Shown here: positions 1-64,000 of the stretch, piece after piece
Layout of the letters: each line of letters opens with the position of its first letter
How positions within the stretch are numbered: the first letter of the stretch is position 1
The notes under the pieces: model-generated
The model's input: only the letters and a program-made list of their open reading frames with translations
What the model was told of the DNA's origin: nothing
The model's database searches: none
Position numbers and translations under genes: made by a program
Assembly (NCBI RefSeq): GCF_031583595.1
Contig: NZ_CP134145.1
Span: 4,278,001 to 4,342,000 of the forward strand
Reading direction: 5' to 3'
Length of the DNA: 64,000 bases
Source of the DNA: Thalassotalea psychrophila
Lineage (GTDB): Bacteria > Pseudomonadota > Gammaproteobacteria > Enterobacterales > Alteromonadaceae

Positions 1-111
1 GAGATTCGCGGTAAATTAACCAATGGTGATGCCATGGGTACTATGCTTGCCGAGAAGTTATTGAAAGACGGCGCCGATGTTATTTTAAAGCAGGTATATG
101 AGCAAAAATAA
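1..111 (+). CDS. hemC: hydroxymethylbilane synthase, C-terminal end (partial)
   Basis: An open frame enters from the left edge and stops at 111. It encodes the last 36 residues of a protein containing an EIRGKLTNGDAMG-like stretch and a Lys-rich C-terminal helix. The call rests mainly on position: it overlaps the start of hemD by 14 bp, the classic hemC-hemD arrangement of gammaproteobacteria. The enzyme (porphobilinogen deaminase) polymerises four porphobilinogens into hydroxymethylbilane in haem biosynthesis. Too little is present to show the dipyrromethane-binding Cys. Confidence 0.8.
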   Translation, partial: EIRGKLTNGDAMGTMLAEKLLKDGADVILKQVYEQK

Positions 112-841
112 ACTCAACGTTTTATTAACCAGACCTCTACAAAAATCTCAGCAGCTGGCAAAGGAAATTGCACCTATTGCCAGCAACATTGAGATCACAC
201 CTTTGTTCGCCTATAAACCAGGTGAACAGCAAGTTTCATTAAAACAACAACTTAACAATTTAAACCCCGAATTCATAATAATTATCAGCCCTGCGGCGGC
301 TAACTTTGCACTGCAAGTTACCAATTTTTCTAACCATATAAAAAGCACAACATTCATCGCCGTTGGACAGGCCAGTGCTAACGTACTGATTGCTCATGGC
401 ATAGAAAATGTAATAGTTCCGAGCATTGAAACAAGTGAAGGATTATTGGCGCTAAGCGAACTACAAAATATTGCTAATAAACAGGTGTTAATTATTCGCG
501 GTAATGGTGGTAGAGAGTTTTTAAAACAACAGCTTGAACTTAAACAAGCTAAAGTTGCCTATAATGAAGTGTATAAACGTCAGTGGTTAACTTTTTCAGC
601 AGAGCAAACCATTGATAAATGGCGAAAAGATGAAATTAACTGTATTGTTATTACATCAAGTGAATTATTAAACAAAACCTTAGATTTAATAGCAGATAAA
701 AACTGGGCAAATAGCTGTTATTGGATAGTTGCTAGTACGCGGATTGCCGAACAAGCCAAAGCACATGGTTTAAAACACGTTATTAATGCTAATGGTGCAA
801 ATCACCAGCAAATTTTTCAAGCAATGATGGCACTTATTTAA
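98..841 (+). CDS. hemD: uroporphyrinogen-III synthase
   Basis: This 247-residue protein opens with NVLLTRPLQKSQQLA, the typical N-terminal strand-helix of HemD (PF02602). It retains the weakly conserved features of the family: a IIIISPAAANFAL stretch near residue 60, AVGQASANVL near 88, VLIIRGNGGREFL near 130 and a VITSSELL stretch near 183. HemD cyclises hydroxymethylbilane with inversion of ring D to uroporphyrinogen III, in the cytoplasm. The gene overlaps the hemC stop by 14 bp and is followed by hemX and hemY, which supports the assignment more than sequence alone, since HemD is poorly conserved. Translational coupling to hemC is likely. Confidence 0.93.
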   Translation: MSKNKLNVLLTRPLQKSQQLAKEIAPIASNIEITPLFAYKPGEQQVSLKQQLNNLNPEFIIIISPAAANFALQVTNFSNHIKSTTFIAVGQASANVLIAHGIENVIVPSIETSEGLLALSELQNIANKQVLIIRGNGGREFLKQQLELKQAKVAYNEVYKRQWLTFSAEQTIDKWRKDEINCIVITSSELLNKTLDLIADKNWANSCYWIVASTRIAEQAKAHGLKHVINANGANHQQIFQAMMALI

Positions 842-875
842 AAGCTACTTTATATGCGGCCAATGGAAGTTGATT

Positions 876-2213
876 ATGACCGAGAAAGAAAACAACAAAG
901 CGCAAACGAATACCAATAAACCTGATCAGCCATCAGCAAAAATAAGTGCAAGTGATGCAGCTAGAATTGCCGCGAAAGCAAAACAGCAAGCTCAAGGCTC
1001 AAGTAAGAGCAAAACTGTATCACCGCCAACAAAACAAACAGTAAAAACAGCACCTAAAGCGCCAACAAAATCCTCTCCTATAAAACAAAAATTATCTAAA
1101 ACCGCATTACTAGCTTTATTAATAGCAGTTAGCGCCGGTGGCGGTGTTGGTGCTAATTACTGGTGGCAACAACAGCAAAACAATGAATTGGAACAACGCT
1201 TAGCACAAAACACTAAAACAAGCGTGATAGAACTTGATCAACATTTACAGCAGCAAATTAGCGCTTTACAAAAACAATCTCAGCAACAAATTAACAAGTT
1301 GATTAGTGACGTTGAAAAACGTAGCGGTAGCCGTATTTCAGCATTAGAACAAGAAATTGAGCAGCTCATCGACAGTCAACCAAATAACTGGCAAATTACT
1401 GAGGCTGAATATTTAACTCGAATGGCTGGCCGTGTACTTTGGTTAGAAAAAGATGCAAGTACCGCTATTACGTTAATGAATGATGCTGACGCGCGAATTA
1501 AAGATTTAAAAGATCCTCGCATGATGAAGGTTCGAGAGCTATTACATGAAGACATCGAAAAGCTTAAAACACTACCAAAACTACAACGTGACGATATTAT
1601 TTTAACGTTAATGGGTCTTAGTAAACAGGTAGATGATCTAACGTTAGCGACAGTGCAATTACCGGAAGAAACTGAACTTAAAGAAAGTACAGCTTTGACT
1701 GAAGATGTTAGTGACTGGCAAGAAAACTTAGCAAAAAGTTGGGCTAAATTTAAAGATGAGTTTATTACCGTTCGTCGTCGTTCTGGTAATGTTGAACCCT
1801 TGATGGAACCAAAATTCGAACAAAATTTATATCATAATTTAGAGCTGAAATTTCAACAAGCTCAATGGGCGGTTAGCCAAGGTAAGAAAGAATTATTCCT
1901 TACAACAGTGACCGATATTCAACGCTGGTTAAGTCTTCATTTTGATATGACCCAAGTTAAAACTCAGCAATTTAATGCTCGTTTAGCTGAAATAAAAGCA
2001 ATGCCAGTAACGGTTGAATACCCGCAAACATTAGCGTCTCAACAAGCACTGCGAGCAATGCTTGATAACAAACCAAGCAAAAGACTGGGCGGCGTAAAAC
2101 CACAACCACTTAAAACTAAAAAAGTGGTTACCAAAGAGACAGAGGTAATAGAACCTAAGGCTGAACCGGAACAAAAGCCAACCCCCCTTAATCAAGAGGA
2201 AGGTGCTGCATGA
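876..2213 (+). CDS. hemX: HemX-type membrane protein of the hem operon
   Basis: The 445-residue product has a Lys/Gln/Ala-rich cytoplasmic N-terminus (residues 1-70), one membrane segment (about 73-93, ending in a Trp-Trp-Gln run), a coiled coil of Gln-rich heptads (about 95-165), and a globular periplasmic region starting near NWQITEAEYLTRMAGR, a conserved HemX motif (PF04375). The C-terminus is low complexity. I chose the ATG at 876 because GGAAG lies 6 bp upstream; a TTG at 870 is less good. The stop overlaps the hemY start (ATGA). Despite its name, HemX in gammaproteobacteria has no proven methyltransferase activity; its exact role is unknown. Confidence 0.9.
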   Translation: MTEKENNKAQTNTNKPDQPSAKISASDAARIAAKAKQQAQGSSKSKTVSPPTKQTVKTAPKAPTKSSPIKQKLSKTALLALLIAVSAGGGVGANYWWQQQQNNELEQRLAQNTKTSVIELDQHLQQQISALQKQSQQQINKLISDVEKRSGSRISALEQEIEQLIDSQPNNWQITEAEYLTRMAGRVLWLEKDASTAITLMNDADARIKDLKDPRMMKVRELLHEDIEKLKTLPKLQRDDIILTLMGLSKQVDDLTLATVQLPEETELKESTALTEDVSDWQENLAKSWAKFKDEFITVRRRSGNVEPLMEPKFEQNLYHNLELKFQQAQWAVSQGKKELFLTTVTDIQRWLSLHFDMTQVKTQQFNARLAEIKAMPVTVEYPQTLASQQALRAMLDNKPSKRLGGVKPQPLKTKKVVTKETEVIEPKAEPEQKPTPLNQEEGAA

Positions 2214-3394
2214 TCCGTTCAATAATTAAGTTAGTTTTATTGCTAGCACTTATCGCTATTGCGCCATTTTTGATTGATGAAAAAGGCTACATATTAGTCG
2301 CTATGGGCGATTTAACTTATGAACTCACCGTAGTAAGTGCCATTTTATTAATGGTTTTAGCTAGCTTTATTTTTGCTTTTTTATTTTGGGGTTCTCGGAT
2401 TGGTTTTAAGTTTACTTCTAGCGCTTGGCGCAAATTAGCCTTTAGTAACAAAGCCAAAGCTAAACGTGAGTTTCAAAAAGGTATTGGTGCTTATCTGCTA
2501 GGTGACTATAAGCAGGCTGAGGAGTTAATGGCTAAATGTGCAGAGCATTCAGATATGACCAATAGTGCCTGGTTAGTTGCGGCGTCTGCAGCGAATAAAT
2601 TAGGCGAGTCAGCGAAAACAGCAAATTATCTAAAATTTATAGCACAGCACCCACAGGCACAAGAGAACTTCAGTTTTGAAACATTACTGGTTGCAGGTCG
2701 TTTAAATTTAGACGATAAGCAATTCTCCAAAGCACGAGCACTGCTAGACGAAAACCATAAATTGATCGGGCATGATGGTCGCTTATTAGGCTTAGATATA
2801 GAAATCAATATTCATGAAAGTAAGTTCGAGCAAGCAACCGAGTTGATAAAAACCGCGCGCAAAGATAAACACTTAGACAGAGACAAAATTACTGATTGGG
2901 AAGTTCGTGCCTTCAGTGGATATTTTATCGAATTAATTCAAACAAGCAGCGTTGAAGCAGTCGCCAAATACTATAAAGCACTGTCAAGAAAAGAGCGCCA
3001 AAGTGAAGGTATTGTATTAGCTTATGCCAATTGTTTAATTGCCAATGGCTTGGTCACTAATTTAGAAAACTTAGTGTTACCGTTAATTAAAAAAGATGCG
3101 TCAATTAGTTTCATTAATGCAGTTAAACAACTACCAATACAAAATAGTGAACATATTATTTTTGCAGTACAAAAATTATTGCAGAAACAGCCCGAAAATA
3201 CCTTGTGGCTAAGTGCCCTTGCTCATCTTTGTGTTGCCAATAAAGAATATGACAAGGCTCATAAAGCATTTACTTCGTTATTAAAAATTGAGCAAAATAG
3301 TGATGACTTACAAGGCTATGCAAAATTGTTAGAGCTAATGGGCGAACACCAACAGGCAAACCGAGTTTATCAAGAGCTTATTGCGCAGGGTTAA
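2210..3394 (+). CDS. hemY: HemY-type TPR membrane protein
   Basis: The 394-residue protein begins with two membrane segments (about residues 4-22 and 40-62), followed by a long helical region with tetratricopeptide-like repeats (KAKREFQKGIGAYLLGDYKQAEELM near 85 onward; LWLSALAHLCVANKEYDKA near 333). This is the layout of gammaproteobacterial HemY (HemY N-terminal domain, PF07219). The start overlaps the hemX stop by 4 bp, so the two are coupled. It is not the protoporphyrinogen oxidase called HemY in Gram-positive bacteria. Its function in haem or porphyrin metabolism is not settled. Confidence 0.93.
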   Translation: MIRSIIKLVLLLALIAIAPFLIDEKGYILVAMGDLTYELTVVSAILLMVLASFIFAFLFWGSRIGFKFTSSAWRKLAFSNKAKAKREFQKGIGAYLLGDYKQAEELMAKCAEHSDMTNSAWLVAASAANKLGESAKTANYLKFIAQHPQAQENFSFETLLVAGRLNLDDKQFSKARALLDENHKLIGHDGRLLGLDIEINIHESKFEQATELIKTARKDKHLDRDKITDWEVRAFSGYFIELIQTSSVEAVAKYYKALSRKERQSEGIVLAYANCLIANGLVTNLENLVLPLIKKDASISFINAVKQLPIQNSEHIIFAVQKLLQKQPENTLWLSALAHLCVANKEYDKAHKAFTSLLKIEQNSDDLQGYAKLLELMGEHQQANRVYQELIAQG

Positions 3395-3455
3395 AGCTGA
3401 AAGGCCGTATGTTGTAGGCTATCACACCTTAAAGCATTTGAATTATAAGAACACA

Positions 3456-4586
3456 ATGAAACTTATCATATCTATATTTTTAGCCAGTATCAGCGTTAAT
3501 GCTATTGCTGACAATGCCCGTTTTGTCTTAGAGCCAAATCCCAGCATTGGCAGTATGCAGCTATTTAAAACCAGCGATTTATGTACCGTTGCAACAAACA
3601 CTAATACGTATATTAACAATCATAAAGCAGGTGACGAAACTGATCCGCTTGCCGTTCATCCTGGTAAAGTATTTTCAGCACAGATATCACTTGATAGAGT
3701 ACAGAATACTCTGAGTTTTATTTGTGAAACCTACATTACCGATGTACGAACGAAACAAAAAAGTCGCTTACAAAACACTGAATTTTTGAAACATAATTTT
3801 GATTTTTATCGTTGGTATCCAGACACTACTACTGCGCTTAATATCAGTCAAAAAAGTACTAACGCAGCAAAAAATAGACTATTAACCAACATCCCTGAAG
3901 AACAGCTATTTATTACTAAGTATTACACTAAGTTATTAAACGCGAGCCCAGTTAAAACAGCTGAATTTAACCAAGCTCTTTATGCATTACCGTTTGATGA
4001 ACAAGGCTTAACACCTGAACAAGCTGAACTAAAAAAAGACTCTTTAACGCGATTTAAATTTACTCGCCAAGAGGTAATTCAAGGCAAGGTAGCCGAAAAT
4101 AATTTGGCGAAGCCTTTAGTTTGGATCAGTGAAGATGGTTTACATGATGTGTTATTACAAGGTACTGGAGTTTTAGAAGTAAATGGCGAAACCAGATACT
4201 TTAACGTGCATCGTAATAATGGCATTAACTACGATTATAGTATTGGTAAAACTGAACAAGCTCGTTACTGGTATTTTGCTGAAGTACCTTCAGTAATGGG
4301 TTATGGAAAAACCTTAGAAAGTAAAATCGCCGTTAAACCACAGGTAACTTTTGCCGGCAATATGGCCGATTTAGGCTTAGGTAAACTAATCATGGTTAAC
4401 TACCCGTTAAATGGCAATTCAGTAAGCCAAATGGGAATTTTAGCTGATACCGGCGGTGCTTTTGACAACAACCGTTTTCAATTGGACTTTTTGGTAGATA
4501 GCTATTACGGTTGGAGTGATTACCACTTAGCTAATAAACACCTTCCTGACTACGCCAATACCTGGATAATGCTATTGAAACAGTAG
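3456..4586 (+). CDS. divergent MltA-like lytic transglycosylase (exported)
   Basis: The protein starts at the ATG at 3456, giving a signal peptide (MKLIISIFLASISVNAIADN) and 376 residues; a longer TTG-started frame would bury this signal. The C-terminal two thirds can be laid against MltA by eye: YYTKLLNA (MltA FTGYYTP), FTRQEVIQGKV (family SRAEI-x-x-GAL), LLQGTGVLEV (VQGSGYIDF), NNGINYDYSIGK (NG-x-x-Y-x-SIGK), and ILADTGGAF plus a Trp-containing end (LDVGGAI 3D-domain motif, whose Asp is catalytic in MltA). MltA cleaves peptidoglycan to 1,6-anhydromuropeptides. The N-terminal third is not recognised and no lipobox Cys is present, so the protein is probably periplasmic and soluble. Identity is low; activity is inferred. 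Confidence 0.6.
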   Translation: MKLIISIFLASISVNAIADNARFVLEPNPSIGSMQLFKTSDLCTVATNTNTYINNHKAGDETDPLAVHPGKVFSAQISLDRVQNTLSFICETYITDVRTKQKSRLQNTEFLKHNFDFYRWYPDTTTALNISQKSTNAAKNRLLTNIPEEQLFITKYYTKLLNASPVKTAEFNQALYALPFDEQGLTPEQAELKKDSLTRFKFTRQEVIQGKVAENNLAKPLVWISEDGLHDVLLQGTGVLEVNGETRYFNVHRNNGINYDYSIGKTEQARYWYFAEVPSVMGYGKTLESKIAVKPQVTFAGNMADLGLGKLIMVNYPLNGNSVSQMGILADTGGAFDNNRFQLDFLVDSYYGWSDYHLANKHLPDYANTWIMLLKQ

Positions 4587-4671
4587 GTTTTGAATATAAA
4601 ATTAGCTCTAAATTTTCACATCGCGACGATCAAAGGTAACATTTATAGCTACACATTATTAGAAAAAGTAC

Positions 4672-4730
4672 GCCGTCATCCCACACGAGCGGAGCGAGAT
4701 GAGGGACCTCCTGAAGCGTGCTGTAGATAG
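4672..4730. repeat. GTCATC-type dispersed palindromic repeat
   Basis: This segment of the convergent gap 4587-4862 carries CGTCATCCCACACGAGC, then AGCGAGATG and GGGACCTCC. The same order of words recurs at 22793-22850, inverted at 22881-22936, and at 47708-47760. It resembles REP-like intergenic elements common in marine gammaproteobacteria. The rest of the gap shows a second small GTCATGCCGGTGTG piece near 4823 and no gene. Confidence 0.6.
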
Positions 4731-4862
4731 AAATTATCTACTTATTGAACTGGTTTCAGAACCTACTAGAATGTGTCAACTGTGCCCTAAGCGGTAACAC
4801 ATAAAACAAGAAAAACTGCACCGTCATGCCGGTGTGTGTTTTCTTATACCGTGTAGGTGTCT

Positions 4863-6821
4863 TTAACGCTCTTCTAATGAATTATCGTCTACTGCAGCAT
4901 AAATTGGATCGGGTTGATCCATACTCCAATCCCATAACCAATTGCCTTGCTGCTTAACTCGCGATACATCGCGAGCTAAAATCCAGCCATCTGCCAAACT
5001 TTTTAAAGTCATTTTATTAAGGTGATTTAAATACGATCTTTTATCTGCATAGCGCGAGAATATACGCTTTTTAGTCCACTTTTTAACACTACCACGAAAA
5101 TCTTCAATCTCATTACTTGAGAATTTATTGTATCTAAGCACCCAAGGTAAAAAAGTAGCAATAGGCGCTTTAATAAGCGGGTGATTAATGCCCCCTAATT
5201 CGTGACCATTATTATCTACTTTCGGTACTGGTGGCATAATTTCAGCCAAGATTACCGGAGGTTGATTCGTAATAATCCCTTGCTCCCAACCTTTACCATA
5301 TTCAACTTCATAGGCAGTATGCGGTTTAAACGGTTTTTCTAAATTCAACCATTCTGGCAATTGGTAATGAGAAAAAGTAGTTAGTGTTTGATTAGCAAAG
5401 CGTGGATAGGCACTTTTAGGAGGTTCATTATCATCAACAACCCAACTGGTTAAATGCGATAATAAAGCGCGTAAATGTAATTTAAAATCTAATGGGTTAC
5501 CACGATACATACCTGATTTTTCATCAAGTAATACTAAGTTATTTTTATTTTCTACAAAGTGTTGAGCCGATGCAAAATGATAAATACGCTCATTTTTTAA
5601 TGGTGCTATATCAAATACATTATGTGTATGTATTAAACCCGCAGCTCGTCCCCAATACTCATAACCAGTATTGGTGTAAAATATCTTTGGATAAAAATCT
5701 TCATGATGGCGCTTTAATAAACCAACTTTTTTGTTAGTAATATCGGAACGTACTCTAGCACTAGTAAATGGAAAAATATCTGTTGGGTATAAAAATGCCG
5801 ACATGCGATGCGCATCACGCGAAGGTTGAGCGAATCTATGATTGAAACTGCCGCGACCGGCCCCTGCAGTATGAATTAACATACCATCAAATGCCATAGT
5901 CCCCATTTCAGTTTCATTAAAGCCTTGATGCAAAAAATGCCTTAAAAAACGGCCTGTCTGCGATACTCCAAACGCTATGGTTTTTGGTACTGAAAAAGTA
6001 TTATCAATTTGTTTAATATAGGCTGATGTATCTCGTAAAATAGCTAAACCTACTCCTGTCACCATAGGGTCACGGCTTGGGTAAACTAATTCATAAATAC
6101 CTGGAGAAAAATCTCCGGCTATTTTTTTACCATCAGAGCTAAATTGCCACATAGAGCGAGGTACAACTGAACGTAAGTTATCTCTCCCCATTCTTTTAGT
6201 AAGCCAAGCATCTTGTTGTTTAGCAAAATCGACTGGGTAAATTGTTGCTATACCCTCTTTATGGGCAAGTGTTAATAATGATTTTGCCGAATCTACAGTC
6301 CAATCACTACGAGCCCAGCCATTAAGCCCTACAATTTTTGGTAATGAAGCATGCATGGTGTTAGCACTAATAGTTAGATCTCCCTGCCAGCCAACCCAAA
6401 CCAATGACAAACCAAGTTCTTGAATAAGGCCATCACCTAATGCGGATGATTTATTTGGTGTGTCTGAACGTGCAGCATGGTTAAAGTATCTGAGTGCTGC
6501 TTTTGAGCCTCGGTTACTCACCTCTACTAAGGCTCCTTTACGTTGTTTAGGATCTTTGTTTTGAATAATAAAAAAGTTAGCTTTAGCCTCTACTAAACCA
6601 TCACTATTGGTCGGCGCTTTATCAATATCAACAATTTGTTGATTACTGGGGTTTTTAGGATCGATAAGAAAGGTAAATTCGCCACTTATGGCTTCCATCT
6701 TCATATTTTTTAAATTAAACGATTTCTCACTTTTGATGGTTTGACTTACCAGTGCGGCATTAGCCACTCCACACAATAGTAATGCAAGGCTGAAAACTAG
6801 AAAAAATTTGATTTTACCCAT
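4863..6821 (-). CDS. exported alpha/beta-hydrolase domain protein
   Basis: This 652-residue protein has a signal peptide (MGKIKFFLVFSLALLLCGVANA). Its nucleophile elbow GVSQTGRFLRHFL near residue 285 is the G-x-S-x-x-GR form seen in the large alpha/beta-hydrolase family PF20091 (Abhydrolase_10). Other family-like pieces are GGINHPLIKAPIATFLPW near the C-terminus and a DGMLIHTAGAGRGSFNHRFAQP stretch. The Ser of GVSQTG is the probable nucleophile. The substrate is unknown; relatives are annotated only as hydrolases or esterases. It stands alone, convergent with the MltA-like gene and with the DUF3149 gene upstream on the same strand. Confidence 0.75.
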   Translation of the reverse strand: MGKIKFFLVFSLALLLCGVANAALVSQTIKSEKSFNLKNMKMEAISGEFTFLIDPKNPSNQQIVDIDKAPTNSDGLVEAKANFFIIQNKDPKQRKGALVEVSNRGSKAALRYFNHAARSDTPNKSSALGDGLIQELGLSLVWVGWQGDLTISANTMHASLPKIVGLNGWARSDWTVDSAKSLLTLAHKEGIATIYPVDFAKQQDAWLTKRMGRDNLRSVVPRSMWQFSSDGKKIAGDFSPGIYELVYPSRDPMVTGVGLAILRDTSAYIKQIDNTFSVPKTIAFGVSQTGRFLRHFLHQGFNETEMGTMAFDGMLIHTAGAGRGSFNHRFAQPSRDAHRMSAFLYPTDIFPFTSARVRSDITNKKVGLLKRHHEDFYPKIFYTNTGYEYWGRAAGLIHTHNVFDIAPLKNERIYHFASAQHFVENKNNLVLLDEKSGMYRGNPLDFKLHLRALLSHLTSWVVDDNEPPKSAYPRFANQTLTTFSHYQLPEWLNLEKPFKPHTAYEVEYGKGWEQGIITNQPPVILAEIMPPVPKVDNNGHELGGINHPLIKAPIATFLPWVLRYNKFSSNEIEDFRGSVKKWTKKRIFSRYADKRSYLNHLNKMTLKSLADGWILARDVSRVKQQGNWLWDWSMDQPDPIYAAVDDNSLEER

Positions 6822-7056
6822 GGAAAATTCCCTGCCTGAATATTGGCTTTATTATTTTTATTAGTTGGCAACCGAATAGATTATTCAACTAGATATATCA
6901 ACAGCTTAACCTTGTTGCTAACAAATGCAAGTTTGTAGGGGTAAAGATACCAATTTGATCCAGTTTCACTAAAAAACAAGCAAAAAAAAGCAATGCTATT
7001 AACTACACAGAGATAAAGTTTAGCATTGCAAAAGGGTGTGAAGAGCGTTTTAAAAC

Positions 7057-7082
7057 GCCAGTCTATTTAAACTGGCATTTTT
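7057..7082 (-). terminator. rho-independent terminator after the DUF3149 gene
   Basis: GCCAGT (7057-7062) pairs with ACTGGC (7071-7076) around an 8-base loop. Read leftward the stem is followed by GTTTTAAAA, and read rightward by ATTTTT, so it could work in both directions. It lies 16 bp past the stop of the small gene at 7092-7220. The adjacent GCGTTTTAAAACGC (7045-7058) is a second perfect dyad that overlaps the first. Confidence 0.6.
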
Positions 7083-7091
7083 AATAAATTC

Positions 7092-7220
7092 CTATTCGTT
7101 GTTGTTCATTTTCTTTAAAAAGAAAAACACGTAAAACGTGCAAATAGCCAATAAAGTTACTAAGCCACCGGCAGAAAATAATACGATAGGGTCTGCTAAT
7201 AAAAATGATAAATTGTTCAT
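7092..7220 (-). CDS. DUF3149-type single-span membrane microprotein
   Basis: Reading leftward from the ATG at 7220 gives a 42-residue protein beginning MNNLSFLLADPIVLFSAGG, with one hydrophobic span (about residues 11-35) and a Lys-Lys-Met-Asn-rich tail. An AGGAGA ribosome-binding site lies 6-7 bp upstream of the ATG and a terminator lies just downstream. Length, the DP(I/V) motif before the span, and the short charged tail match the DUF3149 family of tiny inner-membrane proteins of Alteromonadales. Function is unknown. The gene is too short for most gene finders. Confidence 0.75.
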   Translation of the reverse strand: MNNLSFLLADPIVLFSAGGLVTLLAICTFYVFFFLKKMNNNE

Positions 7221-7339
7221 GCTAATCTCCTGTTGCGAGCTTGTTCAAACTTATGAACAGATCATAAAAGAGCATGGAGTTGAGGGTTCTGATCTAGATC
7301 AACAAACCATTAACTGACGTAACTATTTGTAATTTATTG

Positions 7340-8410
7340 CTAGGGGATTGTATTACCCAAAGAAATGCTTTTGACAGAATTGACCACCTGTTGATTATCA
7401 TCCATACCACCGACAATAATGAGCTGGCTTTTATAAATAAGTAAGCCTCTATGATCCATTGATTTATCGTGACTACCTAGCTGCATTATCCACTTATTAG
7501 TGTTGGGGTCGAAGAGCCAAATTTCTGAGGTAGCTGGCGCTGCAATACCGTTATAACCCATGCCATTGAAGTTGTATGGATTAGTTGAACCGCCAATAAA
7601 TAATATAGAACCATTAACACCAGCAGAAGCCATCCTATACCTCCCCTGTCCAGTTGGATGTTCAACCAATTGCCAATCTATTTTAAGAGGATTGCTCTCG
7701 TCAATAGTACCCTTTAAGCACTGAGCAATATCTTGATAAGTTCTACGTTTTAATAATTGAGGCTGCACAATAACGCCATCGCAAACTAGTAGAGTATTAC
7801 CGACAATTGCCCCAGCTTGGCCAAACACCGGCTTACCAAGAAATGGTGATGCTTGTTGCCAACTGTTATTTTTAATGTCATAGACCTGCACCAAGTTTAC
7901 ATTGCCAGCGTTATGCCAACCACTAACTAGATAAATGTACCGTTGTTGATAAACTAGCGCCACACTATCGTCGACAGGTACAGGCATTGAAGGGAGAACT
8001 TTATAGGTATCTTTTACTACATCATAGCGGTACACGTCAGGGCTCGATATTTCTTGATGATCACTAGCCACCGTATAACCACCAAACACATAAGCATATG
8101 GACCCACACCAACCGCTACCGATGCTAATCGCCCTGGTAAAGGCAAACTCGCAGGAACAGGATTTTTACTTTGCCATTGTTTATTCCCTAACTTTAGCGC
8201 CCAAACTCTATTGTGTACGTCTTTATATGTTTTATTTCCCCCTAAGCCCATAAAACTGATGAGGTAGTCGCCCTGAGAAGTTGTTACTTGCGCAACAGCA
8301 TTATTGGTAACAGGTTCGGGTAAATTGGGTAAAACTAAAGGATTAGCAATAGCAATGAATGAAAAAACGCTAAACAACATAGGGAGAGTGAAACGCATTA
8401 AATTTCTCAT
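7340..8410 (-). CDS. exported kelch-repeat protein
   Basis: The 356-residue product has a signal peptide: MRNLMRFTLPMLFSVFSFIAIA, or starting at the second Met (8398), which leaves a cleaner signal. At least five kelch-type blades follow, each with a Gly-Gly pair and a Tyr-x-Asp / Trp ending (YAYVFGGY near 105, YLVSGWHNAG near 160, SILFIGGS near 270, LIIVGGMDDN near 335). The layout is like cyclically permuted mutarotase / NanM-like periplasmic propellers. No catalytic assignment can be made from sequence. It lies 35 bp downstream of plsB on the same strand, but with a hairpin between them, so co-transcription is uncertain. Confidence 0.75.
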   Translation of the reverse strand: MRNLMRFTLPMLFSVFSFIAIANPLVLPNLPEPVTNNAVAQVTTSQGDYLISFMGLGGNKTYKDVHNRVWALKLGNKQWQSKNPVPASLPLPGRLASVAVGVGPYAYVFGGYTVASDHQEISSPDVYRYDVVKDTYKVLPSMPVPVDDSVALVYQQRYIYLVSGWHNAGNVNLVQVYDIKNNSWQQASPFLGKPVFGQAGAIVGNTLLVCDGVIVQPQLLKRRTYQDIAQCLKGTIDESNPLKIDWQLVEHPTGQGRYRMASAGVNGSILFIGGSTNPYNFNGMGYNGIAAPATSEIWLFDPNTNKWIMQLGSHDKSMDHRGLLIYKSQLIIVGGMDDNQQVVNSVKSISLGNTIP

Positions 8411-8414
8411 TGAT

Positions 8415-8434
8415 AACAGGGCTTGCGCCCTGTT
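8415..8434 (-). terminator. hairpin between plsB and the kelch gene
   Basis: AACAGGGC (8415-8422) and GCCCTGTT (8427-8434) form a perfect 8-bp stem with a TTGC loop just after the plsB stop codon. Read leftward there is only a weak T tract, so it may attenuate or terminate plsB transcription rather than stop it fully. Confidence 0.45.
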
Positions 8435-8445
8435 TTAGTAACTAT

Positions 8446-10887
8446 TTATGAATGAAGGATACTTTGTAGTACATCAGGTTCAATTAAGTGTACTAAGGTT
8501 TCATTCAATTCGGTTAAACGAGCAGTAGCAACAAAACAACCACTATCATCTGATTCAATATATCCATACTCACGTAATGCATTTACTACTGCTGCCTGCG
8601 CTTTTCTATCGATAAACTCAGGGGCATTAATATTATGCAGTTTAGACATACGCTTGGCTAATGTTGTTGCATCAGACTCAAGCGATGAACGGCTGATTGG
8701 CGCAGCTTGTTTAATAATATTTAAGACAATGGTGTAGCGTTGTACGGTTTCGCTAATACATGCTGACATTAAATTAAGCATATAGGCGGTGTCACATTCT
8801 TCATTAATAGACCAGTAACCCGCCTTACTTAATTTAATTAGCCCTTGAGTTTGCAAGGCCGCTAAAATAGATTCTGTTTGCTCAACAATATCGTCATGGC
8901 TTTGCCATAAATAAAGCTCAGCTTTAATCAACTGGGCAAGTTGCTCTACTTTATTGTCAATTTCGTCTGTGCTTAATTTGTCGTAAGTTCGTAATAATCG
9001 ACAAACAACAGACGGCAACATATAGGCATGAATAATATTATTACGGTAATAGCTCATTTCTAAACATGCTTGTTCTGACAGTGAAATAATTTGCCCTAGT
9101 TCATCATCAGTAACATCGACTTTATTCAATCGAATGACTGAATCAACCAACTCTTTACCCGATTCTTCAGGGATATAAATATCACTACTAAATGGTGCTG
9201 AACGTTGCAATTGAATGAAGAAATCTAACTGTTCTTCTAATTCTTTGCGAGTTAATGCATTATTTTCTGCGGATAATAAAATAAGTGCCGTTAAGGTAAC
9301 AGAGTTAAGCGCAACCGCTTTGTTAATTTCAGTCATTACCTGATTTGCCATTACGTTAACTACAGGGGTTAACCATTTAGGCTTAGGCGGATCGATAGGG
9401 TCAATACTTTCTCGCCATTCGGGTACTTCTTCATTTAAAAATTCATTAATATTCATTGGCTGGCCAAAGGTGACAAAACCTTTACCGTAATTACGTAATT
9501 TACGAATTGCTTTAATTATGCCAAATATCGATTCTTTTTGTTTTGAGCTGCCTTTTAATTCTTTGTGGTAACTTGCCACTTCCATAACGTGCTCATAGCC
9601 AATATAAACTGGCACTAACGTTAACGGTCTATCGATACCTTTAAGCATGCTTTGTACTGTCATAGACAACATACCGGTTTTTGGCTGCAATAAACGACCA
9701 GTACGGCTACGCCCACCTTCAGTATAATATTTCACCGAGTAACCACGATTGAATAATAAGCCTAAGTATTCACGGAAGATAGTTGAATATAAACGATTTC
9801 CTCCAAAGCTACGGCGAATGAAAAATGCACCGGCTTTACGAAAAATTGGACCTGCAGGCCAAAAATTTAGATTAATACCTGCAGCAATTCTTGGCGTCAC
9901 TAACCCTTGATGGTAAATAACATAGGTAAGCAATAAATAATCCATGTGTGAGCGATGACAAGGCACATAAATTATCTCATGCCCCTCTTGCGATAGCGTA
10001 CGTAAGCGATCTGCATTTTGCACTTTTATGCCATCGTATAAACGATTCCACAGCCAACCTAAAATGCGTTCACCTAAGCGGATCACCGTTTGACGGTAAT
10101 CAGCAGAAATTTCTTTCATCATGCCAAGAGCTTTTTTCTTCACTTCAGCTTCGCTAACATTTTTAGATTTAGCTTCGTCTGTTATCAGTCGTTTAATCGC
10201 AGGATTCGCAAATAATGCGGTGAACATTTGCTGGCGATCCATCAAACGTGGCCCTGTAGCCGCTATAGTTTGACGGTGAAAATGAATACGAGCCATACGG
10301 ATCAATTTACGAGCAGCAACCTTGTCACTACCTTGAGTTTCTACCATTTCTCTAAAAGATACAGCGGCACTAAAGCGAGCTAAGGTATCTCTACCTAAAA
10401 AAATCACCATCCAAAACTTACGAAACATACTTGGTGACGTTTCATCGGCTAGAACATCCCCCATATTAGCTTTTTGTTTGACCGGCGCTCGGCCCCACAA
10501 TAAATTTACTGGAATTAATTTCGCATTTTTTGTGACGTTACTTTCATGCTCTTTTAATAACGCTAAGCCTTGAGAAAGAGCTTTAGTTTGGCTTCTTGTG
10601 ATCCAGGGAATAATTGAACTAGGTTTTTCAAGACAAATGCAACGGTTCATTGATTGACCGTTTACCTGAACAGTTTCAAGAGGGTCAGGCATATTAAGTT
10701 TCTTACAGGCCATTTGCAGAGCAATTAAATCACTAGCCGATTGATATCTTACGATATAAAAAACATCTTTATTATCGCCTAGTTCAAGTGCCTCAACGTT
10801 ATCAGGGATAATTTTGCAACGCACTAATAAACGTACAGGCCAAGATAGTAAAAAGTAAAACAATGCTCTCATGGGTATAAAACTCAA
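8446..10887 (-). CDS. plsB: glycerol-3-phosphate 1-O-acyltransferase
   Basis: At 813 residues this is close to E. coli PlsB (807). It carries the acyltransferase block I motif CHRSHMDYLLL near residue 307 (the His and Asp are the catalytic pair), followed by block II (GAFFIRRSFGGNRLYS), block III (YYTEGGRSRTGRLL) and block IV (TLVPVYIGYE). The enzyme sits at the inner membrane and acylates sn-glycerol-3-phosphate with acyl-ACP or acyl-CoA, the first step of phospholipid synthesis. It is divergent from the large lipoprotein gene at 11212. No oddities are seen. Confidence 0.96.
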   Translation of the reverse strand: MSFIPMRALFYFLLSWPVRLLVRCKIIPDNVEALELGDNKDVFYIVRYQSASDLIALQMACKKLNMPDPLETVQVNGQSMNRCICLEKPSSIIPWITRSQTKALSQGLALLKEHESNVTKNAKLIPVNLLWGRAPVKQKANMGDVLADETSPSMFRKFWMVIFLGRDTLARFSAAVSFREMVETQGSDKVAARKLIRMARIHFHRQTIAATGPRLMDRQQMFTALFANPAIKRLITDEAKSKNVSEAEVKKKALGMMKEISADYRQTVIRLGERILGWLWNRLYDGIKVQNADRLRTLSQEGHEIIYVPCHRSHMDYLLLTYVIYHQGLVTPRIAAGINLNFWPAGPIFRKAGAFFIRRSFGGNRLYSTIFREYLGLLFNRGYSVKYYTEGGRSRTGRLLQPKTGMLSMTVQSMLKGIDRPLTLVPVYIGYEHVMEVASYHKELKGSSKQKESIFGIIKAIRKLRNYGKGFVTFGQPMNINEFLNEEVPEWRESIDPIDPPKPKWLTPVVNVMANQVMTEINKAVALNSVTLTALILLSAENNALTRKELEEQLDFFIQLQRSAPFSSDIYIPEESGKELVDSVIRLNKVDVTDDELGQIISLSEQACLEMSYYRNNIIHAYMLPSVVCRLLRTYDKLSTDEIDNKVEQLAQLIKAELYLWQSHDDIVEQTESILAALQTQGLIKLSKAGYWSINEECDTAYMLNLMSACISETVQRYTIVLNIIKQAAPISRSSLESDATTLAKRMSKLHNINAPEFIDRKAQAAVVNALREYGYIESDDSGCFVATARLTELNETLVHLIEPDVLQSILHS

Positions 10888-11211
10888 GATAAATAGTAAA
10901 AGTTTAGAATTATCGTAATTCTAGCATTAATGACGCAAGTTGTTCTATAGAGAGCACTTTTTAAGCAAAAAAAGATAACAAAGATAATGAGAAAAATTAA
11001 GCGAGTTTTATAACCAGACTTAACAAGCGAACAGCTTAAAACTACTTGTAGCGCAATAACTTAACCAACATAAAATCAACATAGTGATAACACTTTATTT
11101 ATAATTACAATTCTTATACTATTGTACAAAAATAAAATCACATGGATGTTGTAGCCTTTAGTAAAGCCTCAAGCAATTCCTAATAAAAAAATAAAAACAT
11201 TGGAAAAACAC
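10888..11211. other. divergent plsB / lipoprotein intergenic region
   Basis: This AT-rich 324-bp stretch lies between two divergent starts and should hold both promoters. I see no open frame of note, no clear dyad, and no RNA-like structure. A -10-like TATACT occurs near 11115, but no convincing -35 element accompanies it. Confidence 0.4.
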
Positions 11212-14200
11212 ATGAAAAAATTACTGTTGGTAATGTGCTTGATAAGCATAGTAACCGCTTGTGGCGGCGGTGGTTCTTCAGAACCTAAACCAGTCCCTAC
11301 TCCACCTGCCACTACTCCACCTGTAACTTACCAAATAAAAGGTTCTGCAGTTAAAGGAGCGATTGCACATGCTAAAGTTGTTGTTTATCGAGTAGATGTT
11401 AATAAAGATCAATTTAAAGGTTCCAAAGTAAGTGAGGGTATAACTGACAATTTAGGATTACTCTCTGAAGTTTTAATTACAGAGCCTTTAGACAGTGTTT
11501 ACATCTTAGAATTAATCGTAGGTCATGCGACTATTGATTTAAACACCGGTAGAAAACCTTATTTATCAAAATTATCAACCATTGTCAGTAAGGAAGATAT
11601 AGAAGTTGGTCGCTTCATTTCGTTGACGCCATTTACTACAATGGCACTGAATTCAGTTAACGTTGGCGACGTTGATACCGCAACCGAACTTCTTAATAAC
11701 ACTCAGGAAAAATCAAGCGCTATAATTCAACATTTTGGATTTGGTATTGAGGCTGACTTCAATGTATTTTATACGCCTGCGGCTGTATATGAACAACATT
11801 TGGAGAATATCAGTTCAATTGCCGCTTACCGTAAGTCTATTGAGGCATTCGCTGCCTTTATTTATTATATTGAACAAAGTTCTAATTTGAACTCAGATGA
11901 AATTTTACGTGCGCTAGCAGCCGACTTTAATGACAGTGCCCTCGATGGGATTATTGCCGAAAAAGCAACTAATGTCTGGTTGCAGAATGCACCTATAAAT
12001 CACTTACCTGTTCCTAATCTGACTATCGATTCTTCACCTGTAACCGTTGCAAACTTCTTAGAAACCTTTATTGATGAAATTAAAATTACTCATCCAAATT
12101 TTGATTTTGACAAATTAAATATCGATGATGCCCTGTTCATCACTAAAGCACTAGGTGGAGATTTTGATGCCGACGGTTGGCCAGATACAATTGATAGCGA
12201 TGACGATAACGACAATGTATCCGATGAGCTCGATGCATTCCCATTGGATGCAAGTGACTCTATAGATACCGATTTAGACGGAATTGGTAACAACGCCGAC
12301 ACAGATGATGATAATGATGGTGTGTTAGACACAGACGATATATTCCCATTAGATGCTACTGAGTCTGTAGATAACGATCTTGACGGTATTGGCGATAACG
12401 CAGATCTCGATGACGACAACGATAATGTATCCGATGAGATCGATGTCTTTCCATTGGATGCAAGTGATTCTATAGATACCGATTTAGACGGAATTGGTAA
12501 CAACGCCGATACAGATGATGATAATGATGGCGTGTTAGACACAGACGATATATTCCCATTAGATGCGACTGAGTCTGTAGATACCGATATTGACGGTATT
12601 GGAGATAACGCAGATCTCGATGATGATAACGATAATGTGCCTGACGAAGAAGATGTATTTCCAACCGATAAAAACGAATATATTGATACTGATAACGATT
12701 CTATCGGCAACAACGCCGACACAGACGATGACAATGATGGTGTATTAGATACTGACGATATTTTCCCATTGGATGCTAATGAGTCTGCTGATACAGATTT
12801 TGACGGTGTTGGTGACAATGCAGACAACTACCCAACCGATGCTGCATGTTCAGTTTTAAGTGACGGTAATGGCGCTGTTTGTTACTTAACTCTTTTAGCT
12901 TCGAATAATCAAGATATTAGTAAGAAAACGGCAAGTGGTGATGTATTTTTTTATTTAGAGTCATTACATAAAATTGTCGAATTTAGTTTACATAGTGGCC
13001 ATGTAATTAACTTATACAACGTTAGTGATGATGCAAATGTAATAGATATTGCAATCGATGAATCATCAGGCACAATTTATATCGCTTATGATTCAAACAC
13101 AATCACTTACTTAGATGCAGAACAAAACGAACAACCACTCATCACCTTAGATGCACAACTTTACAAGATTGCAGCAGCTGGTAATTACCTAATTGCTAAC
13201 CGTTATCGTGGTTTTGACAGTATCGATTTACAGGGCAACATTATCGACGATGAGTACCATTCTAGTCCGTCTTTAAAAATGCTTTGGGATGAGGGAATTG
13301 GTTTACTTTACTACCTCGACCAAAGCAACTCTAATCGCAGAATTCGAGTACTAGGAGTTGACCAAGAAACTGGACGTATCGTCAGAGACTCAAGTAGCAG
13401 CTATTTCAACCAAGATAGTTCGTTTAAAACAATTGCATTAAAACAAGATGACAACCAATTAATAGTTAGCTCTGGACGAAGTTTTCAAGGTTCTACATTT
13501 TTATCTACGGCCAAAATTGAGGCTAACTTTGCCGATGCCATTTGGCCAAGTAATGATCTTTTAGTCACTATTTCTGAAGATAATGAACAAAGCCTAGTGC
13601 AACGCTACAACTTTGACGGGAATAAGCTTCTTGAGCAAGTATCAATAGCTGGATCGCCCGTATACGTTGGTTATTCAAACAACAATTACCAAGCGTTAAC
13701 GAAAACATCTACGGGTTACCAATGGCATGAAATAGTACCTAGCGACGATAGTGATAACGATGGAGTCCTTAACGTTGAAGATGCTTTTGCTATTGATAAT
13801 TCAGCTTCTATAGATAATGATAAAGATGGTTATCCAGATAGCTGGAACGAAGGCTCTTCACAGCACTTATCAACCACAGGTTTAGTTTTAGATTATTTTC
13901 CTGCCGATCAAACATGTTGGTCTATAGAGCATCAAGATGCAGAAGGTTTGTGTAACTATTCAGCAACTATGGGATATTTCCAACCAAGTAAAATATTTAA
14001 AGATAACGAAAACATATATTTTTACCACCCGTCGGTTAATTACATCTATCGTTGGTCAATGACGTTAAATAAATATCTTAAACCATTGAAAATATCTGGG
14101 TTTGGCGCTTCTACCATTTTACCAACTAATGTTTGGCACGCACCACAAAGTGACCGAATTTACTTAAGTTATAGAAATCACAACAATCTATACAGTGTTG

Positions 14201-17200
14201 CCTACATCGATACCAATCTTGAAGATAATGCCGAGTTAATTACTTTTGTAAATGATTTAGAATCACTACAACGTGTTACTGAAGCTGGTCGTGTAGTTCT
14301 TTTTCATAAATCGTCATACAATACTGACAGTTATGATACCAATGGCAATTATTTAACCACAAGTAATGTTTATTTAAATTATGACCAGCTATATTGGGAC
14401 CCTATTCAAGAACAAGTCGTTATTACTGACTACAGCACGTTAGGAAAAATTTCGGTTGAACAGTTTAGCGGTGAAATCGCAGTAAATACTCAATATAATT
14501 ATAGTTCAGGATCGATAAGTCATGTATCTGCCGACTATAACAACATTCTATTAGCTGATAAAAATATCGTAAATAGCGCATCATTCATCAATTTGGGGCA
14601 ATTAGGAAATTTAGATAGTTTATATCAAAATTATGGTTATAGAGACGCAGCATGGACCAACGAATTTATTGTTACTCTGGATTCAAACCATAGAGATCTT
14701 TCAATTTGGCGTAATGATAACTTTGCTTTTGAAGCGCAGATAGAGCTAGATGAGCGATATGTAAAAGCAATTTATTCTCACAATGGACAGGTCTTTGTTA
14801 TTAGAACTGACTACGGCGAAATCTCAATAGAAAAGCTTACTATTGATGATTTTGATGACGATGGAATGCCAAGTTATTGGGAAGATCAATATGGTCTAAA
14901 TCCATATTTAGCTTTAGATGCATCAACTGACAATGACTTAGATGGATTAACAAATCTTCAAGAATATCAATATGGTACTAACCCAAACTTAGCCGATACT
15001 GATGGGGACAGGCTAAGTGATAATATTGAAATTAACACCCATGGTACTGATCCAAATTTAGCAGACTCCGATCTTGATGGCCTTAGTGACGGTGAAGAGA
15101 TTTTAGATCACAACACTAATGCCAATTCCATAGACTCTGACAATGACGGTCTTTCTGATTTTGAAGAAATTACTACCCACAACACAAATCCATTATTAGC
15201 TGATAGCGATAACGACGGCTTAGATGATTTATGGGAAATAACTTATTCTACTAATCCATTGGTTAATGACGTTAACTCGGATGGTGACCTTGATAACTTA
15301 ACATTATTAGAAGAATTAGCCGCTGGTACAAATCCAAATATTGCAGATTCTGATGGTGATGGCATTAACGATGGCGACGAAGTTAAAGTTTACTTTAGCT
15401 CGCCAATAAACTTCGATACTGATGGTGACAAATTACCTGACGGTTGGGAGCTGAGTTATTCATTTGATTTCATTAGTATCGATAATGCCAACATTGACAG
15501 CGACGACGATAGCTTCAGTAATTATGAAGAGTATATATTTGCATCTGATCCATTAGAGATTAATTCTATACCTGTCGTTGATACATGGTATACGTTTCAA
15601 GGCAATGCAAAACACAATGGACTTGTACCTGTTACAACCGACATCAATAACTTTACATTGCGTTGGTCAAAACAAATTGATAGCCCTCTTAATGAGCTAC
15701 AACAAATAGCTTCTGGCGATGGTAAAGTATTTGTCACAAACTATGCTTATCATTCTGAACATGCATTATTGGCTATAAACAGTCTTAACGGTGTAGAGCT
15801 TTGGCGAGAGGAGTATTATCGCTTACCGGCACTTAATCCTCCGGCATATCATAATGGGCAAGTATATATTCGCTCAAATGGTCATGATGATTCTTATTTA
15901 CGTTCATTTAATAGCGATAGTGGTGAATTAAGTTTTGAAGTTTCGTACTCTGATCAATGGTCAAGACATTACGCGCCAACTCCAAATGACGGAAAAATAT
16001 ATATGCCAAGCGGATATTACGGTGGCGTAGTAGAAGCTGATGCACATACCGGCATACAACAATGGCATATTAATGATTCTTGGGAAAGTAACTGGACTCC
16101 AGCTGTTGATGAAGAGTATGTCTATTACTTTGACAATGGTTTAAAACTAGCCAATAAAAACACCGGTGCGAGCGTCACTCATATTAACGATTACGATATT
16201 GATGGCACAACACCGGTAATTGGCTTAGATAAAGATGCGTATACTATTTATCGAGGTGATTTTTACGCATTTGATTTGCGCACCAAGTCAGTTAAATGGA
16301 TGTTAGAGTCTCAATTTAGCTATACACCTGCGGTAGGTATTGATGCAGTGTATGGTATTAACAATCGACAATTACAGGCCTTAAATAAAAGTAATGGCCA
16401 ACTATTATGGTCTTCAAACTTAAATAAATATCTTACAAATAACATCGTTATTAGCCGTGAATTAGCGTTTGTTGCCAGCGACACGGAAACGTTTGCATTG
16501 TCACTTACAAACGGCCAACAAGTTTGGTCATATCCTGTAGGTGGCCAATTATCTATCAGTGAAGGGGCATTATTTATCGCGTCAGAAGATGGTCAATTGG
16601 TTGCGATAAACATTGACGGCGATAGCGATAATGATGGTATTAACGATTGGTGGGAAGACCGTTTTGGCTTGGATAAAAACAACGTTGATGATGCCATATT
16701 AGACCTAGATAGCGATGGTCTTACTAATATTGAAGAATACACGCTGGCAACTGATCCAAATGTTGAAGATACCGACTCTGACGGTTTAAGTGACTTCGAA
16801 GAATATACAACGTATCGATCAAACCCTTTATCTAACGACACCGATGCTGATGGTATGGATGATTTATGGGAAGTTAATAATGGCCTAAATCTTCTTGATG
16901 CTACCGACAAAGATTTAGATGCAGATGTTGATTCATTAACCAATATTGAAGAGTACATTGAAGCAACTGATCCAAATGATCCATTGTCACTGCCTAGCAT
17001 TATTGGCGATCTAGATGTGTCTTTTGAAGATCAACTGCTGCCAAGCGATTGGTCCGTTGTCAGCAATGATGGCATATGGAGTATTAACAATGCCATTGCA
17101 TCAGACGGTGACTATAGCTTGCAACTTGGTAATACCACACAATTAAATATTAGTGGATTCTTCCACGGCAATAATATTTCTATTGATGCCACAGCACTAT

Positions 17201-18948
17201 GCCGATATTCATCTAACGTTTCCATTTCTATTGACGGCGATGAAGTTATGGATATTGCATTAGCGGAAGAGTGGCAATCATTTGACTTTAAAGTGCAGCG
17301 CGGCACTCACACAGTAACTATCGATGTTGATGCAGAGTGTGGGATCAGCTTGGACAACATTGTGATTAGCGAGTTACAAAATATCTTGTTAACCGATACC
17401 CACTTTGTTACTTCGTATAACCAGAAGTTGAATTTTTTCAATTACGATAATGAACTTGTTGATACCGTTGCTATTCCACAAATTCAATACGACGCAAGAG
17501 ATTTAAAAGTGTTAGGTGACGGCAGGATTGTTGTTTATAACGGCGTATTTGCACCTGGAATGTCAATTTACAATCCACAACACCATAGTTGGACAACCTT
17601 TCATCACCTTGGTTGGGGAACAGTAAATAATGGCACTTACGGTGGCATAGATGGTTTTAATAATTATGTATATGTTACCGATATGCAAATTTCTGGCAGT
17701 ACCTCTCAAGGTGTTGTTAGATTTAATCTTAGTACCGGATTATCAGAGCACTTTAGCGGTCAAAATAATATCGATTTAACCATTGGTAAAGACAACTTGC
17801 TTTATACCTATGATGGTTACAATGTACGCAGTTATAATCCTGAATCGATGGCTGAAATTAAAACAATCACAACCCTTAATGGTCGCTCAATTTCAGTTAA
17901 AGCTAATGGTGATATTTATGTTGCAACATGGAATGGGGACATCTATCGATATGATACTGATGGCAACCAACTAGATACGCTAACCTTATCAGACAATAAT
18001 ATTAACGGTAGTTTTTACGATATTAATATTGATAGTAATGGCACATTCTTGCTTTCTAATCGCAATGGCCAAGTGATTCGTATTGATGATCTACTTACTA
18101 GCTTTGAAATAGTTAAAGATAACTACAATGCTGACTTTATTAGCATAGTACCTTTAGTCGATGAAGATGCTGATGGTATGCCTTTATGGTGGGAAAATCG
18201 CCATGGTTTCTCTGATCAAGATGCAAACGATGCTGTATTGGATCTAGATAACGATCTAGTTGTTAATTTGGATGAATACTTAAATGAAAGCGATCCAAGT
18301 TTAACGGACAGTGATATTGATGGTTTGTCAGATCACCTAGAAATTGTGACCTATTTAACCAATCCTGTTGTGGCAGACACTGACGAAGATGGCCTGCTAG
18401 ATGGTGCTGAAGTTAATGAACATTTCACCAACCCTTTGCTTATAGATAGTGATAGTGATGGATTTAGTGATACTAGTGAAGTTCTACAATATGAAACCGA
18501 TCCAAATGATATAAACTCATTTCCAGAGGCAATAACATCTTTGACCGAGTCATTTGAAGATCTAAGCTATATTGGCCTTTGGCAAGAAGGACAAGAAAGC
18601 AATGCAAGCTGGGCACAAAGCAGCATGAGATCTTCTGCTGGAAGCTATAGCTTGAAATCTGGCGATATAGACGACAGCCAAAAAAGTAGTGTGGTGTATT
18701 CAAGTTTGATGAGTGCCGGCACATTCTCATTTCAAGCGATGGTTAGTTCAGAGTCCTGTTGTGACAAACTGTACTTTTATTTAGATGGTGTACAACAGCA
18801 AATTTTCACTAATAACACATCATGGCAATCTTATAGTATTGCCATTAGTAGTGGTGAACATATATTTGAATGGCGTTATAAAAAGGATGGTAGTGTCAGC
18901 AGAGATGATGATGCCGCATATATTGACGATATATCATTCGTTCAATAA
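11212..18948 (+). CDS. giant lipoprotein with thrombospondin type 3 repeats and propeller domains
   Basis: The ATG at 11212 (GGA 7 bp upstream) gives 2578 residues with a lipoprotein signal, MKKLLLVMCLISIVTAC-GGGGSS. A helical region (about 90-310) follows. Calcium-binding thrombospondin type 3 repeats (DxDxDGxxD) occur at about residues 330-540, 1210-1450, 1800-1930 and 2315-2440. Between them are beta-propeller-like stretches; 1457-1800 looks like PQQ-type repeats (VELWREEYY, GIQQWHINDSW, GQLLWSSNL). Two similar jelly-roll-like domains lie at about 1935-2065 and 2440-2578 and may bind carbohydrate or surfaces. It probably reaches the outer-membrane surface as a calcium-stiffened adhesin or binding protein; function unproven. 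The first repeat block contains nearly identical 210-bp DNA units. Confidence 0.85.
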   Translation: MKKLLLVMCLISIVTACGGGGSSEPKPVPTPPATTPPVTYQIKGSAVKGAIAHAKVVVYRVDVNKDQFKGSKVSEGITDNLGLLSEVLITEPLDSVYILELIVGHATIDLNTGRKPYLSKLSTIVSKEDIEVGRFISLTPFTTMALNSVNVGDVDTATELLNNTQEKSSAIIQHFGFGIEADFNVFYTPAAVYEQHLENISSIAAYRKSIEAFAAFIYYIEQSSNLNSDEILRALAADFNDSALDGIIAEKATNVWLQNAPINHLPVPNLTIDSSPVTVANFLETFIDEIKITHPNFDFDKLNIDDALFITKALGGDFDADGWPDTIDSDDDNDNVSDELDAFPLDASDSIDTDLDGIGNNADTDDDNDGVLDTDDIFPLDATESVDNDLDGIGDNADLDDDNDNVSDEIDVFPLDASDSIDTDLDGIGNNADTDDDNDGVLDTDDIFPLDATESVDTDIDGIGDNADLDDDNDNVPDEEDVFPTDKNEYIDTDNDSIGNNADTDDDNDGVLDTDDIFPLDANESADTDFDGVGDNADNYPTDAACSVLSDGNGAVCYLTLLASNNQDISKKTASGDVFFYLESLHKIVEFSLHSGHVINLYNVSDDANVIDIAIDESSGTIYIAYDSNTITYLDAEQNEQPLITLDAQLYKIAAAGNYLIANRYRGFDSIDLQGNIIDDEYHSSPSLKMLWDEGIGLLYYLDQSNSNRRIRVLGVDQETGRIVRDSSSSYFNQDSSFKTIALKQDDNQLIVSSGRSFQGSTFLSTAKIEANFADAIWPSNDLLVTISEDNEQSLVQRYNFDGNKLLEQVSIAGSPVYVGYSNNNYQALTKTSTGYQWHEIVPSDDSDNDGVLNVEDAFAIDNSASIDNDKDGYPDSWNEGSSQHLSTTGLVLDYFPADQTCWSIEHQDAEGLCNYSATMGYFQPSKIFKDNENIYFYHPSVNYIYRWSMTLNKYLKPLKISGFGASTILPTNVWHAPQSDRIYLSYRNHNNLYSVAYIDTNLEDNAELITFVNDLESLQRVTEAGRVVLFHKSSYNTDSYDTNGNYLTTSNVYLNYDQLYWDPIQEQVVITDYSTLGKISVEQFSGEIAVNTQYNYSSGSISHVSADYNNILLADKNIVNSASFINLGQLGNLDSLYQNYGYRDAAWTNEFIVTLDSNHRDLSIWRNDNFAFEAQIELDERYVKAIYSHNGQVFVIRTDYGEISIEKLTIDDFDDDGMPSYWEDQYGLNPYLALDASTDNDLDGLTNLQEYQYGTNPNLADTDGDRLSDNIEINTHGTDPNLADSDLDGLSDGEEILDHNTNANSIDSDNDGLSDFEEITTHNTNPLLADSDNDGLDDLWEITYSTNPLVNDVNSDGDLDNLTLLEELAAGTNPNIADSDGDGINDGDEVKVYFSSPINFDTDGDKLPDGWELSYSFDFISIDNANIDSDDDSFSNYEEYIFASDPLEINSIPVVDTWYTFQGNAKHNGLVPVTTDINNFTLRWSKQIDSPLNELQQIASGDGKVFVTNYAYHSEHALLAINSLNGVELWREEYYRLPALNPPAYHNGQVYIRSNGHDDSYLRSFNSDSGELSFEVSYSDQWSRHYAPTPNDGKIYMPSGYYGGVVEADAHTGIQQWHINDSWESNWTPAVDEEYVYYFDNGLKLANKNTGASVTHINDYDIDGTTPVIGLDKDAYTIYRGDFYAFDLRTKSVKWMLESQFSYTPAVGIDAVYGINNRQLQALNKSNGQLLWSSNLNKYLTNNIVISRELAFVASDTETFALSLTNGQQVWSYPVGGQLSISEGALFIASEDGQLVAINIDGDSDNDGINDWWEDRFGLDKNNVDDAILDLDSDGLTNIEEYTLATDPNVEDTDSDGLSDFEEYTTYRSNPLSNDTDADGMDDLWEVNNGLNLLDATDKDLDADVDSLTNIEEYIEATDPNDPLSLPSIIGDLDVSFEDQLLPSDWSVVSNDGIWSINNAIASDGDYSLQLGNTTQLNISGFFHGNNISIDATALCRYSSNVSISIDGDEVMDIALAEEWQSFDFKVQRGTHTVTIDVDAECGISLDNIVISELQNILLTDTHFVTSYNQKLNFFNYDNELVDTVAIPQIQYDARDLKVLGDGRIVVYNGVFAPGMSIYNPQHHSWTTFHHLGWGTVNNGTYGGIDGFNNYVYVTDMQISGSTSQGVVRFNLSTGLSEHFSGQNNIDLTIGKDNLLYTYDGYNVRSYNPESMAEIKTITTLNGRSISVKANGDIYVATWNGDIYRYDTDGNQLDTLTLSDNNINGSFYDINIDSNGTFLLSNRNGQVIRIDDLLTSFEIVKDNYNADFISIVPLVDEDADGMPLWWENRHGFSDQDANDAVLDLDNDLVVNLDEYLNESDPSLTDSDIDGLSDHLEIVTYLTNPVVADTDEDGLLDGAEVNEHFTNPLLIDSDSDGFSDTSEVLQYETDPNDINSFPEAITSLTESFEDLSYIGLWQEGQESNASWAQSSMRSSAGSYSLKSGDIDDSQKSSVVYSSLMSAGTFSFQAMVSSESCCDKLYFYLDGVQQQIFTNNTSWQSYSIAISSGEHIFEWRYKKDGSVSRDDDAAYIDDISFVQ
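12199..12828 (+). repeat. three tandem 210-bp units encoding TSP3 pairs
   Basis: Units run 12199-12408, 12409-12618 and 12619-12828. Each encodes 70 residues: a 35-residue DDDNDNV..FP..D half and a 35-residue DDDNDGVLDTDDIFPLDA half. Units 1 and 2 are nearly identical in DNA, while unit 3 has diverged. This suggests recent duplication or gene conversion inside the reading frame, and the copy number may vary between strains. Confidence 0.9.
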
Positions 18949-18959
18949 CAAGTTAATTT

Positions 18960-18983
18960 AGGCCTGCAATTGCAGGCCTTTTT
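18960..18983 (+). terminator. terminator between convergent genes
   Basis: A perfect 20-bp palindrome, AGGCCTGCAATTGCAGGCCT (18960-18979), is followed by a T run, 11 bp after the stop of the giant lipoprotein gene. It fits rho-independent termination on the plus strand. Being palindromic, it may also act for the convergent serine hydrolase gene, although the reverse side has a poorer U tract. Confidence 0.85.
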
Positions 18984-19019
18984 ATTGTTATCTATCCTCA
19001 ACGTATGCAAGTTGTGATA

Positions 19020-20375
19020 TTAATTTTTTATCGCTACATCAGCAGTAGTAGAAAGGTTGCTGTAAAAGTTCATCACTTGTTGGTCTTTATCATTTTTATC
19101 AATGTAAAAATATGAAAGGCTGCCTTCATAGTAAAAGCTATTATCCGACATTGGCTTAATCAACCATTTATGACCATCGTCTCTTTGCGAATACACACTG
19201 CCACTTTCAAATGATAAAGTGCGCTGTGATTCACTATTAACAGAGTAGGTTCCCATCATTGCTTTAATTTTTTCTTCCGAAAGATCAATCGCTTTAAATT
19301 CAGGTATATCAATATTTAAAGCTTTCGCGGCAAGTAATAAAGCTAGGTTTTGCGGATTACCAGAGTCATTATTATTAAGGACGGCAATATATAAATCTTC
19401 TTCAGGTATATATAGAGCATTAGTAACAAAGCCATGAATACCGCCACCGTGACCAATAGCGTCAAATTTGTTTACTTTAAATAAGCCTAAACCATAACCA
19501 TAATCTGACATAGATTTATCGTTTAACTCAAACTCTGAAACCATTTGTTGGTAGCTATCTTTAGAAATTAATGTGCCATTTCTAAGTGCATAAAACCAAA
19601 TATTTAAATCATCAACTGTTGATAATAATGAGCCTGCAGCATGTGGCCACATCATGTTTATCGGATCAGCATTTACATAACCATGTTCTGAACGAGAGTA
19701 ACCATTAGCCCGATTAGTAATAAGCTGTGTACCGCCATATTGGCTATTTTTCATGCCTAATTTAGCGAAAATATGCTGTTCAACAAAATCAGCATAACTT
19801 TCACCACTGGCAACTTCTATAATTTTTCCTAACAACACATAACCAGTATTAGAGTAGCGCATAGCTTCACCCGTTTTTAACGGCATAGGATGCTTAGCGA
19901 ACTCTTTTAGCATATCGTCGAGTGTTGTAGCTGTTGGTATCAGGTTATTCCATATATTTTCATCCTCTGTGTAATTGGCAATGCCTGAAGTATGAGTTAA
20001 TAAATGCTCTATGGTGACAACTTGTCCTTCTGTTGGGAATTCAGGTACATATTTGTGAATATTATCGCTAACTGACAACTTATTTTGTTCTTGTAAGATC
20101 ATTATTGCCGCGGCAGTAAATTGTTTAGTAATTGAACCTAGGCGAAATACACTGTCAGTTGTTAACGCAATATTATGCTCTATATTGGCAAGGCCACGGG
20201 CACCTTTATATAAAACTTTACCGTTTTGGCTAATAATAACTGCAACCCCAGGGCCTTTTGATTCAACATTATTGATTAGAATATTTTCATAGTTTTTCTT
20301 ACTGTCGTTTTCTGCAGCTATGGTCATATTCAAGCCAAAACTTAACAGCAATACAGCACATATTGTTCTTTTCAT
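19020..20375 (-). CDS. exported serine hydrolase, beta-lactamase/PBP4-like family
   Basis: The 451-residue protein has a signal peptide (MKRTICAVLLLSFGLNMTIAA). It contains the three class C beta-lactamase family motifs (PF00144): S81-I-T-K84 (S-x-x-K nucleophile and base), Y174-S-N176, and GHGGG near 315 in place of K-T-G. The HGG form is typical of esterase or D-aminopeptidase-like members rather than true beta-lactamases. A C-terminal about 90-residue domain resembles the lipocalin-like tail (PF11954 or similar). Substrate unknown. It stands alone, convergent with the giant lipoprotein gene. Confidence 0.85.
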   Translation of the reverse strand: MKRTICAVLLLSFGLNMTIAAENDSKKNYENILINNVESKGPGVAVIISQNGKVLYKGARGLANIEHNIALTTDSVFRLGSITKQFTAAAIMILQEQNKLSVSDNIHKYVPEFPTEGQVVTIEHLLTHTSGIANYTEDENIWNNLIPTATTLDDMLKEFAKHPMPLKTGEAMRYSNTGYVLLGKIIEVASGESYADFVEQHIFAKLGMKNSQYGGTQLITNRANGYSRSEHGYVNADPINMMWPHAAGSLLSTVDDLNIWFYALRNGTLISKDSYQQMVSEFELNDKSMSDYGYGLGLFKVNKFDAIGHGGGIHGFVTNALYIPEEDLYIAVLNNNDSGNPQNLALLLAAKALNIDIPEFKAIDLSEEKIKAMMGTYSVNSESQRTLSFESGSVYSQRDDGHKWLIKPMSDNSFYYEGSLSYFYIDKNDKDQQVMNFYSNLSTTADVAIKN

Positions 20376-20874
20376 TTTTCTTTCTAACCTTTTGTAAAAT
20401 AGTTGTTAATTAATATACCTTACTCATGGTATTTAAATAACCAAAGCGGTTAAATTGCTAAGCATTAAATTGTTAGAATTTATGTTTATCGGCTCATACC
20501 CACTATCGTATTCGCGATTTAAAAGTTAACCCTATAAACTCGTCAATCAAACATTTAGGGGTGCTTCATTTAAATCTATTTTTTCTAACTGTAACCATTT
20601 ACTCATATTATTCGTATTTAAATAGTATATCGCTTGTTTATGTAGTGCGATGGTTGGCCTTTCCACTGTGGCGATATCTCTGTTTTTTTTCTTAACTACT
20701 AAGAGTTAGCTAATGCTGCAGACGGGAAAAATTAAAGACATAAATAACAGCTCTCATAGCAAACAAGGGAGGGTTATTTTCAATAAATTTGCTTCCGTGC
20801 TAGGATATTTAAATAACAGAATTGTAATATTTTCGTGTTTCATAGTTTCAAATGAAGAGGCCTTTGGTGCAAGG
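20376..20874. other. intergenic region upstream of the sigma factor
   Basis: This is a long AT-rich stretch between the divergent serine hydrolase and sigma-factor genes. An in-frame ATG at 20713 would extend the sigma factor by 54 residues, but that extension (rich in Ser, Asn and Phe) does not look like sigma region 1 or 2, so I treat most of it as untranslated. I see no other gene and no clear operator. Confidence 0.35.
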
Positions 20875-21444
20875 GTGAATAAAAAAAACATCTCACAGCA
20901 GCAGTCTGATAGTTATCGTTGGTCTACTCTAATGGTAAGTGCTCAAGCGGGTAATGAATCTGATTACCAACAGTTACTATCTGAATTGGCTAATGTTATT
21001 CATGCATATCTGCGTAAACGGTTAGGTAATCAAAATTTTATTGAGGATTGTGTGCAGGAATCCTTGTTAGCGATACACAAAGCACGTCATACATATGATC
21101 CTAAACGACCATTCCGTCCTTGGTTTTTTACCATTGTTCGTCACAAGATGATCGATTACCTAAGACATAAAAAAACCTTCCGAAAAATTATTGAACATCA
21201 TCAACAAGAAGAAGAAATTCGTAATCAGGGAGTTCAACCAAACATGTTGGAACACAGCATCGACAATGGCAGTTTATTGAACGCGTTGCCAACACAGTAC
21301 AAAGAAGTATTAACCTTAACTAAACTGTTAGGCTTCACTGGTGCTGAGACAGCAAAACAGCTGGGAATTTCCGAAAGTGCAGTTAAAGTTCGGGTGCACA
21401 GAGCCATAAATAAACTTAGGCAAATAATAGAGGCTGAAGACTAA
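20875..21444 (+). CDS. ECF-type RNA polymerase sigma factor
   Basis: Starting at a GTG at 20875 gives 189 residues, the usual ECF length. An ATG at 20713 (243 residues) and an ATG at 20932 (170) are alternatives, none with a strong ribosome-binding site. Sigma region 2 is visible as DCVQESLLAIHKARHTY..RPFRPWFFTIVRHKMIDYLR, and region 4 as LPTQYKEVLTLTKLLGFTGAETAKQLGISESAVKVRVHRA, the helix-turn-helix that binds the -35 element. The gene overlaps the next (NrsF-like) by one base, the typical sigma/anti-sigma pair. Such pairs answer oxidative or envelope stress in other proteobacteria; the signal here is unknown. Confidence 0.88.
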   Translation: MNKKNISQQQSDSYRWSTLMVSAQAGNESDYQQLLSELANVIHAYLRKRLGNQNFIEDCVQESLLAIHKARHTYDPKRPFRPWFFTIVRHKMIDYLRHKKTFRKIIEHHQQEEEIRNQGVQPNMLEHSIDNGSLLNALPTQYKEVLTLTKLLGFTGAETAKQLGISESAVKVRVHRAINKLRQIIEAED

Positions 21445-22094
21445 TGAAAAACCGAGAAACATTCATTGCTGAACTCAGCAAAAACCTGGCACCGGTTAAG
21501 CGAATGCCAAGCGTTAATCTGTTTGCCGTTTCATGGTTTATCGTTAGTGCTGTTTATGTAGTCATAGTAATGCATTTATTTGGCCCCATTCGGCCAGGTG
21601 CTTTATCTCAGCTTATTTCATCACCGCGTTTTTTGTTAGAAACTCTGTTAGGTGTTGCGGCCATCTTTTGGGTCAGTTTGCTCGCTTTTCGTGATGCAGT
21701 ACCCGGGGCACTTAGCCGGCGCTTTATGATCGGCGGTTTTATTATGATGACACTATGGCTCTCGCAGTATGTGATCGGTATTGTGTCACCCGCTCTTGAG
21801 CCTTCCACCTTAGGGAAGCGAGATTTATGCGGATACGAAACGATGCTTTATTCATTGCCTCCCATTTATTTGGCCTGGTTTCTGGTTCGTCGCTTCTACC
21901 CTTTACACCCAATGCGTACGGCAATGTCGATCAGCCTTGCTTCCGGTATGATACCCGCACTGTATATGCAGATCGCATGTATGTATGACCCTAGTCATAT
22001 TCTAAAATTTCATATAACCCCAGGTCTTTTGATGGTACTTATTGGTGTAGCGATCGCTTGGTATTGGCAACCAATTAACAAACAACGAGTTTAA
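21444..22094 (+). CDS. NrsF-family (DUF1109) integral membrane anti-sigma factor
   Basis: The 216-residue protein has a short N-terminal cytosolic arm (residues 1-25) and six predicted membrane spans (about 27-48, 60-82, 92-113, 130-150, 157-177 and 188-208). Length, six-span plan, the basic arm (FIAELSKNLAPVKRMPS) and the position directly after an ECF sigma gene match NrsF (PF06532). Cys residues in the spans (GKRDLCGYE near 126, QIACMYD near 176) match the idea that NrsF senses redox or metal stress through cysteines. The start overlaps the sigma stop (TAATG), implying coupled translation. Confidence 0.82.
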   Translation: MKNRETFIAELSKNLAPVKRMPSVNLFAVSWFIVSAVYVVIVMHLFGPIRPGALSQLISSPRFLLETLLGVAAIFWVSLLAFRDAVPGALSRRFMIGGFIMMTLWLSQYVIGIVSPALEPSTLGKRDLCGYETMLYSLPPIYLAWFLVRRFYPLHPMRTAMSISLASGMIPALYMQIACMYDPSHILKFHITPGLLMVLIGVAIAWYWQPINKQRV

Positions 22095-22140
22095 TTGGGT
22101 AATAAACTGAGCAGGTCTAATTTTCATTGTTGATGAAGAA

Positions 22141-22168
22141 AAGCCTTTGAATATATATTCAAAGGCTT
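22141..22168. terminator. bidirectional terminator, perfect 28-bp palindrome
   Basis: The stem arms AAGCCTTTGAATAT and ATATTCAAAGGCTT form a perfect palindrome between the convergent nrsF-like gene (ends 22094) and the small exported-protein gene (ends 22199). It is followed by ATTTAAGTTTTT on the plus strand. Confidence 0.8.
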
Positions 22169-22198
22169 ATTTAAGTTTTTACTAAATGTGGTAGGGAT

Positions 22199-22564
22199 TT
22201 AAGGCTCGGTTCTTCCTGGTCCAAGCAAAGGACATAGAAAGTAGAAATCATCCTCATCCATCATGCCATTTGGATTAGCATCTACCCACCAACGGCCACC
22301 ATAATAGCCGACATCTGTAGGGCCAAATTCCGTTTGCACACCGGTGGGTCCAGCCATTTGCAATTGTTGAAAATTGTCAGTCCCATTGTATGGTAACTCT
22401 TTCAGTAGAAGCGTATCGTAATATAAATTTTGAGACGTGACGTAAATCACTGGTATTTCAGGTGCTCCTCTACCTTTGGTCCGCTCTTTGGCATTTACAC
22501 TGGTAGTTGTCAGAGCAATAATTCCCGCCAGGGTAATTGCTGTTACAGATTTTAATGTGTTCAT
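22199..22564 (-). CDS. small exported protein of unknown function with EF-hand-like loop
   Basis: From the ATG at 22564 the product is 121 residues with a clear signal peptide (MNTLKSVTAITLAGIIALTTTSVNA). A longer in-frame start adds a hydrophilic leader that would spoil the signal. The mature part has no family I recognise. Near its C-terminus, WWVDANPNGMMDEDDFYF fits the calcium-loop spacing D-x-N-x-N-G-x-x-D-x-D of EF-hand/dockerin-like motifs, and two Cys are absent except for one at the end (FLCPLL). It is convergent with the sigma/NrsF pair; a functional link is possible but unproven. Confidence 0.6.
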   Translation of the reverse strand: MNTLKSVTAITLAGIIALTTTSVNAKERTKGRGAPEIPVIYVTSQNLYYDTLLLKELPYNGTDNFQQLQMAGPTGVQTEFGPTDVGYYGGRWWVDANPNGMMDEDDFYFLCPLLGPGRTEP

Positions 22565-22711
22565 AATAGTGTTTTCCTTTTCGGTCATTAACATGCTTTC
22601 AATAAGGTACATATGTGAACTACTCTCAGCAGATGCTGATTCACCAACCTTTGATAGGGTCAACAACTAATACGTAAGAAAAGATAAAATAGTTACAGGA
22701 GGGAAAATATA

Positions 22712-23013
22712 GCTCTATTAATGTTAATTATTGAGCTTCATTTTGCGTCGGCGAATGCCACTTTGCTCTCGGTTTCAGAAATAAAAAAGAGCGCCGTCAT
22801 CCTGCGCGAGCCAAAGCGAGACGCGGGACCTCCCGACGTATACTGTGGATATAAAAGACAATAAAATAAGAATGTTATAAGCACACTGTAACTGAAGGAG
22901 GTCCCCGATGTCGCTTGAGCTCCTCGAGGATGACGTTGTATTTTTTCTGATATTTTAAACCGTCAGCAAAGTGGCATTAACTGACACCAACATCAACTAA
23001 CGCTAATAGAGCC
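22712..23013. repeat. about 300-bp imperfect inverted repeat (MITE-like), contains GTCATC arms
   Basis: The ends match in inverse: GCTCTATTAATGTTA (from 22712) against TAACGCTAATAGAGC (ending 23013). Inner arms also match: AATGCCACTTTGCT (22754-22767) against AGCAAAGTGGCATT (22967-22980), and GTCATCCT..GGGACCTCC (22797-22833) against GGAGGTCCCCGA..GGATGACG (22897-22935). The whole non-coding gap is therefore a nested palindrome. No open frame is inside. A decayed relative lies near 61190-61403. Confidence 0.75.
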
Positions 23014-23029
23014 GAAAATATATTTTTAT

Positions 23030-25090
23030 TTAATCTTGAAAGTTAACATCTCGGCGTAATGAATAGTTAATCCCTGAATCATCATCTAACTCTTCTGCAT
23101 AGAGTCTTCCTGAATAAACCGCTGAAGCAATTGGTCCCGGCGCTTCACAATCACCTATTCTACAAATTGATTTTGTTGCTCCTGCCTTGCCATCTTCCAT
23201 TAACTGCTGTAATTCGTAATATAAATTATCCGTAGGCAAACGTGCGGTTACCATTACAATGGCATCAGCTTTAAGAGATGATTCTTGTTCAGTATACATA
23301 CACTCTAAGGTAATATTTTCACCATCAAATGCGTCGATGTTTTGTGAGAACACCAACTTAACCCCTGCTTCCATTAAAGACTTTTGCGCCGTTGGCTGTT
23401 CCGTTGTATAAACGCCAAAAGAACAGGCCATATCGGCTGTTGAAACAAAAGTAACATCGCAACCGGCGCGTTGTAGCATTTCTGCAATTACCGGTCCCAT
23501 GTAGTAATAATCATCATCAAAAACCACTACTCGCCCTTCTGGCAACCTACCCGCCATAATGTCATCAGGAGTAAATATTTGTTTCGAATGGTTCAAGTTT
23601 TCAATAGGCATGGTATTGGTTCGGCCAAAACCGTCGCTTCGCCACTTGGCTCCGGTAGCAATAACAATGTGATCAGCTTCGGCCATTAGCGCTTCTTCAG
23701 CGGTTAATTTACTATCGAGGAATACATCAACATTGGGAAGTTTCAAAAATTGCTGTTCTCGATAATCTTTTACCCGAACCCACTCACTTAACGATGGTAA
23801 ACGTGACTCTTGAGCAACGCGACCACCAATCTCTTTACGCGCCTCTGATAACATTACATTGTAACCCCGTTTGCCAAGAGCATGAGTTGCTTCAAGGCCA
23901 GCAGGCCCTGCACCTATGACTAAAACAGAACTTTCTGAGCCTTTTTCACGAATATTTTCAGGATGCCAGCCACGTCGCCACTCCTCTCCCATAGTCGGGT
24001 TTTGGGTACAACGAATTGGTATGCCTAATTGGTCACCGGTGTAACACATATTACAACCAATACACTCGCGAATATCCTCAAAACGACCTTCTTCAACTTT
24101 CTTCGGTAAAAATGGGTCGGCAATAGACGGCCTTGCCGCACCAATCATATCAACCACACCGCGCTTTATTTGATTTACCATAGTATCTGGAGAAGTGAAA
24201 CGACCCACCGCAACAACAGGCTTGCTGGTCATCTCTTTTACGTAACTCATGTATGGCTCGTTACCACCTTCATTAACAAATCGTGAAGTACCCAGCTCAA
24301 TATCCCAACTAGCAGCGGTTACATCCCAAAGATCGGGCAGTTCGGCAACCTGCATAAAAAACTCGCGAGTCTCTTCAGTTACCGGCTGGTTATTCTTCAT
24401 TCGCTCATCATCGGGTGAAAACCGTACTGCAACGGCCATAGTGTCACCAACAGTATCTTTTAATACTTCGATGGTTTCGCGCAACAAGCGCGATCTATTT
24501 TGCACGCTGCCACCGTATTCGTCGGTGCGATCGTTTGTACCTACACGTTGAAAGTTGTGCAACAGATCATTGTGGTTTGCATAGGCGTAAACAATATCAA
24601 AGCCTGCTTCTTTCGCTCTTAATGCCGCATCTTTATACCATTGACGAAGATCACGAAAATCCTGCTTATCCATTTTTCTCGACTGAAACGGAAAGCCTTT
24701 CCAACTGGGTTTCGAATTAACATCAAATGGCACATTGCGGGTATAAAGGTTAGAGGCTGTTGCCCCACCATACCAAAGCTCAACACCGGCTAACGCACCA
24801 TGCTCATGCATTTTTTCGGTCATCATTAGATGTGCTCTAATATCAGATTTATCCCAAAGAGAGGCGTATGGACAAAGTAAATCATCAGAGCTTGGATGAA
24901 TAGAGCAATATTCGGTGTTGATCACTCCCCAACCACCTTCAGCTTTCATACCTCGCATTGCAGCCAACATGTTTGGGCGCTGCCAGCCCATGCCCGTACA
25001 ATGAGGTACTTGATAGAAGCGATTTTTGGCCGTCACCGGGCCAATTTTTAATGGTTCAAATAAAATGTCAAAACGGGGTTCACGAGTCAT
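23030..25090 (-). CDS. TMADH/DgcA-like flavin and [4Fe-4S] N-demethylase
   Basis: The 686-residue protein has the trimethylamine-dehydrogenase architecture. An N-terminal FMN TIM barrel of the old yellow enzyme family (about 5-340; FDILFEPLKIGPVTAKNR, EYGGSVQNRSRLLRE) leads to a [4Fe-4S] motif C-x2-C-x2-C-x11-C (CIGCNMC..RC near 345-362). A C-terminal pyridine-nucleotide/ADP-binding region (VLVIGAGPAGLEATHAL near 388) follows. Length and order match DgcA (dimethylglycine catabolism in Pseudomonas) and StcD (stachydrine demethylase) as I recall them. It likely oxidatively removes a methyl group from an N-methylated amine. It is last in a leftward run of amine genes, 171 bp after the ferredoxin gene, with its own dyad upstream. 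Confidence 0.8.
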   Translation of the reverse strand: MTREPRFDILFEPLKIGPVTAKNRFYQVPHCTGMGWQRPNMLAAMRGMKAEGGWGVINTEYCSIHPSSDDLLCPYASLWDKSDIRAHLMMTEKMHEHGALAGVELWYGGATASNLYTRNVPFDVNSKPSWKGFPFQSRKMDKQDFRDLRQWYKDAALRAKEAGFDIVYAYANHNDLLHNFQRVGTNDRTDEYGGSVQNRSRLLRETIEVLKDTVGDTMAVAVRFSPDDERMKNNQPVTEETREFFMQVAELPDLWDVTAASWDIELGTSRFVNEGGNEPYMSYVKEMTSKPVVAVGRFTSPDTMVNQIKRGVVDMIGAARPSIADPFLPKKVEEGRFEDIRECIGCNMCYTGDQLGIPIRCTQNPTMGEEWRRGWHPENIREKGSESSVLVIGAGPAGLEATHALGKRGYNVMLSEARKEIGGRVAQESRLPSLSEWVRVKDYREQQFLKLPNVDVFLDSKLTAEEALMAEADHIVIATGAKWRSDGFGRTNTMPIENLNHSKQIFTPDDIMAGRLPEGRVVVFDDDYYYMGPVIAEMLQRAGCDVTFVSTADMACSFGVYTTEQPTAQKSLMEAGVKLVFSQNIDAFDGENITLECMYTEQESSLKADAIVMVTARLPTDNLYYELQQLMEDGKAGATKSICRIGDCEAPGPIASAVYSGRLYAEELDDDSGINYSLRRDVNFQD

Positions 25091-25176
25091 TACTAAATTC
25101 CAGTAAGGCTAAAAAAAGCGAATGCAATGTTATTGGTATTAGGAAAAAGTATACCGTAGAAACTGCCTACATGGGC

Positions 25177-25192
25177 TACCACTAAAGGGGTG
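25177..25192. promoter_or_regulatory. candidate operator dyad upstream of the DgcA-like gene
   Basis: TACCACTAAAGGGGTG has the form TACCnC-N4-GnGGTr. It matches 13 of 16 bases of the dyad at 29138-29153 before the DMGDH-like gene. It lies 86 bp upstream of the start at 25090. It belongs to the proposed LuxR-type operator set. Confidence 0.4.
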
Positions 25193-25261
25193 GAATAGAT
25201 GTAACTAAGGTATTGATTAGTCTATTTTTTGTTATATCAGTAAAGTCATTTATGACGTTGG

Positions 25262-25570
25262 TTAATCTATATCATAATCTATTACAACAATATCGGTAAT
25301 TGGGTGGGATTGACAGGTTAATATCATTCCATCAGCAACTTCTTCATCAGTAAGGTAATGATTTTCATCCATTTTCACCTTACCTTTAATAAGTCTGGCT
25401 TTACAAGTTCCACATACTCCAACCTTGCAGGAAAACGGCAAATCGACCCCTCGATCTATTGCCGCATCGAGAACATTGTCACCATTGGCGGCTAAATCAA
25501 GCGTAGTTTTAATGCCATTAACCTGCACTGATACACAGGAAATTGCTAATGTGAGAAAGTCCTTGTCCAT
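25262..25570 (-). CDS. plant-type [2Fe-2S] ferredoxin
   Basis: The ATG at 25570 gives 102 residues; an upstream in-frame start would overlap the cupin gene. The cluster motif is C48-x4-C53-x2-C56-x29-C86 (FSCKVGVCGTCKARL..LTCQSHP), standard for plant/vertebrate-type ferredoxins and for the reductase domain of Rieske monooxygenases. It starts 7 bp after the stop of the cupin gene, so it is co-transcribed with the DMGDH-like, GFA and cupin genes. It probably carries electrons for one of the neighbouring oxidases or demethylases. No reductase partner is visible next to it. Confidence 0.88.
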   Translation of the reverse strand: MDKDFLTLAISCVSVQVNGIKTTLDLAANGDNVLDAAIDRGVDLPFSCKVGVCGTCKARLIKGKVKMDENHYLTDEEVADGMILTCQSHPITDIVVIDYDID

Positions 25571-25577
25571 ATAATTG

Positions 25578-26111
25578 TTATTCGCCTTTTTTACCGCCCA
25601 TATAGGCAACCCATATTTTACGTACACCACCCTCTGGAACGGCTAATGTTCCAGACCAGCCTTTTGGTAAAACCATGCCCTCGCCCTGAGTAAAGGTTTC
25701 TACGTTTCCTTGTTGATCGGTCATAACCATAGAGCCATCAAGCACGAACATCAATTCATCGTACTCTAAATCTTTATAGGTCATTTTTCCTGGTTTACTT
25801 TCCCATACGCCAAGACCAAAATTTTCATCCTTACTGTAGAAGTACTCATAGCCACGAGCGACTAAATCTCCACTTTCAGGTTCATAGGGTGCATATTCAC
25901 CTAGGTTTTTTCCTTCGAGGCGAGCGCGATCCAAACGGATTAATTGCTTGGAACTGGTTGGCAAAGTTGCTGCATGTACAACTGGGAGAAAAACTTGCTC
26001 GTTATTAGTGAAGTTTCCACTGCTAAAATTACCCAGTATAAACATCAACAGGCTCCAAATAATAAGCCCTGCTACGGTTGTTTTTGTCGGGGATTTTTTA
26101 AATGTTTTCAT
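25578..26111 (-). CDS. membrane-anchored or exported DUF861-type cupin
   Basis: The 177-residue protein starts with a basic segment and a hydrophobic stretch (VAGLIIWSLLMFILGNFSSG, about 14-33), then a cupin_3 (PF05899, DUF861) domain at about 85-175: GVWESKPGKMTY, DELMFVLDGSMVMTD, and GEGMVLPKGWSGTLAVPE. Related cytosolic cupins lie at 39292 and 42601 and share the W-E-x-x-PG motif. (S)-ureidoglycine aminohydrolase and related enzymes belong to this fold, but the metal ligands cannot be assigned with confidence. The export signal is unusual for this family. It lies in the DMGDH-GFA-cupin-ferredoxin run. Confidence 0.75.
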   Translation of the reverse strand: MKTFKKSPTKTTVAGLIIWSLLMFILGNFSSGNFTNNEQVFLPVVHAATLPTSSKQLIRLDRARLEGKNLGEYAPYEPESGDLVARGYEYFYSKDENFGLGVWESKPGKMTYKDLEYDELMFVLDGSMVMTDQQGNVETFTQGEGMVLPKGWSGTLAVPEGGVRKIWVAYMGGKKGE

Positions 26112-26153
26112 AGGTTATCCTCTTGCTTTAAGTTAAATGAATTCCGGGTACTA

Positions 26154-26558
26154 TTAGTATTCTTCCGGAAAAGTATCATGTTGTGGTAAATCATCATTAA
26201 TGTTGTGCCAGGGAGCTTTAGATGCGACAAATATATGGTAACCAGGTGGACATTTTGGATCGCCATCGATGGCACTCATCGATAGATAAAAATCATCCGG
26301 CTCATCACTAAGGGCAACCATAATATTTGAGCCACAAGTTTTACAAAAGATCCGTTGATGAGAAGCTGATGATGCATACGTTGTCAGCTGTTCTTGTCCA
26401 GAAGTATATGAAAAATCGCAACGCCTAACACCGGCAAAAGTAGCATATGCAGCGCCATGAAGTCGTCGACACTGACTGCAATGACAATGACTGAAATCGT
26501 TAATTTCACCATCGACTTGAAACGTTATTTTGTTGCATTCACAGTGACCCGTTATCAT
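26154..26558 (-). CDS. GFA-family (glutathione-dependent formaldehyde-activating-like) protein
   Basis: The 134-residue protein has the zinc-binding pattern of the GFA/CENP-V family (PF04828): C6-x-C8, C25-x-C27-x2-C30 (CHCSQCRR), and C72-x2-C75 (FCKTCGSNI). Gfa was described as binding S-hydroxymethylglutathione, although an enzymatic role is disputed. Its place between a DMGDH-like oxidase and other demethylation genes suggests handling of released formaldehyde. It lies 49 bp downstream of the DMGDH-like gene. Confidence 0.85.
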   Translation of the reverse strand: MITGHCECNKITFQVDGEINDFSHCHCSQCRRLHGAAYATFAGVRRCDFSYTSGQEQLTTYASSASHQRIFCKTCGSNIMVALSDEPDDFYLSMSAIDGDPKCPPGYHIFVASKAPWHNINDDLPQHDTFPEEY

Positions 26559-26607
26559 TTTTGCTCTCCTAGATATATTTCTACTTTTTCGTTTAAAGAC
26601 AAACTAC

Positions 26608-29073
26608 TTAGCATTTTATTCGCTCCATTTTTGGATCAAATAACGGTCGCAATGAAGCTTGTGCCGGATATTTGTTGCCGGCTATCTCTATTTCCCAGCT
26701 ATCATTTTGCACTTCATCGGAGCTGATCAATGGTTGTGACTCAACAAAGCCTAAGCCTACCGACGCTCCTAAAGTAAATCCATAAGCACCAGCACGCATA
26801 TAGCCACAAAACTCGCCATTTCGGTAAATCAATTCTGCATGATGTAACAATGGCTTAGAGTCGTTTAGTTTGAACTGTAATAATCGCCCGCCTAATGTAC
26901 CTTCAGCTTTTTGTTTGGCTAATGCTTTTTGACCAATAAAACCATCGGCTTTATCAAGCTTAACCGCAAAACCCAGACCTGCTTCAAGAGGGGTATCCAT
27001 ATTATCAATATCATGGCCATAATCCCGATAACCTTTTTCTAAACGCAAACTGTTTAGTGCCTGCAAGCCCGCATGTTTCAGATCATAAACTTTACCTGCG
27101 GCCACAATACGGTCATAAACCTGTAAAGCATGCTCGGTTGGAATATAAAGCTCCCAGCCTAGCTCACCAACATAAGTAACTCTGATAGCAATTACGCGAG
27201 CATAATCGATATCGATTTCTTTCGCTGATAAATACGGAAAGGATTCATTACTGACATCTGCATGGGTTAAATCCTCCATTAAACTTCTAGCTTTCGGACC
27301 ATGTAAGTTTATTTGGCTGTAACTTGAGGTGACATCGGTAACAAATGCGTGCGCATTTTTGGCAATGTTTCTGTCCATCCACATTTTCACATGACCATGG
27401 GTGGTATCAGAGCAAATCACCATAAAGGTATCTTTTGTTAAACGGGTGACGGTTAAATCAGCTTCAAGGCCGCCATTTTCATTAACCCATTGAGTATAAA
27501 CAATGCGCCCAGGCTCTACTGCGATATCATTACAACAAATATTGTTCAGCACCTTTTCGGCATCATTACCTTGTACTAAAAACTTTGCCATAAATGACAT
27601 GTCCATCAAGGTCACGTCATTACGACAGGCGTGATGTTCAGCCTCCTGGTATTTAAACCAGTTTTGTCGTCCCCAGCTGTAACGTTCAACTTCGGCTTTT
27701 TCACCTTCAGGGGCAAACCAGTCAGCAAGTTCCCAACCGGCACTTTCAACGAAAAAGGCACCTGCGGCTACAAGCCTTTCATGCAATACCGATTGTTTAA
27801 CATTACGGGCTGAGCTCATACCTAAGTTGGGGTAATGAGACTCGTACATTTTACCAAGTACTTCAACCAGGCGATCATCAAGATATTTAGGATTGCGTTG
27901 GCAAGGGTGAAAACGATTAACATTGAGTGCTGTAACGTCCAGATCAGGGCGGCCATCGACAATCCATTTGGCCAATAATCTACCAATACCACCTGCGGAT
28001 AATATTCCAAGTGAATTAAGGCCACAGGCAACAAAGAAGTTCTGCAGTTCTGAAGTTTCACCGACCAATGGTGACAAATCAGGGGTGAAACTTTCAGGAC
28101 CACAGAAAAACTTACGGATGCCTAATTCGCGAGCAGCAGGTACCCGTTCATAAGCAGCTTCAAGAAACGGTGCCATTCGCTCCCAATCTGGTTCTAGTTC
28201 ACCAAAGATAAAATTTTCTGGGATATGCTGCAAATTCCAAGCTTTGGCTACGGGTTCAAACAGGCCTATCATCAAACTACCAACTTCTTCACGGTAGTAA
28301 GCGTAACTGTCTGGATCTTCTAATACAGGTAAATCTCGGTGCATTCCGTCCATATCATCAGTAATTAAATAATAATGCTCTGCGGCTTGCAGAGGCAAAC
28401 TAACGCCGGCTAATTCACCAAATTGACGAGCCCACATGCCGGCACAATTGACAACATAAGTGGCATCAATATCGCCTAACTCTGTTGTTACCCCGGTAAC
28501 TTTTCCTGCGCATTGTTTAACGCCGGTAACACTTACACCTTCAATAATTTTTGCGCCGCCCATTTTTGCCCCGCGAGCGAGCGACATGGTTAAATCAACA
28601 GGGTTTGCTCGCCCATCTTCAGGGGTATAAAACGCAGCAATAACATCATCAAATTTGGCTTTAGGCCAAAGCTCTTTAGCTTTTTCAACAGAGACTTCCT
28701 GACAATCAATATTACGAGTACGCATAAATGCCGCGCTGCGACGCATTTCTTCCAAACGTTCTTCATTGCAGGCCACTTGCAAATAACCCACTGATTTAAA
28801 GCCCGTTGCTAAACCGGTTTCCTGTTCGAGCCTTGAATATAAATCTCGACCATAGGTAAAAATATCGGCGCTGGTTTCATCGCTTAATAACCCTGAAACA
28901 ATTAGACCTGCCGCATGCCAGGTTGTACCTGAAGTTAGTTGCGCCCGTTCAAGTACAACAACATCGGTATAACCTAACTTGGTAAGGTGATAGGCAACAC
29001 TGCAACCTATGATGCCACCACCAACGATGACAACTTGGGCTTTTTCAGGGAGTGATATATTTTTTGTATTCAT
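26608..29073 (-). CDS. dimethylglycine/sarcosine-dehydrogenase-like flavoprotein with folate-binding domain
   Basis: The ATG at 29073 gives 821 residues. The N-terminal FAD domain (VVIVGGGIIGCSVAYHL, about 14-30) contains GTTWHAAGLI near residue 53; the His of this motif carries covalent FAD in DMGDH and SarDH. A FAO_M linker domain follows. The C-terminal half is a GcvT-type folate-binding region (about 430-800; SYSQINLHGPKARSLME, YVGELGWELYIPTEHA, GLQALNSLRLEKGYRDYGHDID). The enzyme family oxidises an N-methyl group and passes the C1 unit to tetrahydrofolate. It leads the leftward block GFA, cupin, ferredoxin, DgcA-like. The actual methylated amine is unknown. Confidence 0.88.
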   Translation of the reverse strand: MNTKNISLPEKAQVVIVGGGIIGCSVAYHLTKLGYTDVVVLERAQLTSGTTWHAAGLIVSGLLSDETSADIFTYGRDLYSRLEQETGLATGFKSVGYLQVACNEERLEEMRRSAAFMRTRNIDCQEVSVEKAKELWPKAKFDDVIAAFYTPEDGRANPVDLTMSLARGAKMGGAKIIEGVSVTGVKQCAGKVTGVTTELGDIDATYVVNCAGMWARQFGELAGVSLPLQAAEHYYLITDDMDGMHRDLPVLEDPDSYAYYREEVGSLMIGLFEPVAKAWNLQHIPENFIFGELEPDWERMAPFLEAAYERVPAARELGIRKFFCGPESFTPDLSPLVGETSELQNFFVACGLNSLGILSAGGIGRLLAKWIVDGRPDLDVTALNVNRFHPCQRNPKYLDDRLVEVLGKMYESHYPNLGMSSARNVKQSVLHERLVAAGAFFVESAGWELADWFAPEGEKAEVERYSWGRQNWFKYQEAEHHACRNDVTLMDMSFMAKFLVQGNDAEKVLNNICCNDIAVEPGRIVYTQWVNENGGLEADLTVTRLTKDTFMVICSDTTHGHVKMWMDRNIAKNAHAFVTDVTSSYSQINLHGPKARSLMEDLTHADVSNESFPYLSAKEIDIDYARVIAIRVTYVGELGWELYIPTEHALQVYDRIVAAGKVYDLKHAGLQALNSLRLEKGYRDYGHDIDNMDTPLEAGLGFAVKLDKADGFIGQKALAKQKAEGTLGGRLLQFKLNDSKPLLHHAELIYRNGEFCGYMRAGAYGFTLGASVGLGFVESQPLISSDEVQNDSWEIEIAGNKYPAQASLRPLFDPKMERIKC

Positions 29074-29137
29074 CAACGTTCACATATTTTACGGAATTGG
29101 GCATTATCAGTTTGTTTTACTTTTGTAATAAAGCATA

Positions 29138-29153
29138 TACCGCTAAAGTGGTA
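29138..29153. promoter_or_regulatory. candidate operator dyad upstream of the DMGDH-like gene
   Basis: TACCGCTAAAGTGGTA is an almost complete palindrome (ATACC..GGTAT arms) 64 bp upstream of the leftward start at 29073. It is the same type as the dyads at 25177, 31730, 35632, 44821, 56169 and 57232. Confidence 0.5.
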
Positions 29154-29216
29154 TTGTTTAAAAAACCGACAATAATAAGAATGTATTCATTGGTATTAAA
29201 AATAGAGATGCGTGTA

Positions 29217-29672
29217 ATGGATGAGAGATTAAATATTGTTAAAGCAGGGTTGGAAGAGTTAGAGCAAGTAGCAACTCTTTTTGATTTGTATCGCCAGTTT
29301 TATCATCAAGATGCCAACATTGAACTTGCTACAAATTACATTGAACAAAGAATGAAAACCGATTCATCGGTAATTTATCTGGCGCTGGATAAAAACAAGC
29401 AAGCACTAGGCTTTACTCAGCTTTACCCAAGCTTTTGCAGTGTTGATGCAACCCCGATCTGGATTTTATATGATTTGTTTGTTGATAAAAATGCTAGGCA
29501 AAAAGGCGTAGGTAAAGCCCTTATGGCGCAGGCATTACAATTGGCAACCGAAACTGGAGCTTCTCGTATAGATTTAGAAACTGCAATAGACAACAAGCAA
29601 GCGCAAGCCCTGTATGAAGGACTAGGTTATGAACGTGATGATGAATATTATAAATATTGCTTAGAGTTATAA
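29217..29672 (+). CDS. GNAT-family N-acetyltransferase
   Basis: Starting at the ATG at 29217 the product is 151 residues; ATGs at 29208 and 29181 are alternatives, none with a strong ribosome-binding site. The acetyl-CoA loop is seen as LFVDKNARQKGVGKALMAQAL near residue 90-110 (motif A, R/Q-x-x-G-x-G/A), followed by a GASRIDLETAIDNKQAQALYEGLGYE stretch (motif B). It resembles small polyamine or amino-acid N-acetyltransferases; substrate unknown. It is on the plus strand between two leftward operons, and its end overlaps the glutamine amidotransferase gene by 6 bp. Confidence 0.88.
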   Translation: MDERLNIVKAGLEELEQVATLFDLYRQFYHQDANIELATNYIEQRMKTDSSVIYLALDKNKQALGFTQLYPSFCSVDATPIWILYDLFVDKNARQKGVGKALMAQALQLATETGASRIDLETAIDNKQAQALYEGLGYERDDEYYKYCLEL

Positions 29673-30374
29673 ACTTACAGTTTTAAGCCAGCGAATATAA
29701 AGCTGTTCGGCAATTTGGTTTAACGCTCTCACATTTTCAACTACCGGTTTTAACATTTGCTCACCGTTTTGCTCAGAGCTGCTGGTTTTATTTAGATGGT
29801 GCTGATGCCTCTCTACCCAGTCTCGAAGTAATGGTTCAGTGATCTCTACATGGCATTGCATTGCCAGTACGTTATCACCATAGCTATATGCCTGATTTTT
29901 GCAGAACTCTGAAGAAAATAATGGTTTACCCTCCGGCGGAATGGTAAATGTTTCATTATGCCAATGAAACATCATAAATGTATCGGGGATATTCGTTAAC
30001 CAGTCACTGCTATTCTCATCAATTCGAAAACATGGATGCCAACCTAGTTCATCTACTGAATTTTTAACCACTTTTTGGCCTAATGCTTTGCTGATCAATT
30101 GCCCACCTAAACAGTGGCCAAGAATTGGTATGCCAGAACTTAAAGCTTGTTTGATCAAATTTATTTCGGTGCTGACCCAGTCAATATCATCATTAACGCT
30201 CATGCTACCGCCCATAAATACCAGGCCAGCAATCGAGTCATCGAGCTGTGGAATTATTTCATCTTTATAACTGTGTATAAGACGATATGGGATACTTCTA
30301 TGTTGTAAAAACTTTTCAAAGTAACCTGGTGCATCCTCTTCAGTATGCATAAAAATTAATACTTCTTTGCTCAT
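29667..30374 (-). CDS. class I glutamine amidotransferase (stand-alone)
   Basis: The 235-residue protein has the triad glutaminase signature: nucleophile C88 in GHCLGGQ, and H175-x-E177 in MQCHVEIT. It resembles the free-standing GMP-synthase-like amidotransferases (PF00117). Members of this group include gamma-glutamyl hydrolases of polyamine breakdown and GlxB-type subunits; the nucleophile elbow GHCLGG fits the GMPS-like group rather than PuuD (peptidase C26). It lies 27 bp downstream of the MFS gene. In this setting it might hydrolyse a gamma-glutamyl intermediate or donate ammonia, which is inference. Confidence 0.8.
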   Translation of the reverse strand: MSKEVLIFMHTEEDAPGYFEKFLQHRSIPYRLIHSYKDEIIPQLDDSIAGLVFMGGSMSVNDDIDWVSTEINLIKQALSSGIPILGHCLGGQLISKALGQKVVKNSVDELGWHPCFRIDENSSDWLTNIPDTFMMFHWHNETFTIPPEGKPLFSSEFCKNQAYSYGDNVLAMQCHVEITEPLLRDWVERHQHHLNKTSSSEQNGEQMLKPVVENVRALNQIAEQLYIRWLKTVSL

Positions 30375-30401
30375 TATTTTTCCTACAACTAAAGCAACTA
30401 C

Positions 30402-31601
30402 TTAATTGGGCACTGGCACCAACGATTTTCTACGATGCATATAAAGGAATATACCAACATATAAACCCATTGCGATAATCGCCATACTGCCTGACACGAC
30501 AAACATTGTACTGTAACCAAAGCCAGCACCTAAAATAGACGCTGAAATATTGGGACCAACAAATTGCCCAAAACCCTGTACGCTTGGCATCAAGGCAATT
30601 AAAGAGCCTTTTCTATCCATATGAGCCATCATAGCTGATTGATAAACATCAACAAAGGTCCATAAGGTCATAAAACCAAAAAGACTGACCATTACGTTCA
30701 TGTCGGTTATACCAACACTGAGCATGGCGACTATGGCAAACATCGCTAAAAGTGAGATAAATAACGGTTTAAACAAGCCAAACCTTGAACAGATCAAAGC
30801 AAGAAAACAACCAACAATAGCAAAAATTGAAGACCAAGTTAACACTGGACCAATCCAATCTTCAGCCACACCATCGGCATGGGCAGCTAGTTCTATATAG
30901 GTGTAATAACCACCAATATTGACATAGGTAAACCCTACTGCAACCAAGCATAAAATCGGTAATATGCGCGGTACACGCCAATCTTCAACATCATTTTCTT
31001 CAGATTGTTGAATGGCCAGTTCTTCAGTATTTAATCCTCTATTTGGTAACCAGGGGATCATTGCCACACACATAATATTTAGAGCTATAAAGAACAGGTA
31101 AATCCCCTCTATAGACAGTTGCGGTAACGTATGTAATTCCAGAGCGGTGGAAAAAGCAAAGGCGAACAATAAGTAATTAAAGGCTTTAACCGGTTTTGTT
31201 GTGCCGCCTAAAGTAACGATAGCGATAGAAGTAAACATACCGCTGCCAAACCCTGCAGCAAGGCGAAGCCATAACACTTGTTCGTATTCAACCAAAGGGA
31301 TACATAAACCATTAGCAGCCATTGAGATAGCCAAGCCGATAAATACCAGCACCCGGCGTTGCATTCTGGCGACAAAAAATGATGCCACTATGGCGCCAAT
31401 TGAAAAACCACCAAGGTCGGCGCCAGCAACTCGACCAACCTGTTCTTCGGTAAATCCCAACATGCCCACCCAAGCAGTACTAAGAACAGGGACACTAACC
31501 ATTACAGAATACCCCACTAAGGCTAATACTAGGGCAGTTGATATAGATCGCCATCCATCGAAGATGTTATTCCACTGGGTTGAAGCTGTGCTAGTCGTCA
31601 T
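30402..31601 (-). CDS. MFS transporter
   Basis: The 399-residue protein has twelve predicted membrane spans, with a longer cytosolic loop after span 6 (LNTEELAIQQSEENDVEDW). A degenerate MFS loop-2/3 signature is seen near GADLGGFSIGAIVASFFVARMQRRVLV. No subfamily can be named with confidence. It is first of a two-gene leftward unit with the glutamine amidotransferase and shares its upstream region with the divergent SnoaL-AraC regulator, around a strong dyad. It probably carries the pathway substrate or a breakdown product. Confidence 0.85.
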   Translation of the reverse strand: MTTSTASTQWNNIFDGWRSISTALVLALVGYSVMVSVPVLSTAWVGMLGFTEEQVGRVAGADLGGFSIGAIVASFFVARMQRRVLVFIGLAISMAANGLCIPLVEYEQVLWLRLAAGFGSGMFTSIAIVTLGGTTKPVKAFNYLLFAFAFSTALELHTLPQLSIEGIYLFFIALNIMCVAMIPWLPNRGLNTEELAIQQSEENDVEDWRVPRILPILCLVAVGFTYVNIGGYYTYIELAAHADGVAEDWIGPVLTWSSIFAIVGCFLALICSRFGLFKPLFISLLAMFAIVAMLSVGITDMNVMVSLFGFMTLWTFVDVYQSAMMAHMDRKGSLIALMPSVQGFGQFVGPNISASILGAGFGYSTMFVVSGSMAIIAMGLYVGIFLYMHRRKSLVPVPN

Positions 31602-31717
31602 AGTTAACCTTAATTTTGATGTTTATTTTAATTATTATTTATCAATTACTTAAATGGAAACTGTTGGTTCATAATGTGTTATTTCTATGCTGCATATTTC
31701 AGTGTAATAAAAAACCT

Positions 31718-31758
31718 ACTCTGAGTATCTACCCCTATGGGGTATTACTACTCAGAGT
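31718..31758. promoter_or_regulatory. nested operator dyads between MFS and SnoaL-AraC genes
   Basis: The outer arms ACTCTGAGTA (31718-31727) and TACTCAGAGT (31749-31758) are a perfect 10-bp inverted repeat. Inside lies TACCCCTATGGGGTA (31730-31744), the best example of the recurring TACCCC-N3-GGGGTA dyad. It is 74 bp from the regulator start and about 116 bp from the MFS start. Two proteins may bind here, the LuxR-type regulator and the adjacent AraC-type one. Confidence 0.65.
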
Positions 31759-31818
31759 TATAGACAAAAATAAACTATCAGTTTATTCTAGAATTTCGCT
31801 AACCAATAATCCCAAGTT

Positions 31819-32595
31819 ATGCAAAACAAACAACTTTTACAATCAGTAAATAATTACTTTCAGGCGTGGAATAACGCTGATGCAAAAGCTGTTGCCGCCT
31901 TTTTTAGTGAAGATGCGGTGTATATAGACACGGCACAAAACAAAGAATATCGAGGCAAAGAGATTGAGCAATATATCGCCAGAACTGTTGCCGGTACTGC
32001 ACAAAAGATAGAATTTTCAATTGTCCAGCAGCCGGTGATCAATGGCGATGTTGTTTTTTTACAATCATCATTAAAAATTAAATCAGCGCAAGAAAGTCAA
32101 CACCTAGAAAGTGCGGAATTGATCAAATTTAGTCATGGTAAAATCAGCATGCTGCAGACTTATTATAATTTAGATCAAGACATTACAGCACCAGCGCTTG
32201 AAAAAGATAAATACGCAAAGTCTGGGTTAGATCAAGCCCAAACTAAAGTTATCAAAACCAAGCTTGAAGCCATCATGGCACAACAAGAGCCGTTTCGAGA
32301 TTCATCATTAAAACTGCAAGACTTAACCGAAATGCTAGATATCCGTCGTAATCATTTATCACAGATATTAAATAATGAGTATCAGATGAAATTTTTTGAT
32401 TTCATCAATCATTATCGCTTACAGGCATTTTTAAAATCATTACACAACTGCGATTCAAGTGAGGTCAACATCACTGAACTTGCCTATGAAGCCGGTTTTA
32501 GTTCATCATCCGTTTTTTATAAAATATTTAAACGCTATCAAGAAATATCCCCAAGCCAATACCTTAAAAATATTCAACAAAGTGAAATAAAATAA
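31819..32595 (+). CDS. SnoaL-like / AraC-type fusion regulator
   Basis: The 258-residue protein joins an N-terminal SnoaL/NTF2-like cone (about 1-120; YFQAWNNADAKAVAAFFSEDAVYID, LQSSLKIKSAQESQHLESAELIKFSHGKI) to a C-terminal AraC-type DNA-binding domain (about 150-250). The latter shows LTEMLDIRRNHLSQILNNEYQMKFFDFINHYRL and ITELAYEAGFSSSSVFYKIFKRYQEISPSQYL. The family usually has a cupin or other sensor, so a SnoaL sensor is uncommon. The cone probably binds a small pathway compound. It is divergent from the MFS gene with a large dyad between, which suggests autoregulation and local control. Confidence 0.85.
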   Translation: MQNKQLLQSVNNYFQAWNNADAKAVAAFFSEDAVYIDTAQNKEYRGKEIEQYIARTVAGTAQKIEFSIVQQPVINGDVVFLQSSLKIKSAQESQHLESAELIKFSHGKISMLQTYYNLDQDITAPALEKDKYAKSGLDQAQTKVIKTKLEAIMAQQEPFRDSSLKLQDLTEMLDIRRNHLSQILNNEYQMKFFDFINHYRLQAFLKSLHNCDSSEVNITELAYEAGFSSSSVFYKIFKRYQEISPSQYLKNIQQSEIK

Positions 32596-32611
32596 GCTAA
32601 AAATTTTCTTG

Positions 32612-32625
32612 CTGCGGATACGCAG
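32612..32625 (+). other. small CTGCG-GATA-CGCAG hairpin after the regulator gene
   Basis: This 5-bp stem with a GATA loop lies 17 bp after the SnoaL-AraC stop, with AGGGAAGTTTTC after it. The word CTGCGGATACGC recurs at 37538-37549, 13 bp after the symporter stop. It may be a weak terminator or RNA-processing signal, or part of a decayed repeat. Confidence 0.35.
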
Positions 32626-32657
32626 GGAAGTTTTCTGCATGCTCTAGGCATACACTA

Positions 32658-32716
32658 ATACCCAGTTGATTAATTAATTTTCCACTTAGTGAAAATAAAT
32701 TTAATTAAGTTGGTAT
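32658..32716. repeat. short ATACC-ended inverted repeat
   Basis: The left arm begins ATACCCAGTTGATTAATTAA. The right arm, read inversely, begins ATACCAACTTAATTAAATTT, and the two meet at CACTTAGTG in the middle. It looks like a miniature relative of the longer ATACCA elements at 49745 and 55964. It lies just before the first PYROXD2-like gene. Confidence 0.5.
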
Positions 32717-32748
32717 AAGTTTATTCCCATTGATTTTTTGAGGCATAC

Positions 32749-34374
32749 ATGGCAACAAATAATACAGAATACGATGTCGTTATTATTGGCGCCGGCCATA
32801 ACGGTTTAACTACGGCAGGATATCTCTGTCGAGCAGGTTATAAAGTAAAAGTTGTTGAGCAACGTGATGTGGTTGGCGGCGCTGCCGTAACCGAAGAATT
32901 CCACCCAGGCTTTCGCAATTCAGTATGTTCATACGTTGTAGGTTTGTTAAACCCTAAAATAGTCAAAGATCTGGAGCTGTATAAATACGGTCTGGAAATC
33001 ATGATGGCTGAACAAGACAGTGTCTTTATTCCAAAAAATGACGGTGGTTATTTCTTAGTGACCAGCGATGATGAAGAAATGGACCGACAAATTGATGCCA
33101 TATCGCCACAAGATAAAGAAAACTGGCACAAACTACATGATATTTTGGAACAATGCGCCGATGTTGTTCGAGATGTGGTGTTGGAAACACCAGCCAACAT
33201 CGGTGGTGGCTTAGGCGATATAATGCGCCTTGGTAAAGTTGCTAATCGAGTGCGAAAACTCGATGCTGATATGCAGCACTATTTTGCCAAAATGATGGTG
33301 ATGTCAGTGCAGGAATTTCTTGACGAATGGTTAGAGAGTGATTTGTTAAAAGCATCACTCAGCTCAACCTCGTTCATTGGTACTATGGCAAGCCCGTACT
33401 CACCAGGCACAGCATACGTACTTTTACATCATTACTTCGGCGAAATAGATGGAGAAAAAGGCGCTTGGGGTCATGCCAAAGGTGGAATGGGCTCAATTAC
33501 CCAGGCGATGGCAAAATCTGCACAGGCGTTCGGCGCCGATATTGAAGTAAGCGCACCAGTGCAACAAGTTATCATTGAAAATGGCATTGCTCGTGGCGTT
33601 GAACTAAATGATGGAAGAAAAATTTATGCCAAGGTAATTGCCGCAAATACCAACCCCAAGTTACTGTTTAATAAACTCGTTGCCAGTGAACATTTAGAAC
33701 CAGAATTCTTGCGTAGAATGAACAATTATCGTTGTATCAGTGGCACATTTAGAATGAATGTGGCGATCAGCGAGATGCCGAAATTTACCTGTATTGAACA
33801 CTTGCCTGAGCAAGAGCAGGATCAAATTTTAAAAGGCATGGTAAGTTTAAGCCCTAGTATGGAACATTATGAAATAGCCTTTAATGATGCGATTCGTACC
33901 GGTTGGTCGAAAGAGCCTTCTTTAGAAGTTTATATTCCAAGCACTCTAGATGATACGCTAGCCCCTGAAGGCCAACATGTGATGAGCTTATTTTGCCAGC
34001 ACTTCAACCCCAATTTACCCGATGGCCAGAGTTGGGACGATATTCGAGAGCAGGTTGCTGACCATATTATTGATCATCTGAACAAATTTGCGCCGAACTT
34101 TAAAGCCTCAATTGTTGGCAAACAAATTAAGTCACCACTGGATTTAGAGCGAGAGTTTGGTTTAGTTGGTGGCGATATCTTTCACGGCGTTTTAGCGTTT
34201 GATCAAATGTATAGCATGCGGCCAACCTCAGGTTATGCTGATTACAGAATGCCGGTGAAAAATTTATATTTGTGTGGCTCTGGTGCTCACCCAGGTGGTG
34301 GCGTATCGGGTTGTCCTGGACATAATGCCGCACGAGAAATAATGAAAGACTTTAAATGGCGACGTTTAGCTTAA
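32749..34374 (+). CDS. PYROXD2/phytoene-desaturase-like FAD oxidoreductase (copy 1)
   Basis: The 541-residue protein has an N-terminal FAD-binding motif VVIIGAGHNGLTTAGYL (about 10-26) and GG-A-A-V near 45. Its C-terminal FAD signature is LYLCGSGAHPGGGVSGCPGHNAARE. The GAGHNGL and SGxHPGGG forms are typical of the PYROXD2 / phytoene-dehydrogenase-related group (COG1233), whose substrates are mostly unknown. GAGG lies 6-7 bp before the ATG. It begins a rightward run with the GcvT-like and symporter genes. It is one of four such enzymes in the window (also 37640, 51808 and 53432), suggesting successive oxidations of one compound or its homologues. Confidence 0.85.
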   Translation: MATNNTEYDVVIIGAGHNGLTTAGYLCRAGYKVKVVEQRDVVGGAAVTEEFHPGFRNSVCSYVVGLLNPKIVKDLELYKYGLEIMMAEQDSVFIPKNDGGYFLVTSDDEEMDRQIDAISPQDKENWHKLHDILEQCADVVRDVVLETPANIGGGLGDIMRLGKVANRVRKLDADMQHYFAKMMVMSVQEFLDEWLESDLLKASLSSTSFIGTMASPYSPGTAYVLLHHYFGEIDGEKGAWGHAKGGMGSITQAMAKSAQAFGADIEVSAPVQQVIIENGIARGVELNDGRKIYAKVIAANTNPKLLFNKLVASEHLEPEFLRRMNNYRCISGTFRMNVAISEMPKFTCIEHLPEQEQDQILKGMVSLSPSMEHYEIAFNDAIRTGWSKEPSLEVYIPSTLDDTLAPEGQHVMSLFCQHFNPNLPDGQSWDDIREQVADHIIDHLNKFAPNFKASIVGKQIKSPLDLEREFGLVGGDIFHGVLAFDQMYSMRPTSGYADYRMPVKNLYLCGSGAHPGGGVSGCPGHNAAREIMKDFKWRRLA

Positions 34375-34415
34375 TAGTTAAGATTAATCATCATCCAAAA
34401 GAATAGAGAATAATT

Positions 34416-35612
34416 ATGACAAATCCAGTTAAAAAAAGCGTGTTATGTGACCTTGTCAGTCGTCACAGCAATTTCGATTTCAATGAACACATCGCAAACA
34501 CAGCGCCTGAAGATTACGATATTTGGAATGATTTTTGTTTACCCATGCATTATAGCGACGCCGCATTAGAGTATAAGACTTTGCGCTCAAGTTGTGCGAT
34601 GTTCGACGCCTCACCGATGAAAAAGTATCGTATGAGAGGCACAGATTCTGGTCACTTTTTAGATAGAATTTTAACTGCTCCGGTAAGCCAACTCTCTGTT
34701 TTAAAAGCGGCTTATGGCCTTATTTGCAATGAACAAGGCTATTTAATTGATGACGGAATAGTAATAAAACTTGGCGCTGATGATTACCTGTTGCTTATTT
34801 CAGAGCTAGATCTTGATGACCATTTCGCAAAATATAACGACTTTGAAGATCTAGCGATTACCGATGAAACAGCACTATCAGCGGGTATAGCAATACAAGG
34901 GCCTATGTCTGGTAAAGTGATGCAACAAGTAGGTTTTACAGGTATCGAACAACTAGCCCCATTTGAGTTGAAATATTTCGACTTGAATGGTCATCAAATT
35001 CTTGTTGGCCGTCTTGGTTTTACCGGTGACTTAGGATATGAGATATGGTTCAGTCCGAAAGCCATTGAGACAATAACTAACGCTATCGAAAAAGCCGAAC
35101 AAACTCTTGATATAAAGATTCCTGGCTATGGCTTAACAGCACTTAATATTTGTCGAATTGAGGCAGGTATGATTGTACCTGGTTGGGATACTGCCGGCAC
35201 GTTTGAAGATTTGGCTGGTGAACGTACTCCATATGAATTAACGCTAGGTTGGAACGTAAAATTAAAGGGCAATGATGATTTTGTTGGTAAAGTTTCGTTA
35301 AGCAAAGAGAAAGTTTGCGGTAGCAGATTTAAAATGAAAGGCATTAAAATAAAGAAAAATTGCTTGCTCGAAGATGGCCATCAGCTTTATGGCGCTGTTG
35401 ACGGAGTAAAGATAGAGATAGGCAGTCTGCCTTCAATTGTATGGCATGAAAATGCAGGATACTGGATAGGATTTGCCTCAATCGTCACCGATTGTGCAGA
35501 TATAGAAAACATCTATGTTATTTGTAATAAAACCGGCAATGAAGTTGCAGGCGAAATATGTCAAATACCATTTGTTGATTTGCCACAACGCAATCAAGTA
35601 CCAGCAAAATAG
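34416..35612 (+). CDS. stand-alone GcvT-like aminomethyltransferase (copy 1)
   Basis: The 398-residue protein has the folate-binding GcvT fold (PF01571). MFDASPMKKYRMRG near 65 corresponds to the YDxSxxxxxxxxG motif. GYLIDDGIVIK near 112 includes the Asp that binds the folate amine in GcvT. GFTGDLGYEIWF near 205 and LNICRIEAGMIVPGWD near 245 follow. The family transfers methyl or methylene groups to tetrahydrofolate (GcvT, DmdA, or the C-terminal half of DMGDH). No glycine-cleavage partners lie nearby, so a demethylation role for another substrate is more likely. It lies between a PYROXD2-like gene and a symporter. Confidence 0.82.
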   Translation: MTNPVKKSVLCDLVSRHSNFDFNEHIANTAPEDYDIWNDFCLPMHYSDAALEYKTLRSSCAMFDASPMKKYRMRGTDSGHFLDRILTAPVSQLSVLKAAYGLICNEQGYLIDDGIVIKLGADDYLLLISELDLDDHFAKYNDFEDLAITDETALSAGIAIQGPMSGKVMQQVGFTGIEQLAPFELKYFDLNGHQILVGRLGFTGDLGYEIWFSPKAIETITNAIEKAEQTLDIKIPGYGLTALNICRIEAGMIVPGWDTAGTFEDLAGERTPYELTLGWNVKLKGNDDFVGKVSLSKEKVCGSRFKMKGIKIKKNCLLEDGHQLYGAVDGVKIEIGSLPSIVWHENAGYWIGFASIVTDCADIENIYVICNKTGNEVAGEICQIPFVDLPQRNQVPAK

Positions 35613-35631
35613 TGATGTAAATATATTAAAC

Positions 35632-35647
35632 TTCCCCGTTTGGGGTA
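35632..35647. promoter_or_regulatory. candidate operator dyad upstream of the symporter gene
   Basis: TTCCCCGTTTGGGGTA follows the TxCCCC-N4-GGGGTA pattern. It lies 99 bp upstream of the SSS symporter start, inside the 134-bp gap after the GcvT-like gene, so it may drive an internal promoter of the rightward block. Confidence 0.5.
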
Positions 35648-35746
35648 TACCCAGCTGATATTGAATTAATTAGTCTAATTTTTAATGGTTAAAAAAATAA
35701 CCTGATGTGAATGTTAAATAGTCAACCTGGGTGAGACCTCGAACAT

Positions 35747-37525
35747 ATGGATATATACACAACCAGCATACTGATCAGTATTGTCGTCTATCTATTCGTC
35801 GGCAATTATGCCGGCCGAAAAGTAAAACATTTAGAAGACTACTTTGTTGTTGGTCGTAATGCTCCTACCTTACTTATTGTTGGTACATTGGTTGCGAGTG
35901 TATTGAGCACCAATGCCTTTCTTGGAGAAACTGGATTTTCTTATGCTTCTCAAGGCGGTGCATATATTCTATGGCCGGCAATTTGGGTCGCGGGCTATAT
36001 CTATGGCGCGTTATATTTTGGCCGATACCTTAGACGCAGTAAAGCATTAACCTTAGCTGAGTTTTTTGGCCATCGTTTTAACAGTAAATCGGTGCAAGCA
36101 GCTGCTGGAGTCACAATAGTGCTTGGTCTTGGTGGTTATTTATTAGCTGTAACCCAAGGAACTGCAGTTATTCTGTCGCAATTAACACCATTATCTTATA
36201 CCCAAGGATTAATCACCTCTTGGCTCTGTTATACCCTATTTACTCTTTACTCTGGTTCTCGTGGTGTGGTTATAACTGACACCTTAATGTTCCTTCTTTT
36301 CACGATAATGAGTTTTGTTGCGCTTTATTACATTGTCGACACGCATGGTGGTTGGTTGTCATCATTAACCGATCTTATTAACTTAGACAGCAAACCTGAT
36401 TTGATGACCTGGCACGGCATAGTTGGCAATGATACCGAATGGCAAACACCCAGGGATTATTTTATCTGGTCACTTATCACGGGAATAGCGTGGAGCTTTG
36501 TTGCTGCCGTAAGCCCGTGGCAGTCGAGTCGGTATTTAATGGCAAAATCTGAACATGTGGTTATACGTTCAGCTTGTATTGCTGCCATTGTTATTGCGGT
36601 AAGTAATCTGGCCCTTTTTGCAGCAGCTACCGTGGTAAACCTGAGCAAAGATGATATTTTCCCCCATGACCAAACAATGATTTGGGCGGCGATGAACATG
36701 ATGCCATCAATAATGGGCGCACTGCTACTCGCAGGAGTGATGGCTGCGGCTCTATCTTCTGCCACTACGTTTCTCTCTTTAGTCGGCTTTAGTGTTAGTA
36801 ATGATATATTTCCGCAAAAGAACAAAGATGATAAGTCATTGTTACGCTTCAGTCGTTTGGTCATGTTAATTGTCGGAATCATTGCTTTAATTATTAGTTT
36901 TTTCTTTCCCCCCAACCTTTTCTGGTTAGCTTATTACGTCGGAACCGTCTTTGCTTCATCTTGGGGACCGGTAGCCTTTATGAGTATTTGGAGCGATACA
37001 ATTACCCCTCGCGGTGCATTTTGGGGCATCATCAGTGGGTTTGCTGGTAATGTCATTCTTCGTTTTTGTGACTCGTTTGGTTGGATTGATTTACCATCAT
37101 ATTTAAACCCAATTCTTGTTGGTGGTTTACTCAGCTATTTCGTTATTGTCATAATTTCACGTCGCGATAAAGTCAGTGAAATAGAGCGCTCTCGTCGACT
37201 TGCACTGCACCGTACGCCACAACATGAATGCAATAAAAAGCAAGCTAAAAAAACCCAGTTGGTGGCAATAGCGGTTATAATTTTTGGGCTTATTCTGACA
37301 ACATTGCAACTCATTTATTATGTTTATCCATACCAACTAGCCACTGGAACATTGAATCCAGAAAATCGACTAGATTGGTTTACCATGGAGGCTATTTTAG
37401 CTCTGTGTTGGGCCGCAATTTTTGTGCCTTGGGGAGTAGTCACCTACAGAGCTATCGAACAATCTTATTGCCCAAAACCAACGTTAAATCAAGCAGTAAA
37501 TCAGGGCGGTAAGTCAACGCAGTAA
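35747..37525 (+). CDS. sodium:solute symporter (SSS family)
   Basis: The 592-residue protein has about thirteen membrane spans and the SSS family (PF00474) features: an N-terminal KVKHLEDYFVVGRNAP loop after span 1, TLVASVLSTNAFLGETGFSYASQG (span 2, sodium site region), SGSRGVVITDTLMF near 170, and SPWQSSRYLMAKSEH. It would import an organic solute with Na+. Related transporters carry proline, pantothenate, sugars or amines, and the solute here cannot be named from sequence. A long hydrophilic loop (about 470-500) and two further spans close the protein. Confidence 0.88.
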   Translation: MDIYTTSILISIVVYLFVGNYAGRKVKHLEDYFVVGRNAPTLLIVGTLVASVLSTNAFLGETGFSYASQGGAYILWPAIWVAGYIYGALYFGRYLRRSKALTLAEFFGHRFNSKSVQAAAGVTIVLGLGGYLLAVTQGTAVILSQLTPLSYTQGLITSWLCYTLFTLYSGSRGVVITDTLMFLLFTIMSFVALYYIVDTHGGWLSSLTDLINLDSKPDLMTWHGIVGNDTEWQTPRDYFIWSLITGIAWSFVAAVSPWQSSRYLMAKSEHVVIRSACIAAIVIAVSNLALFAAATVVNLSKDDIFPHDQTMIWAAMNMMPSIMGALLLAGVMAAALSSATTFLSLVGFSVSNDIFPQKNKDDKSLLRFSRLVMLIVGIIALIISFFFPPNLFWLAYYVGTVFASSWGPVAFMSIWSDTITPRGAFWGIISGFAGNVILRFCDSFGWIDLPSYLNPILVGGLLSYFVIVIISRRDKVSEIERSRRLALHRTPQHECNKKQAKKTQLVAIAVIIFGLILTTLQLIYYVYPYQLATGTLNPENRLDWFTMEAILALCWAAIFVPWGVVTYRAIEQSYCPKPTLNQAVNQGGKSTQ

Positions 37526-37639
37526 AGCATAATTTCTCTGCGGATACGCGCGATAGCATAAGAGTTTTAGAGGTTATAAGGTAGTAACTTAAATCTAAAA
37601 GAATAATAATTATTGAAACTTTAAACTTGGACAGCTTTT

Positions 37640-39232
37640 ATGGAAAACAATACATTTGATGCCATCATTGTTGGTGCCGGTCATAACGGTCTAACAACTG
37701 CTAACTATCTAGCGATGGAAGGACTCAAGGTTTGTGTACTAGAGCAGCGTCACATTGTTGGCGGCGCAGCGGTGAGTGAAGAATTCCATCCGGGATATCG
37801 CAATTCAATCGCTTCTTATGTAGTTAGCCTGTTACGTCCAGAAGTTATTGCAGATTTAGAGCTTAAAAAATTCGGTTATCAAACCATCCCACTCGATAAT
37901 GCGTTATATCTCGATTTAAGCGATGAGTATTTATTATTAACGGCTGACGAGGAAGAAAATCGCCGCCAATTTGCTAAGTTTTCTGAAACTGATTACGACT
38001 CATACCAAGAACTACACGACATTATTGATAAAGTCGGCGCTGTTGTAGCGAAACAATGGCTAAAATCACCGCCTAAATTGCATGGCGGCGGCCCTGCGGA
38101 TTTACTCAGTGCAATAAAACTAGGCTTAGATTTTTACCAGCTAGATAGCGACACACGTTACCGCTTTATGCAGCTGTTTGTCAGTACACCAGATACCTTA
38201 ATTGAACGCTGGTTTGAAAGTGATAAAATTAAGGCAATGATGGCACAACATTGTTTACCAGCAAATTACACATCATTGCATCATCCGGGCTCTTCGATGG
38301 CAATGTTACATCATGCCGTGGGCGGTATTGATGGACAAAAAGGCGCTTGGGGTTTTGTCAAAGGAGGTATGGGGGGGATCACCCAAGCCATGGCAAAGTC
38401 AGCCGAGGTCAAAGGTGTAGTCATTAAAACCAACGCAGGTGTTGAAAAAATCATTATTGAAAACGGCGCAGTTCAAGGCGTTGAATTAAAAGATGGTCAA
38501 AAAATATTTGCTGACATTGTTGCCGCTAATACTGATCCGAAACGAACATTTTTAAAACTTGTTGGTGCAGATCACCTGCCAAAAAGTTTTGCCAAAGATA
38601 TTGAGGTTATTCGTCAAGAATCAGCGTCATTGAGGATGAATCTAGCGTTGAAAGGATTACCACAGTTTGCCTGTTTGCCGAGTGATATTGTAGGTCCTCA
38701 GCACTTAGGGTCTATTTCAATTATTGAAGATAAAGATCATGTAGAGCGCGCCTATCGTTCGGCACGTTCTGGCATACCCGCTGATCCGCCGCTAATTGAA
38801 GCGTTTATTCCAAGTACAGTTGATGATTCGCTAACAGATGAATCAGGGCATCATGTAATGAGTTTATTGTGTAAATACATGCCTTATGATCTTGCCGATG
38901 GTAAAAGTTGGGATGATGAAAAAGAAAAAGTGGTCAAAAATATCCTCGACTATTTAACAAAATATATTCCCAACTTGCCAGATATATTAGTCTCAACTCA
39001 GTGTTTGACACCATTAGATCTTGAACGAATGTTTGGTATGACCCGCGGCGATATTTGTCATGGTCGCTTAGAGCCCGATCAACTATTTAGCATGCGGCCC
39101 CATCCAGATGCGGCCCAGTACGCAACGCCAATTAAAGGTCTTTATTTATGTGGTTCAGGTTCTCACCCTGGAGGTGGCGTAACCGGTGCTCCGGGACATA
39201 ACGCGGCAAAGCGCATACTTAAAGACAGATAA
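37640..39232 (+). CDS. PYROXD2-like FAD oxidoreductase (copy 2)
   Basis: The 530-residue protein has AIIVGAGHNGLTTANYL near 8-24, a GGAAVSEEFHPGYRNS stretch near 42, and the C-terminal signature LYLCGSGSHPGGGVTGAPGHNAAKR. It is clearly closer to copy 1 at 32749 than to the leftward copies (shared GGMGxITQAMAKSA, GVELxDGxKIxA and AANTxPKxxFxKLV stretches). This suggests the two arose by duplication. It is followed by a cupin and the spermidine-dehydrogenase-like gene. Substrate unknown. Confidence 0.85.
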   Translation: MENNTFDAIIVGAGHNGLTTANYLAMEGLKVCVLEQRHIVGGAAVSEEFHPGYRNSIASYVVSLLRPEVIADLELKKFGYQTIPLDNALYLDLSDEYLLLTADEEENRRQFAKFSETDYDSYQELHDIIDKVGAVVAKQWLKSPPKLHGGGPADLLSAIKLGLDFYQLDSDTRYRFMQLFVSTPDTLIERWFESDKIKAMMAQHCLPANYTSLHHPGSSMAMLHHAVGGIDGQKGAWGFVKGGMGGITQAMAKSAEVKGVVIKTNAGVEKIIIENGAVQGVELKDGQKIFADIVAANTDPKRTFLKLVGADHLPKSFAKDIEVIRQESASLRMNLALKGLPQFACLPSDIVGPQHLGSISIIEDKDHVERAYRSARSGIPADPPLIEAFIPSTVDDSLTDESGHHVMSLLCKYMPYDLADGKSWDDEKEKVVKNILDYLTKYIPNLPDILVSTQCLTPLDLERMFGMTRGDICHGRLEPDQLFSMRPHPDAAQYATPIKGLYLCGSGSHPGGGVTGAPGHNAAKRILKDR

Positions 39233-39291
39233 GCATAAATATATAAAAAATTTAATAAACATAAAAATAAACACGTACGAGGACAAAAGCT

Positions 39292-39651
39292 ATGGCGATT
39301 AAACAAACCAAAGATGTGGCAAATATTCCATCAGATCAACTAGATGATTGGGGGCCAGTACCCGAGCCACTATCTGATGATGTCTCGCATCTTCGCGGCA
39401 TCATTATTAATGAAAACCCAGATGGCTCTGAAGCGGGTATTTGGGAATGTACTCCTGGCATTTGGACTCGTTGGATCATGGATGCAGAAATCAGTTCGTT
39501 TGTTAAAGGCCATGCCCTATTTCACCCTGAAGAAGGTGAAACCATCGATATAAAAGCGGGTGATACCGTGTATTTTGACAATAACAGTAAAGGCACTTGG
39601 GAAGTACTGGAAACTGTGCGAAAAGCGTATTTAACTTTTAAGCGCGACTGA
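39292..39651 (+). CDS. DUF861-type cupin (copy 2)
   Basis: The 119-residue protein is a single cupin_3 domain: GIWECTPGIWTRWIMDAE near 48, ALFHPEEGETIDIKAGDTVYFDNNSKGTWEVLETVRKAY. GAGGA lies 8 bp before the ATG. It shares the W-E-x-x-PG motif with the cupins at 25578 and 42601. Such short cupins often sit beside amine or amino-acid oxidases; their role is not established. It lies 60 bp after PYROXD2-like copy 2 and 43 bp before the Tat-exported oxidase, so the three are probably co-transcribed. Confidence 0.82.
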   Translation: MAIKQTKDVANIPSDQLDDWGPVPEPLSDDVSHLRGIIINENPDGSEAGIWECTPGIWTRWIMDAEISSFVKGHALFHPEEGETIDIKAGDTVYFDNNSKGTWEVLETVRKAYLTFKRD

Positions 39652-39694
39652 TTTTTAGATCATGAACTTTTAAAAAGTGTAGCTAGGGTAACCG

Positions 39695-41680
39695 ATGAAT
39701 AAAACCGTAAAAAAATACAGCGATAATGAACTTGGTATGAATTGCAAAATATCACGCCGAGATATTTTGCATGGTATTGGCGCTCTATCAGCGGGAGCTT
39801 TAACCGCAGGTCCGTTATCGTTATTTTCAGGTTCAGCTTCTGCCGATGAAAAGGCTCTTCCGTTGGCCCAACAAAGCGCTTTATCAAATAAACCATATTA
39901 CCCCCCTGCCTCAACCGGTTTGCGAGGTAACCACGCAGGCTCTTTTGAAGTTGCCCATCAACTTGGACGCGAGAATAAACGTGACTGGGGTAAAGTGGTT
40001 GATGCTGATGAAACACTTTATGACTTGGTTATTGTTGGTGCGGGTATTAGTGGCTTAAGTGCTGCGCATTTTTATCAAAAAAAACACCCTGATGCGAAAA
40101 TATTATTACTAGATAATCATGACGACTTTGGCGGCCATGCCAAGCGCAACGAATTTAAAGTCGGCGAGCATACCTTGATTGGTTATGGCGGCGCGCAAAC
40201 ATTACAGGAGCCTTCGAGCTACAGTAATGTGGTCAAAGGCTTGCTTGATGATTTAGGTGTTGAAATAAAGCGATTTGATAAAGCCTATGATAAGAGCTTT
40301 TATCATCGCAACAAGCTTACTGCTGGAATTCACTTTAGCAAAGAAAGATGGGGCGTTGATCGAGTTGTCCCTATAGAATTAGGAGTGTTTAGTAGCTATC
40401 TACCTTTAGCTCAATCAGCATTATCAAAAAGTGAAGCTGTAGAGAAAATGCCAATTTCAGCTTCGGCAAAAATTGAATTTGTACGTTTATTAACTGAAGA
40501 AAATGATCAAATTTCACAAATTAAGCTTGAAGATAAAAAACGCTATTTAAAATCCATTAGCTACCGGCAATTTCTGCAACAACATATGCATATTACAGAA
40601 GTAGAGGTGTTTGAAATATTGCAAGATTTAGTCATAGATTATGGTGCTGGTATTGATGCCATAAATGCCTATTCAGCCTTATCTTATGGTGGTTTACCGG
40701 GATGGGGTGGCACTGGATTAGTCGTAGAAAAATCAGGTATGGAAGAGTACATTCATCATTTTCCTGATGGTAATGCATCCATAGCCCGATTATTGATCCG
40801 CAAGATGATACCTTCAGTAGCTACTGGTAATACCATGGAAGATATCGTTACCGCCAAATTTGATTATTCAAAGCTTGATCAACAAAGCTCGCCTGTACGA
40901 ATGCGATTAAATAGTACGGTGGTAAATGTTGAACACCAGGGGGAAGTTAATTCAGCCGAAAATGTTAAGGTAAGTTATATTCAAGCAGGTACAGCATACC
41001 GTGTACAAGCAAAAAACTGCGTACTTGCTTGCAATAACTCAATCATTCCATACCTTTGCCCGCAACTGCCAGAAACGCAACGACAAGCTTTGGACTTTCA
41101 GGAAAAAACCCCAATTTTATACACCACGGTCGCGTTGAAAAATTGGCAAGCTTGGAAAAAACTCAATATTGGTGCCGTGGTTTCACCGGGAGCATATTTC
41201 ATCAATGCCCTTATCGATTTTCCGGTGAGTATAGGTGATTATAAATATGCTCAATCTGCTGATGAGCCGATGATTGTTCATATGGAGCGCTTCCCCCATG
41301 TCAATAATCAAGGCATGAATGTTCGTGAGCAACATCGCCATGGCCGACATGAATTAATGACAACAACATTTGCAACTATAGAGCGTAATGTGCGAACCCA
41401 GTTAATGAGTTTACTAGGTGAATATGGTTTTGATCCGGCTCGTGATATTGCTGATATTACAGTAAATCGTTGGGCTCATGGCTATGCGTATGGTTACCGA
41501 CCATTATTTGACCCAATATATGAAGATAAAAACGATAAACGCTACCCACACATAATTGCCAGACAACCATTTGGCAAGATAACTATTGCTAATGCCGACT
41601 CCGGCGCTAAAGCCATGATGGAGTGCGCAGTAGAACAGGCTTATAGGGCAGTAAACGAATTGAATACTAAAAATAGTTAA
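39695..41680 (+). CDS. Tat-exported spermidine-dehydrogenase-like FAD amine oxidase
   Basis: The 661-residue protein has a twin-arginine signal: ISRRDILHGIGALSAGALTAGP (about 20-41) followed by ASA. A mature FAD domain begins DLVIVGAGISGLSAAHFY near 110 and continues with NHDDFGGHAKRNEF near 140. The GGHAKR form and the overall layout match spermidine dehydrogenase SpdH of Pseudomonas (about 620 residues), a membrane-associated polyamine oxidase. It would act in the periplasm on a polyamine-like secondary amine. It lies 8 bp before purU. The substrate assignment is by resemblance only. Confidence 0.75.
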   Translation: MNKTVKKYSDNELGMNCKISRRDILHGIGALSAGALTAGPLSLFSGSASADEKALPLAQQSALSNKPYYPPASTGLRGNHAGSFEVAHQLGRENKRDWGKVVDADETLYDLVIVGAGISGLSAAHFYQKKHPDAKILLLDNHDDFGGHAKRNEFKVGEHTLIGYGGAQTLQEPSSYSNVVKGLLDDLGVEIKRFDKAYDKSFYHRNKLTAGIHFSKERWGVDRVVPIELGVFSSYLPLAQSALSKSEAVEKMPISASAKIEFVRLLTEENDQISQIKLEDKKRYLKSISYRQFLQQHMHITEVEVFEILQDLVIDYGAGIDAINAYSALSYGGLPGWGGTGLVVEKSGMEEYIHHFPDGNASIARLLIRKMIPSVATGNTMEDIVTAKFDYSKLDQQSSPVRMRLNSTVVNVEHQGEVNSAENVKVSYIQAGTAYRVQAKNCVLACNNSIIPYLCPQLPETQRQALDFQEKTPILYTTVALKNWQAWKKLNIGAVVSPGAYFINALIDFPVSIGDYKYAQSADEPMIVHMERFPHVNNQGMNVREQHRHGRHELMTTTFATIERNVRTQLMSLLGEYGFDPARDIADITVNRWAHGYAYGYRPLFDPIYEDKNDKRYPHIIARQPFGKITIANADSGAKAMMECAVEQAYRAVNELNTKNS

Positions 41681-41688
41681 TAGGAAAT

Positions 41689-42561
41689 ATGAAAATGAAT
41701 GAAGTAAAAGAACCGCGTGAGTTTTGTTTGGTAGTTTCCTGCCCAGATGCTGTCGGTATTGTCGCTGCGGTAAGTCAGTTTGTTGCACAACAGGGAGGTT
41801 CATTAACCGAGTCTAATCATCACACCGATGTTGCCGAAGGCTGGTTCTATATGCGTAATGTTATTGATGCCAACACGTTATCAATTGATATAGATGAATT
41901 TAGAGAAAAGTTTGCCTCTTTAGCCGAAAAGTTTGAAATGAACTGGCATGTTAGAGATGGGCATAAAAAACAAAAGGTGGTGCTATTAGCAAGCCATGCG
42001 TCTCATTGTCTGGCTGATTTATTATATCGCTGGCACAGTGGTGAATTACATTGTGACATCCCTTGTGTGATCTCAAATCATGAAAATTTAAGAAGTATGG
42101 TCGAATGGCATGGTATACCGTTTCATTACGTACCGGTTGATAAAAATAATAAACAGCCGGCATTTGATAAAATGAATGAAATTATCGAGCGCCACAATGC
42201 CGATACGATTGTTTTGGCCAGATATATGCAAATAATACCGCCAAACCTTTGTGCTCAGTATGCGGGTCGATTAATCAACATCCATCATAGCTTCTTACCA
42301 TCTTTTATTGGCGCTAATCCTTATAAAAAAGCATTTGATCGAGGCGTTAAATTAATTGGTGCAACCAGCCACTACGTCACCGAAGACTTAGATGAAGGCC
42401 CTATTATCGAGCAAGATGTAATTCGAGTAAGCCATAAATGCAATAAGGATGACATGGTGCGTTTAGGTCGTGACGTGGAGAAATCAGTGTTATCAAGAGG
42501 GGTGCGCTTACACCTTGAAGATAGAGTAATTGTTAGAGGAAATAAAACTGTAGTGTTTTAA
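41689..42561 (+). CDS. purU: formyltetrahydrofolate deformylase
   Basis: The 290-residue protein has an N-terminal ACT domain (about 10-85; FCLVVSCPDAVGIVAAVSQFVAQQGG) and a formyltransferase domain. The catalytic motifs are LINIHHSFLPSFIGANPY near 195-215 and DLDEGPIIEQDV near 235. PurU hydrolyses 10-formyl-THF to formate and THF, freeing THF for further C1 acceptance. Its place in a cluster with GcvT-like and DMGDH-like proteins is a strong sign that large amounts of C1-folate are formed by demethylation. GGA lies 5 bp before the first ATG; an in-frame ATG lies 6 bp later. Confidence 0.94.
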   Translation: MKMNEVKEPREFCLVVSCPDAVGIVAAVSQFVAQQGGSLTESNHHTDVAEGWFYMRNVIDANTLSIDIDEFREKFASLAEKFEMNWHVRDGHKKQKVVLLASHASHCLADLLYRWHSGELHCDIPCVISNHENLRSMVEWHGIPFHYVPVDKNNKQPAFDKMNEIIERHNADTIVLARYMQIIPPNLCAQYAGRLINIHHSFLPSFIGANPYKKAFDRGVKLIGATSHYVTEDLDEGPIIEQDVIRVSHKCNKDDMVRLGRDVEKSVLSRGVRLHLEDRVIVRGNKTVVF

Positions 42562-42600
42562 CACCTAATTTCAATTAATAGCAATAAATAAGGAACAAAA

Positions 42601-42945
42601 ATGCCTTCTATAACCGTGCAAAAAGCAGCAAAAGATTTAGACGACCTCATACCATGTGCTTCCTTCGGAGAACCGCTGGGTGAGTTACCCGCCCAGCGTG
42701 ATAGCTGTTTTTATAACCACGATGGGGTGTTAATGGGCACATGGGAATGCGAACCCGGTAAGTTACAACTGAATTTACCCATCACAGAGTTTTGCCATAT
42801 ATTAAAGGGCCACTGGATCCTAACGGATAATGATGGTGTGATTGTCGAACTCAAAGCAGGTGACAGTTTCTCTTTTCCAAAAGGATGGCAAGGCACTAGC
42901 GAAGTAGTAGAAACTGTCAGAAAAGTGTATACCGTTATTGAATAA
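42601..42945 (+). CDS. DUF861-type cupin (copy 3)
   Basis: The 114-residue protein is a single cupin domain: GTWECEPGKLQLNLPITEFCHILKGHWILTD near 45-75, then GDSFSFPKGWQGTSEVVETVRKVY. AAGGA lies 6-7 bp before the ATG. Its second half closely resembles the copy at 25578 (L-KGWxGT), while its end (VxETVRKxY) resembles the one at 39292. It ends the purU unit and a hairpin follows at 42954. Confidence 0.82.
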   Translation: MPSITVQKAAKDLDDLIPCASFGEPLGELPAQRDSCFYNHDGVLMGTWECEPGKLQLNLPITEFCHILKGHWILTDNDGVIVELKAGDSFSFPKGWQGTSEVVETVRKVYTVIE

Positions 42946-42953
42946 TCCCGTAG

Positions 42954-42979
42954 TTGTACAAGACATAGATCTTGCACAA
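42954..42979 (+). other. 10-bp stem dyad after the purU-cupin unit
   Basis: TTGTACAAGA (42954-42963) pairs with TCTTGCACAA (42970-42979) with one G-T pair and a 6-base loop, 9 bp after the cupin stop. There is no T run, so it may be a rho-type or processing signal or an operator for the next gene. A weak Fur-box-like sequence lies at 42990-43008. Confidence 0.4.
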
Positions 42980-43172
42980 CACAAGTGATGTTAATGATTA
43001 TTCTCATTGGAGTTAACAGGTCATAAAACTATTGTTGCTAGCAATAACTCATCTTTGTATATATGGCCTTGTAACTTTGTTTACTAACTGACAATATGGA
43101 AGTTGATTGAATTTCGAAGAGATCCTTCTCAAATACTTATCCGTAATAAAATAATAACAATGGATCAACTTA

Positions 43173-44771
43173 ATGATAGATACACCGTCTTATGAAAACC
43201 GAGAACAACTGGAAGATTTATTAAAAAAAGGCTCGCATGCCTATACCCAAAGAAAGTTTGATATTGCAGGACAGTGTTGTCAGGAAGCTTTACAGCTAGA
43301 GCCCGAATTAGTGCCTGCACATTTTCTTGTCGGACTTATTGCTTTGGGAACAAAAAATAAGAAACTAGCTTTCCGTGCTTTCCAAACGGTGGTCAAACTA
43401 GACAATGATCATGTTGCCGCATGGGCACAACTGGCCTACCGCTATATGACACGAGGCATGGTAAATCTCGCCGATAAAGCCTTGCAAGAAGTGCGTAGAA
43501 TCCGCACAGATGACCCCACAGTACTAACCCTAATCGGCACTACTTTATCACTAATGGGGGAAAATGATCTCGCCAAGTCAGCTTTTGGCAGGGCTTATAC
43601 ACTTGCCCCAGAAAATATCGAATATACTCATAACCTTGCAAGTAACTTAGTACATCAAGGTGATACTGATACAGCCGAAATTTTACTTAAAAGCATTATT
43701 GAAAAGCGAGCCGACTCACCTCAGGCTCACTGGTCACTTTCTCTGTTTGTAAAAGCTAAAGATAATTCCCACATAGAGAAAATGAATAAACTCTGTCAGG
43801 AAAATAAAAATAAGCCAACCGCACAAGCATTTTATCAATATGCCATTGGCAAAGAATATGAAGATCAACAAAACTGGGATAAAGCTTTCGAGGCATTTTC
43901 GAAAGGTGCTGCAGCGACAAGATCAAAAGGTGACTTTGACGAAGCCGGAGAAATCGAAACTTTTGACTATTTAACTGAAAATTTTACCGAAGAATGGCTA
44001 GAAAATAGTGGCCCTGGTATTGCCGATGCTTCACCCATTTTTGTTTTGGGACAACCTCGCACAGGCACAACCCTGATTGAAAGAATTATTACCAGTCACT
44101 CTGATGTTCATTCAGCTGGTGAATTACAACAGTTCCCGCTTGCTATGCGCAGACTGGGTAACACTAAAAATCCCCAACGTTTTTCAGCTGAGTTATTTGA
44201 TTTAGTAAAAGAAGTAGACGGCCGATTATTAGCGACAAAGTATTTGCAAACCTCAGGAAGAATGCTGGGCAGTAAAGCAAGATATGTTGATAAGTTACCC
44301 GCAAACTACCTAAATATTCCACTTATCCTGAAAGCTTTACCTAATGCCAAAATTGTTCATTTGATCAGAGATCCTATGGATGCTTGTTTCTCAAGTTACA
44401 AACAGTTATTTGCTAACGCTTACTTACATTCATATAACCAAGAAGAGATGGCTCGACACCATGTAAGGTATTTAAAGCTAATGCAAGTATGGCGAGAGCG
44501 TTTTCCAGGTAGATTTTTTGATATCAGCTATGAAGAAACCGCGCGCAATTTAGAACCTAATGCACGAGCATTAATAGATTATCTAGAGCTTCCTTGGCAG
44601 GATGAATGTCTTAACTTTCACCAACAAAAAACAGCGGTAACGACTGCAAGTACCGTACAAGTAAGGGAACCTGCTCATACCCGTTCAATAGGGCGCTGGC
44701 GTAAATACGAGCAGCAATTACAACCTATGCTAACTGAGCTGCAAGCACACGGTATAAAAATAGAGGAATGA
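43173..44771 (+). CDS. TPR-sulfotransferase fusion protein
   Basis: The 532-residue protein has about five tetratricopeptide repeats (about 15-270; AHFLVGLIALGTKNKKLAFRAF, AWAQLAYRYMTRGMVNLADKAL) followed by a PAPS-dependent sulfotransferase domain (PF13469-like). The 5'-phosphosulfate loop GQPRTGTTLIERII is near 291 and the 3'-phosphate motif VHLIRDPMDACFSSYKQLF near 392. No signal peptide is seen. Such TPR-sulfotransferases are often encoded next to TonB-dependent receptors in alteromonads and sphingomonads; their acceptor is unknown. Here it lies 177 bp upstream of one. Confidence 0.85.
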   Translation: MIDTPSYENREQLEDLLKKGSHAYTQRKFDIAGQCCQEALQLEPELVPAHFLVGLIALGTKNKKLAFRAFQTVVKLDNDHVAAWAQLAYRYMTRGMVNLADKALQEVRRIRTDDPTVLTLIGTTLSLMGENDLAKSAFGRAYTLAPENIEYTHNLASNLVHQGDTDTAEILLKSIIEKRADSPQAHWSLSLFVKAKDNSHIEKMNKLCQENKNKPTAQAFYQYAIGKEYEDQQNWDKAFEAFSKGAAATRSKGDFDEAGEIETFDYLTENFTEEWLENSGPGIADASPIFVLGQPRTGTTLIERIITSHSDVHSAGELQQFPLAMRRLGNTKNPQRFSAELFDLVKEVDGRLLATKYLQTSGRMLGSKARYVDKLPANYLNIPLILKALPNAKIVHLIRDPMDACFSSYKQLFANAYLHSYNQEEMARHHVRYLKLMQVWRERFPGRFFDISYEETARNLEPNARALIDYLELPWQDECLNFHQQKTAVTTASTVQVREPAHTRSIGRWRKYEQQLQPMLTELQAHGIKIEE

Positions 44772-44820
44772 AAATAATTGAGTAAAAACAATTAAGTAAA
44801 AATATCGTTTAAAAAACACC

Positions 44821-44835
44821 TACCCCATGGGGGTA
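44821..44835. promoter_or_regulatory. candidate operator dyad upstream of the TonB-dependent receptor
   Basis: TACCCCATGGGGGTA is a near-perfect copy of the core dyad at 31730-31744 (13 of 15 bases). It lies 113 bp upstream of the receptor start, in the 177-bp gap after the sulfotransferase gene. Confidence 0.6.
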
Positions 44836-44948
44836 TACAATTTGTTCAGTTCATTGGCTAATGTTAAATGAAAAGCTAAAAAAATTGTGTCAGCATTGTG
44901 CAGTTATTTAGCCGAAATAATAATACTAATAAAAACTCGAGGTAAATA

Positions 44949-47498
44949 ATGTCTAACAAATATGCCCGTAGTCGCACACCGTCGACACAAACATTCCATA
45001 AAAGCTCTGTGGCGAAAGCCATTTCAGCAGCCATTATCACATCAATGATTTCACTCCCTCTTTTTGCAGAAGAAGTAGAAGAAGAAGAAATTGAAACTAT
45101 CATGGTTACTGCAACCAAAAAAAGTGAAACCCTTCAAGAAGTACCTTTGGCAATGACCGCCTTAACCGGTGACTTTATACAGGGTGTGCACCTTACCGAT
45201 GCCATGGATTTGGTTGCTTATTCTCCCGGCGTTAGTGGTGCCACTCAAAATAGTTTCCTTGACGCATTAAACGTTCGAGGTATACGAAGTCAAGACTATG
45301 GTTCAGGTGGAGACCCTTCTCTTGGTTTTTTTAAAAATGATCAATATGAAGGGCGTGCAGGCTCGGCGATAAGTACATTATTTGACATGAACCGCGCCGA
45401 AATCATCAATGGTCCGCAGGGATTTTTATTTGGTCGTAATGCCATTGGCGGTGCAATTAGCGTTCACACCAATGAGGCTCAAATAGATGGAGAGGAAGCT
45501 AGTTTTGACGTTGACTTAGGTGATTACAGCCTTATGAAACTTAATGGCGCAATAAATGTACCTATTAATGATAATTTGGCGATGAGGTTTGCTGGTGTTT
45601 ATCACACTCAAGAATCTCATATCGAAAATGAGAACAAAGATGATAAGGTACAAGATACCGATGTTCTTGCTGCTCGTTGGTCAACAACATTTGAAAAAGA
45701 TGATCTTAGAATAACAACCATGGTTGAGTATGAAGACCGAGTATACCCAGCGGGTTTATATCGTTTCATAGAAAAAGGTGAACTGTGGGAAGAATATGAT
45801 AAAGTTTGGGAAGGTAACCGAGGTGGAGATCGCGACCTTGATACAAATTCTCACTGGGGATTAAAAGATGAAGCACAAGTACTTAACCTACAGGTAAAAC
45901 TTGTACAAGAATTTGACTTTGCTGATTTAACCGTTAATGCCGGTTATAAAGATCACGATTATTTGTATACTGAGCAATGGACCCCCAGCCCTCTTGAATC
46001 TGGTTCATGGAAAGTTGATCAAACCGGTGATTATACGCAAGCTGAATTACGCTTAAGTTCCAACGGAACTGGACCACTTTCATGGTATGTTGGTACTTCA
46101 CTCTATGAAGAAAATCTTGACGTTGATACCCTAAACCAAATGAGTGATGAATTTATATGTGATTATTATAGCGCTTATTATAATGATTACGATGAAAGCA
46201 CTAATTACTTTCCAAGCTTAGAAGGTTCACAATCAGGTCATTGTGAAAACTTATATAACAACTCACTTGCCTATCACGGTCCAGGATATTATGGATTCGA
46301 TCCTACCGATGGATACTATGGGGTTAATTATTACTTCCCTCATCTAAGTAGCCCTTATGGCCGAGCAGACGATAAGGTCTTTGAAAATAGTTATGTTAAT
46401 GCTAAAAACGATGGTTGGGCAGCGTATGCTAATTTAGATTATCAAATTACTGACACTATAAATATAGAAATAGGTATTCGTCATACCGTTGACAATAAAG
46501 AATTTAACAACGCCCAAGAAGTCATTGACAGCAACGGTAATCAAACAGTCTACTCAGGTACACCAGGCTATAATGCTGCAAGCGTCTGGAATATTGGTGG
46601 CACAACTGCACTAGACGCAAATGGCAACCCTATAGAAATTAAGACTAAGAAAGACTGGGATAATACGTCAATGAAATACTTGATAAGATGGCAACCCACA
46701 GACGAAATGATGTTCTATGCCAGCTTCACCGAAGGTTACAAATCAGGTGGTTTTAATTCGCATAATTTTGAAGGTAGAGATGGATCAGCGCTATCTCAAC
46801 AACCAAATTTAACCAACGAGCTAGCCCAAAGTGTAGCCTTTGGTGAAGAAAGTATCGACTCTTATGAGCTTGGTTATAAAGACACTTGGTTTGATTTCAC
46901 CGACATTCGTCTGACTGTATACAGCTATGAATACGATGGACTTCAAGTATCAACTCGAGTGGAAGGTGAAGGTGGCCAAACAATTATTTCTAATCTCGGT
47001 TTGACTGAAGCTAATGGCTTCGAACTCGCTACCAATACCCCTTTAGGTGAATACTTCAATCTTATGTTCAACTATAGCTACCTCGATTCTGATATCAACG
47101 AAGTTCCCGAAGATGACTGTTCTGGTGAGATAGGAGAATGTAATGGCAACAAAATACCTTGGGCCCCAGAAACGAGTGGTTCCATGGTACTTAATGGTTT
47201 TTTCCCACTTGACAGCGGCGCGACAATTACCACCAGTATAGAAAGCTATTGGGAAGATGAACACGGTGGCGGTTATATGTTCGACGAAGTTAGAATAATA
47301 GAGGCATCACAAACCTGGAATGCACGTATAGGGTATGAATCATCAGCAAACTGGTATGTACAAGCTTATGTTGATAATTTATTAGATGAAACTAACTTTG
47401 ATAGTAGTTACGGTGGAGGGGCAAACTACCCATCGACTCATTGGGCCGCATGGAAACCTCGCAGTTATGGTCTACGTTTTGGCATGAGCTGGAATTAA
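44949..47498 (+). CDS. TonB-dependent outer-membrane receptor
   Basis: The 849-residue protein has an extended signal region (Ala/Ile-rich stretch about 22-42, ending LFAEE), a TonB box (ETIMVTATK near 50), a plug domain (about 60-170; VPLAMTALTGDFI, LNVRGIRSQDYG, NGPQGFLFGRNAIGGAISV) and a 22-strand beta-barrel ending in an aromatic residue pattern (LRFGMSWN). It follows the type of receptors that import organic nutrients in alteromonads. GAGG lies 6-7 bp before the ATG, and a strong terminator follows. It is the likely entry point of the cluster's substrate; which one is unknown. Confidence 0.94.
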   Translation: MSNKYARSRTPSTQTFHKSSVAKAISAAIITSMISLPLFAEEVEEEEIETIMVTATKKSETLQEVPLAMTALTGDFIQGVHLTDAMDLVAYSPGVSGATQNSFLDALNVRGIRSQDYGSGGDPSLGFFKNDQYEGRAGSAISTLFDMNRAEIINGPQGFLFGRNAIGGAISVHTNEAQIDGEEASFDVDLGDYSLMKLNGAINVPINDNLAMRFAGVYHTQESHIENENKDDKVQDTDVLAARWSTTFEKDDLRITTMVEYEDRVYPAGLYRFIEKGELWEEYDKVWEGNRGGDRDLDTNSHWGLKDEAQVLNLQVKLVQEFDFADLTVNAGYKDHDYLYTEQWTPSPLESGSWKVDQTGDYTQAELRLSSNGTGPLSWYVGTSLYEENLDVDTLNQMSDEFICDYYSAYYNDYDESTNYFPSLEGSQSGHCENLYNNSLAYHGPGYYGFDPTDGYYGVNYYFPHLSSPYGRADDKVFENSYVNAKNDGWAAYANLDYQITDTINIEIGIRHTVDNKEFNNAQEVIDSNGNQTVYSGTPGYNAASVWNIGGTTALDANGNPIEIKTKKDWDNTSMKYLIRWQPTDEMMFYASFTEGYKSGGFNSHNFEGRDGSALSQQPNLTNELAQSVAFGEESIDSYELGYKDTWFDFTDIRLTVYSYEYDGLQVSTRVEGEGGQTIISNLGLTEANGFELATNTPLGEYFNLMFNYSYLDSDINEVPEDDCSGEIGECNGNKIPWAPETSGSMVLNGFFPLDSGATITTSIESYWEDEHGGGYMFDEVRIIEASQTWNARIGYESSANWYVQAYVDNLLDETNFDSSYGGGANYPSTHWAAWKPRSYGLRFGMSWN

Positions 47499-47533
47499 GA
47501 TCCCGGTTTAGCTAAATAACCAACAAAGCAAAA

Positions 47534-47562
47534 ACCAGTAGCAGTGCTACTGGTTTTTTTTG
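47534..47562 (+). terminator. rho-independent terminator after the TonB receptor
   Basis: ACCAGTAGC (47534-47542) pairs with GCTACTGGT (47546-47554) around AGT, followed by eight T residues. It lies 35 bp after the receptor stop. Confidence 0.92.
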
Positions 47563-47621
47563 CCTTACAGGATGTGAGGTATGTTGAAGGAGGATCGTTT
47601 GTTTCTATGCACGTTTAAACT

Positions 47622-47760
47622 GCAGGAGGTTCCATCCAAAAGCATGATGGAATGACGTGGTTAATTGTTTCTTATTCTTTGAAACACCATTGATTTTGCT
47701 AAAGAGCCCCGTCATCGAGGAGCTCAAGCGACATCGGGGACCTCATTGAACGAGCTGTGG
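47622..47760. repeat. GTCATC-type repeat pair in a convergent gap
   Basis: The arm at 47708-47760 (CCGTCATCGAGGAGCTC, GACATCGGGGACCTC) matches the inverted arm of the 22.8-kb element almost word for word. A more degenerate inverted arm, GGAGGTTCC..GGAATGACG, lies at 47625-47657. The gap 47563-47809 holds no gene. Confidence 0.6.
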
Positions 47761-47809
47761 TTTGAAAAGATAAGCTACTTGTTCATTTAAACAACTAACA
47801 ACATCTAAA

Positions 47810-49675
47810 TTAATGACACTGCCACTTGCCTTGCGATTTTTTACAATAATCCGGTGCGCCACGTTGCTCCCATAGTTCAATCAATCCGCGCTTCTTCGCC
47901 AACTTTATAAAATATGGGTGAGCGGTAAAACCAGTATTACGATAAATTAAGCCTTCGAAAATCCGACTATCGGCATCACTTACATCCTGCCCGGCGGCAT
48001 AGCGCTCGAATATTAACTGGTAATATCTATCTAAATGCCCGTATTGCAAATACCAAAACAATAACACTTGACGCATTTCATAGGCTCGTTCTTTCGGAAC
48101 TGAATTTATAATTTTTGGGATTTCGCGATCTAAGTTTGCTTCCCCTGTTTCAGGATCACTGGCAGCGAGTGACAACGGCCTTACCCATTGCCATGGTAAA
48201 CCTAGTTGTTGCATATTTTTTTCGAAGTATTGCAAGCTTTGCTCTTGCTGGTTTTCTAAACGGCTCAAATATGCAAGATTAAAGTGAGCTAAAGTTCCTG
48301 AGAGTTGCGCGGAAAGTTTTAATGCATCAATCGCTTCATCTCTTCGGCCCAGCGCCATCATATTAGTAAAAACATACCACTGCGCGTTGCTCGATAATGG
48401 GTCAACGTCAACCAGTTGCTGCGATAATTTAAGTGCTTCATTGAAATATCCAGCTATTAATAGATCCCAAATGAGCATTTCCAGAGCCATGACATTATTA
48501 GGTTGTCGCTTTAACAATCGATAAAGATTAATAATTCCTTCATATTGCTGCCAGCTGCCCGAGCTAAGTTTGGAAAAGATACTGGCCATTATAAGAGATG
48601 GGTCGTGTTGTAGCGCATTATTGGCAGCATTAGCCATATGTTCCATCGCACTTAGTGAGTCAAGGGTATTGCCCCAGCGCTCATAATAGCTATAAGCAAG
48701 CAATTCATAAGCTTCAGCAAAAGTTGGATCAAGCTTTACCGCTATTTTTAAATTGCTTTCCGCGCTTTTGGTATCCCAACTGCTCATCGCATCTTTGGCT
48801 TTTAAATAATAACCATAGGCTTCAATATTTTCTGTTGGCCTACCACGTGTTGGTACAAGTACATGAACCTGTAATGCCTCTAAAATAGCCTTAGCGACAC
48901 TATCTTGTACGGCAAAGATATCGGTTAAGGTATGATCATAACTTTGCGACCATAAATGCGTACCAGTTTCTACATCAATCAATTGTGCAGTAATGCGCAC
49001 TCTCTCACCCGATTTTCGCACCGAGCCTTCAAGCACAGTTTTGGTATTAAGTGCTTTACCAATCACTCTTAAGTCTTCATTTTTACCTTTAAAGGCAAAA
49101 GATGATGTGCGGCCGATAACTTTTAAACTCGGCACTTGTGCCAACAGGTTTAGGATTTCTTCCGATAGTCCGTCGGAAAAATACTCCTGTTCAGGGTCCG
49201 ATGACATGTTTACAAAAGGCAATACGGCTATCGATTTTTCGCTTTCTTCGATAGCTCTATCTTGGATAGACGACTTACCAACCGAGGCGATAGCTGTAGC
49301 TGGCTGATTACTTGCCTGCAAATTTTGACGAATGCGACTTTCATAGAAAAAGTAAAATGCGACGATTACCAATAAGCCAATAATAACAAAATCAATTTTA
49401 CGCCCAGTTTGATCGGCAATAGAATGCTCGCGTTCCACACGAGACTCACGTTTTATGCCTTCGGGGGTAAGTTCAAATGCCCAGGCAAAAATCAGCACGA
49501 ACGGAAACGCAATTAAGCCCAAGAAAAACACCAGTGAATGCACCCAGTCGGGCAGCTGTAAAATTGGTAGAAGCAACGCCGAAACCTGCAAAACTATCCA
49601 GGCAACAACTAGATATGCAATTGCTACCTTAAAAACATTTCGACGTTTAAGTTCTTTAAAAAGAGAATTAGCCAA
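47810..49675 (-). CDS. membrane protein with TolB-like and TPR domains
   Basis: The 621-residue protein starts at a TTG (49675). The N-terminus LFKELKRRNVFKVAIAYLVVAWIVLQVS is the conserved opening of a large family of one- or two-span membrane proteins, which supports this unusual start. Spans are at about 16-38, 42-66 and 93-110. A FlgO/TolB N-terminal-like domain follows (about 147-265; SIAVLPFVNMSSDPEQEYFSDGLSEEIL, NTKTVLEGSVRKSGERVRITAQLID), then TPR repeats to the end. Related proteins sometimes carry DNA-binding or cyclase domains, which are absent here. It may be a signalling or scaffolding protein; function unknown. Confidence 0.8.
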   Translation of the reverse strand: MANSLFKELKRRNVFKVAIAYLVVAWIVLQVSALLLPILQLPDWVHSLVFFLGLIAFPFVLIFAWAFELTPEGIKRESRVEREHSIADQTGRKIDFVIIGLLVIVAFYFFYESRIRQNLQASNQPATAIASVGKSSIQDRAIEESEKSIAVLPFVNMSSDPEQEYFSDGLSEEILNLLAQVPSLKVIGRTSSFAFKGKNEDLRVIGKALNTKTVLEGSVRKSGERVRITAQLIDVETGTHLWSQSYDHTLTDIFAVQDSVAKAILEALQVHVLVPTRGRPTENIEAYGYYLKAKDAMSSWDTKSAESNLKIAVKLDPTFAEAYELLAYSYYERWGNTLDSLSAMEHMANAANNALQHDPSLIMASIFSKLSSGSWQQYEGIINLYRLLKRQPNNVMALEMLIWDLLIAGYFNEALKLSQQLVDVDPLSSNAQWYVFTNMMALGRRDEAIDALKLSAQLSGTLAHFNLAYLSRLENQQEQSLQYFEKNMQQLGLPWQWVRPLSLAASDPETGEANLDREIPKIINSVPKERAYEMRQVLLFWYLQYGHLDRYYQLIFERYAAGQDVSDADSRIFEGLIYRNTGFTAHPYFIKLAKKRGLIELWEQRGAPDYCKKSQGKWQCH

Positions 49676-49744
49676 GCAACCTATCCCGTTATGTTTCCCT
49701 GTTATGCAACTAATAACGTTTTAATTAGTGTGCGCTAATGAGTA

Positions 49745-49906
49745 ATACCAATTCTATTAATTTTAAGTTCTATTTTTGAATGAGGAAAAACGGATTAATA
49801 CAAGGCATAAAATTTCATAAGTAGTTATTCTACTTAAGAATTTTATAACGCCGTAGTTATTCGTTTTAACCAATCAAAATGATCAGATAATTGATGGACT
49901 TGGTAT
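49745..49906. repeat. ATACCA-ended palindromic element (MITE-like), 162 bp
   Basis: The left end ATACCAATTCTATTAATTT and the inverse of the right end ATACCAAGTCCATCAATTA mark a long imperfect inverted repeat. The arms continue through GAAAAACGGATTAATAC..TAAAATTTC and its counterpart to a centre near AAGTAGTTATTCTACTT. It has no coding capacity. Elements of this kind are scattered in Alteromonadales genomes. It lies between the TolB/TPR and MOSC genes. Confidence 0.75.
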
Positions 49907-49936
49907 ATCTATAAAGTATAGACCTAGCTTTATGAT

Positions 49937-50533
49937 TTATCTGCTTTGGTTTAATTGATTGGTCACCCACAATGGTGGCTGATAAACTTCTACAATAACT
50001 TCGTCATTAACACAAATTTTACCTGCGACTTCAATAACACCAACTAGACCTCGAGTAAATATGGCCGCTTGTGAAAATGTATTTTTTGCTAATGGCTCTC
50101 CTGAATTACAGGTGAAAGCCGCGGCAATTTTCTCACTCATTTCCGAGCATGGAGGGTTGTACTCTTCAACCATGAGCTGCGCCCCTGATGAGAATTTTAA
50201 GATTGTTCCCTTTGGTAATAACGATAACTTAGGGATTCCCTTAAAGCACAGGTTAACACTTAGGTCAGCCGCCGTAAGTTGCCTGGTTAAGTCCATGCGC
50301 TCACTGATACTTTCCAGTTCTTCCACAGACATGGCTGACCATTGTCTTTCGTTACGCCTCTCGGTTCCTTGTGCTTGTTTATCACCCGCCCAAGTTTCTC
50401 TTGATATTGAACGGTGCCTGTCGCCAACAAAACCATCTAATTCAGCCTGCACCGAATCACAGCTATGCTTGGATAACTCTTCATCTTTAGTGCCAATATT
50501 CACTTCGACGACGTGACCTATAAGCTTATTCAT
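49937..50533 (-). CDS. MOSC-domain protein
   Basis: The 198-residue protein has the MOSC fold (PF03473) signs: GFVGDRHRSISR near 35, RQWSAMSVEELESI near 63, LTAADLSVNLCFKGIPKLSLLPKGTIL near 87, and the Cys-containing YNPPCSEM near 125, whose Cys is the usual sulfur/Mo-cofactor-interacting residue. MOSC proteins take part in molybdenum-cofactor sulfuration or in metabolite reduction such as YiiM. It is last in the leftward GcvT/PYROXD2 run, 38 bp after the GcvT-like gene, so it could serve that pathway, for instance on a hydroxylated amine. Confidence 0.78.
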   Translation of the reverse strand: MNKLIGHVVEVNIGTKDEELSKHSCDSVQAELDGFVGDRHRSISRETWAGDKQAQGTERRNERQWSAMSVEELESISERMDLTRQLTAADLSVNLCFKGIPKLSLLPKGTILKFSSGAQLMVEEYNPPCSEMSEKIAAAFTCNSGEPLAKNTFSQAAIFTRGLVGVIEVAGKICVNDEVIVEVYQPPLWVTNQLNQSR

Positions 50534-50571
50534 GCTGATTCCTTTCGTTGATTTGTTAATACGTTGCTTTG

Positions 50572-51801
50572 TTAATACTTTAATGGCGGAGTGATTTTTG
50601 CCCGCTCAGGAGTCCAAAATGGCTTTTTCACTACAGTACATTTCATCACTATGTGGTGATGGCGTAATTCTTTGGTGTAGTATATTTCAGCCCAGATATC
50701 GCCCTTTAAATACTTAGTTTCTATCATAGCCAGAGCGATATTGGCTTTTACAATTGGCGACCACATGGTTGAGGTAATATAGCCGATATGAGTGTCGCAC
50801 TTTTTATTGTTATAAAGGTAGGCTTCCTCCGCAGATTTGTTGCCTTCAATATCAAGTTTAATCAAAGTGTATTCTGGGCCCTGCTGCTTTTCTTTGAGCA
50901 AGGCTTTACGACCATTAAAATGTGGCTTTTTGAAATCGACCAACCAGCCTAAACTTAACTGAAATGGTGTGTGGTCGTATTGAAAGTGTACGGTTTTTAA
51001 TGCTTCGTTAAACTCAAGTCCAGGCATAATAAAGCCAGCTTCAAGACGCGCCATATTAGTGGCAACTTCACCATAAGGATGAATATTATAATCTTCTCCG
51101 GCGCTATAGAGAGTATCCCAAAGATCAAGGGCTAACTCTGGCGCTATCCAAAGCTCATAACCTAAATCGCCAGTAAAACCGGTGCGAGAGACCATTAAGG
51201 TTTTACTATCATCACCATTAAAAGGAAAGTGCATAATTCCAAATGGTTTTAGAGTTTCTATGCCATCAAGCCCCATTTTTTTCAATACTTCACAACTGGT
51301 AGGCCCTTGAAAAGATAAGGCGGCAATATTGTCAGACATATCTGTTATGGTTACATCACTAAAGCCAAAAGCACTTTTTTTAAACCAGGCAACACAAGGA
51401 CTGCCACAGGTTAACATGAAAGAATCAGGCCCCAGTCTAAAGATAGCACCATCGTCTATCATTCGACCTTCATCAGTACACCAACAACAGTAGGTTACCC
51501 TGTCTACGTTTAATTTTGCCACATCACGAGTGACCATGCGGTTCAGCATCGCCTCAGCATCTTTACCAGAAATGTAGTATTTTTGCATTGGGCAAATATC
51601 GTAGGTTGCACAACTGTTGCGTATACAAAAATATTCATATTCGGCATCATAATAACTATTGGCAAACTTGAAACCATTCCATACAGTCCAATCGTCACGT
51701 ACATTAAGCGCTTGTTGGCGAGGGTGAAACGGAGTCTGTCTTAATTGTTCATCGAGTTGTGTAACACTCATTTCATTGTGAGATTTCATAGTAGTATTCA
51801 T
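50572..51801 (-). CDS. stand-alone GcvT-like aminomethyltransferase (copy 2)
   Basis: The ATG at 51801, 7 bp past the previous stop, gives 409 residues. GcvT-fold motifs are YDICPMQKYYISG near 65, GRMIDDGAIFRLG near 113 (folate-binding Asp position), GFTGDLGYELWIAP near 210 and NMARLEAGFIMPGLEFN near 248. It shares the NSYYDAEYEY-type opening and overall layout with copy 1 at 34416 but is clearly divergent. It is coupled to PYROXD2-like copies 3 and 4, giving the same pairing of flavoenzyme and folate protein seen in the rightward block. Confidence 0.82.
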   Translation of the reverse strand: MNTTMKSHNEMSVTQLDEQLRQTPFHPRQQALNVRDDWTVWNGFKFANSYYDAEYEYFCIRNSCATYDICPMQKYYISGKDAEAMLNRMVTRDVAKLNVDRVTYCCWCTDEGRMIDDGAIFRLGPDSFMLTCGSPCVAWFKKSAFGFSDVTITDMSDNIAALSFQGPTSCEVLKKMGLDGIETLKPFGIMHFPFNGDDSKTLMVSRTGFTGDLGYELWIAPELALDLWDTLYSAGEDYNIHPYGEVATNMARLEAGFIMPGLEFNEALKTVHFQYDHTPFQLSLGWLVDFKKPHFNGRKALLKEKQQGPEYTLIKLDIEGNKSAEEAYLYNNKKCDTHIGYITSTMWSPIVKANIALAMIETKYLKGDIWAEIYYTKELRHHHIVMKCTVVKKPFWTPERAKITPPLKY

Positions 51802-51807
51802 CTGCAA

Positions 51808-53430
51808 TTACTCATCATAAAAAGAATCTTCAGGAACCGTATTTGGTTTCTTCAAATCCATCAATATTTCACGTGCCGCATTTGCGCCACAAGCTGCAGA
51901 CACCCCACCGCCAGGATGAGTTGATGCACCGCACATATACATATTCTTGATTGGCATTCGGTATTGGCCGTACCCGGGAAACGGTCGATTGAAAAACAGT
52001 TGATCGATAGTTAGTTCGCCTTGGAAAATATTGCCTTCGGTTAATCCAACCTCTCCTTCTATTTCTACCGGGGTTCTGATCTCTTTATGAACAATTAAGT
52101 CTTTAAAACCAGGACTGTAACGTTCTATTTTATCAATAACCGTTTGCCCAAACGCTTCTTTTTGCTGGGCATTCCAACCACCTCCGGCCAGTGTAGGAGG
52201 ACAATATTGGACGAAACACGACATCCAATGTTTGCCCGGAGGAGCAACCGTAGGATCCCAAGCTGAAGGAATGATTGTTTCAACAAAAGGGTCATCTGAA
52301 AATCGATTATGCTTCCAACAATCATAGGCACGCTCCATCGTCTCCAGTGAACCAACAAAACCTTGTCCACCCCGATTGATAAAGCGATTATCAGGCAGGT
52401 TAATAAATTTAGGTAAACCAGATAAAGCAATGTTTACCTTACCTGACGAGCCACGGATTTTAAAATTCTCGGCTTTTTTATAAATTCCTTCAGGTAAATC
52501 TTTTTTATCCAGACATTTGGTAAAGGTACGTTTGGCATCTAAGTTTGAAACTACAATATCGGCGTAAAGATCATCACCGTTTTCCAGTACTACACCGATG
52601 GCTTTGCCATTTTCGACCAATATTTTATCAACACCAGCACCAGTTCTAATTTCACCGCCAAATGATTTAAACGCACTGGCGATAGCATTAGAAATTGCTC
52701 CCATGCCGCCTCGGGCTAAACCCCAAGCGCCAATGTTACCATCCATATCACCCATAACATGATGCAATAGAATATAGGCAGACCCTGGTGAGTAAACCCC
52801 CAGTGCTGTACCTATAATGCCCGGGCTGGCCATAGTTGCCTTGATCAGATCGTTTTCAAAATAATCATCTAAAAATTCTTCCGCACTGGTGGTGAAAAAA
52901 CGCATGTATTCATAAAGCTCTTTCTCACCTAACGACCAGAACTGTTTTGCCAACCACAGCAACTCTTGAATATCGCGAGGTTTAAATGAGGTTGGATCTG
53001 GCGGCGTACGCATCAAAGTTTTGCGAATAAGTTGCGCATAGCGGCTTAAATCCGCCTGAAAACGAAACATTGAATCGGCATCGTGGGCAGAATGTTTACG
53101 CAAGTGGTTGTAAGCTACATCACCATTGCCGTAATGAATTAATGGCTGACCTTTGTCATCATAGTTAACAGTACCAATGTATGGAACAAGTACTAGTCCA
53201 TGCTTGGTCAGGTTAAGATCTCGATGCACAGTTTGGCGAAGCATACTCGACATATAAGAGCAGCTTGAATATAGCCAGCCATCGTGCATTTCACGAGAAA
53301 CTGCGGCGCCGCCGATATAGTCATTTTTTTCCAGTACCAAAACATTAAGGCCGGCTTTAGCTAAGTAGGCGCCATTGGTTAAACCGTTATGCCCTGCACC
53401 AATAATAATAGCGTCGTATTTCTTATTCAT
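51808..53430 (-). CDS. PYROXD2-like FAD oxidoreductase (copy 3)
   Basis: The 540-residue protein has AIIIGAGHNGLTNGAYL near 7-23, GGAAVSREM near 42, GARGGMGAISNAIA-like stretch near 235 and the C-terminal signature MYMCGASTHPGGGVSAACGANAARE. The Gly-His-Asn of the other copies' second signature is here Gly-Ala-Asn. Its start lies only 1 bp after the stop of copy 4 (53432) and its stop 7 bp before the GcvT-like start, so translation is probably coupled. Substrate unknown. Confidence 0.85.
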   Translation of the reverse strand: MNKKYDAIIIGAGHNGLTNGAYLAKAGLNVLVLEKNDYIGGAAVSREMHDGWLYSSCSYMSSMLRQTVHRDLNLTKHGLVLVPYIGTVNYDDKGQPLIHYGNGDVAYNHLRKHSAHDADSMFRFQADLSRYAQLIRKTLMRTPPDPTSFKPRDIQELLWLAKQFWSLGEKELYEYMRFFTTSAEEFLDDYFENDLIKATMASPGIIGTALGVYSPGSAYILLHHVMGDMDGNIGAWGLARGGMGAISNAIASAFKSFGGEIRTGAGVDKILVENGKAIGVVLENGDDLYADIVVSNLDAKRTFTKCLDKKDLPEGIYKKAENFKIRGSSGKVNIALSGLPKFINLPDNRFINRGGQGFVGSLETMERAYDCWKHNRFSDDPFVETIIPSAWDPTVAPPGKHWMSCFVQYCPPTLAGGGWNAQQKEAFGQTVIDKIERYSPGFKDLIVHKEIRTPVEIEGEVGLTEGNIFQGELTIDQLFFNRPFPGYGQYRMPIKNMYMCGASTHPGGGVSAACGANAAREILMDLKKPNTVPEDSFYDE

Positions 53431-53431
53431 A

Positions 53432-54988
53432 TTATTTACTCGCCTTAATTATTTCATTTGCTGCGTTGTGGCCAGGACCACCAATTAGGCCACCACCAGG
53501 ATGACTACCTGCTCCACAAAGGTAGAGTCCAGGAATAGGGGTACTGTATTGTGCTGCTTCGTAAGTTGGTCGCATCATCAACATTTGTGATATTGATAAT
53601 TCAGTGTGATGCCAATGGCCACCGGTAACATTAAATTGCTGTTCTAAATCTAATGGTGTGAGTATTTCGCCATCGATAATTTTTTCTCGAATATCGGGTG
53701 CATATTCAGCGATAGTATCGATAACACGTTCATATAGATCAGCCTTAGCTTGCTCAGTCCAACCATTCTTATGTTTATACGGTACATACATAACATGGGC
53801 AGAAAGTACGTGTTGGCCGCTTGGTGCAAGCTCTGGATTATGCAAACTTGGGATGACTATTTCCATTACTGGTTTTTGTGAAGGCTCGCCATATTTTGCA
53901 TCGTCAAAAGCGAATTCAATGCTGTCTAGTTCATCGGCAATAATCATTCGACCATCAGGTTTCGTTAAACCGGTAAAGTTGGGTAAATCAGACAAGGCCA
54001 GGTGCAATTTAGCGACATAGCCATCACAGCGTAAACGATTAATTCTGCTAGTAAAATCAATTTCAAGGTGTTGCGGACCAACGAGATCTAAAAATGTTCG
54101 TTTAGGGTCAACAGCCGAAACAACTCTATCAGCGCTAATTATTTCGCCAGATTGTAATTCTACGCCATTAGCTTTTAGACCCGTTTCATCGGCTTGAATT
54201 AATATTTGTTTTACTTTTGAGTTGGTTTGTACTTCAACGCCAGCTTTAGTTGCTGCTTTGTGCAGTGAGTTTATTAGGCTTGCGATACCGCCACTAGGCA
54301 GTGAATGAGCACCATCATGTAGGCCGCTCATGCGATATAGTAACGCTAAAATAGTAGCATTGGGCGAGCGAGGTGCCATTTTTGAACCAATTAATCCGTC
54401 CCAACTTAGCAATGCCTTAAGCTGATCAGAGTCAAAATTTTCATCCATCAGGTCACGCGCAGGTAATGTTGCCACCCGCATAAATTCGGCCATATCCTGT
54501 TTGCCAAGCATACGCATTTTTATACCAAGGTGAGCAAAGGTTAAATTATCCTTGATACTTGGGCTGCCTATACGTGGCATAGTTTTAAGCCAGAACGGTT
54601 TCAACAAATTAGCAAATCGTTTTAACAATTGCTGATATTGTTGATAGTTTTGTTGATCTTCTGACCCTACTCCGGTTATTTCACCCGATGAGGTTAACGT
54701 GACATGATTACCTTCTTTATTTAGCGAAATGTTCGTCATAGGCGCTGCGGCTACGTCAAAACCGTGTGCAGATAAATTAAGCTCTTTCGCCACCTTAGTT
54801 GAAAAATGGCTGATGGTTTGAGCAACAGAGGCGTTAAACCCAGGGGAAAACTCACGAGTTGCAGCCAAGCCGCCAAGCTGCTCTGCGGCTTCAAGTATTA
54901 ACACCTTTTGCCCGTTCTTACCCAGGTAAGAACCACAGACTAAGCCATTGTGGCCTGCACCTATTATTATCGTATCGAAGTGATTCAA
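53432..54988 (-). CDS. PYROXD2-like FAD oxidoreductase (copy 4)
   Basis: The 518-residue protein has TIIIGAGHNGLVCGSYLG near 6-23, GGLAATREFSPGFNASVAQT near 40 and LYLCGAGSHPGGGLIGGPGHNAANE near the C-terminus. It is the most divergent of the four copies. It precedes copy 3 by one base and follows the membrane protein gene at 55054 by 65 bp. Four enzymes of one family in 22 kb is unusual. Confidence 0.85.
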   Translation of the reverse strand: MNHFDTIIIGAGHNGLVCGSYLGKNGQKVLILEAAEQLGGLAATREFSPGFNASVAQTISHFSTKVAKELNLSAHGFDVAAAPMTNISLNKEGNHVTLTSSGEITGVGSEDQQNYQQYQQLLKRFANLLKPFWLKTMPRIGSPSIKDNLTFAHLGIKMRMLGKQDMAEFMRVATLPARDLMDENFDSDQLKALLSWDGLIGSKMAPRSPNATILALLYRMSGLHDGAHSLPSGGIASLINSLHKAATKAGVEVQTNSKVKQILIQADETGLKANGVELQSGEIISADRVVSAVDPKRTFLDLVGPQHLEIDFTSRINRLRCDGYVAKLHLALSDLPNFTGLTKPDGRMIIADELDSIEFAFDDAKYGEPSQKPVMEIVIPSLHNPELAPSGQHVLSAHVMYVPYKHKNGWTEQAKADLYERVIDTIAEYAPDIREKIIDGEILTPLDLEQQFNVTGGHWHHTELSISQMLMMRPTYEAAQYSTPIPGLYLCGAGSHPGGGLIGGPGHNAANEIIKASK

Positions 54989-55053
54989 ATCATACTCACA
55001 TAGTTATTGTTAACGGTAAATTTTTTATTATTAAACTAAAGTCTCAGCAAAAA

Positions 55054-55929
55054 TTAGCCAGAAACAGTGTTTTGCTTTTCATTATTTTCAGCCTCAATGA
55101 TTTCATCACGCCATTGAGACATATTCATTTCTATTACAAAAAATCCGGAGATCCAAACAAACTCATCCCAGGCAAACATCCAGTGCTCAAGGTCTAACCA
55201 AAAAACGATAATGGCCCATAAAATCAAGTAAAACATAAGCTTGATAATTTTAAGTACTTTGAGTTTTGTACCGGTTGCTATTCCTCTGTCTTGAATACGT
55301 ACAGTTAATTCCATGGTTAACAATATAATTAACCAAGCAACAACCTCGATAACATCAGCCCAAGCCAAATTTATTTCGATATTTAGACCGGCACTGTCAG
55401 AGACAATAATATTCTCTGGAGCGTCGAGATAATAAAATTGGCTGGCAGTTGAAAGTATTTGGCAGTTAGTAGTATTTAGCTCGGTATAGACAAGGTTATA
55501 AGCATAGGAAACATCAGCAGCAACTAACTGACAAAGGTTGGTTGCATTGCTAATAACATCAACGTTACTTAAATCAATAAGGTAGTCGGTATATGCATAA
55601 AGAGTATGAGCTAGAGAAACATAACAAATGATCCTAACAGCATGCATTAATAACGCTTTAGCGCGAGGAAGTGGTTCATCTGATAATATGTAGGTTTCAA
55701 GTTCGAATAAAATTAATAGGCAAATCCAGGCACTTTCATCAATGGTAGTAGCGAAGGCTCCAGTCCAATCCAAAAATGAACCACCATTGCGCATGGTATG
55801 TGATGCTATAACCCAGTCATTCTTAAAATATATAGCAAAATTAATGAGCAGCAGGCCATAGACTATGACTTTAATCCATAATCGTACGTCTACTTTTGAA
55901 GAATTTGGTATAAAAGTTGATAAATTCAT
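55054..55929 (-). CDS. integral membrane protein of unknown function
   Basis: The 291-residue protein has about six membrane spans (about 19-37, 64-80, 92-113, 185-205, 228-248 and 253-270) and a periplasmic or cytosolic loop of about 65 residues (NVDVISNATNLCQLVAADVSYAY..). Acidic and Trp residues (FWLDLEHWMFAWDEFVW) cluster near the last spans. I recognise no family. It is the first gene of the leftward PYROXD2-GcvT-MOSC run, so it may serve that pathway, for example as a transporter or redox anchor. The candidate operator lies 239 bp upstream with a mobile repeat in between. Confidence 0.65.
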   Translation of the reverse strand: MNLSTFIPNSSKVDVRLWIKVIVYGLLLINFAIYFKNDWVIASHTMRNGGSFLDWTGAFATTIDESAWICLLILFELETYILSDEPLPRAKALLMHAVRIICYVSLAHTLYAYTDYLIDLSNVDVISNATNLCQLVAADVSYAYNLVYTELNTTNCQILSTASQFYYLDAPENIIVSDSAGLNIEINLAWADVIEVVAWLIILLTMELTVRIQDRGIATGTKLKVLKIIKLMFYLILWAIIVFWLDLEHWMFAWDEFVWISGFFVIEMNMSQWRDEIIEAENNEKQNTVSG

Positions 55930-55963
55930 TAATCAAACAGGTATAAAAACCGCTCATGTTGAG

Positions 55964-56123
55964 ATACCAATTTCATTAAATTATTGCTCACTTGTGCTGG
56001 TTAAAATACCTCAAAGCGTCGTTGCTCTCAATCCCAATAGCCAGCTATTGGTCAATCGATCGCCTTGCCTTGATTTATTTTTTCCTGCGCACAACAAGAT
56101 CACAAACTTAATGCAACTGGTAT
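55964..56123. repeat. ATACCA-ended palindromic element (MITE-like), 160 bp
   Basis: The left end ATACCAATTTCATTAAATT and the inverse of the right end ATACCAGTTGCATTAAGTT match, as do inner arms CACTTGTGCTGG and the inverse of CCTGCGCACAACAAG. The centre is CCAATAGCCAGCTATTGG. It lies between the candidate operator at 56169 and the membrane-protein start at 55929. The remainder of the 55930-56294 gap holds no gene. Confidence 0.8.
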
Positions 56124-56168
56124 AAATCTGTATCTTATGATTAAAACCAATAATCAGCAGATAAGACA

Positions 56169-56183
56169 TACCCCTTTGAGGTA
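56169..56183. promoter_or_regulatory. candidate operator dyad upstream of the membrane-protein/PYROXD2 operon
   Basis: TACCCCTTTGAGGTA follows the core 15-bp pattern (TACCCC-N3-GnGGTA). It is 239 bp from the start at 55929, but 79 bp if the 160-bp ATACCA element is removed, which fits the 55-115 bp spacing of the other sites. Confidence 0.5.
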
Positions 56184-56294
56184 GTTTCAACCCAGTAAAA
56201 AAGCTCCAATCAAAAGTAACCTATTGATAAATTGGTGTATTTTGAATTAATGAGAATTTTCGAGGTAATAAAAGAAGGCAATTTACCTATCGAT

Positions 56295-57158
56295 TTATTG
56301 GCTGGCTCGATGATGACAAGCTGGCGTATGATAGGCAATAAGCGGGTCACCACTGGTATAGTTTTCAATATTCATTAAAGAATTAATAAATAAATTAAAC
56401 AACTCTCCCTGAGTACCAAGATCGAGTTTGGCGTAGGCATTTTTACGATGAAGTTTTATTGTTTCTACCGAAATATTCAAGCGTTCAGCAATAGCCTTGC
56501 TTGAATAACCCTGCAGGATCATTTTAATCGTTTGGTTTTCTCGTTCGGTTAGAACACTGGTACCAAATGCGTCGAGTGCAGTTTCTAACTGTTCACGAAT
56601 ATCAAGATGATGCTCATGGCTATGCTCAATAGTTTGCCAATGATGCTTTATTAGCGCTTCGATTAATGGCGTTATTTCTTTCAGTTGTTGTAAGGCTTCA
56701 TTGCTAAAACAGCTGCCATCTTCAACTTTGCCAAGACCAACCATTACAAATTTATCACCCTCATCTGCCACTTTAATTAAATAAACACATTCATCGGTGA
56801 GACAAGAGTAATTATAATAACTTTTAAAATATTCACTTTCCTCAAATCCATCTGGAGCAACATCTTTAAGATGTAAAAACTGACTTTCCTTATCCTGCTT
56901 TGATGCTAAGTAGAATGGGTCAAGTAAAAAGGCACCTTTGAGATATTGATCGGCAACCGATTCTAGGCTTCCGCTTGGAACATCATTATATTCTATAATG
57001 GGCAATTTTTTACTGGGAAACAAAATTATCATGATGTTTTCAGCGGCTATGAGGCGCTTAAACATGTCGGCAAGCTTAACAGTAAATTCTTCGGTTCCGG
57101 CATAGGGAAATAAATCTGCAAGTTGTTGAGAAAACTCGGAAAGAAATGACGTACTCAT
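56295..57158 (-). CDS. LuxR/NarL-type transcriptional regulator
   Basis: The 287-residue protein ends in a GerE-type helix-turn-helix (about 203-262; LTERENQTIKMILQGYSSKAIAERLNISVETIKLHRKNAYAKL). The N-terminal about 190 residues have no receiver Asp pattern and no clear acyl-homoserine-lactone-binding signature, so they are probably a small-molecule or PAS/GAF-like sensor. It is divergent from the aldehyde dehydrogenase with a dyad between. GerE/NarL-type domains are known to bind TAC-Y-Y-M-T half-sites; the recurring TACCCC dyads of this cluster fit that. I infer it is the cluster regulator. Confidence 0.85.
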   Translation of the reverse strand: MSTSFLSEFSQQLADLFPYAGTEEFTVKLADMFKRLIAAENIMIILFPSKKLPIIEYNDVPSGSLESVADQYLKGAFLLDPFYLASKQDKESQFLHLKDVAPDGFEESEYFKSYYNYSCLTDECVYLIKVADEGDKFVMVGLGKVEDGSCFSNEALQQLKEITPLIEALIKHHWQTIEHSHEHHLDIREQLETALDAFGTSVLTERENQTIKMILQGYSSKAIAERLNISVETIKLHRKNAYAKLDLGTQGELFNLFINSLMNIENYTSGDPLIAYHTPACHHRASQ

Positions 57159-57231
57159 GATTTAACTACTTAATGAAAACACTAATAAAAATATACCACC
57201 ATTAACTCGCATTTAACAAGAGATAAAAGCA

Positions 57232-57247
57232 CTCCCCTATTGGGTTA
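57232..57247. promoter_or_regulatory. candidate operator between luxR-type and aldehyde dehydrogenase genes
   Basis: CTCCCCTATTGGGTTA is a weaker form of the dyad (CCCC-N4-GGG core). It lies 73 bp from the LuxR-type start and 98 bp from the aldehyde dehydrogenase ATG, as expected for autoregulation and divergent control. Confidence 0.4.
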
Positions 57248-57345
57248 TTTGAATTTATCTGATCAATGAGTAATATTATTAACAACAAATTTCTTTTCTT
57301 ATCAACTATATAAGTTATATAGCTATAAATTATCGAGGCTTGAAG

Positions 57346-58767
57346 ATGAAACAGTGTGATCAATTTTATATAAATGGCGAGTGGGTTAACCCTTTAGAGC
57401 CGCAAATGATGGATATTATTAATCCTGCCAATGAAACGGTAGTTGGACAGGTGGCATTAGGTAATCAAAATGATGTTGACCTTGCTGTTAAATCTGCCAA
57501 TCACGCCTTTGAAACTTGGTCACAAACCAGTCGGGAACAAAGGTTAGAATATCTTGATCGCATCATTGCTTTATACAAAGAAAGAATTAATGAAATGGCC
57601 GAAGCAATTACTACTGAAATGGGGGCGCCTAAAGGTATGGCTCTAGAAGAGCAATCTGCCATAGGTATTGTTCATTTTGAAACGACCAGAAAATCATTAG
57701 AAAGCTTTCAATTTGAAGAAACTAAAGGCATCACTCATGTTGCCAAAGAAGCTATTGGCGTTTGTGGTTTGATAACTCCGTGGAATTGGCCGATGAATCA
57801 AATCGCCTGTAAGGTTGCTCCAGCCATTGCTTGTGGTTGTACGGTAGTTTTAAAACCCAGTGAATTTGCACCATTGTCAGCGCAGATATTTGCTCAGATT
57901 GTGCATGACGCAGGGTTGCCAGCGGGTGTTTTCAATATGGTCTATGGCGATGGCCCTGTGGTAGGCACAGCTTTGTCATCTCACCCTGATATAGAAATGG
58001 TTTCTCTTACAGGGTCAACTCGTGCCGGAAAGTCCGTGTCTGAAATGGGCGCACAAACTATTAAAAGAGTGACATTAGAATTAGGTGGTAAATCGCCAAA
58101 TATTATTCTTGAAGATGCCGATATTGAGAGTTGCGTAACCAGTGGCGCAGAGGCTTGTTTTGACAACACCGGACAATCTTGTGACGCGCCAACTAGAATG
58201 TTGGTACCGGCCAAATACCATCAACGTGCAGTAGAGGTCGCTAAATCAGTCGCCGAAGCTACAGTGGTTGGCGATCCTAACTTGGACACTACAACCATAG
58301 GGCCACTTTCAAATAAGGCTCAGTTTGAAAAGGTGCAAAATTTAGTTGCCCAAGCAATTGAGCAAGGCAGCGAGCTAGTGATTGGCGGACCAGGTAGACC
58401 TGAAGGTTTAACTGCTGGTTATTATGTTAAACCAACAGTATTTGCCAATGTAACCAACGATATGCTTATTGCTCAACAAGAGGTGTTTGGACCTGTTTTA
58501 TCTATCATTCCATATAATAATGAAGATGAAGCGGTAGCGATAGCAAATGACACGCCATACGGATTGGCAGGTTACATTCAGGGTAACGATCTTGATAAAG
58601 TACGTAGTATTGCAAGACGAATTCGCGCCGGAACTATTTATCTTAACAATCCTGATTTTGATGCCTATGCACCTTTTGGTGGTTATAAGCAATCTGGTAA
58701 TGGTCGAGAATGGGCGCATTTTGCTTTTGATGACTTCCTTGAAATTAAAGGCATTGTCGGGTTTTAG
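57346..58767 (+). CDS. NAD(P)-dependent aldehyde dehydrogenase (copy 1)
   Basis: The ATG at 57346 (CGAGG 7 bp upstream) gives 473 residues. Family motifs are present: GLITPWNWPMNQIACKVAPAIACGCTVVLKPS near 137-168, VSLTGSTRAGKSV near 220, VTLELGGKSPN near 243 (general-base Glu) and NTGQSCDAPTRM near 280 (catalytic Cys). It is close to betaine-aldehyde/aminoaldehyde dehydrogenases in style, but the substrate cannot be proved. It is divergent from the LuxR-type gene and followed by a MATE exporter, 26 bp later. Confidence 0.92.
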   Translation: MKQCDQFYINGEWVNPLEPQMMDIINPANETVVGQVALGNQNDVDLAVKSANHAFETWSQTSREQRLEYLDRIIALYKERINEMAEAITTEMGAPKGMALEEQSAIGIVHFETTRKSLESFQFEETKGITHVAKEAIGVCGLITPWNWPMNQIACKVAPAIACGCTVVLKPSEFAPLSAQIFAQIVHDAGLPAGVFNMVYGDGPVVGTALSSHPDIEMVSLTGSTRAGKSVSEMGAQTIKRVTLELGGKSPNIILEDADIESCVTSGAEACFDNTGQSCDAPTRMLVPAKYHQRAVEVAKSVAEATVVGDPNLDTTTIGPLSNKAQFEKVQNLVAQAIEQGSELVIGGPGRPEGLTAGYYVKPTVFANVTNDMLIAQQEVFGPVLSIIPYNNEDEAVAIANDTPYGLAGYIQGNDLDKVRSIARRIRAGTIYLNNPDFDAYAPFGGYKQSGNGREWAHFAFDDFLEIKGIVGF

Positions 58768-58793
58768 CAAATAGAGCTCTGCCAAGGTAAAAA

Positions 58794-60143
58794 ATGCGTG
58801 ACAAAGTTTGGTATGTTGATTTTAAAAAAATCTTAAGCTTAGCCATACCGCTGATTATTTCTAATGTTGCTATGATAGGTATGGAAGTTATCGATACCAT
58901 CATGGCAGGGCAAGCTAGTGCTGAAGATTTGGCGGGCTTGGCCATTGGCGGCAATATATGGTTGGTGATTGAAATGGCTATGTATGGCATTATTTTAGCC
59001 GTTACGCCTCGCATCGCCAGGTTTTATGGGGCTGGCGCACACCATGAAATTACCACTGAAACTCAGCAAGCATTATTGCTGGCAGGTTTTATAGGCCTGG
59101 TTGCATTGTTAATAATGTTAGCCGCTATTCCGTTTATCCCCTACTTGGGTGCCAGTGCTGACGTTACTCATATTGCTCAGGGCTATGGTGAAATTATCGC
59201 GTACTCTTTACCTATTAGCGGTATTTGCTGGGTTATTTTTGGTTTGCTTGAAGGTCACGGCCTAATGCGCTTTATTGTGATTTCAAGTTTAATTGCTGCC
59301 CTGCTGAATCTAATTTTTGATTATATTTTTGTGTTTGGAAAATTTGGTTTCCCAGCCCTTGGTGGTGTTGGCTGTGCGTGGACAACCACCATAATTTATT
59401 GGTTATGGGGGCTTTCTGGCATTATCTATACTGCCAGACACAAAATTATCCGAACCTATAAAATATATTCAACTTGGCCACGAATAATATTTTCACGCTG
59501 GCGTGCTATTTTGGCCCTTGGCTTGCCTATTTGCTTTGCAATATTAGCTGAAGAAGGCTTTTTCAGTTTTTCAGCATTGTTAATTGCACCACTTGGTACC
59601 ACGCCTTTGGGCGCTCACCAAATTACCATTCAAATTGTATCTTTAGTGCTTATGTTTGGCCTAGGAATTGGACAAGCTACAGCAATTTATATTGCCAAAG
59701 GTATTGGCCGTTCAGACACTAAGTCGGTATTAAAATACATTAAAGCAGGTGTGCAATTAGTTGCGTCGTTTGGCATTGTTGTTGGCGGGTTGGTTTTTGT
59801 ATTTCGTGATCATTTGCCGTATCTATTTACCCAAGACATCAGTATTGCCACTATATCAACCGCGATAATGTTGTTTGCACCAATTTATCTACTGATTGAC
59901 GTTCTGCAAATATGGGCAGCACAGTCATTAAGAGGCTTCGAAGATACAAAAATTCCAATGGTTATCCAAGTTACCTCGTATTGGCTCATCGGTTTCCCGC
60001 TAGGTTACAGTTTAGGAGCAACTCAATTGTGGGGCACTAATTTCGGAGTTTATGGTTTTTGGGTGGGCATTTTCAGCGGTATTTCTATTGGTGGCTGTTT
60101 GTTATGCACTCGCCTATATAAAAGAACATCGGTGATTGGTTGA
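58794..60143 (+). CDS. MATE-family efflux transporter
   Basis: The 449-residue protein has twelve membrane spans in two MatE (PF01554) halves. It opens with FKKILSLAIPLIISNVAMIGMEVIDTIMAG, the typical first-span motif of NorM-like exporters, and SLRGFEDTKIPM near 380 is the second-half conserved motif. It exports cationic or amphipathic compounds against Na+ or H+. In this cluster it might remove a toxic amine or intermediate. It lies 26 bp after the aldehyde dehydrogenase gene. Confidence 0.92.
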   Translation: MRDKVWYVDFKKILSLAIPLIISNVAMIGMEVIDTIMAGQASAEDLAGLAIGGNIWLVIEMAMYGIILAVTPRIARFYGAGAHHEITTETQQALLLAGFIGLVALLIMLAAIPFIPYLGASADVTHIAQGYGEIIAYSLPISGICWVIFGLLEGHGLMRFIVISSLIAALLNLIFDYIFVFGKFGFPALGGVGCAWTTTIIYWLWGLSGIIYTARHKIIRTYKIYSTWPRIIFSRWRAILALGLPICFAILAEEGFFSFSALLIAPLGTTPLGAHQITIQIVSLVLMFGLGIGQATAIYIAKGIGRSDTKSVLKYIKAGVQLVASFGIVVGGLVFVFRDHLPYLFTQDISIATISTAIMLFAPIYLLIDVLQIWAAQSLRGFEDTKIPMVIQVTSYWLIGFPLGYSLGATQLWGTNFGVYGFWVGIFSGISIGGCLLCTRLYKRTSVIG

Positions 60144-60365
60144 GCACATTTGAGGATGAAAAGTTGGGCTCTAATAGAGTTAATTGTAGATCTTTATTTT
60201 ATGTCATCTACCGTTAAAGTGTTCAGTTGTGAGCATAATAAGAGTGGAGATATTCATCAGATAAAATATCTGCAATCATATCTCCCACCTAATTCCTATT
60301 GTGTGGTGTATAGATTTATCTGTACCGGTGCTTTTCAAACGAGTTGTCGCGTTCATCTATCCTGA

Positions 60366-60914
60366 CTAAAGGGATGGTACATATACTGGAGAATGATGTT
60401 CGTGAACCATTTTCCATTTACCTTTTGTTTTAACAAATAATAAAGTAATTAGGTTATTGACCGTAATTTCGCCATATTCTTTATGGTCCAATATAAAATC
60501 TGAGGTAAAAGTTAAATTAGCTACATTTCCATAGTAAACGGCAACTTTCAAAGTCCCCTCTATAGCGGCAAATTGTATAACTTCATTTATATCTTCACCA
60601 AATAACTGACGTTCATTAGCTTCATTACCCGCACTATCGAAAGACTGTCCTCCATTGAATTCAACAAACTTGTCTCCATAGGCATGAAATGAGATAAGTT
60701 GATCCATATATTCACCGTCATACCCACCTCCTGCTCCGTACCTTATACTTTCTGCAATGGCCCCAAAAACTTCTAAGACCTCTGCTTGAGCTTGTGGATA
60801 AGTTTGGTCAATTACAGAATTAGCTGCAACTAGGTTTGTAGATGAAAGACCGGCTAGCAAAAAGAGTATCTTAATTCCTACATATCCTTTTGACCAAAAC
60901 TTTAAATGTGACAT
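60366..60914 (-). CDS. exported SnoaL/NTF2-like protein
   Basis: The 182-residue protein has a hydrophobic N-terminal segment (VGIKILFLLAGLSSTNLVAAN, about 12-32), likely a signal peptide. A SnoaL/DUF4440-type cone follows (about 40-180; MDQLISFHAYGDKFVEFNGGQ, LTFTSDFILDHKEYGEITVNNLITLLFVKTKGKWKMVHEHHSPV). Its end, W-K-M-V-H-E-H-H-S, is typical of NTF2-like ketosteroid-isomerase-fold proteins. It stands alone. It has no visible catalytic dyad that I can assign. Confidence 0.8.
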   Translation of the reverse strand: MSHLKFWSKGYVGIKILFLLAGLSSTNLVAANSVIDQTYPQAQAEVLEVFGAIAESIRYGAGGGYDGEYMDQLISFHAYGDKFVEFNGGQSFDSAGNEANERQLFGEDINEVIQFAAIEGTLKVAVYYGNVANLTFTSDFILDHKEYGEITVNNLITLLFVKTKGKWKMVHEHHSPVYVPSL

Positions 60915-61494
60915 TGCAATTCTCCTGATAATAAATTGAAATATATATCCTATAAGGTCTAACTACCTAGTTGCCGGATATTTTGTGCGATGAGCACGTT
61001 TTACACTTAGGCAAGTAATTTATTTAGATGAATAGCAAATTTCATACCATTTAAAAAAGTCTAGTTTTTTCATGTTGATATAATAAAGCCGTGATCCTGC
61101 AGGCAAGAAAGTGTAAAATAACCAGACATAAATTGTGGTTATTGGTGACTGGATTTATTGAATGGTTTTAATTAGCACAAAATACTCGTTCAAGTCACCT
61201 CAAAACTGGAGAATAGCCTCAAAAGCACGATGGGATGACATTGTATTTTTTCTAATATCGTATAGCTGCAAGTGGCACTTTTTAGAAGGTCAGGATTCAC
61301 TATAAATGGCACAAACCAGACCCTTTGAGGTCTGGTTTTTCATTTCTGATACAGTCTCCAATGAGAAATTAGTTAACTAACAATCCTTAACACTAATAGA
61401 GCCAAAAATTGCCATAAAACCAACATTCAATAAATTCTAAGTACACACTATAGGGGTATATGGGGATCGAAAGTTATTTGTAATACTGCGTGCA
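60915..61494. other. non-coding region with decayed repeat and a terminator-like hairpin
   Basis: This 580-bp stretch holds a decayed relative of the 22.7-kb element (GGATGACATTGTATTTTTTCTAATAT at 61232-61257 and TAACACTAATAGAGCC at 61388-61403). It also holds a strong hairpin at 61315-61336 and a half-site of the operator family (GGGGTA at 61453-61458, 54 bp upstream of the aminotransferase). An isolated TATAAT lies at 61079-61084. I see no convincing open frame. Confidence 0.5.
61315..61340 (+). terminator. terminator-like hairpin without an adjacent gene
   Basis: ACCAGACC (61315-61322) pairs with GGTCTGGT (61329-61336) around a 6-base loop, followed by TTTT. No plus-strand gene ends nearby (the MATE gene stops 1.17 kb upstream), so it may end a short RNA or be part of a repeat. 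Confidence 0.55.
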
Positions 61495-61512
61495 GTGATA
61501 ACAATAATGTTG

Positions 61513-62904
61513 ATGGATAGTTATATGAATAACGAAAAACTGCAAGAACTTGCGCGTAAGCATCTTTGGATGCATTTTAGTAGTATGGGTTATTATCAAG
61601 AGCACGACGTGCCAATTATGAGCCATGGCGAAGGAGCTTACGTTTATGATATTCAGGGTAATAAATATCTAGATGGTTTAGCTGGCCTGTTTGTTTCACA
61701 AGTAGGTCATGGCCGAAAAACAATTGCTGACGCGATGGCAAAACAAAGTGAAAAACTTGCTTACTTTCCTATTTGGAATAATGCTCACCAACCTGCAATA
61801 GAATTAGCAGCCCGTCTTGCAGAACTCGCCCCAGGTGATTTGAATCGCGTATTCTTTACTTCTGGCGGCTCAGAAGCGGTGGAGTCGGCATGGAAGCTAG
61901 TTAGACAGTACTATACTGAGATTGGCGAACATCGCCGTTTTAAAGTAATTTCTCGCAACCTTGCCTACCATGGAACTACCATGGGAGCATTGTCTATCAA
62001 TGGCTTAACCGATATAAAAAATGTTTTCGAACCCTTAGTACCCGGAACCTATAAGGTAGAGAATACCGATGCTTATCACAGTCATTTAATGACCGATGGT
62101 ATGAGTAGTGAAGAATTCGGTAAAAGATGTGCTCATGAAATTGAACGAGCAATCATAATTGAAGGTCCTGATACGGTTGCTGCGGTCTTTTTAGAGCCGG
62201 TGCAAAATTCAGGTGGTTGTATTGTTCCGCCTGATGGTTACTTTCAAGAAGTGCGGAAAATCTGTGATAAATACGGCATTATGCTGGTTTCAGATGAAGT
62301 CATCTGCGCATTTGGCCGTTTAGGGCATATGTTTGGCTGTGAAAAATTTGATTATTTACCCGACATTATTACCTGTGCTAAAGGGATCACTTCTGGCTAT
62401 TCCCCTATGGGGGCAATGATTTGCCGAGATTACTTAATGGAACCTTTCCTTAAACCTGATAAGTATTTCATGCATGGTATTACCTTTGCTGGTCATCCAG
62501 GCGCGTGTGCTGCTGCCATGGCTAACTTAGATATCTTTGAAAAAGAAGATGTTCTTGGTAATGTTCAGCGCAATGAAGGCTTATTTCGAGAGCTTTTAGA
62601 GAGTTTATATGATATCCCAATTATTGGTGATGTCCGTGGGGCCGGCTATTTTTGGGGAATTGAAATTGTTAAAAACAAAGCAACAAAAGAAGCACTAAAT
62701 GAAGATGAAGCAAAAGATATCTTATTTAACTTCTTATCTCCAAAATTATATGAAAACGGTCTTATTTGTCGTACCGATGATCGTGGTGAGCCAGTTATAC
62801 AATTATCTCCACCTTTGATTTGTGGCCCTGATGAATTGCGAGAAATAGCACGAATTTTGCGCAAAGTACTCACCGAAGCAGCAGAGCTAGTTGCAAAACT
62901 ATAA
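61513..62904 (+). CDS. class III PLP-dependent aminotransferase
   Basis: From the ATG at 61513 the product is 463 residues; ATGs at 61495 and 61525 are possible starts. Class III motifs include FFTSGGSEAVESAWKLVRQYY near 120-140 (PLP phosphate), AYHGTTMGALS near 155, LVSDEVICAFGRLG near 255 (Asp to the PLP ring N) and DIITCAKGITSGYSPMGA near 280 with the Schiff-base Lys. It resembles omega-amino-acid or diamine:pyruvate aminotransferases such as putrescine:pyruvate types. It would make an aldehyde from a primary amine for the aldehyde dehydrogenases next to it. An operator-like half-site lies 54 bp upstream. Confidence 0.9.
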   Translation: MDSYMNNEKLQELARKHLWMHFSSMGYYQEHDVPIMSHGEGAYVYDIQGNKYLDGLAGLFVSQVGHGRKTIADAMAKQSEKLAYFPIWNNAHQPAIELAARLAELAPGDLNRVFFTSGGSEAVESAWKLVRQYYTEIGEHRRFKVISRNLAYHGTTMGALSINGLTDIKNVFEPLVPGTYKVENTDAYHSHLMTDGMSSEEFGKRCAHEIERAIIIEGPDTVAAVFLEPVQNSGGCIVPPDGYFQEVRKICDKYGIMLVSDEVICAFGRLGHMFGCEKFDYLPDIITCAKGITSGYSPMGAMICRDYLMEPFLKPDKYFMHGITFAGHPGACAAAMANLDIFEKEDVLGNVQRNEGLFRELLESLYDIPIIGDVRGAGYFWGIEIVKNKATKEALNEDEAKDILFNFLSPKLYENGLICRTDDRGEPVIQLSPPLICGPDELREIARILRKVLTEAAELVAKL

Positions 62905-63074
62905 CGACACATAAAATTAATTATTAAACAGCAGTTTATGAAAATAAACATTATAAAGCAGACCAGTGGCGACCATCTGGATCAAATGAAACGATTGATA
63001 ATATTAATCTATCAACAGAACAGTTTTCGCCTCTGTAATTGCTTGTAATAGCAGAATATACAAAAGGATATATA

Positions 63075-64000
63075 ATGCGAATATACGATAAATTCTACAT
63101 CAATGGCCAATGGGTTGCACCGATAGGGAATGGCACAGACGAGGTAATTAACCCTGCTAATGGTGAAGTATCAGCCAAAGTACCTTATGGCAATACTGAA
63201 GATGTTAATGCTGCAGTCAGTGCGGCTAAAAATGCATTTTCTTCCTGGTCACAAACGTCTGCAGCTGAAAGAGCTGAATTTTTGAGAAAAATAGCTGCCG
63301 AAGGTGAAAGACGAAATGCTGATTTAACTCAAACAGTGGTAGATGAGCTGGGTATGCCAATTCAACATGCTGCTGCATACCAAGTTGATCCATTGGCGAT
63401 TATTTGTGAATCCTATGCTGATAAAGCAAAACATATGGAAGAAAGCAAAGAAATTGGTAATTCAGTAATTGTTCAGGAACCCATTGGTGTTTGCGCGATG
63501 ATTAATCCATGGAATTACCCAATCTGGCAAATGATTGGCAAAGTTGCTCCTGCAATTGCTGCTGGTTGTACCATGGTGGTAAAAGCTGCCAGCCAGACTC
63601 CAAGCCATCTGTTTATGTTTGCAGAAATATGTGATGCCGTCGGATTGCCCGCTGGCGTATTTAATATTGTTCACGGCAGTGGGCGTGAAATAGGTACGGC
63701 GCTAAGTTCTCATCCTGATGTTGATATGGTGACCTTCACCGGCTCAACAGCCGCAGGTGTACAAGTTACTAACGCAGCTGCTCCAGCGGTAAAGAGAGTT
63801 TGTCTTGAACTAGGCGGTAAATCTCCGTTTATCATTACTGAAGAAGCCGACTTGGACGCTGCCGTTGATTTTGGCATCAATGATGTAATGGTTAATACCG
63901 GCCAGACCTGTAATGCGATGACCAGAATGATCGTGCATGAGTCTGTTTATGATAAGGCGGTGGAATTAGCCAAGTTTAAAACTGAAGCTCTATTAGTAGG
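63075..64000 (+). CDS. aldehyde dehydrogenase (copy 2), cut by the right edge
   Basis: An open frame from the ATG at 63075 (AAAGGA about 7 bp upstream) runs to the window end, giving at least 308 residues. Motifs visible are INPWNYPIWQMIGKVAPAIAAGC near 145, VTFTGSTAAGVQV near 220, LELGGKSPF near 245 and VNTGQTCNAMTRM near 280 (catalytic Cys). It is a divergent paralogue of the dehydrogenase at 57346. It lies 170 bp after the aminotransferase, so the pair could form amine to aldehyde to acid. The end is missing. Confidence 0.92.
   Translation, partial: MRIYDKFYINGQWVAPIGNGTDEVINPANGEVSAKVPYGNTEDVNAAVSAAKNAFSSWSQTSAAERAEFLRKIAAEGERRNADLTQTVVDELGMPIQHAAAYQVDPLAIICESYADKAKHMEESKEIGNSVIVQEPIGVCAMINPWNYPIWQMIGKVAPAIAAGCTMVVKAASQTPSHLFMFAEICDAVGLPAGVFNIVHGSGREIGTALSSHPDVDMVTFTGSTAAGVQVTNAAAPAVKRVCLELGGKSPFIITEEADLDAAVDFGINDVMVNTGQTCNAMTRMIVHESVYDKAVELAKFKTEALLV

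Follow-up and report, generated by a model that had tools for sequence, protein, structure and literature searches.

A dyad shared by the operons of a putative amine-catabolism cluster in Thalassotalea psychrophila, and its candidate LuxR-type regulator

In a 64,000-nucleotide stretch of Thalassotalea psychrophila contig NZ_CP134145.1 (hereafter the window), the same inverted repeat precedes most operons of a catabolic cluster that also contains a gene for a LuxR-type protein. Does this protein read the repeat and govern the cluster as one regulon, and if so, in which direction? The initial annotation listed seven sites and a half-site near 61453, all of which are present at the coordinates given (Table 1). 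Its formula, TACCnC...GnGGTA, describes five of the seven; the sites at 35632 and 57232 miss the strict form. The evidence below makes it very probable that the LuxR-type protein recognizes the dyad and works as a class II activator of a single amine-catabolism regulon. A full-text literature search returned no title or abstract opening describing such an operator or regulon.

Table 1. Predicted operators, the candidate regulator and a dispersed repeat, in window coordinates.
Feature	Position	Strand	Context
VqsR-like LuxR-type regulator, 287 aa	56295..57158	-	sensor domain ~residues 3-178, GerE helix-turn-helix 201-248
Operator	25177..25192	-	before OYE/FadH-like flavoenzyme gene (23030-25090 -); CACCCCTTTAGTGGTA read on -; -10 TATACT at 25148-25153
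Operator	29138..29153	-	divergent promoter: DMG-dehydrogenase-like gene (26608-29076 -) and GNAT gene (~29208-29672 +); TACCGCTAAAGTGGTA
Operator	31730..31744	-	before MFS-glutamine amidotransferase operon (29667-31601 -); perfect site; -10 TACACT at 31701-31706
Operator	35632..35647	+	before Na+/solute symporter operon (35747-44771 +); TTCCCCGTTTGGGGTA; -10 TAGTCT at 35671-35676
Operator	44821..44835	+	before TonB-dependent receptor (44949-47498 +); perfect site; -10 TAATGT at 44859-44864
Operator	56169..56183	-	before membrane-like gene 55054-55929 and amine oxidase-GcvT-MOSC operon (49937-55929 -); TACCTCAAAGGGGTA on -
Dispersed repeat (MITE-like)	55960..56130		in leader between -10 and gene 55054-55929; outside regulon
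Operator	57232..57247	+	before aldehyde dehydrogenase-MATE operon (57340-60143 +); CTCCCCTATTGGGTTA; -10 TAATAT at 57271-57276
Degenerate operator	61444..61458	+	before class III aminotransferase (61495-62904 +); CACACTATAGGGGTA; hexamer TAATAC at 61481-61486

The dyad in the window and in the genome

Noncoding DNA of the window holds four matches to TACCCC-N3/4-GGGGTA with at most one mismatch, against a mean of 0.0 for 29 other permutations of the half-site letters, and five with at most two (permutation mean 0.14). Seven further matches fall in open reading frames (ORFs; permutation mean 1.6), one of them the site at 29138, counted as coding because an ORF was called too long there. The 4.8-Mb genome has 11 sites with at most one mismatch (eight N3, three N4). 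Four of these are intergenic and belong to the cluster; the other seven, each examined, lie within mechanically called ORFs. Both perfect N3 sites of the genome are in the cluster. At two mismatches N3 sites are not enriched (46 places vs 56 for a reversed-pattern control), while N4 sites number 82 vs 52. The genome scan that had been proposed as a check thus confines the closest intergenic matches to the cluster and finds no excess of looser N3 matches. Given this lack of N3 enrichment and the matches inside ORFs of the window, loose matches outside promoters mean little. Twelve sites elsewhere in the genome were checked; ten are in ORFs and two are intergenic, at genome position 4419532 before a gene that looks sulfatase-like by eye and at 4415398 before an unassigned gene.

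Several sites deserve comment. The site at 31730 faces two genes, the MFS gene and a divergent SnoaL-AraC gene (31819-32595 +), with a phased -10 only toward the minus-strand MFS gene (128 bp). The site at 57232 also stands in front of the LuxR gene, at a distance of 73 bp, and related sites lie between the LuxR and aldehyde dehydrogenase genes in three related genomes (G040, G052, G093). The TonB-receptor site at 44821 is kept in G040, G052, G061 and G352, and the dyad also precedes receptor homologues in 15 distant loci; the site at 35632 is kept in G040, the sole orthologous cluster showing it. Two window promoters are without a good phased -10. At 29138 the phased minus-strand hexamer is a weak CAAACT (29109-29114), and at 61444 the hexamer is one base off phase, with a similar sequence in G040.

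The site at 56169 had been set apart as an exception to gene-proximal placing. Its distance to the downstream gene, 55054-55929, is 239 bp. Its counterparts in five relatives are 65-79 bp upstream of the called start, and in the window a MITE-like repeat lies in the leader (22 genome matches including itself; nine other near-full-length copies, 85-93% identity), so the exception disappears. The hexamer here is TTTAAT (56140-56145), as in G040, G352, G052 and G061, and TTAAAT in G093. A further site just past the window end, at window coordinate 69698, has TAATGT one base late. The proposed regulon thus reaches beyond the 32 kb first suggested.

Conservation, co-inheritance and promoter geometry

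Orthologous clusters, whose comparison the initial annotation had proposed, bear sites before the same genes. Five of these clusters contain 25 noncoding sites with at most two mismatches; the 29 permuted half-sites average 1.2 and reach at most 6. De novo, TACCCC with a gap of 3 was the commonest inverted repeat around distant homologues of the regulator (14/46 loci; maximum of 3 in shuffles that preserved base composition only). Together, permuted half-sites, conservation and genome counts rule out a chance origin of the sites.

The dyad is also inherited with the regulator. An exact N3 dyad followed by N23 and TAnnnT occurs at eight places (seven dyads) in 4 of 395 genomes of the family; all four belong to a group of six that encode a LuxR-type protein with 59-100% identity, and the 389 other genomes have none (Fisher 1.5e-8, genomes taken as independent). 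With at most one mismatch the composite also turns up in 36/384 genomes that lack a LuxR match, and in 0/5 of a group with 44% identity. The pattern alone recovered the MFS/SnoaL-AraC divergon of the 31730 site in G040, G093 and G352, on contigs previously unsampled, and each of the three sites precedes an MFS orthologue (76-79% identical). Conservation in orthologous promoters, co-occurrence, this pattern-only recovery and the de novo motif all support the proposal of one regulon under the protein encoded at 56295-57158.

A set of 80 loci was picked by the LuxR gene, so its presence there is by design. Promoter sites with at most two mismatches are present in 30 of the 49 distant A/V241 loci, 18 of which have the phased -10 too; the other 19 show no such site in the stretch sampled. 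Five loci (L085-L087, L121, L122) duplicate G040, G352, G093, G378 and G103 and were omitted from the distant -10 phasing set; L121 and L122 are included among the 46 de novo loci. In clade S241, which accounts for 26 of the 80 loci, 25/26 have no noncoding site; the exception is L150, which alone in the clade has an aminotransferase homologue close by. Another, L149, gives one row under our phasing-row selection rule, and the commonest inverted repeats of the clade are mostly AT-rich. None of the 26 sampled stretches contains a TonB-receptor homologue (E<=1e-12, >100 residues), so the targets may be elsewhere, and the clade was not used as a specificity control. More distant LuxR paralogues were likewise not used as a clean negative, because their seven stretches hold six noncoding sites with at most two mismatches (permutation mean 1.24, maximum 5).

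Most related sites have a -10 hexamer in fixed phase. At 18/27 related and 20/46 distant sites, TAnnnT begins precisely 24 nt past the dyad (offset 23). Counted as oriented rows (one for each site outside ORF interiors that is followed at 30-260 bp by a start codon, two where the site is divergent), this amounts to 19/38 in six related clusters (15/32 without the window; background 3.9% per offset) and 20/59 in distant loci (background 2.0%). The binomial probabilities are 3e-17 and 1e-19, uncorrected for the 54 offsets and for relatedness. The first six bases past the dyad in the window promoters, at the -35 place, are not TTGACA-like. The constant -10 phase fits the geometry of class II activator-dependent promoters, in which the operator overlaps or abuts -35, with positions reckoned from predicted starts.

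The two spacings had been suggested as possible marks of two subclasses. This is argued against by the related set, where the -10 is equally far from N3 and N4 sites (12/24 and 7/14 rows at offset 23). In the distant set only N3 sites show this phase clearly (17/39, against 3/20 for N4, for which another offset has 4), and the 44%-identity clusters have 5/18 rows at offset 23 and 7 at offset 14. Half-site mismatches in phased related sites are mainly distal (32 distal vs 8 proximal, 27 rows), as in the 44% group (9 vs 0, 5 rows). The distant set lacks this bias (10 vs 12, 20 rows), and hence a stronger promoter-proximal half-site is not claimed as a general rule.

Which protein reads the dyad, and how

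The candidate regulator is a LuxR-type protein with a VqsR-like sensor fold. Its C-terminus is a GerE helix-turn-helix (PF00196, residues 201-248, E 3.8e-14) that also matches NarL (1je8, E 2.2e-6), and its sensor domain is of the VqsR type, 24% identical to that of VqsR, an orphan LuxR-type protein of Pseudomonas aeruginosa. Unlike VqsR, it is encoded within a catabolic cluster that it appears to control, and its predicted operator differs from the VqsR operator, TCGCC-N8-GGCGA. It also differs from AHL-type LuxR proteins: PF03472 gives no match at E<=0.001 (none at E<=0.01 in two homologues), even though the fold belongs to the PF03472 superfamily, and the dyad spans 15-16 bp vs 20 bp for the lux box. 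Among the genes annotated at 23030-62904 there is no autoinducer-synthase (LuxI-type) gene, 55054-55929 falling in no family and the rest in others; in a genome-wide LuxI search the control itself matched in no genome. PMC10134790 defines a LuxR solo by PF03472 without a neighbouring PF00765; by that definition, the protein lacks the domain and agrees in having no LuxI-type gene nearby. PipR-type solos respond to an ethanolamine derivative, according to PMC10134790 and PMC7683790, and resemble our protein as LuxR-type proteins answering a nitrogenous compound, which here is a predicted one. They differ in that PipR has an associated proline iminopeptidase gene, whereas none is annotated in this cluster.

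A NarL/NarP-type two-component response regulator might bind the sites instead. N4 sites fit NarL inverted heptamers with a 2-bp spacer (7-2-7), and the 16-bp form is identical to the engineered E. coli NarL site TACCCCTAAAGGGGTA in PMC4549865, which also places 7-2-7 sites at napF -40 to -49 and yeaR -38 to -47; another NarL-type regulator could therefore read the dyad. Yet 7-1-7 (N3) is more frequent here than 7-2-7, the exact N3 dyad with its -10 is confined to LuxR-orthologue genomes (4/6 vs 0/389), and the targets point to amine catabolism rather than nitrate respiration, which makes such a binder unlikely. The cluster's own protein, for its part, has no receiver domain by Pfam and would accept 7-1-7 besides 7-2-7. 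It is similarly improbable that this protein binds the dyad but mainly represses, with the substrate relieving repression. The dyad abuts the -35 position, where bound protein could block polymerase, and the sign of control is not readable from sequence; but the dyad-to-(-10) distance is constant in two sets, as contact activation needs and repression does not, and the -35 place lacks a TTGACA-like hexamer.

Two further candidates fare worse. The SnoaL-AraC gene is divergent from one operator in the window, G040, G093 and G352, and hence present in at least 4/6 orthologue genomes. It was not found at E<=1e-20 in partial stretches of 28 other loci with dyad and phased -10, a set that includes 80 kb of G052 and 114 kb of G061 and in which three genomes have SnoaL-AraC on another contig. 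Perfect 15-bp dyads are unusual for AraC proteins, and we consider this binder very unlikely. A formaldehyde- or metal-responsive CsoR/FrmR repressor might suit a pathway in which demethylation can release formaldehyde, and operators of this family contain C and G runs like the C-tract/G-tract dyad. No PF02583 match was found in the genome (the control was positive in 6/14 genomes), which leaves this candidate disfavoured, with hardly any probability.

A proposed catabolic switch

We propose that the VqsR-like LuxR-type protein, as a dimer, occupies the 15-16 bp dyad directly adjoining the -35 position on its upstream side, and from there recruits RNA polymerase. With the -10 hexamer set at -12 to -7, the dyad would end at -36, with its centre at about -43. 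Acting at seven or eight window sites and one just beyond, the protein would jointly activate eight or nine transcription units spread along ~45 kb. These would serve uptake (TonB receptor, SSS and MFS transporters), folate-linked oxidative N-demethylation (DMG-dehydrogenase-like and GcvT-like proteins, PurU) and amine oxidation (aminotransferase, aldehyde dehydrogenase). From this gene content we infer a methylated amine or polyamine as substrate class, and the inducer is probably such a compound or a breakdown product.

For a LuxR-type family whose nearest relative of solved structure, among those found, is the VqsR sensor domain, these results supply a predicted operator, a promoter geometry and a set of targets. 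A direct search for the inducer becomes feasible, since the regulated genes indicate which class of compound is imported and broken down, and a fusion to the TonB-receptor promoter would be a ready reporter. The system is also a natural setting in which to test how recognition helices of the NarL kind may read one half-site at two spacings. The same switch appears to recur in other marine bacteria. Tentatively, and short of what we would assert, VqsR-fold LuxR-type proteins across marine Gammaproteobacteria might be catabolic sensors of amines or polyamines rather than quorum sensors. Such proteins might have adopted the NarL half-site, or reached it by convergence, and might tolerate both 7-1-7 and 7-2-7, with only the promoter-proximal half-site needing register with polymerase, and they might couple TonB-receptor uptake to folate-linked demethylation.

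Conservation of the dyad with its candidate regulator

The seven dyads (TACCCC-N3/4-GGGGTA) and the half-site listed in the initial annotation were all present on checking the sequence. The real TACCCC half-site gave 4 noncoding matches in the window at ≤1 mismatch, against a mean of 0.0 for its 29 other letter permutations, and 5 at ≤2 mismatches, against 0.14. Within the window's ORFs, 7 matches were found at ≤2 mismatches (permutation mean 1.6), including site 29138, which is covered by an over-long ORF call. The strict form TACCNCN3GNGGTA occurs six times in the 4.8-Mb genome, three times in the cluster (reversed control, 2).

At ≤1 mismatch the genome holds 11 dyads, four of them intergenic in the cluster; the other seven, outside it, all lie inside mechanically called ORFs. 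At ≤2 mismatches the N3 motif was not enriched genome-wide (46 vs. 56 for the reversed control) and the N4 motif only modestly (82 vs. 52). Loose matches outside promoters are therefore not trustworthy.

Orthologues of the LuxR-type gene (59–70% identity) occur in five family genomes (G040, G352, G093, G061, G052), and homologues at ~44% in five more and at a second locus in G061; matches at E ≤ 1e-45 are confined to 11 of the 395 family genomes, the window's own included. The comparison of orthologous clusters proposed in the initial annotation showed the dyad kept before the same genes. It precedes the orthologue of the membrane-like gene 55054–55929 in all five clusters, the TonB receptor in G040, G052, G061 and G352, the SSS transporter in G040, DAO-GcvT in G040 and G352, and GFA in G052 and G061. 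It also occurs at aldehyde dehydrogenase/LuxR in G040, G052 and G093 (weaker in G352) and before the aminotransferase in G040 (weak in G352). Noncoding DNA of these clusters had 25 sites at ≤2 mismatches; permuting the half-site gave 1.2 on average, the highest permuted count being 6, from a shifted relative; ORF interiors held 10 versus 7.6. In the ~44% group, the dyad precedes the TonB receptor, mostly as CCCCTATAGGGG. Seven stretches with remoter LuxR paralogues are no clean negative, since their 6 noncoding sites exceed the permutation maximum of 5 (mean 1.24).

The genome also encodes a second LuxR-type paralogue (37% identical; L014, L026), with His replacing Leu at the L236 position; it has aminotransferase, aldehyde dehydrogenase, TonB receptor and MFS genes of its own alongside.

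Promoter geometry and the candidate regulator

In the window and its five orthologous clusters, TAnnnT starts 24 nt past the dyad in 19/38 rows (one row per dyad and downstream gene), or 18/27 distinct sites, and in 15/32 rows without the window. More distant loci show the same phase in 20/59 rows (20/46 sites), and every other offset stays below 15% of rows in both sets. The offset is common to both spacings in the related set (N3 12/24, N4 7/14); in the distant set it is found in 17/39 N3 rows and is weak for N4 (3/20; another offset has 4). The ~44% group is weaker (5/18 rows; offset 14 has 7). On this geometry, site 31730 was assigned to the minus-strand MFS gene.

Across the 395 genomes, the exact dyad-N23-TAnnnT composite occurs at 8 places (7 dyads) in four genomes, all with a LuxR orthologue; in the own genome it is found at 31730 and 44821 only. 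This is 4/6 orthologue genomes versus 0/389 others (Fisher 1.5e-8, indicative only, as the test assumes independence and the genomes are related). At ≤1 mismatch it occurs in 6/6 orthologue genomes, 0/5 of the ~44% group and 36/384 others, the latter being background because the reversed pattern also matches in many genomes. The pattern alone also picked out further contigs of G040, G093 and G352; in each the match precedes an MFS orthologue, and the arrangement of 31730, a divergent SnoaL-AraC gene, recurs.

If the hexamer occupies −12 to −7, −36 is the last position of the dyad, whose centre falls at about −43. This is near the lux box centre of −42.5 (PMC3376562) and near the positions reported for the napF and yeaR NarL sites (PMC4549865). 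Such geometry fits contact activation. Most probably, the LuxR-type protein binds the dyads and activates the cluster operons as one regulon. That a NarL-type regulator binds them instead seems unlikely. Still less probable is binding by the SnoaL-AraC protein; the occurrence of its gene in three further orthologue genomes (G040, G093, G352) makes this slightly more likely, and the main reading slightly less so.

Site 56169 lies 239 bp from the start of the membrane-like gene, versus 65–79 bp in the five relatives. It had been set apart as an exception, which was not borne out: a dispersed repeat (nine other near-full copies, 85–93% identity) extends the leader downstream of a predicted operator and −10 that appear intact. 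The repeat is MITE-like, about 160 bp long, with ends that appear inverted by eye and 22 matches genome-wide.

Beyond the window, site 69698 lies 64 bp upstream of a second DAO-GcvT gene, whose G040 orthologue has a near-identical site and G352 a related one. Including it, the predicted regulon spans about 44.5 kb.

Predicted operators and associated features (window coordinates unless a genome or locus is named)
Feature	Position	Hexamer or remark
Dyad	25177	TATACT
Dyad	29138	CAAACT, weaker
Dyad	31730	TACACT
Dyad	35632	TAGTCT
Dyad	44821	TAATGT
Dyad	56169	TTTAAT
Dyad	57232	TAATAT
Half-site	61444	TAATAC, off-phase
Dyad	69698 (genome 4347698)	TAATGT, one base late
SnoaL-like domain fused to AraC-type HTH	31819–32595	
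Membrane-like protein	55054–55929	291 aa, no Pfam or NCBIfam match
Leader repeat	55960–56130	
LuxR-type regulator	56295–57158 (−)	
Genes adjoining LysR-type gene (L081)	69731–74839 (beyond the window)	FAD amine oxidase-like, MMSDH-type aldehyde dehydrogenase, omega-aminotransferase (AptA equivalog)
Second LuxR-type paralogue	G000:C1:4434359–4435102	
Look-alike of membrane-like protein	G000:C1:4422278–4423120	by eye; ~11 kb from second paralogue
Halieaceae dyad and −10; alanine dehydrogenase-like gene	L111 2360; 2445–3560	
Halieaceae dyad and −10 before same gene type	L109 3323; L112 493	
Gamma-glutamyl-GABA hydrolase-like gene and agmatinase	L089 1830–3784	first flanked, second preceded by dyads

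Gene content and distant homologues

Annotation by HMM found, for transport, MFS and SSS transporters, a TonB-dependent receptor and MATE. It also found an aldehyde dehydrogenase, a class III aminotransferase, an OYE-type flavoenzyme, a 2Fe-2S protein, cupins, a GFA-type protein, a glutamine amidotransferase, PurU and a TPR-sulfotransferase, together with a DAO-GcvT fusion, four CrtO/amine-oxidase-type FAD proteins and two free GcvT-type proteins. The fusion matches dimethylglycine dehydrogenases across almost its entire length (E 1e-131). The cluster thus looks like a pathway for amine uptake and oxidative N-demethylation, with formyl-THF disposal. The membrane-like gene adjoins the regulator in the window and in 5/5 orthologous clusters.

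Scanning named genomes with an 11-sequence alignment retained 80 of 129 loci, from Colwelliaceae, Marinomonas, Halieaceae, Porticoccaceae/SAR92 and others. When inverted repeats of any sequence were counted in noncoding DNA of 46 of these loci, TACCCC with gap 3 ranked first (14/46 loci; maximum 3 after shuffling). Ala or Val stands at residue 241 in 49 distant loci; a promoter-placed site with ≤2 mismatches is present in 30 of them, 18 of which also have a phased −10. SAR92/Porticoccaceae-type homologues carry Ser at this residue (26 loci within L124–L164); 25/26 are without a dyad in nearby noncoding DNA, and no TonB-receptor homologue was found near any of the 26. L150 is the exception, carrying a dyad together with an aminotransferase homologue.

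Among distant rows with a phased −10, 15/20 lie before TonB-receptor genes homologous to that of the window (36–42% identical), 3/20 before a gene resembling alanine dehydrogenase (one of the three, in L111, was checked and confirmed by HMM), one an agmatinase and one an MFS-type gene. At the agmatinase locus, L089, a gamma-glutamyl-GABA hydrolase-like gene, below its curated cut-off, lies beside the sites, and the gene content points to polyamines. The alanine dehydrogenase-like enzyme could recycle alanine produced by a pyruvate-using aminotransferase. Taken together, the distant loci point to amine or polyamine catabolism as their common theme.
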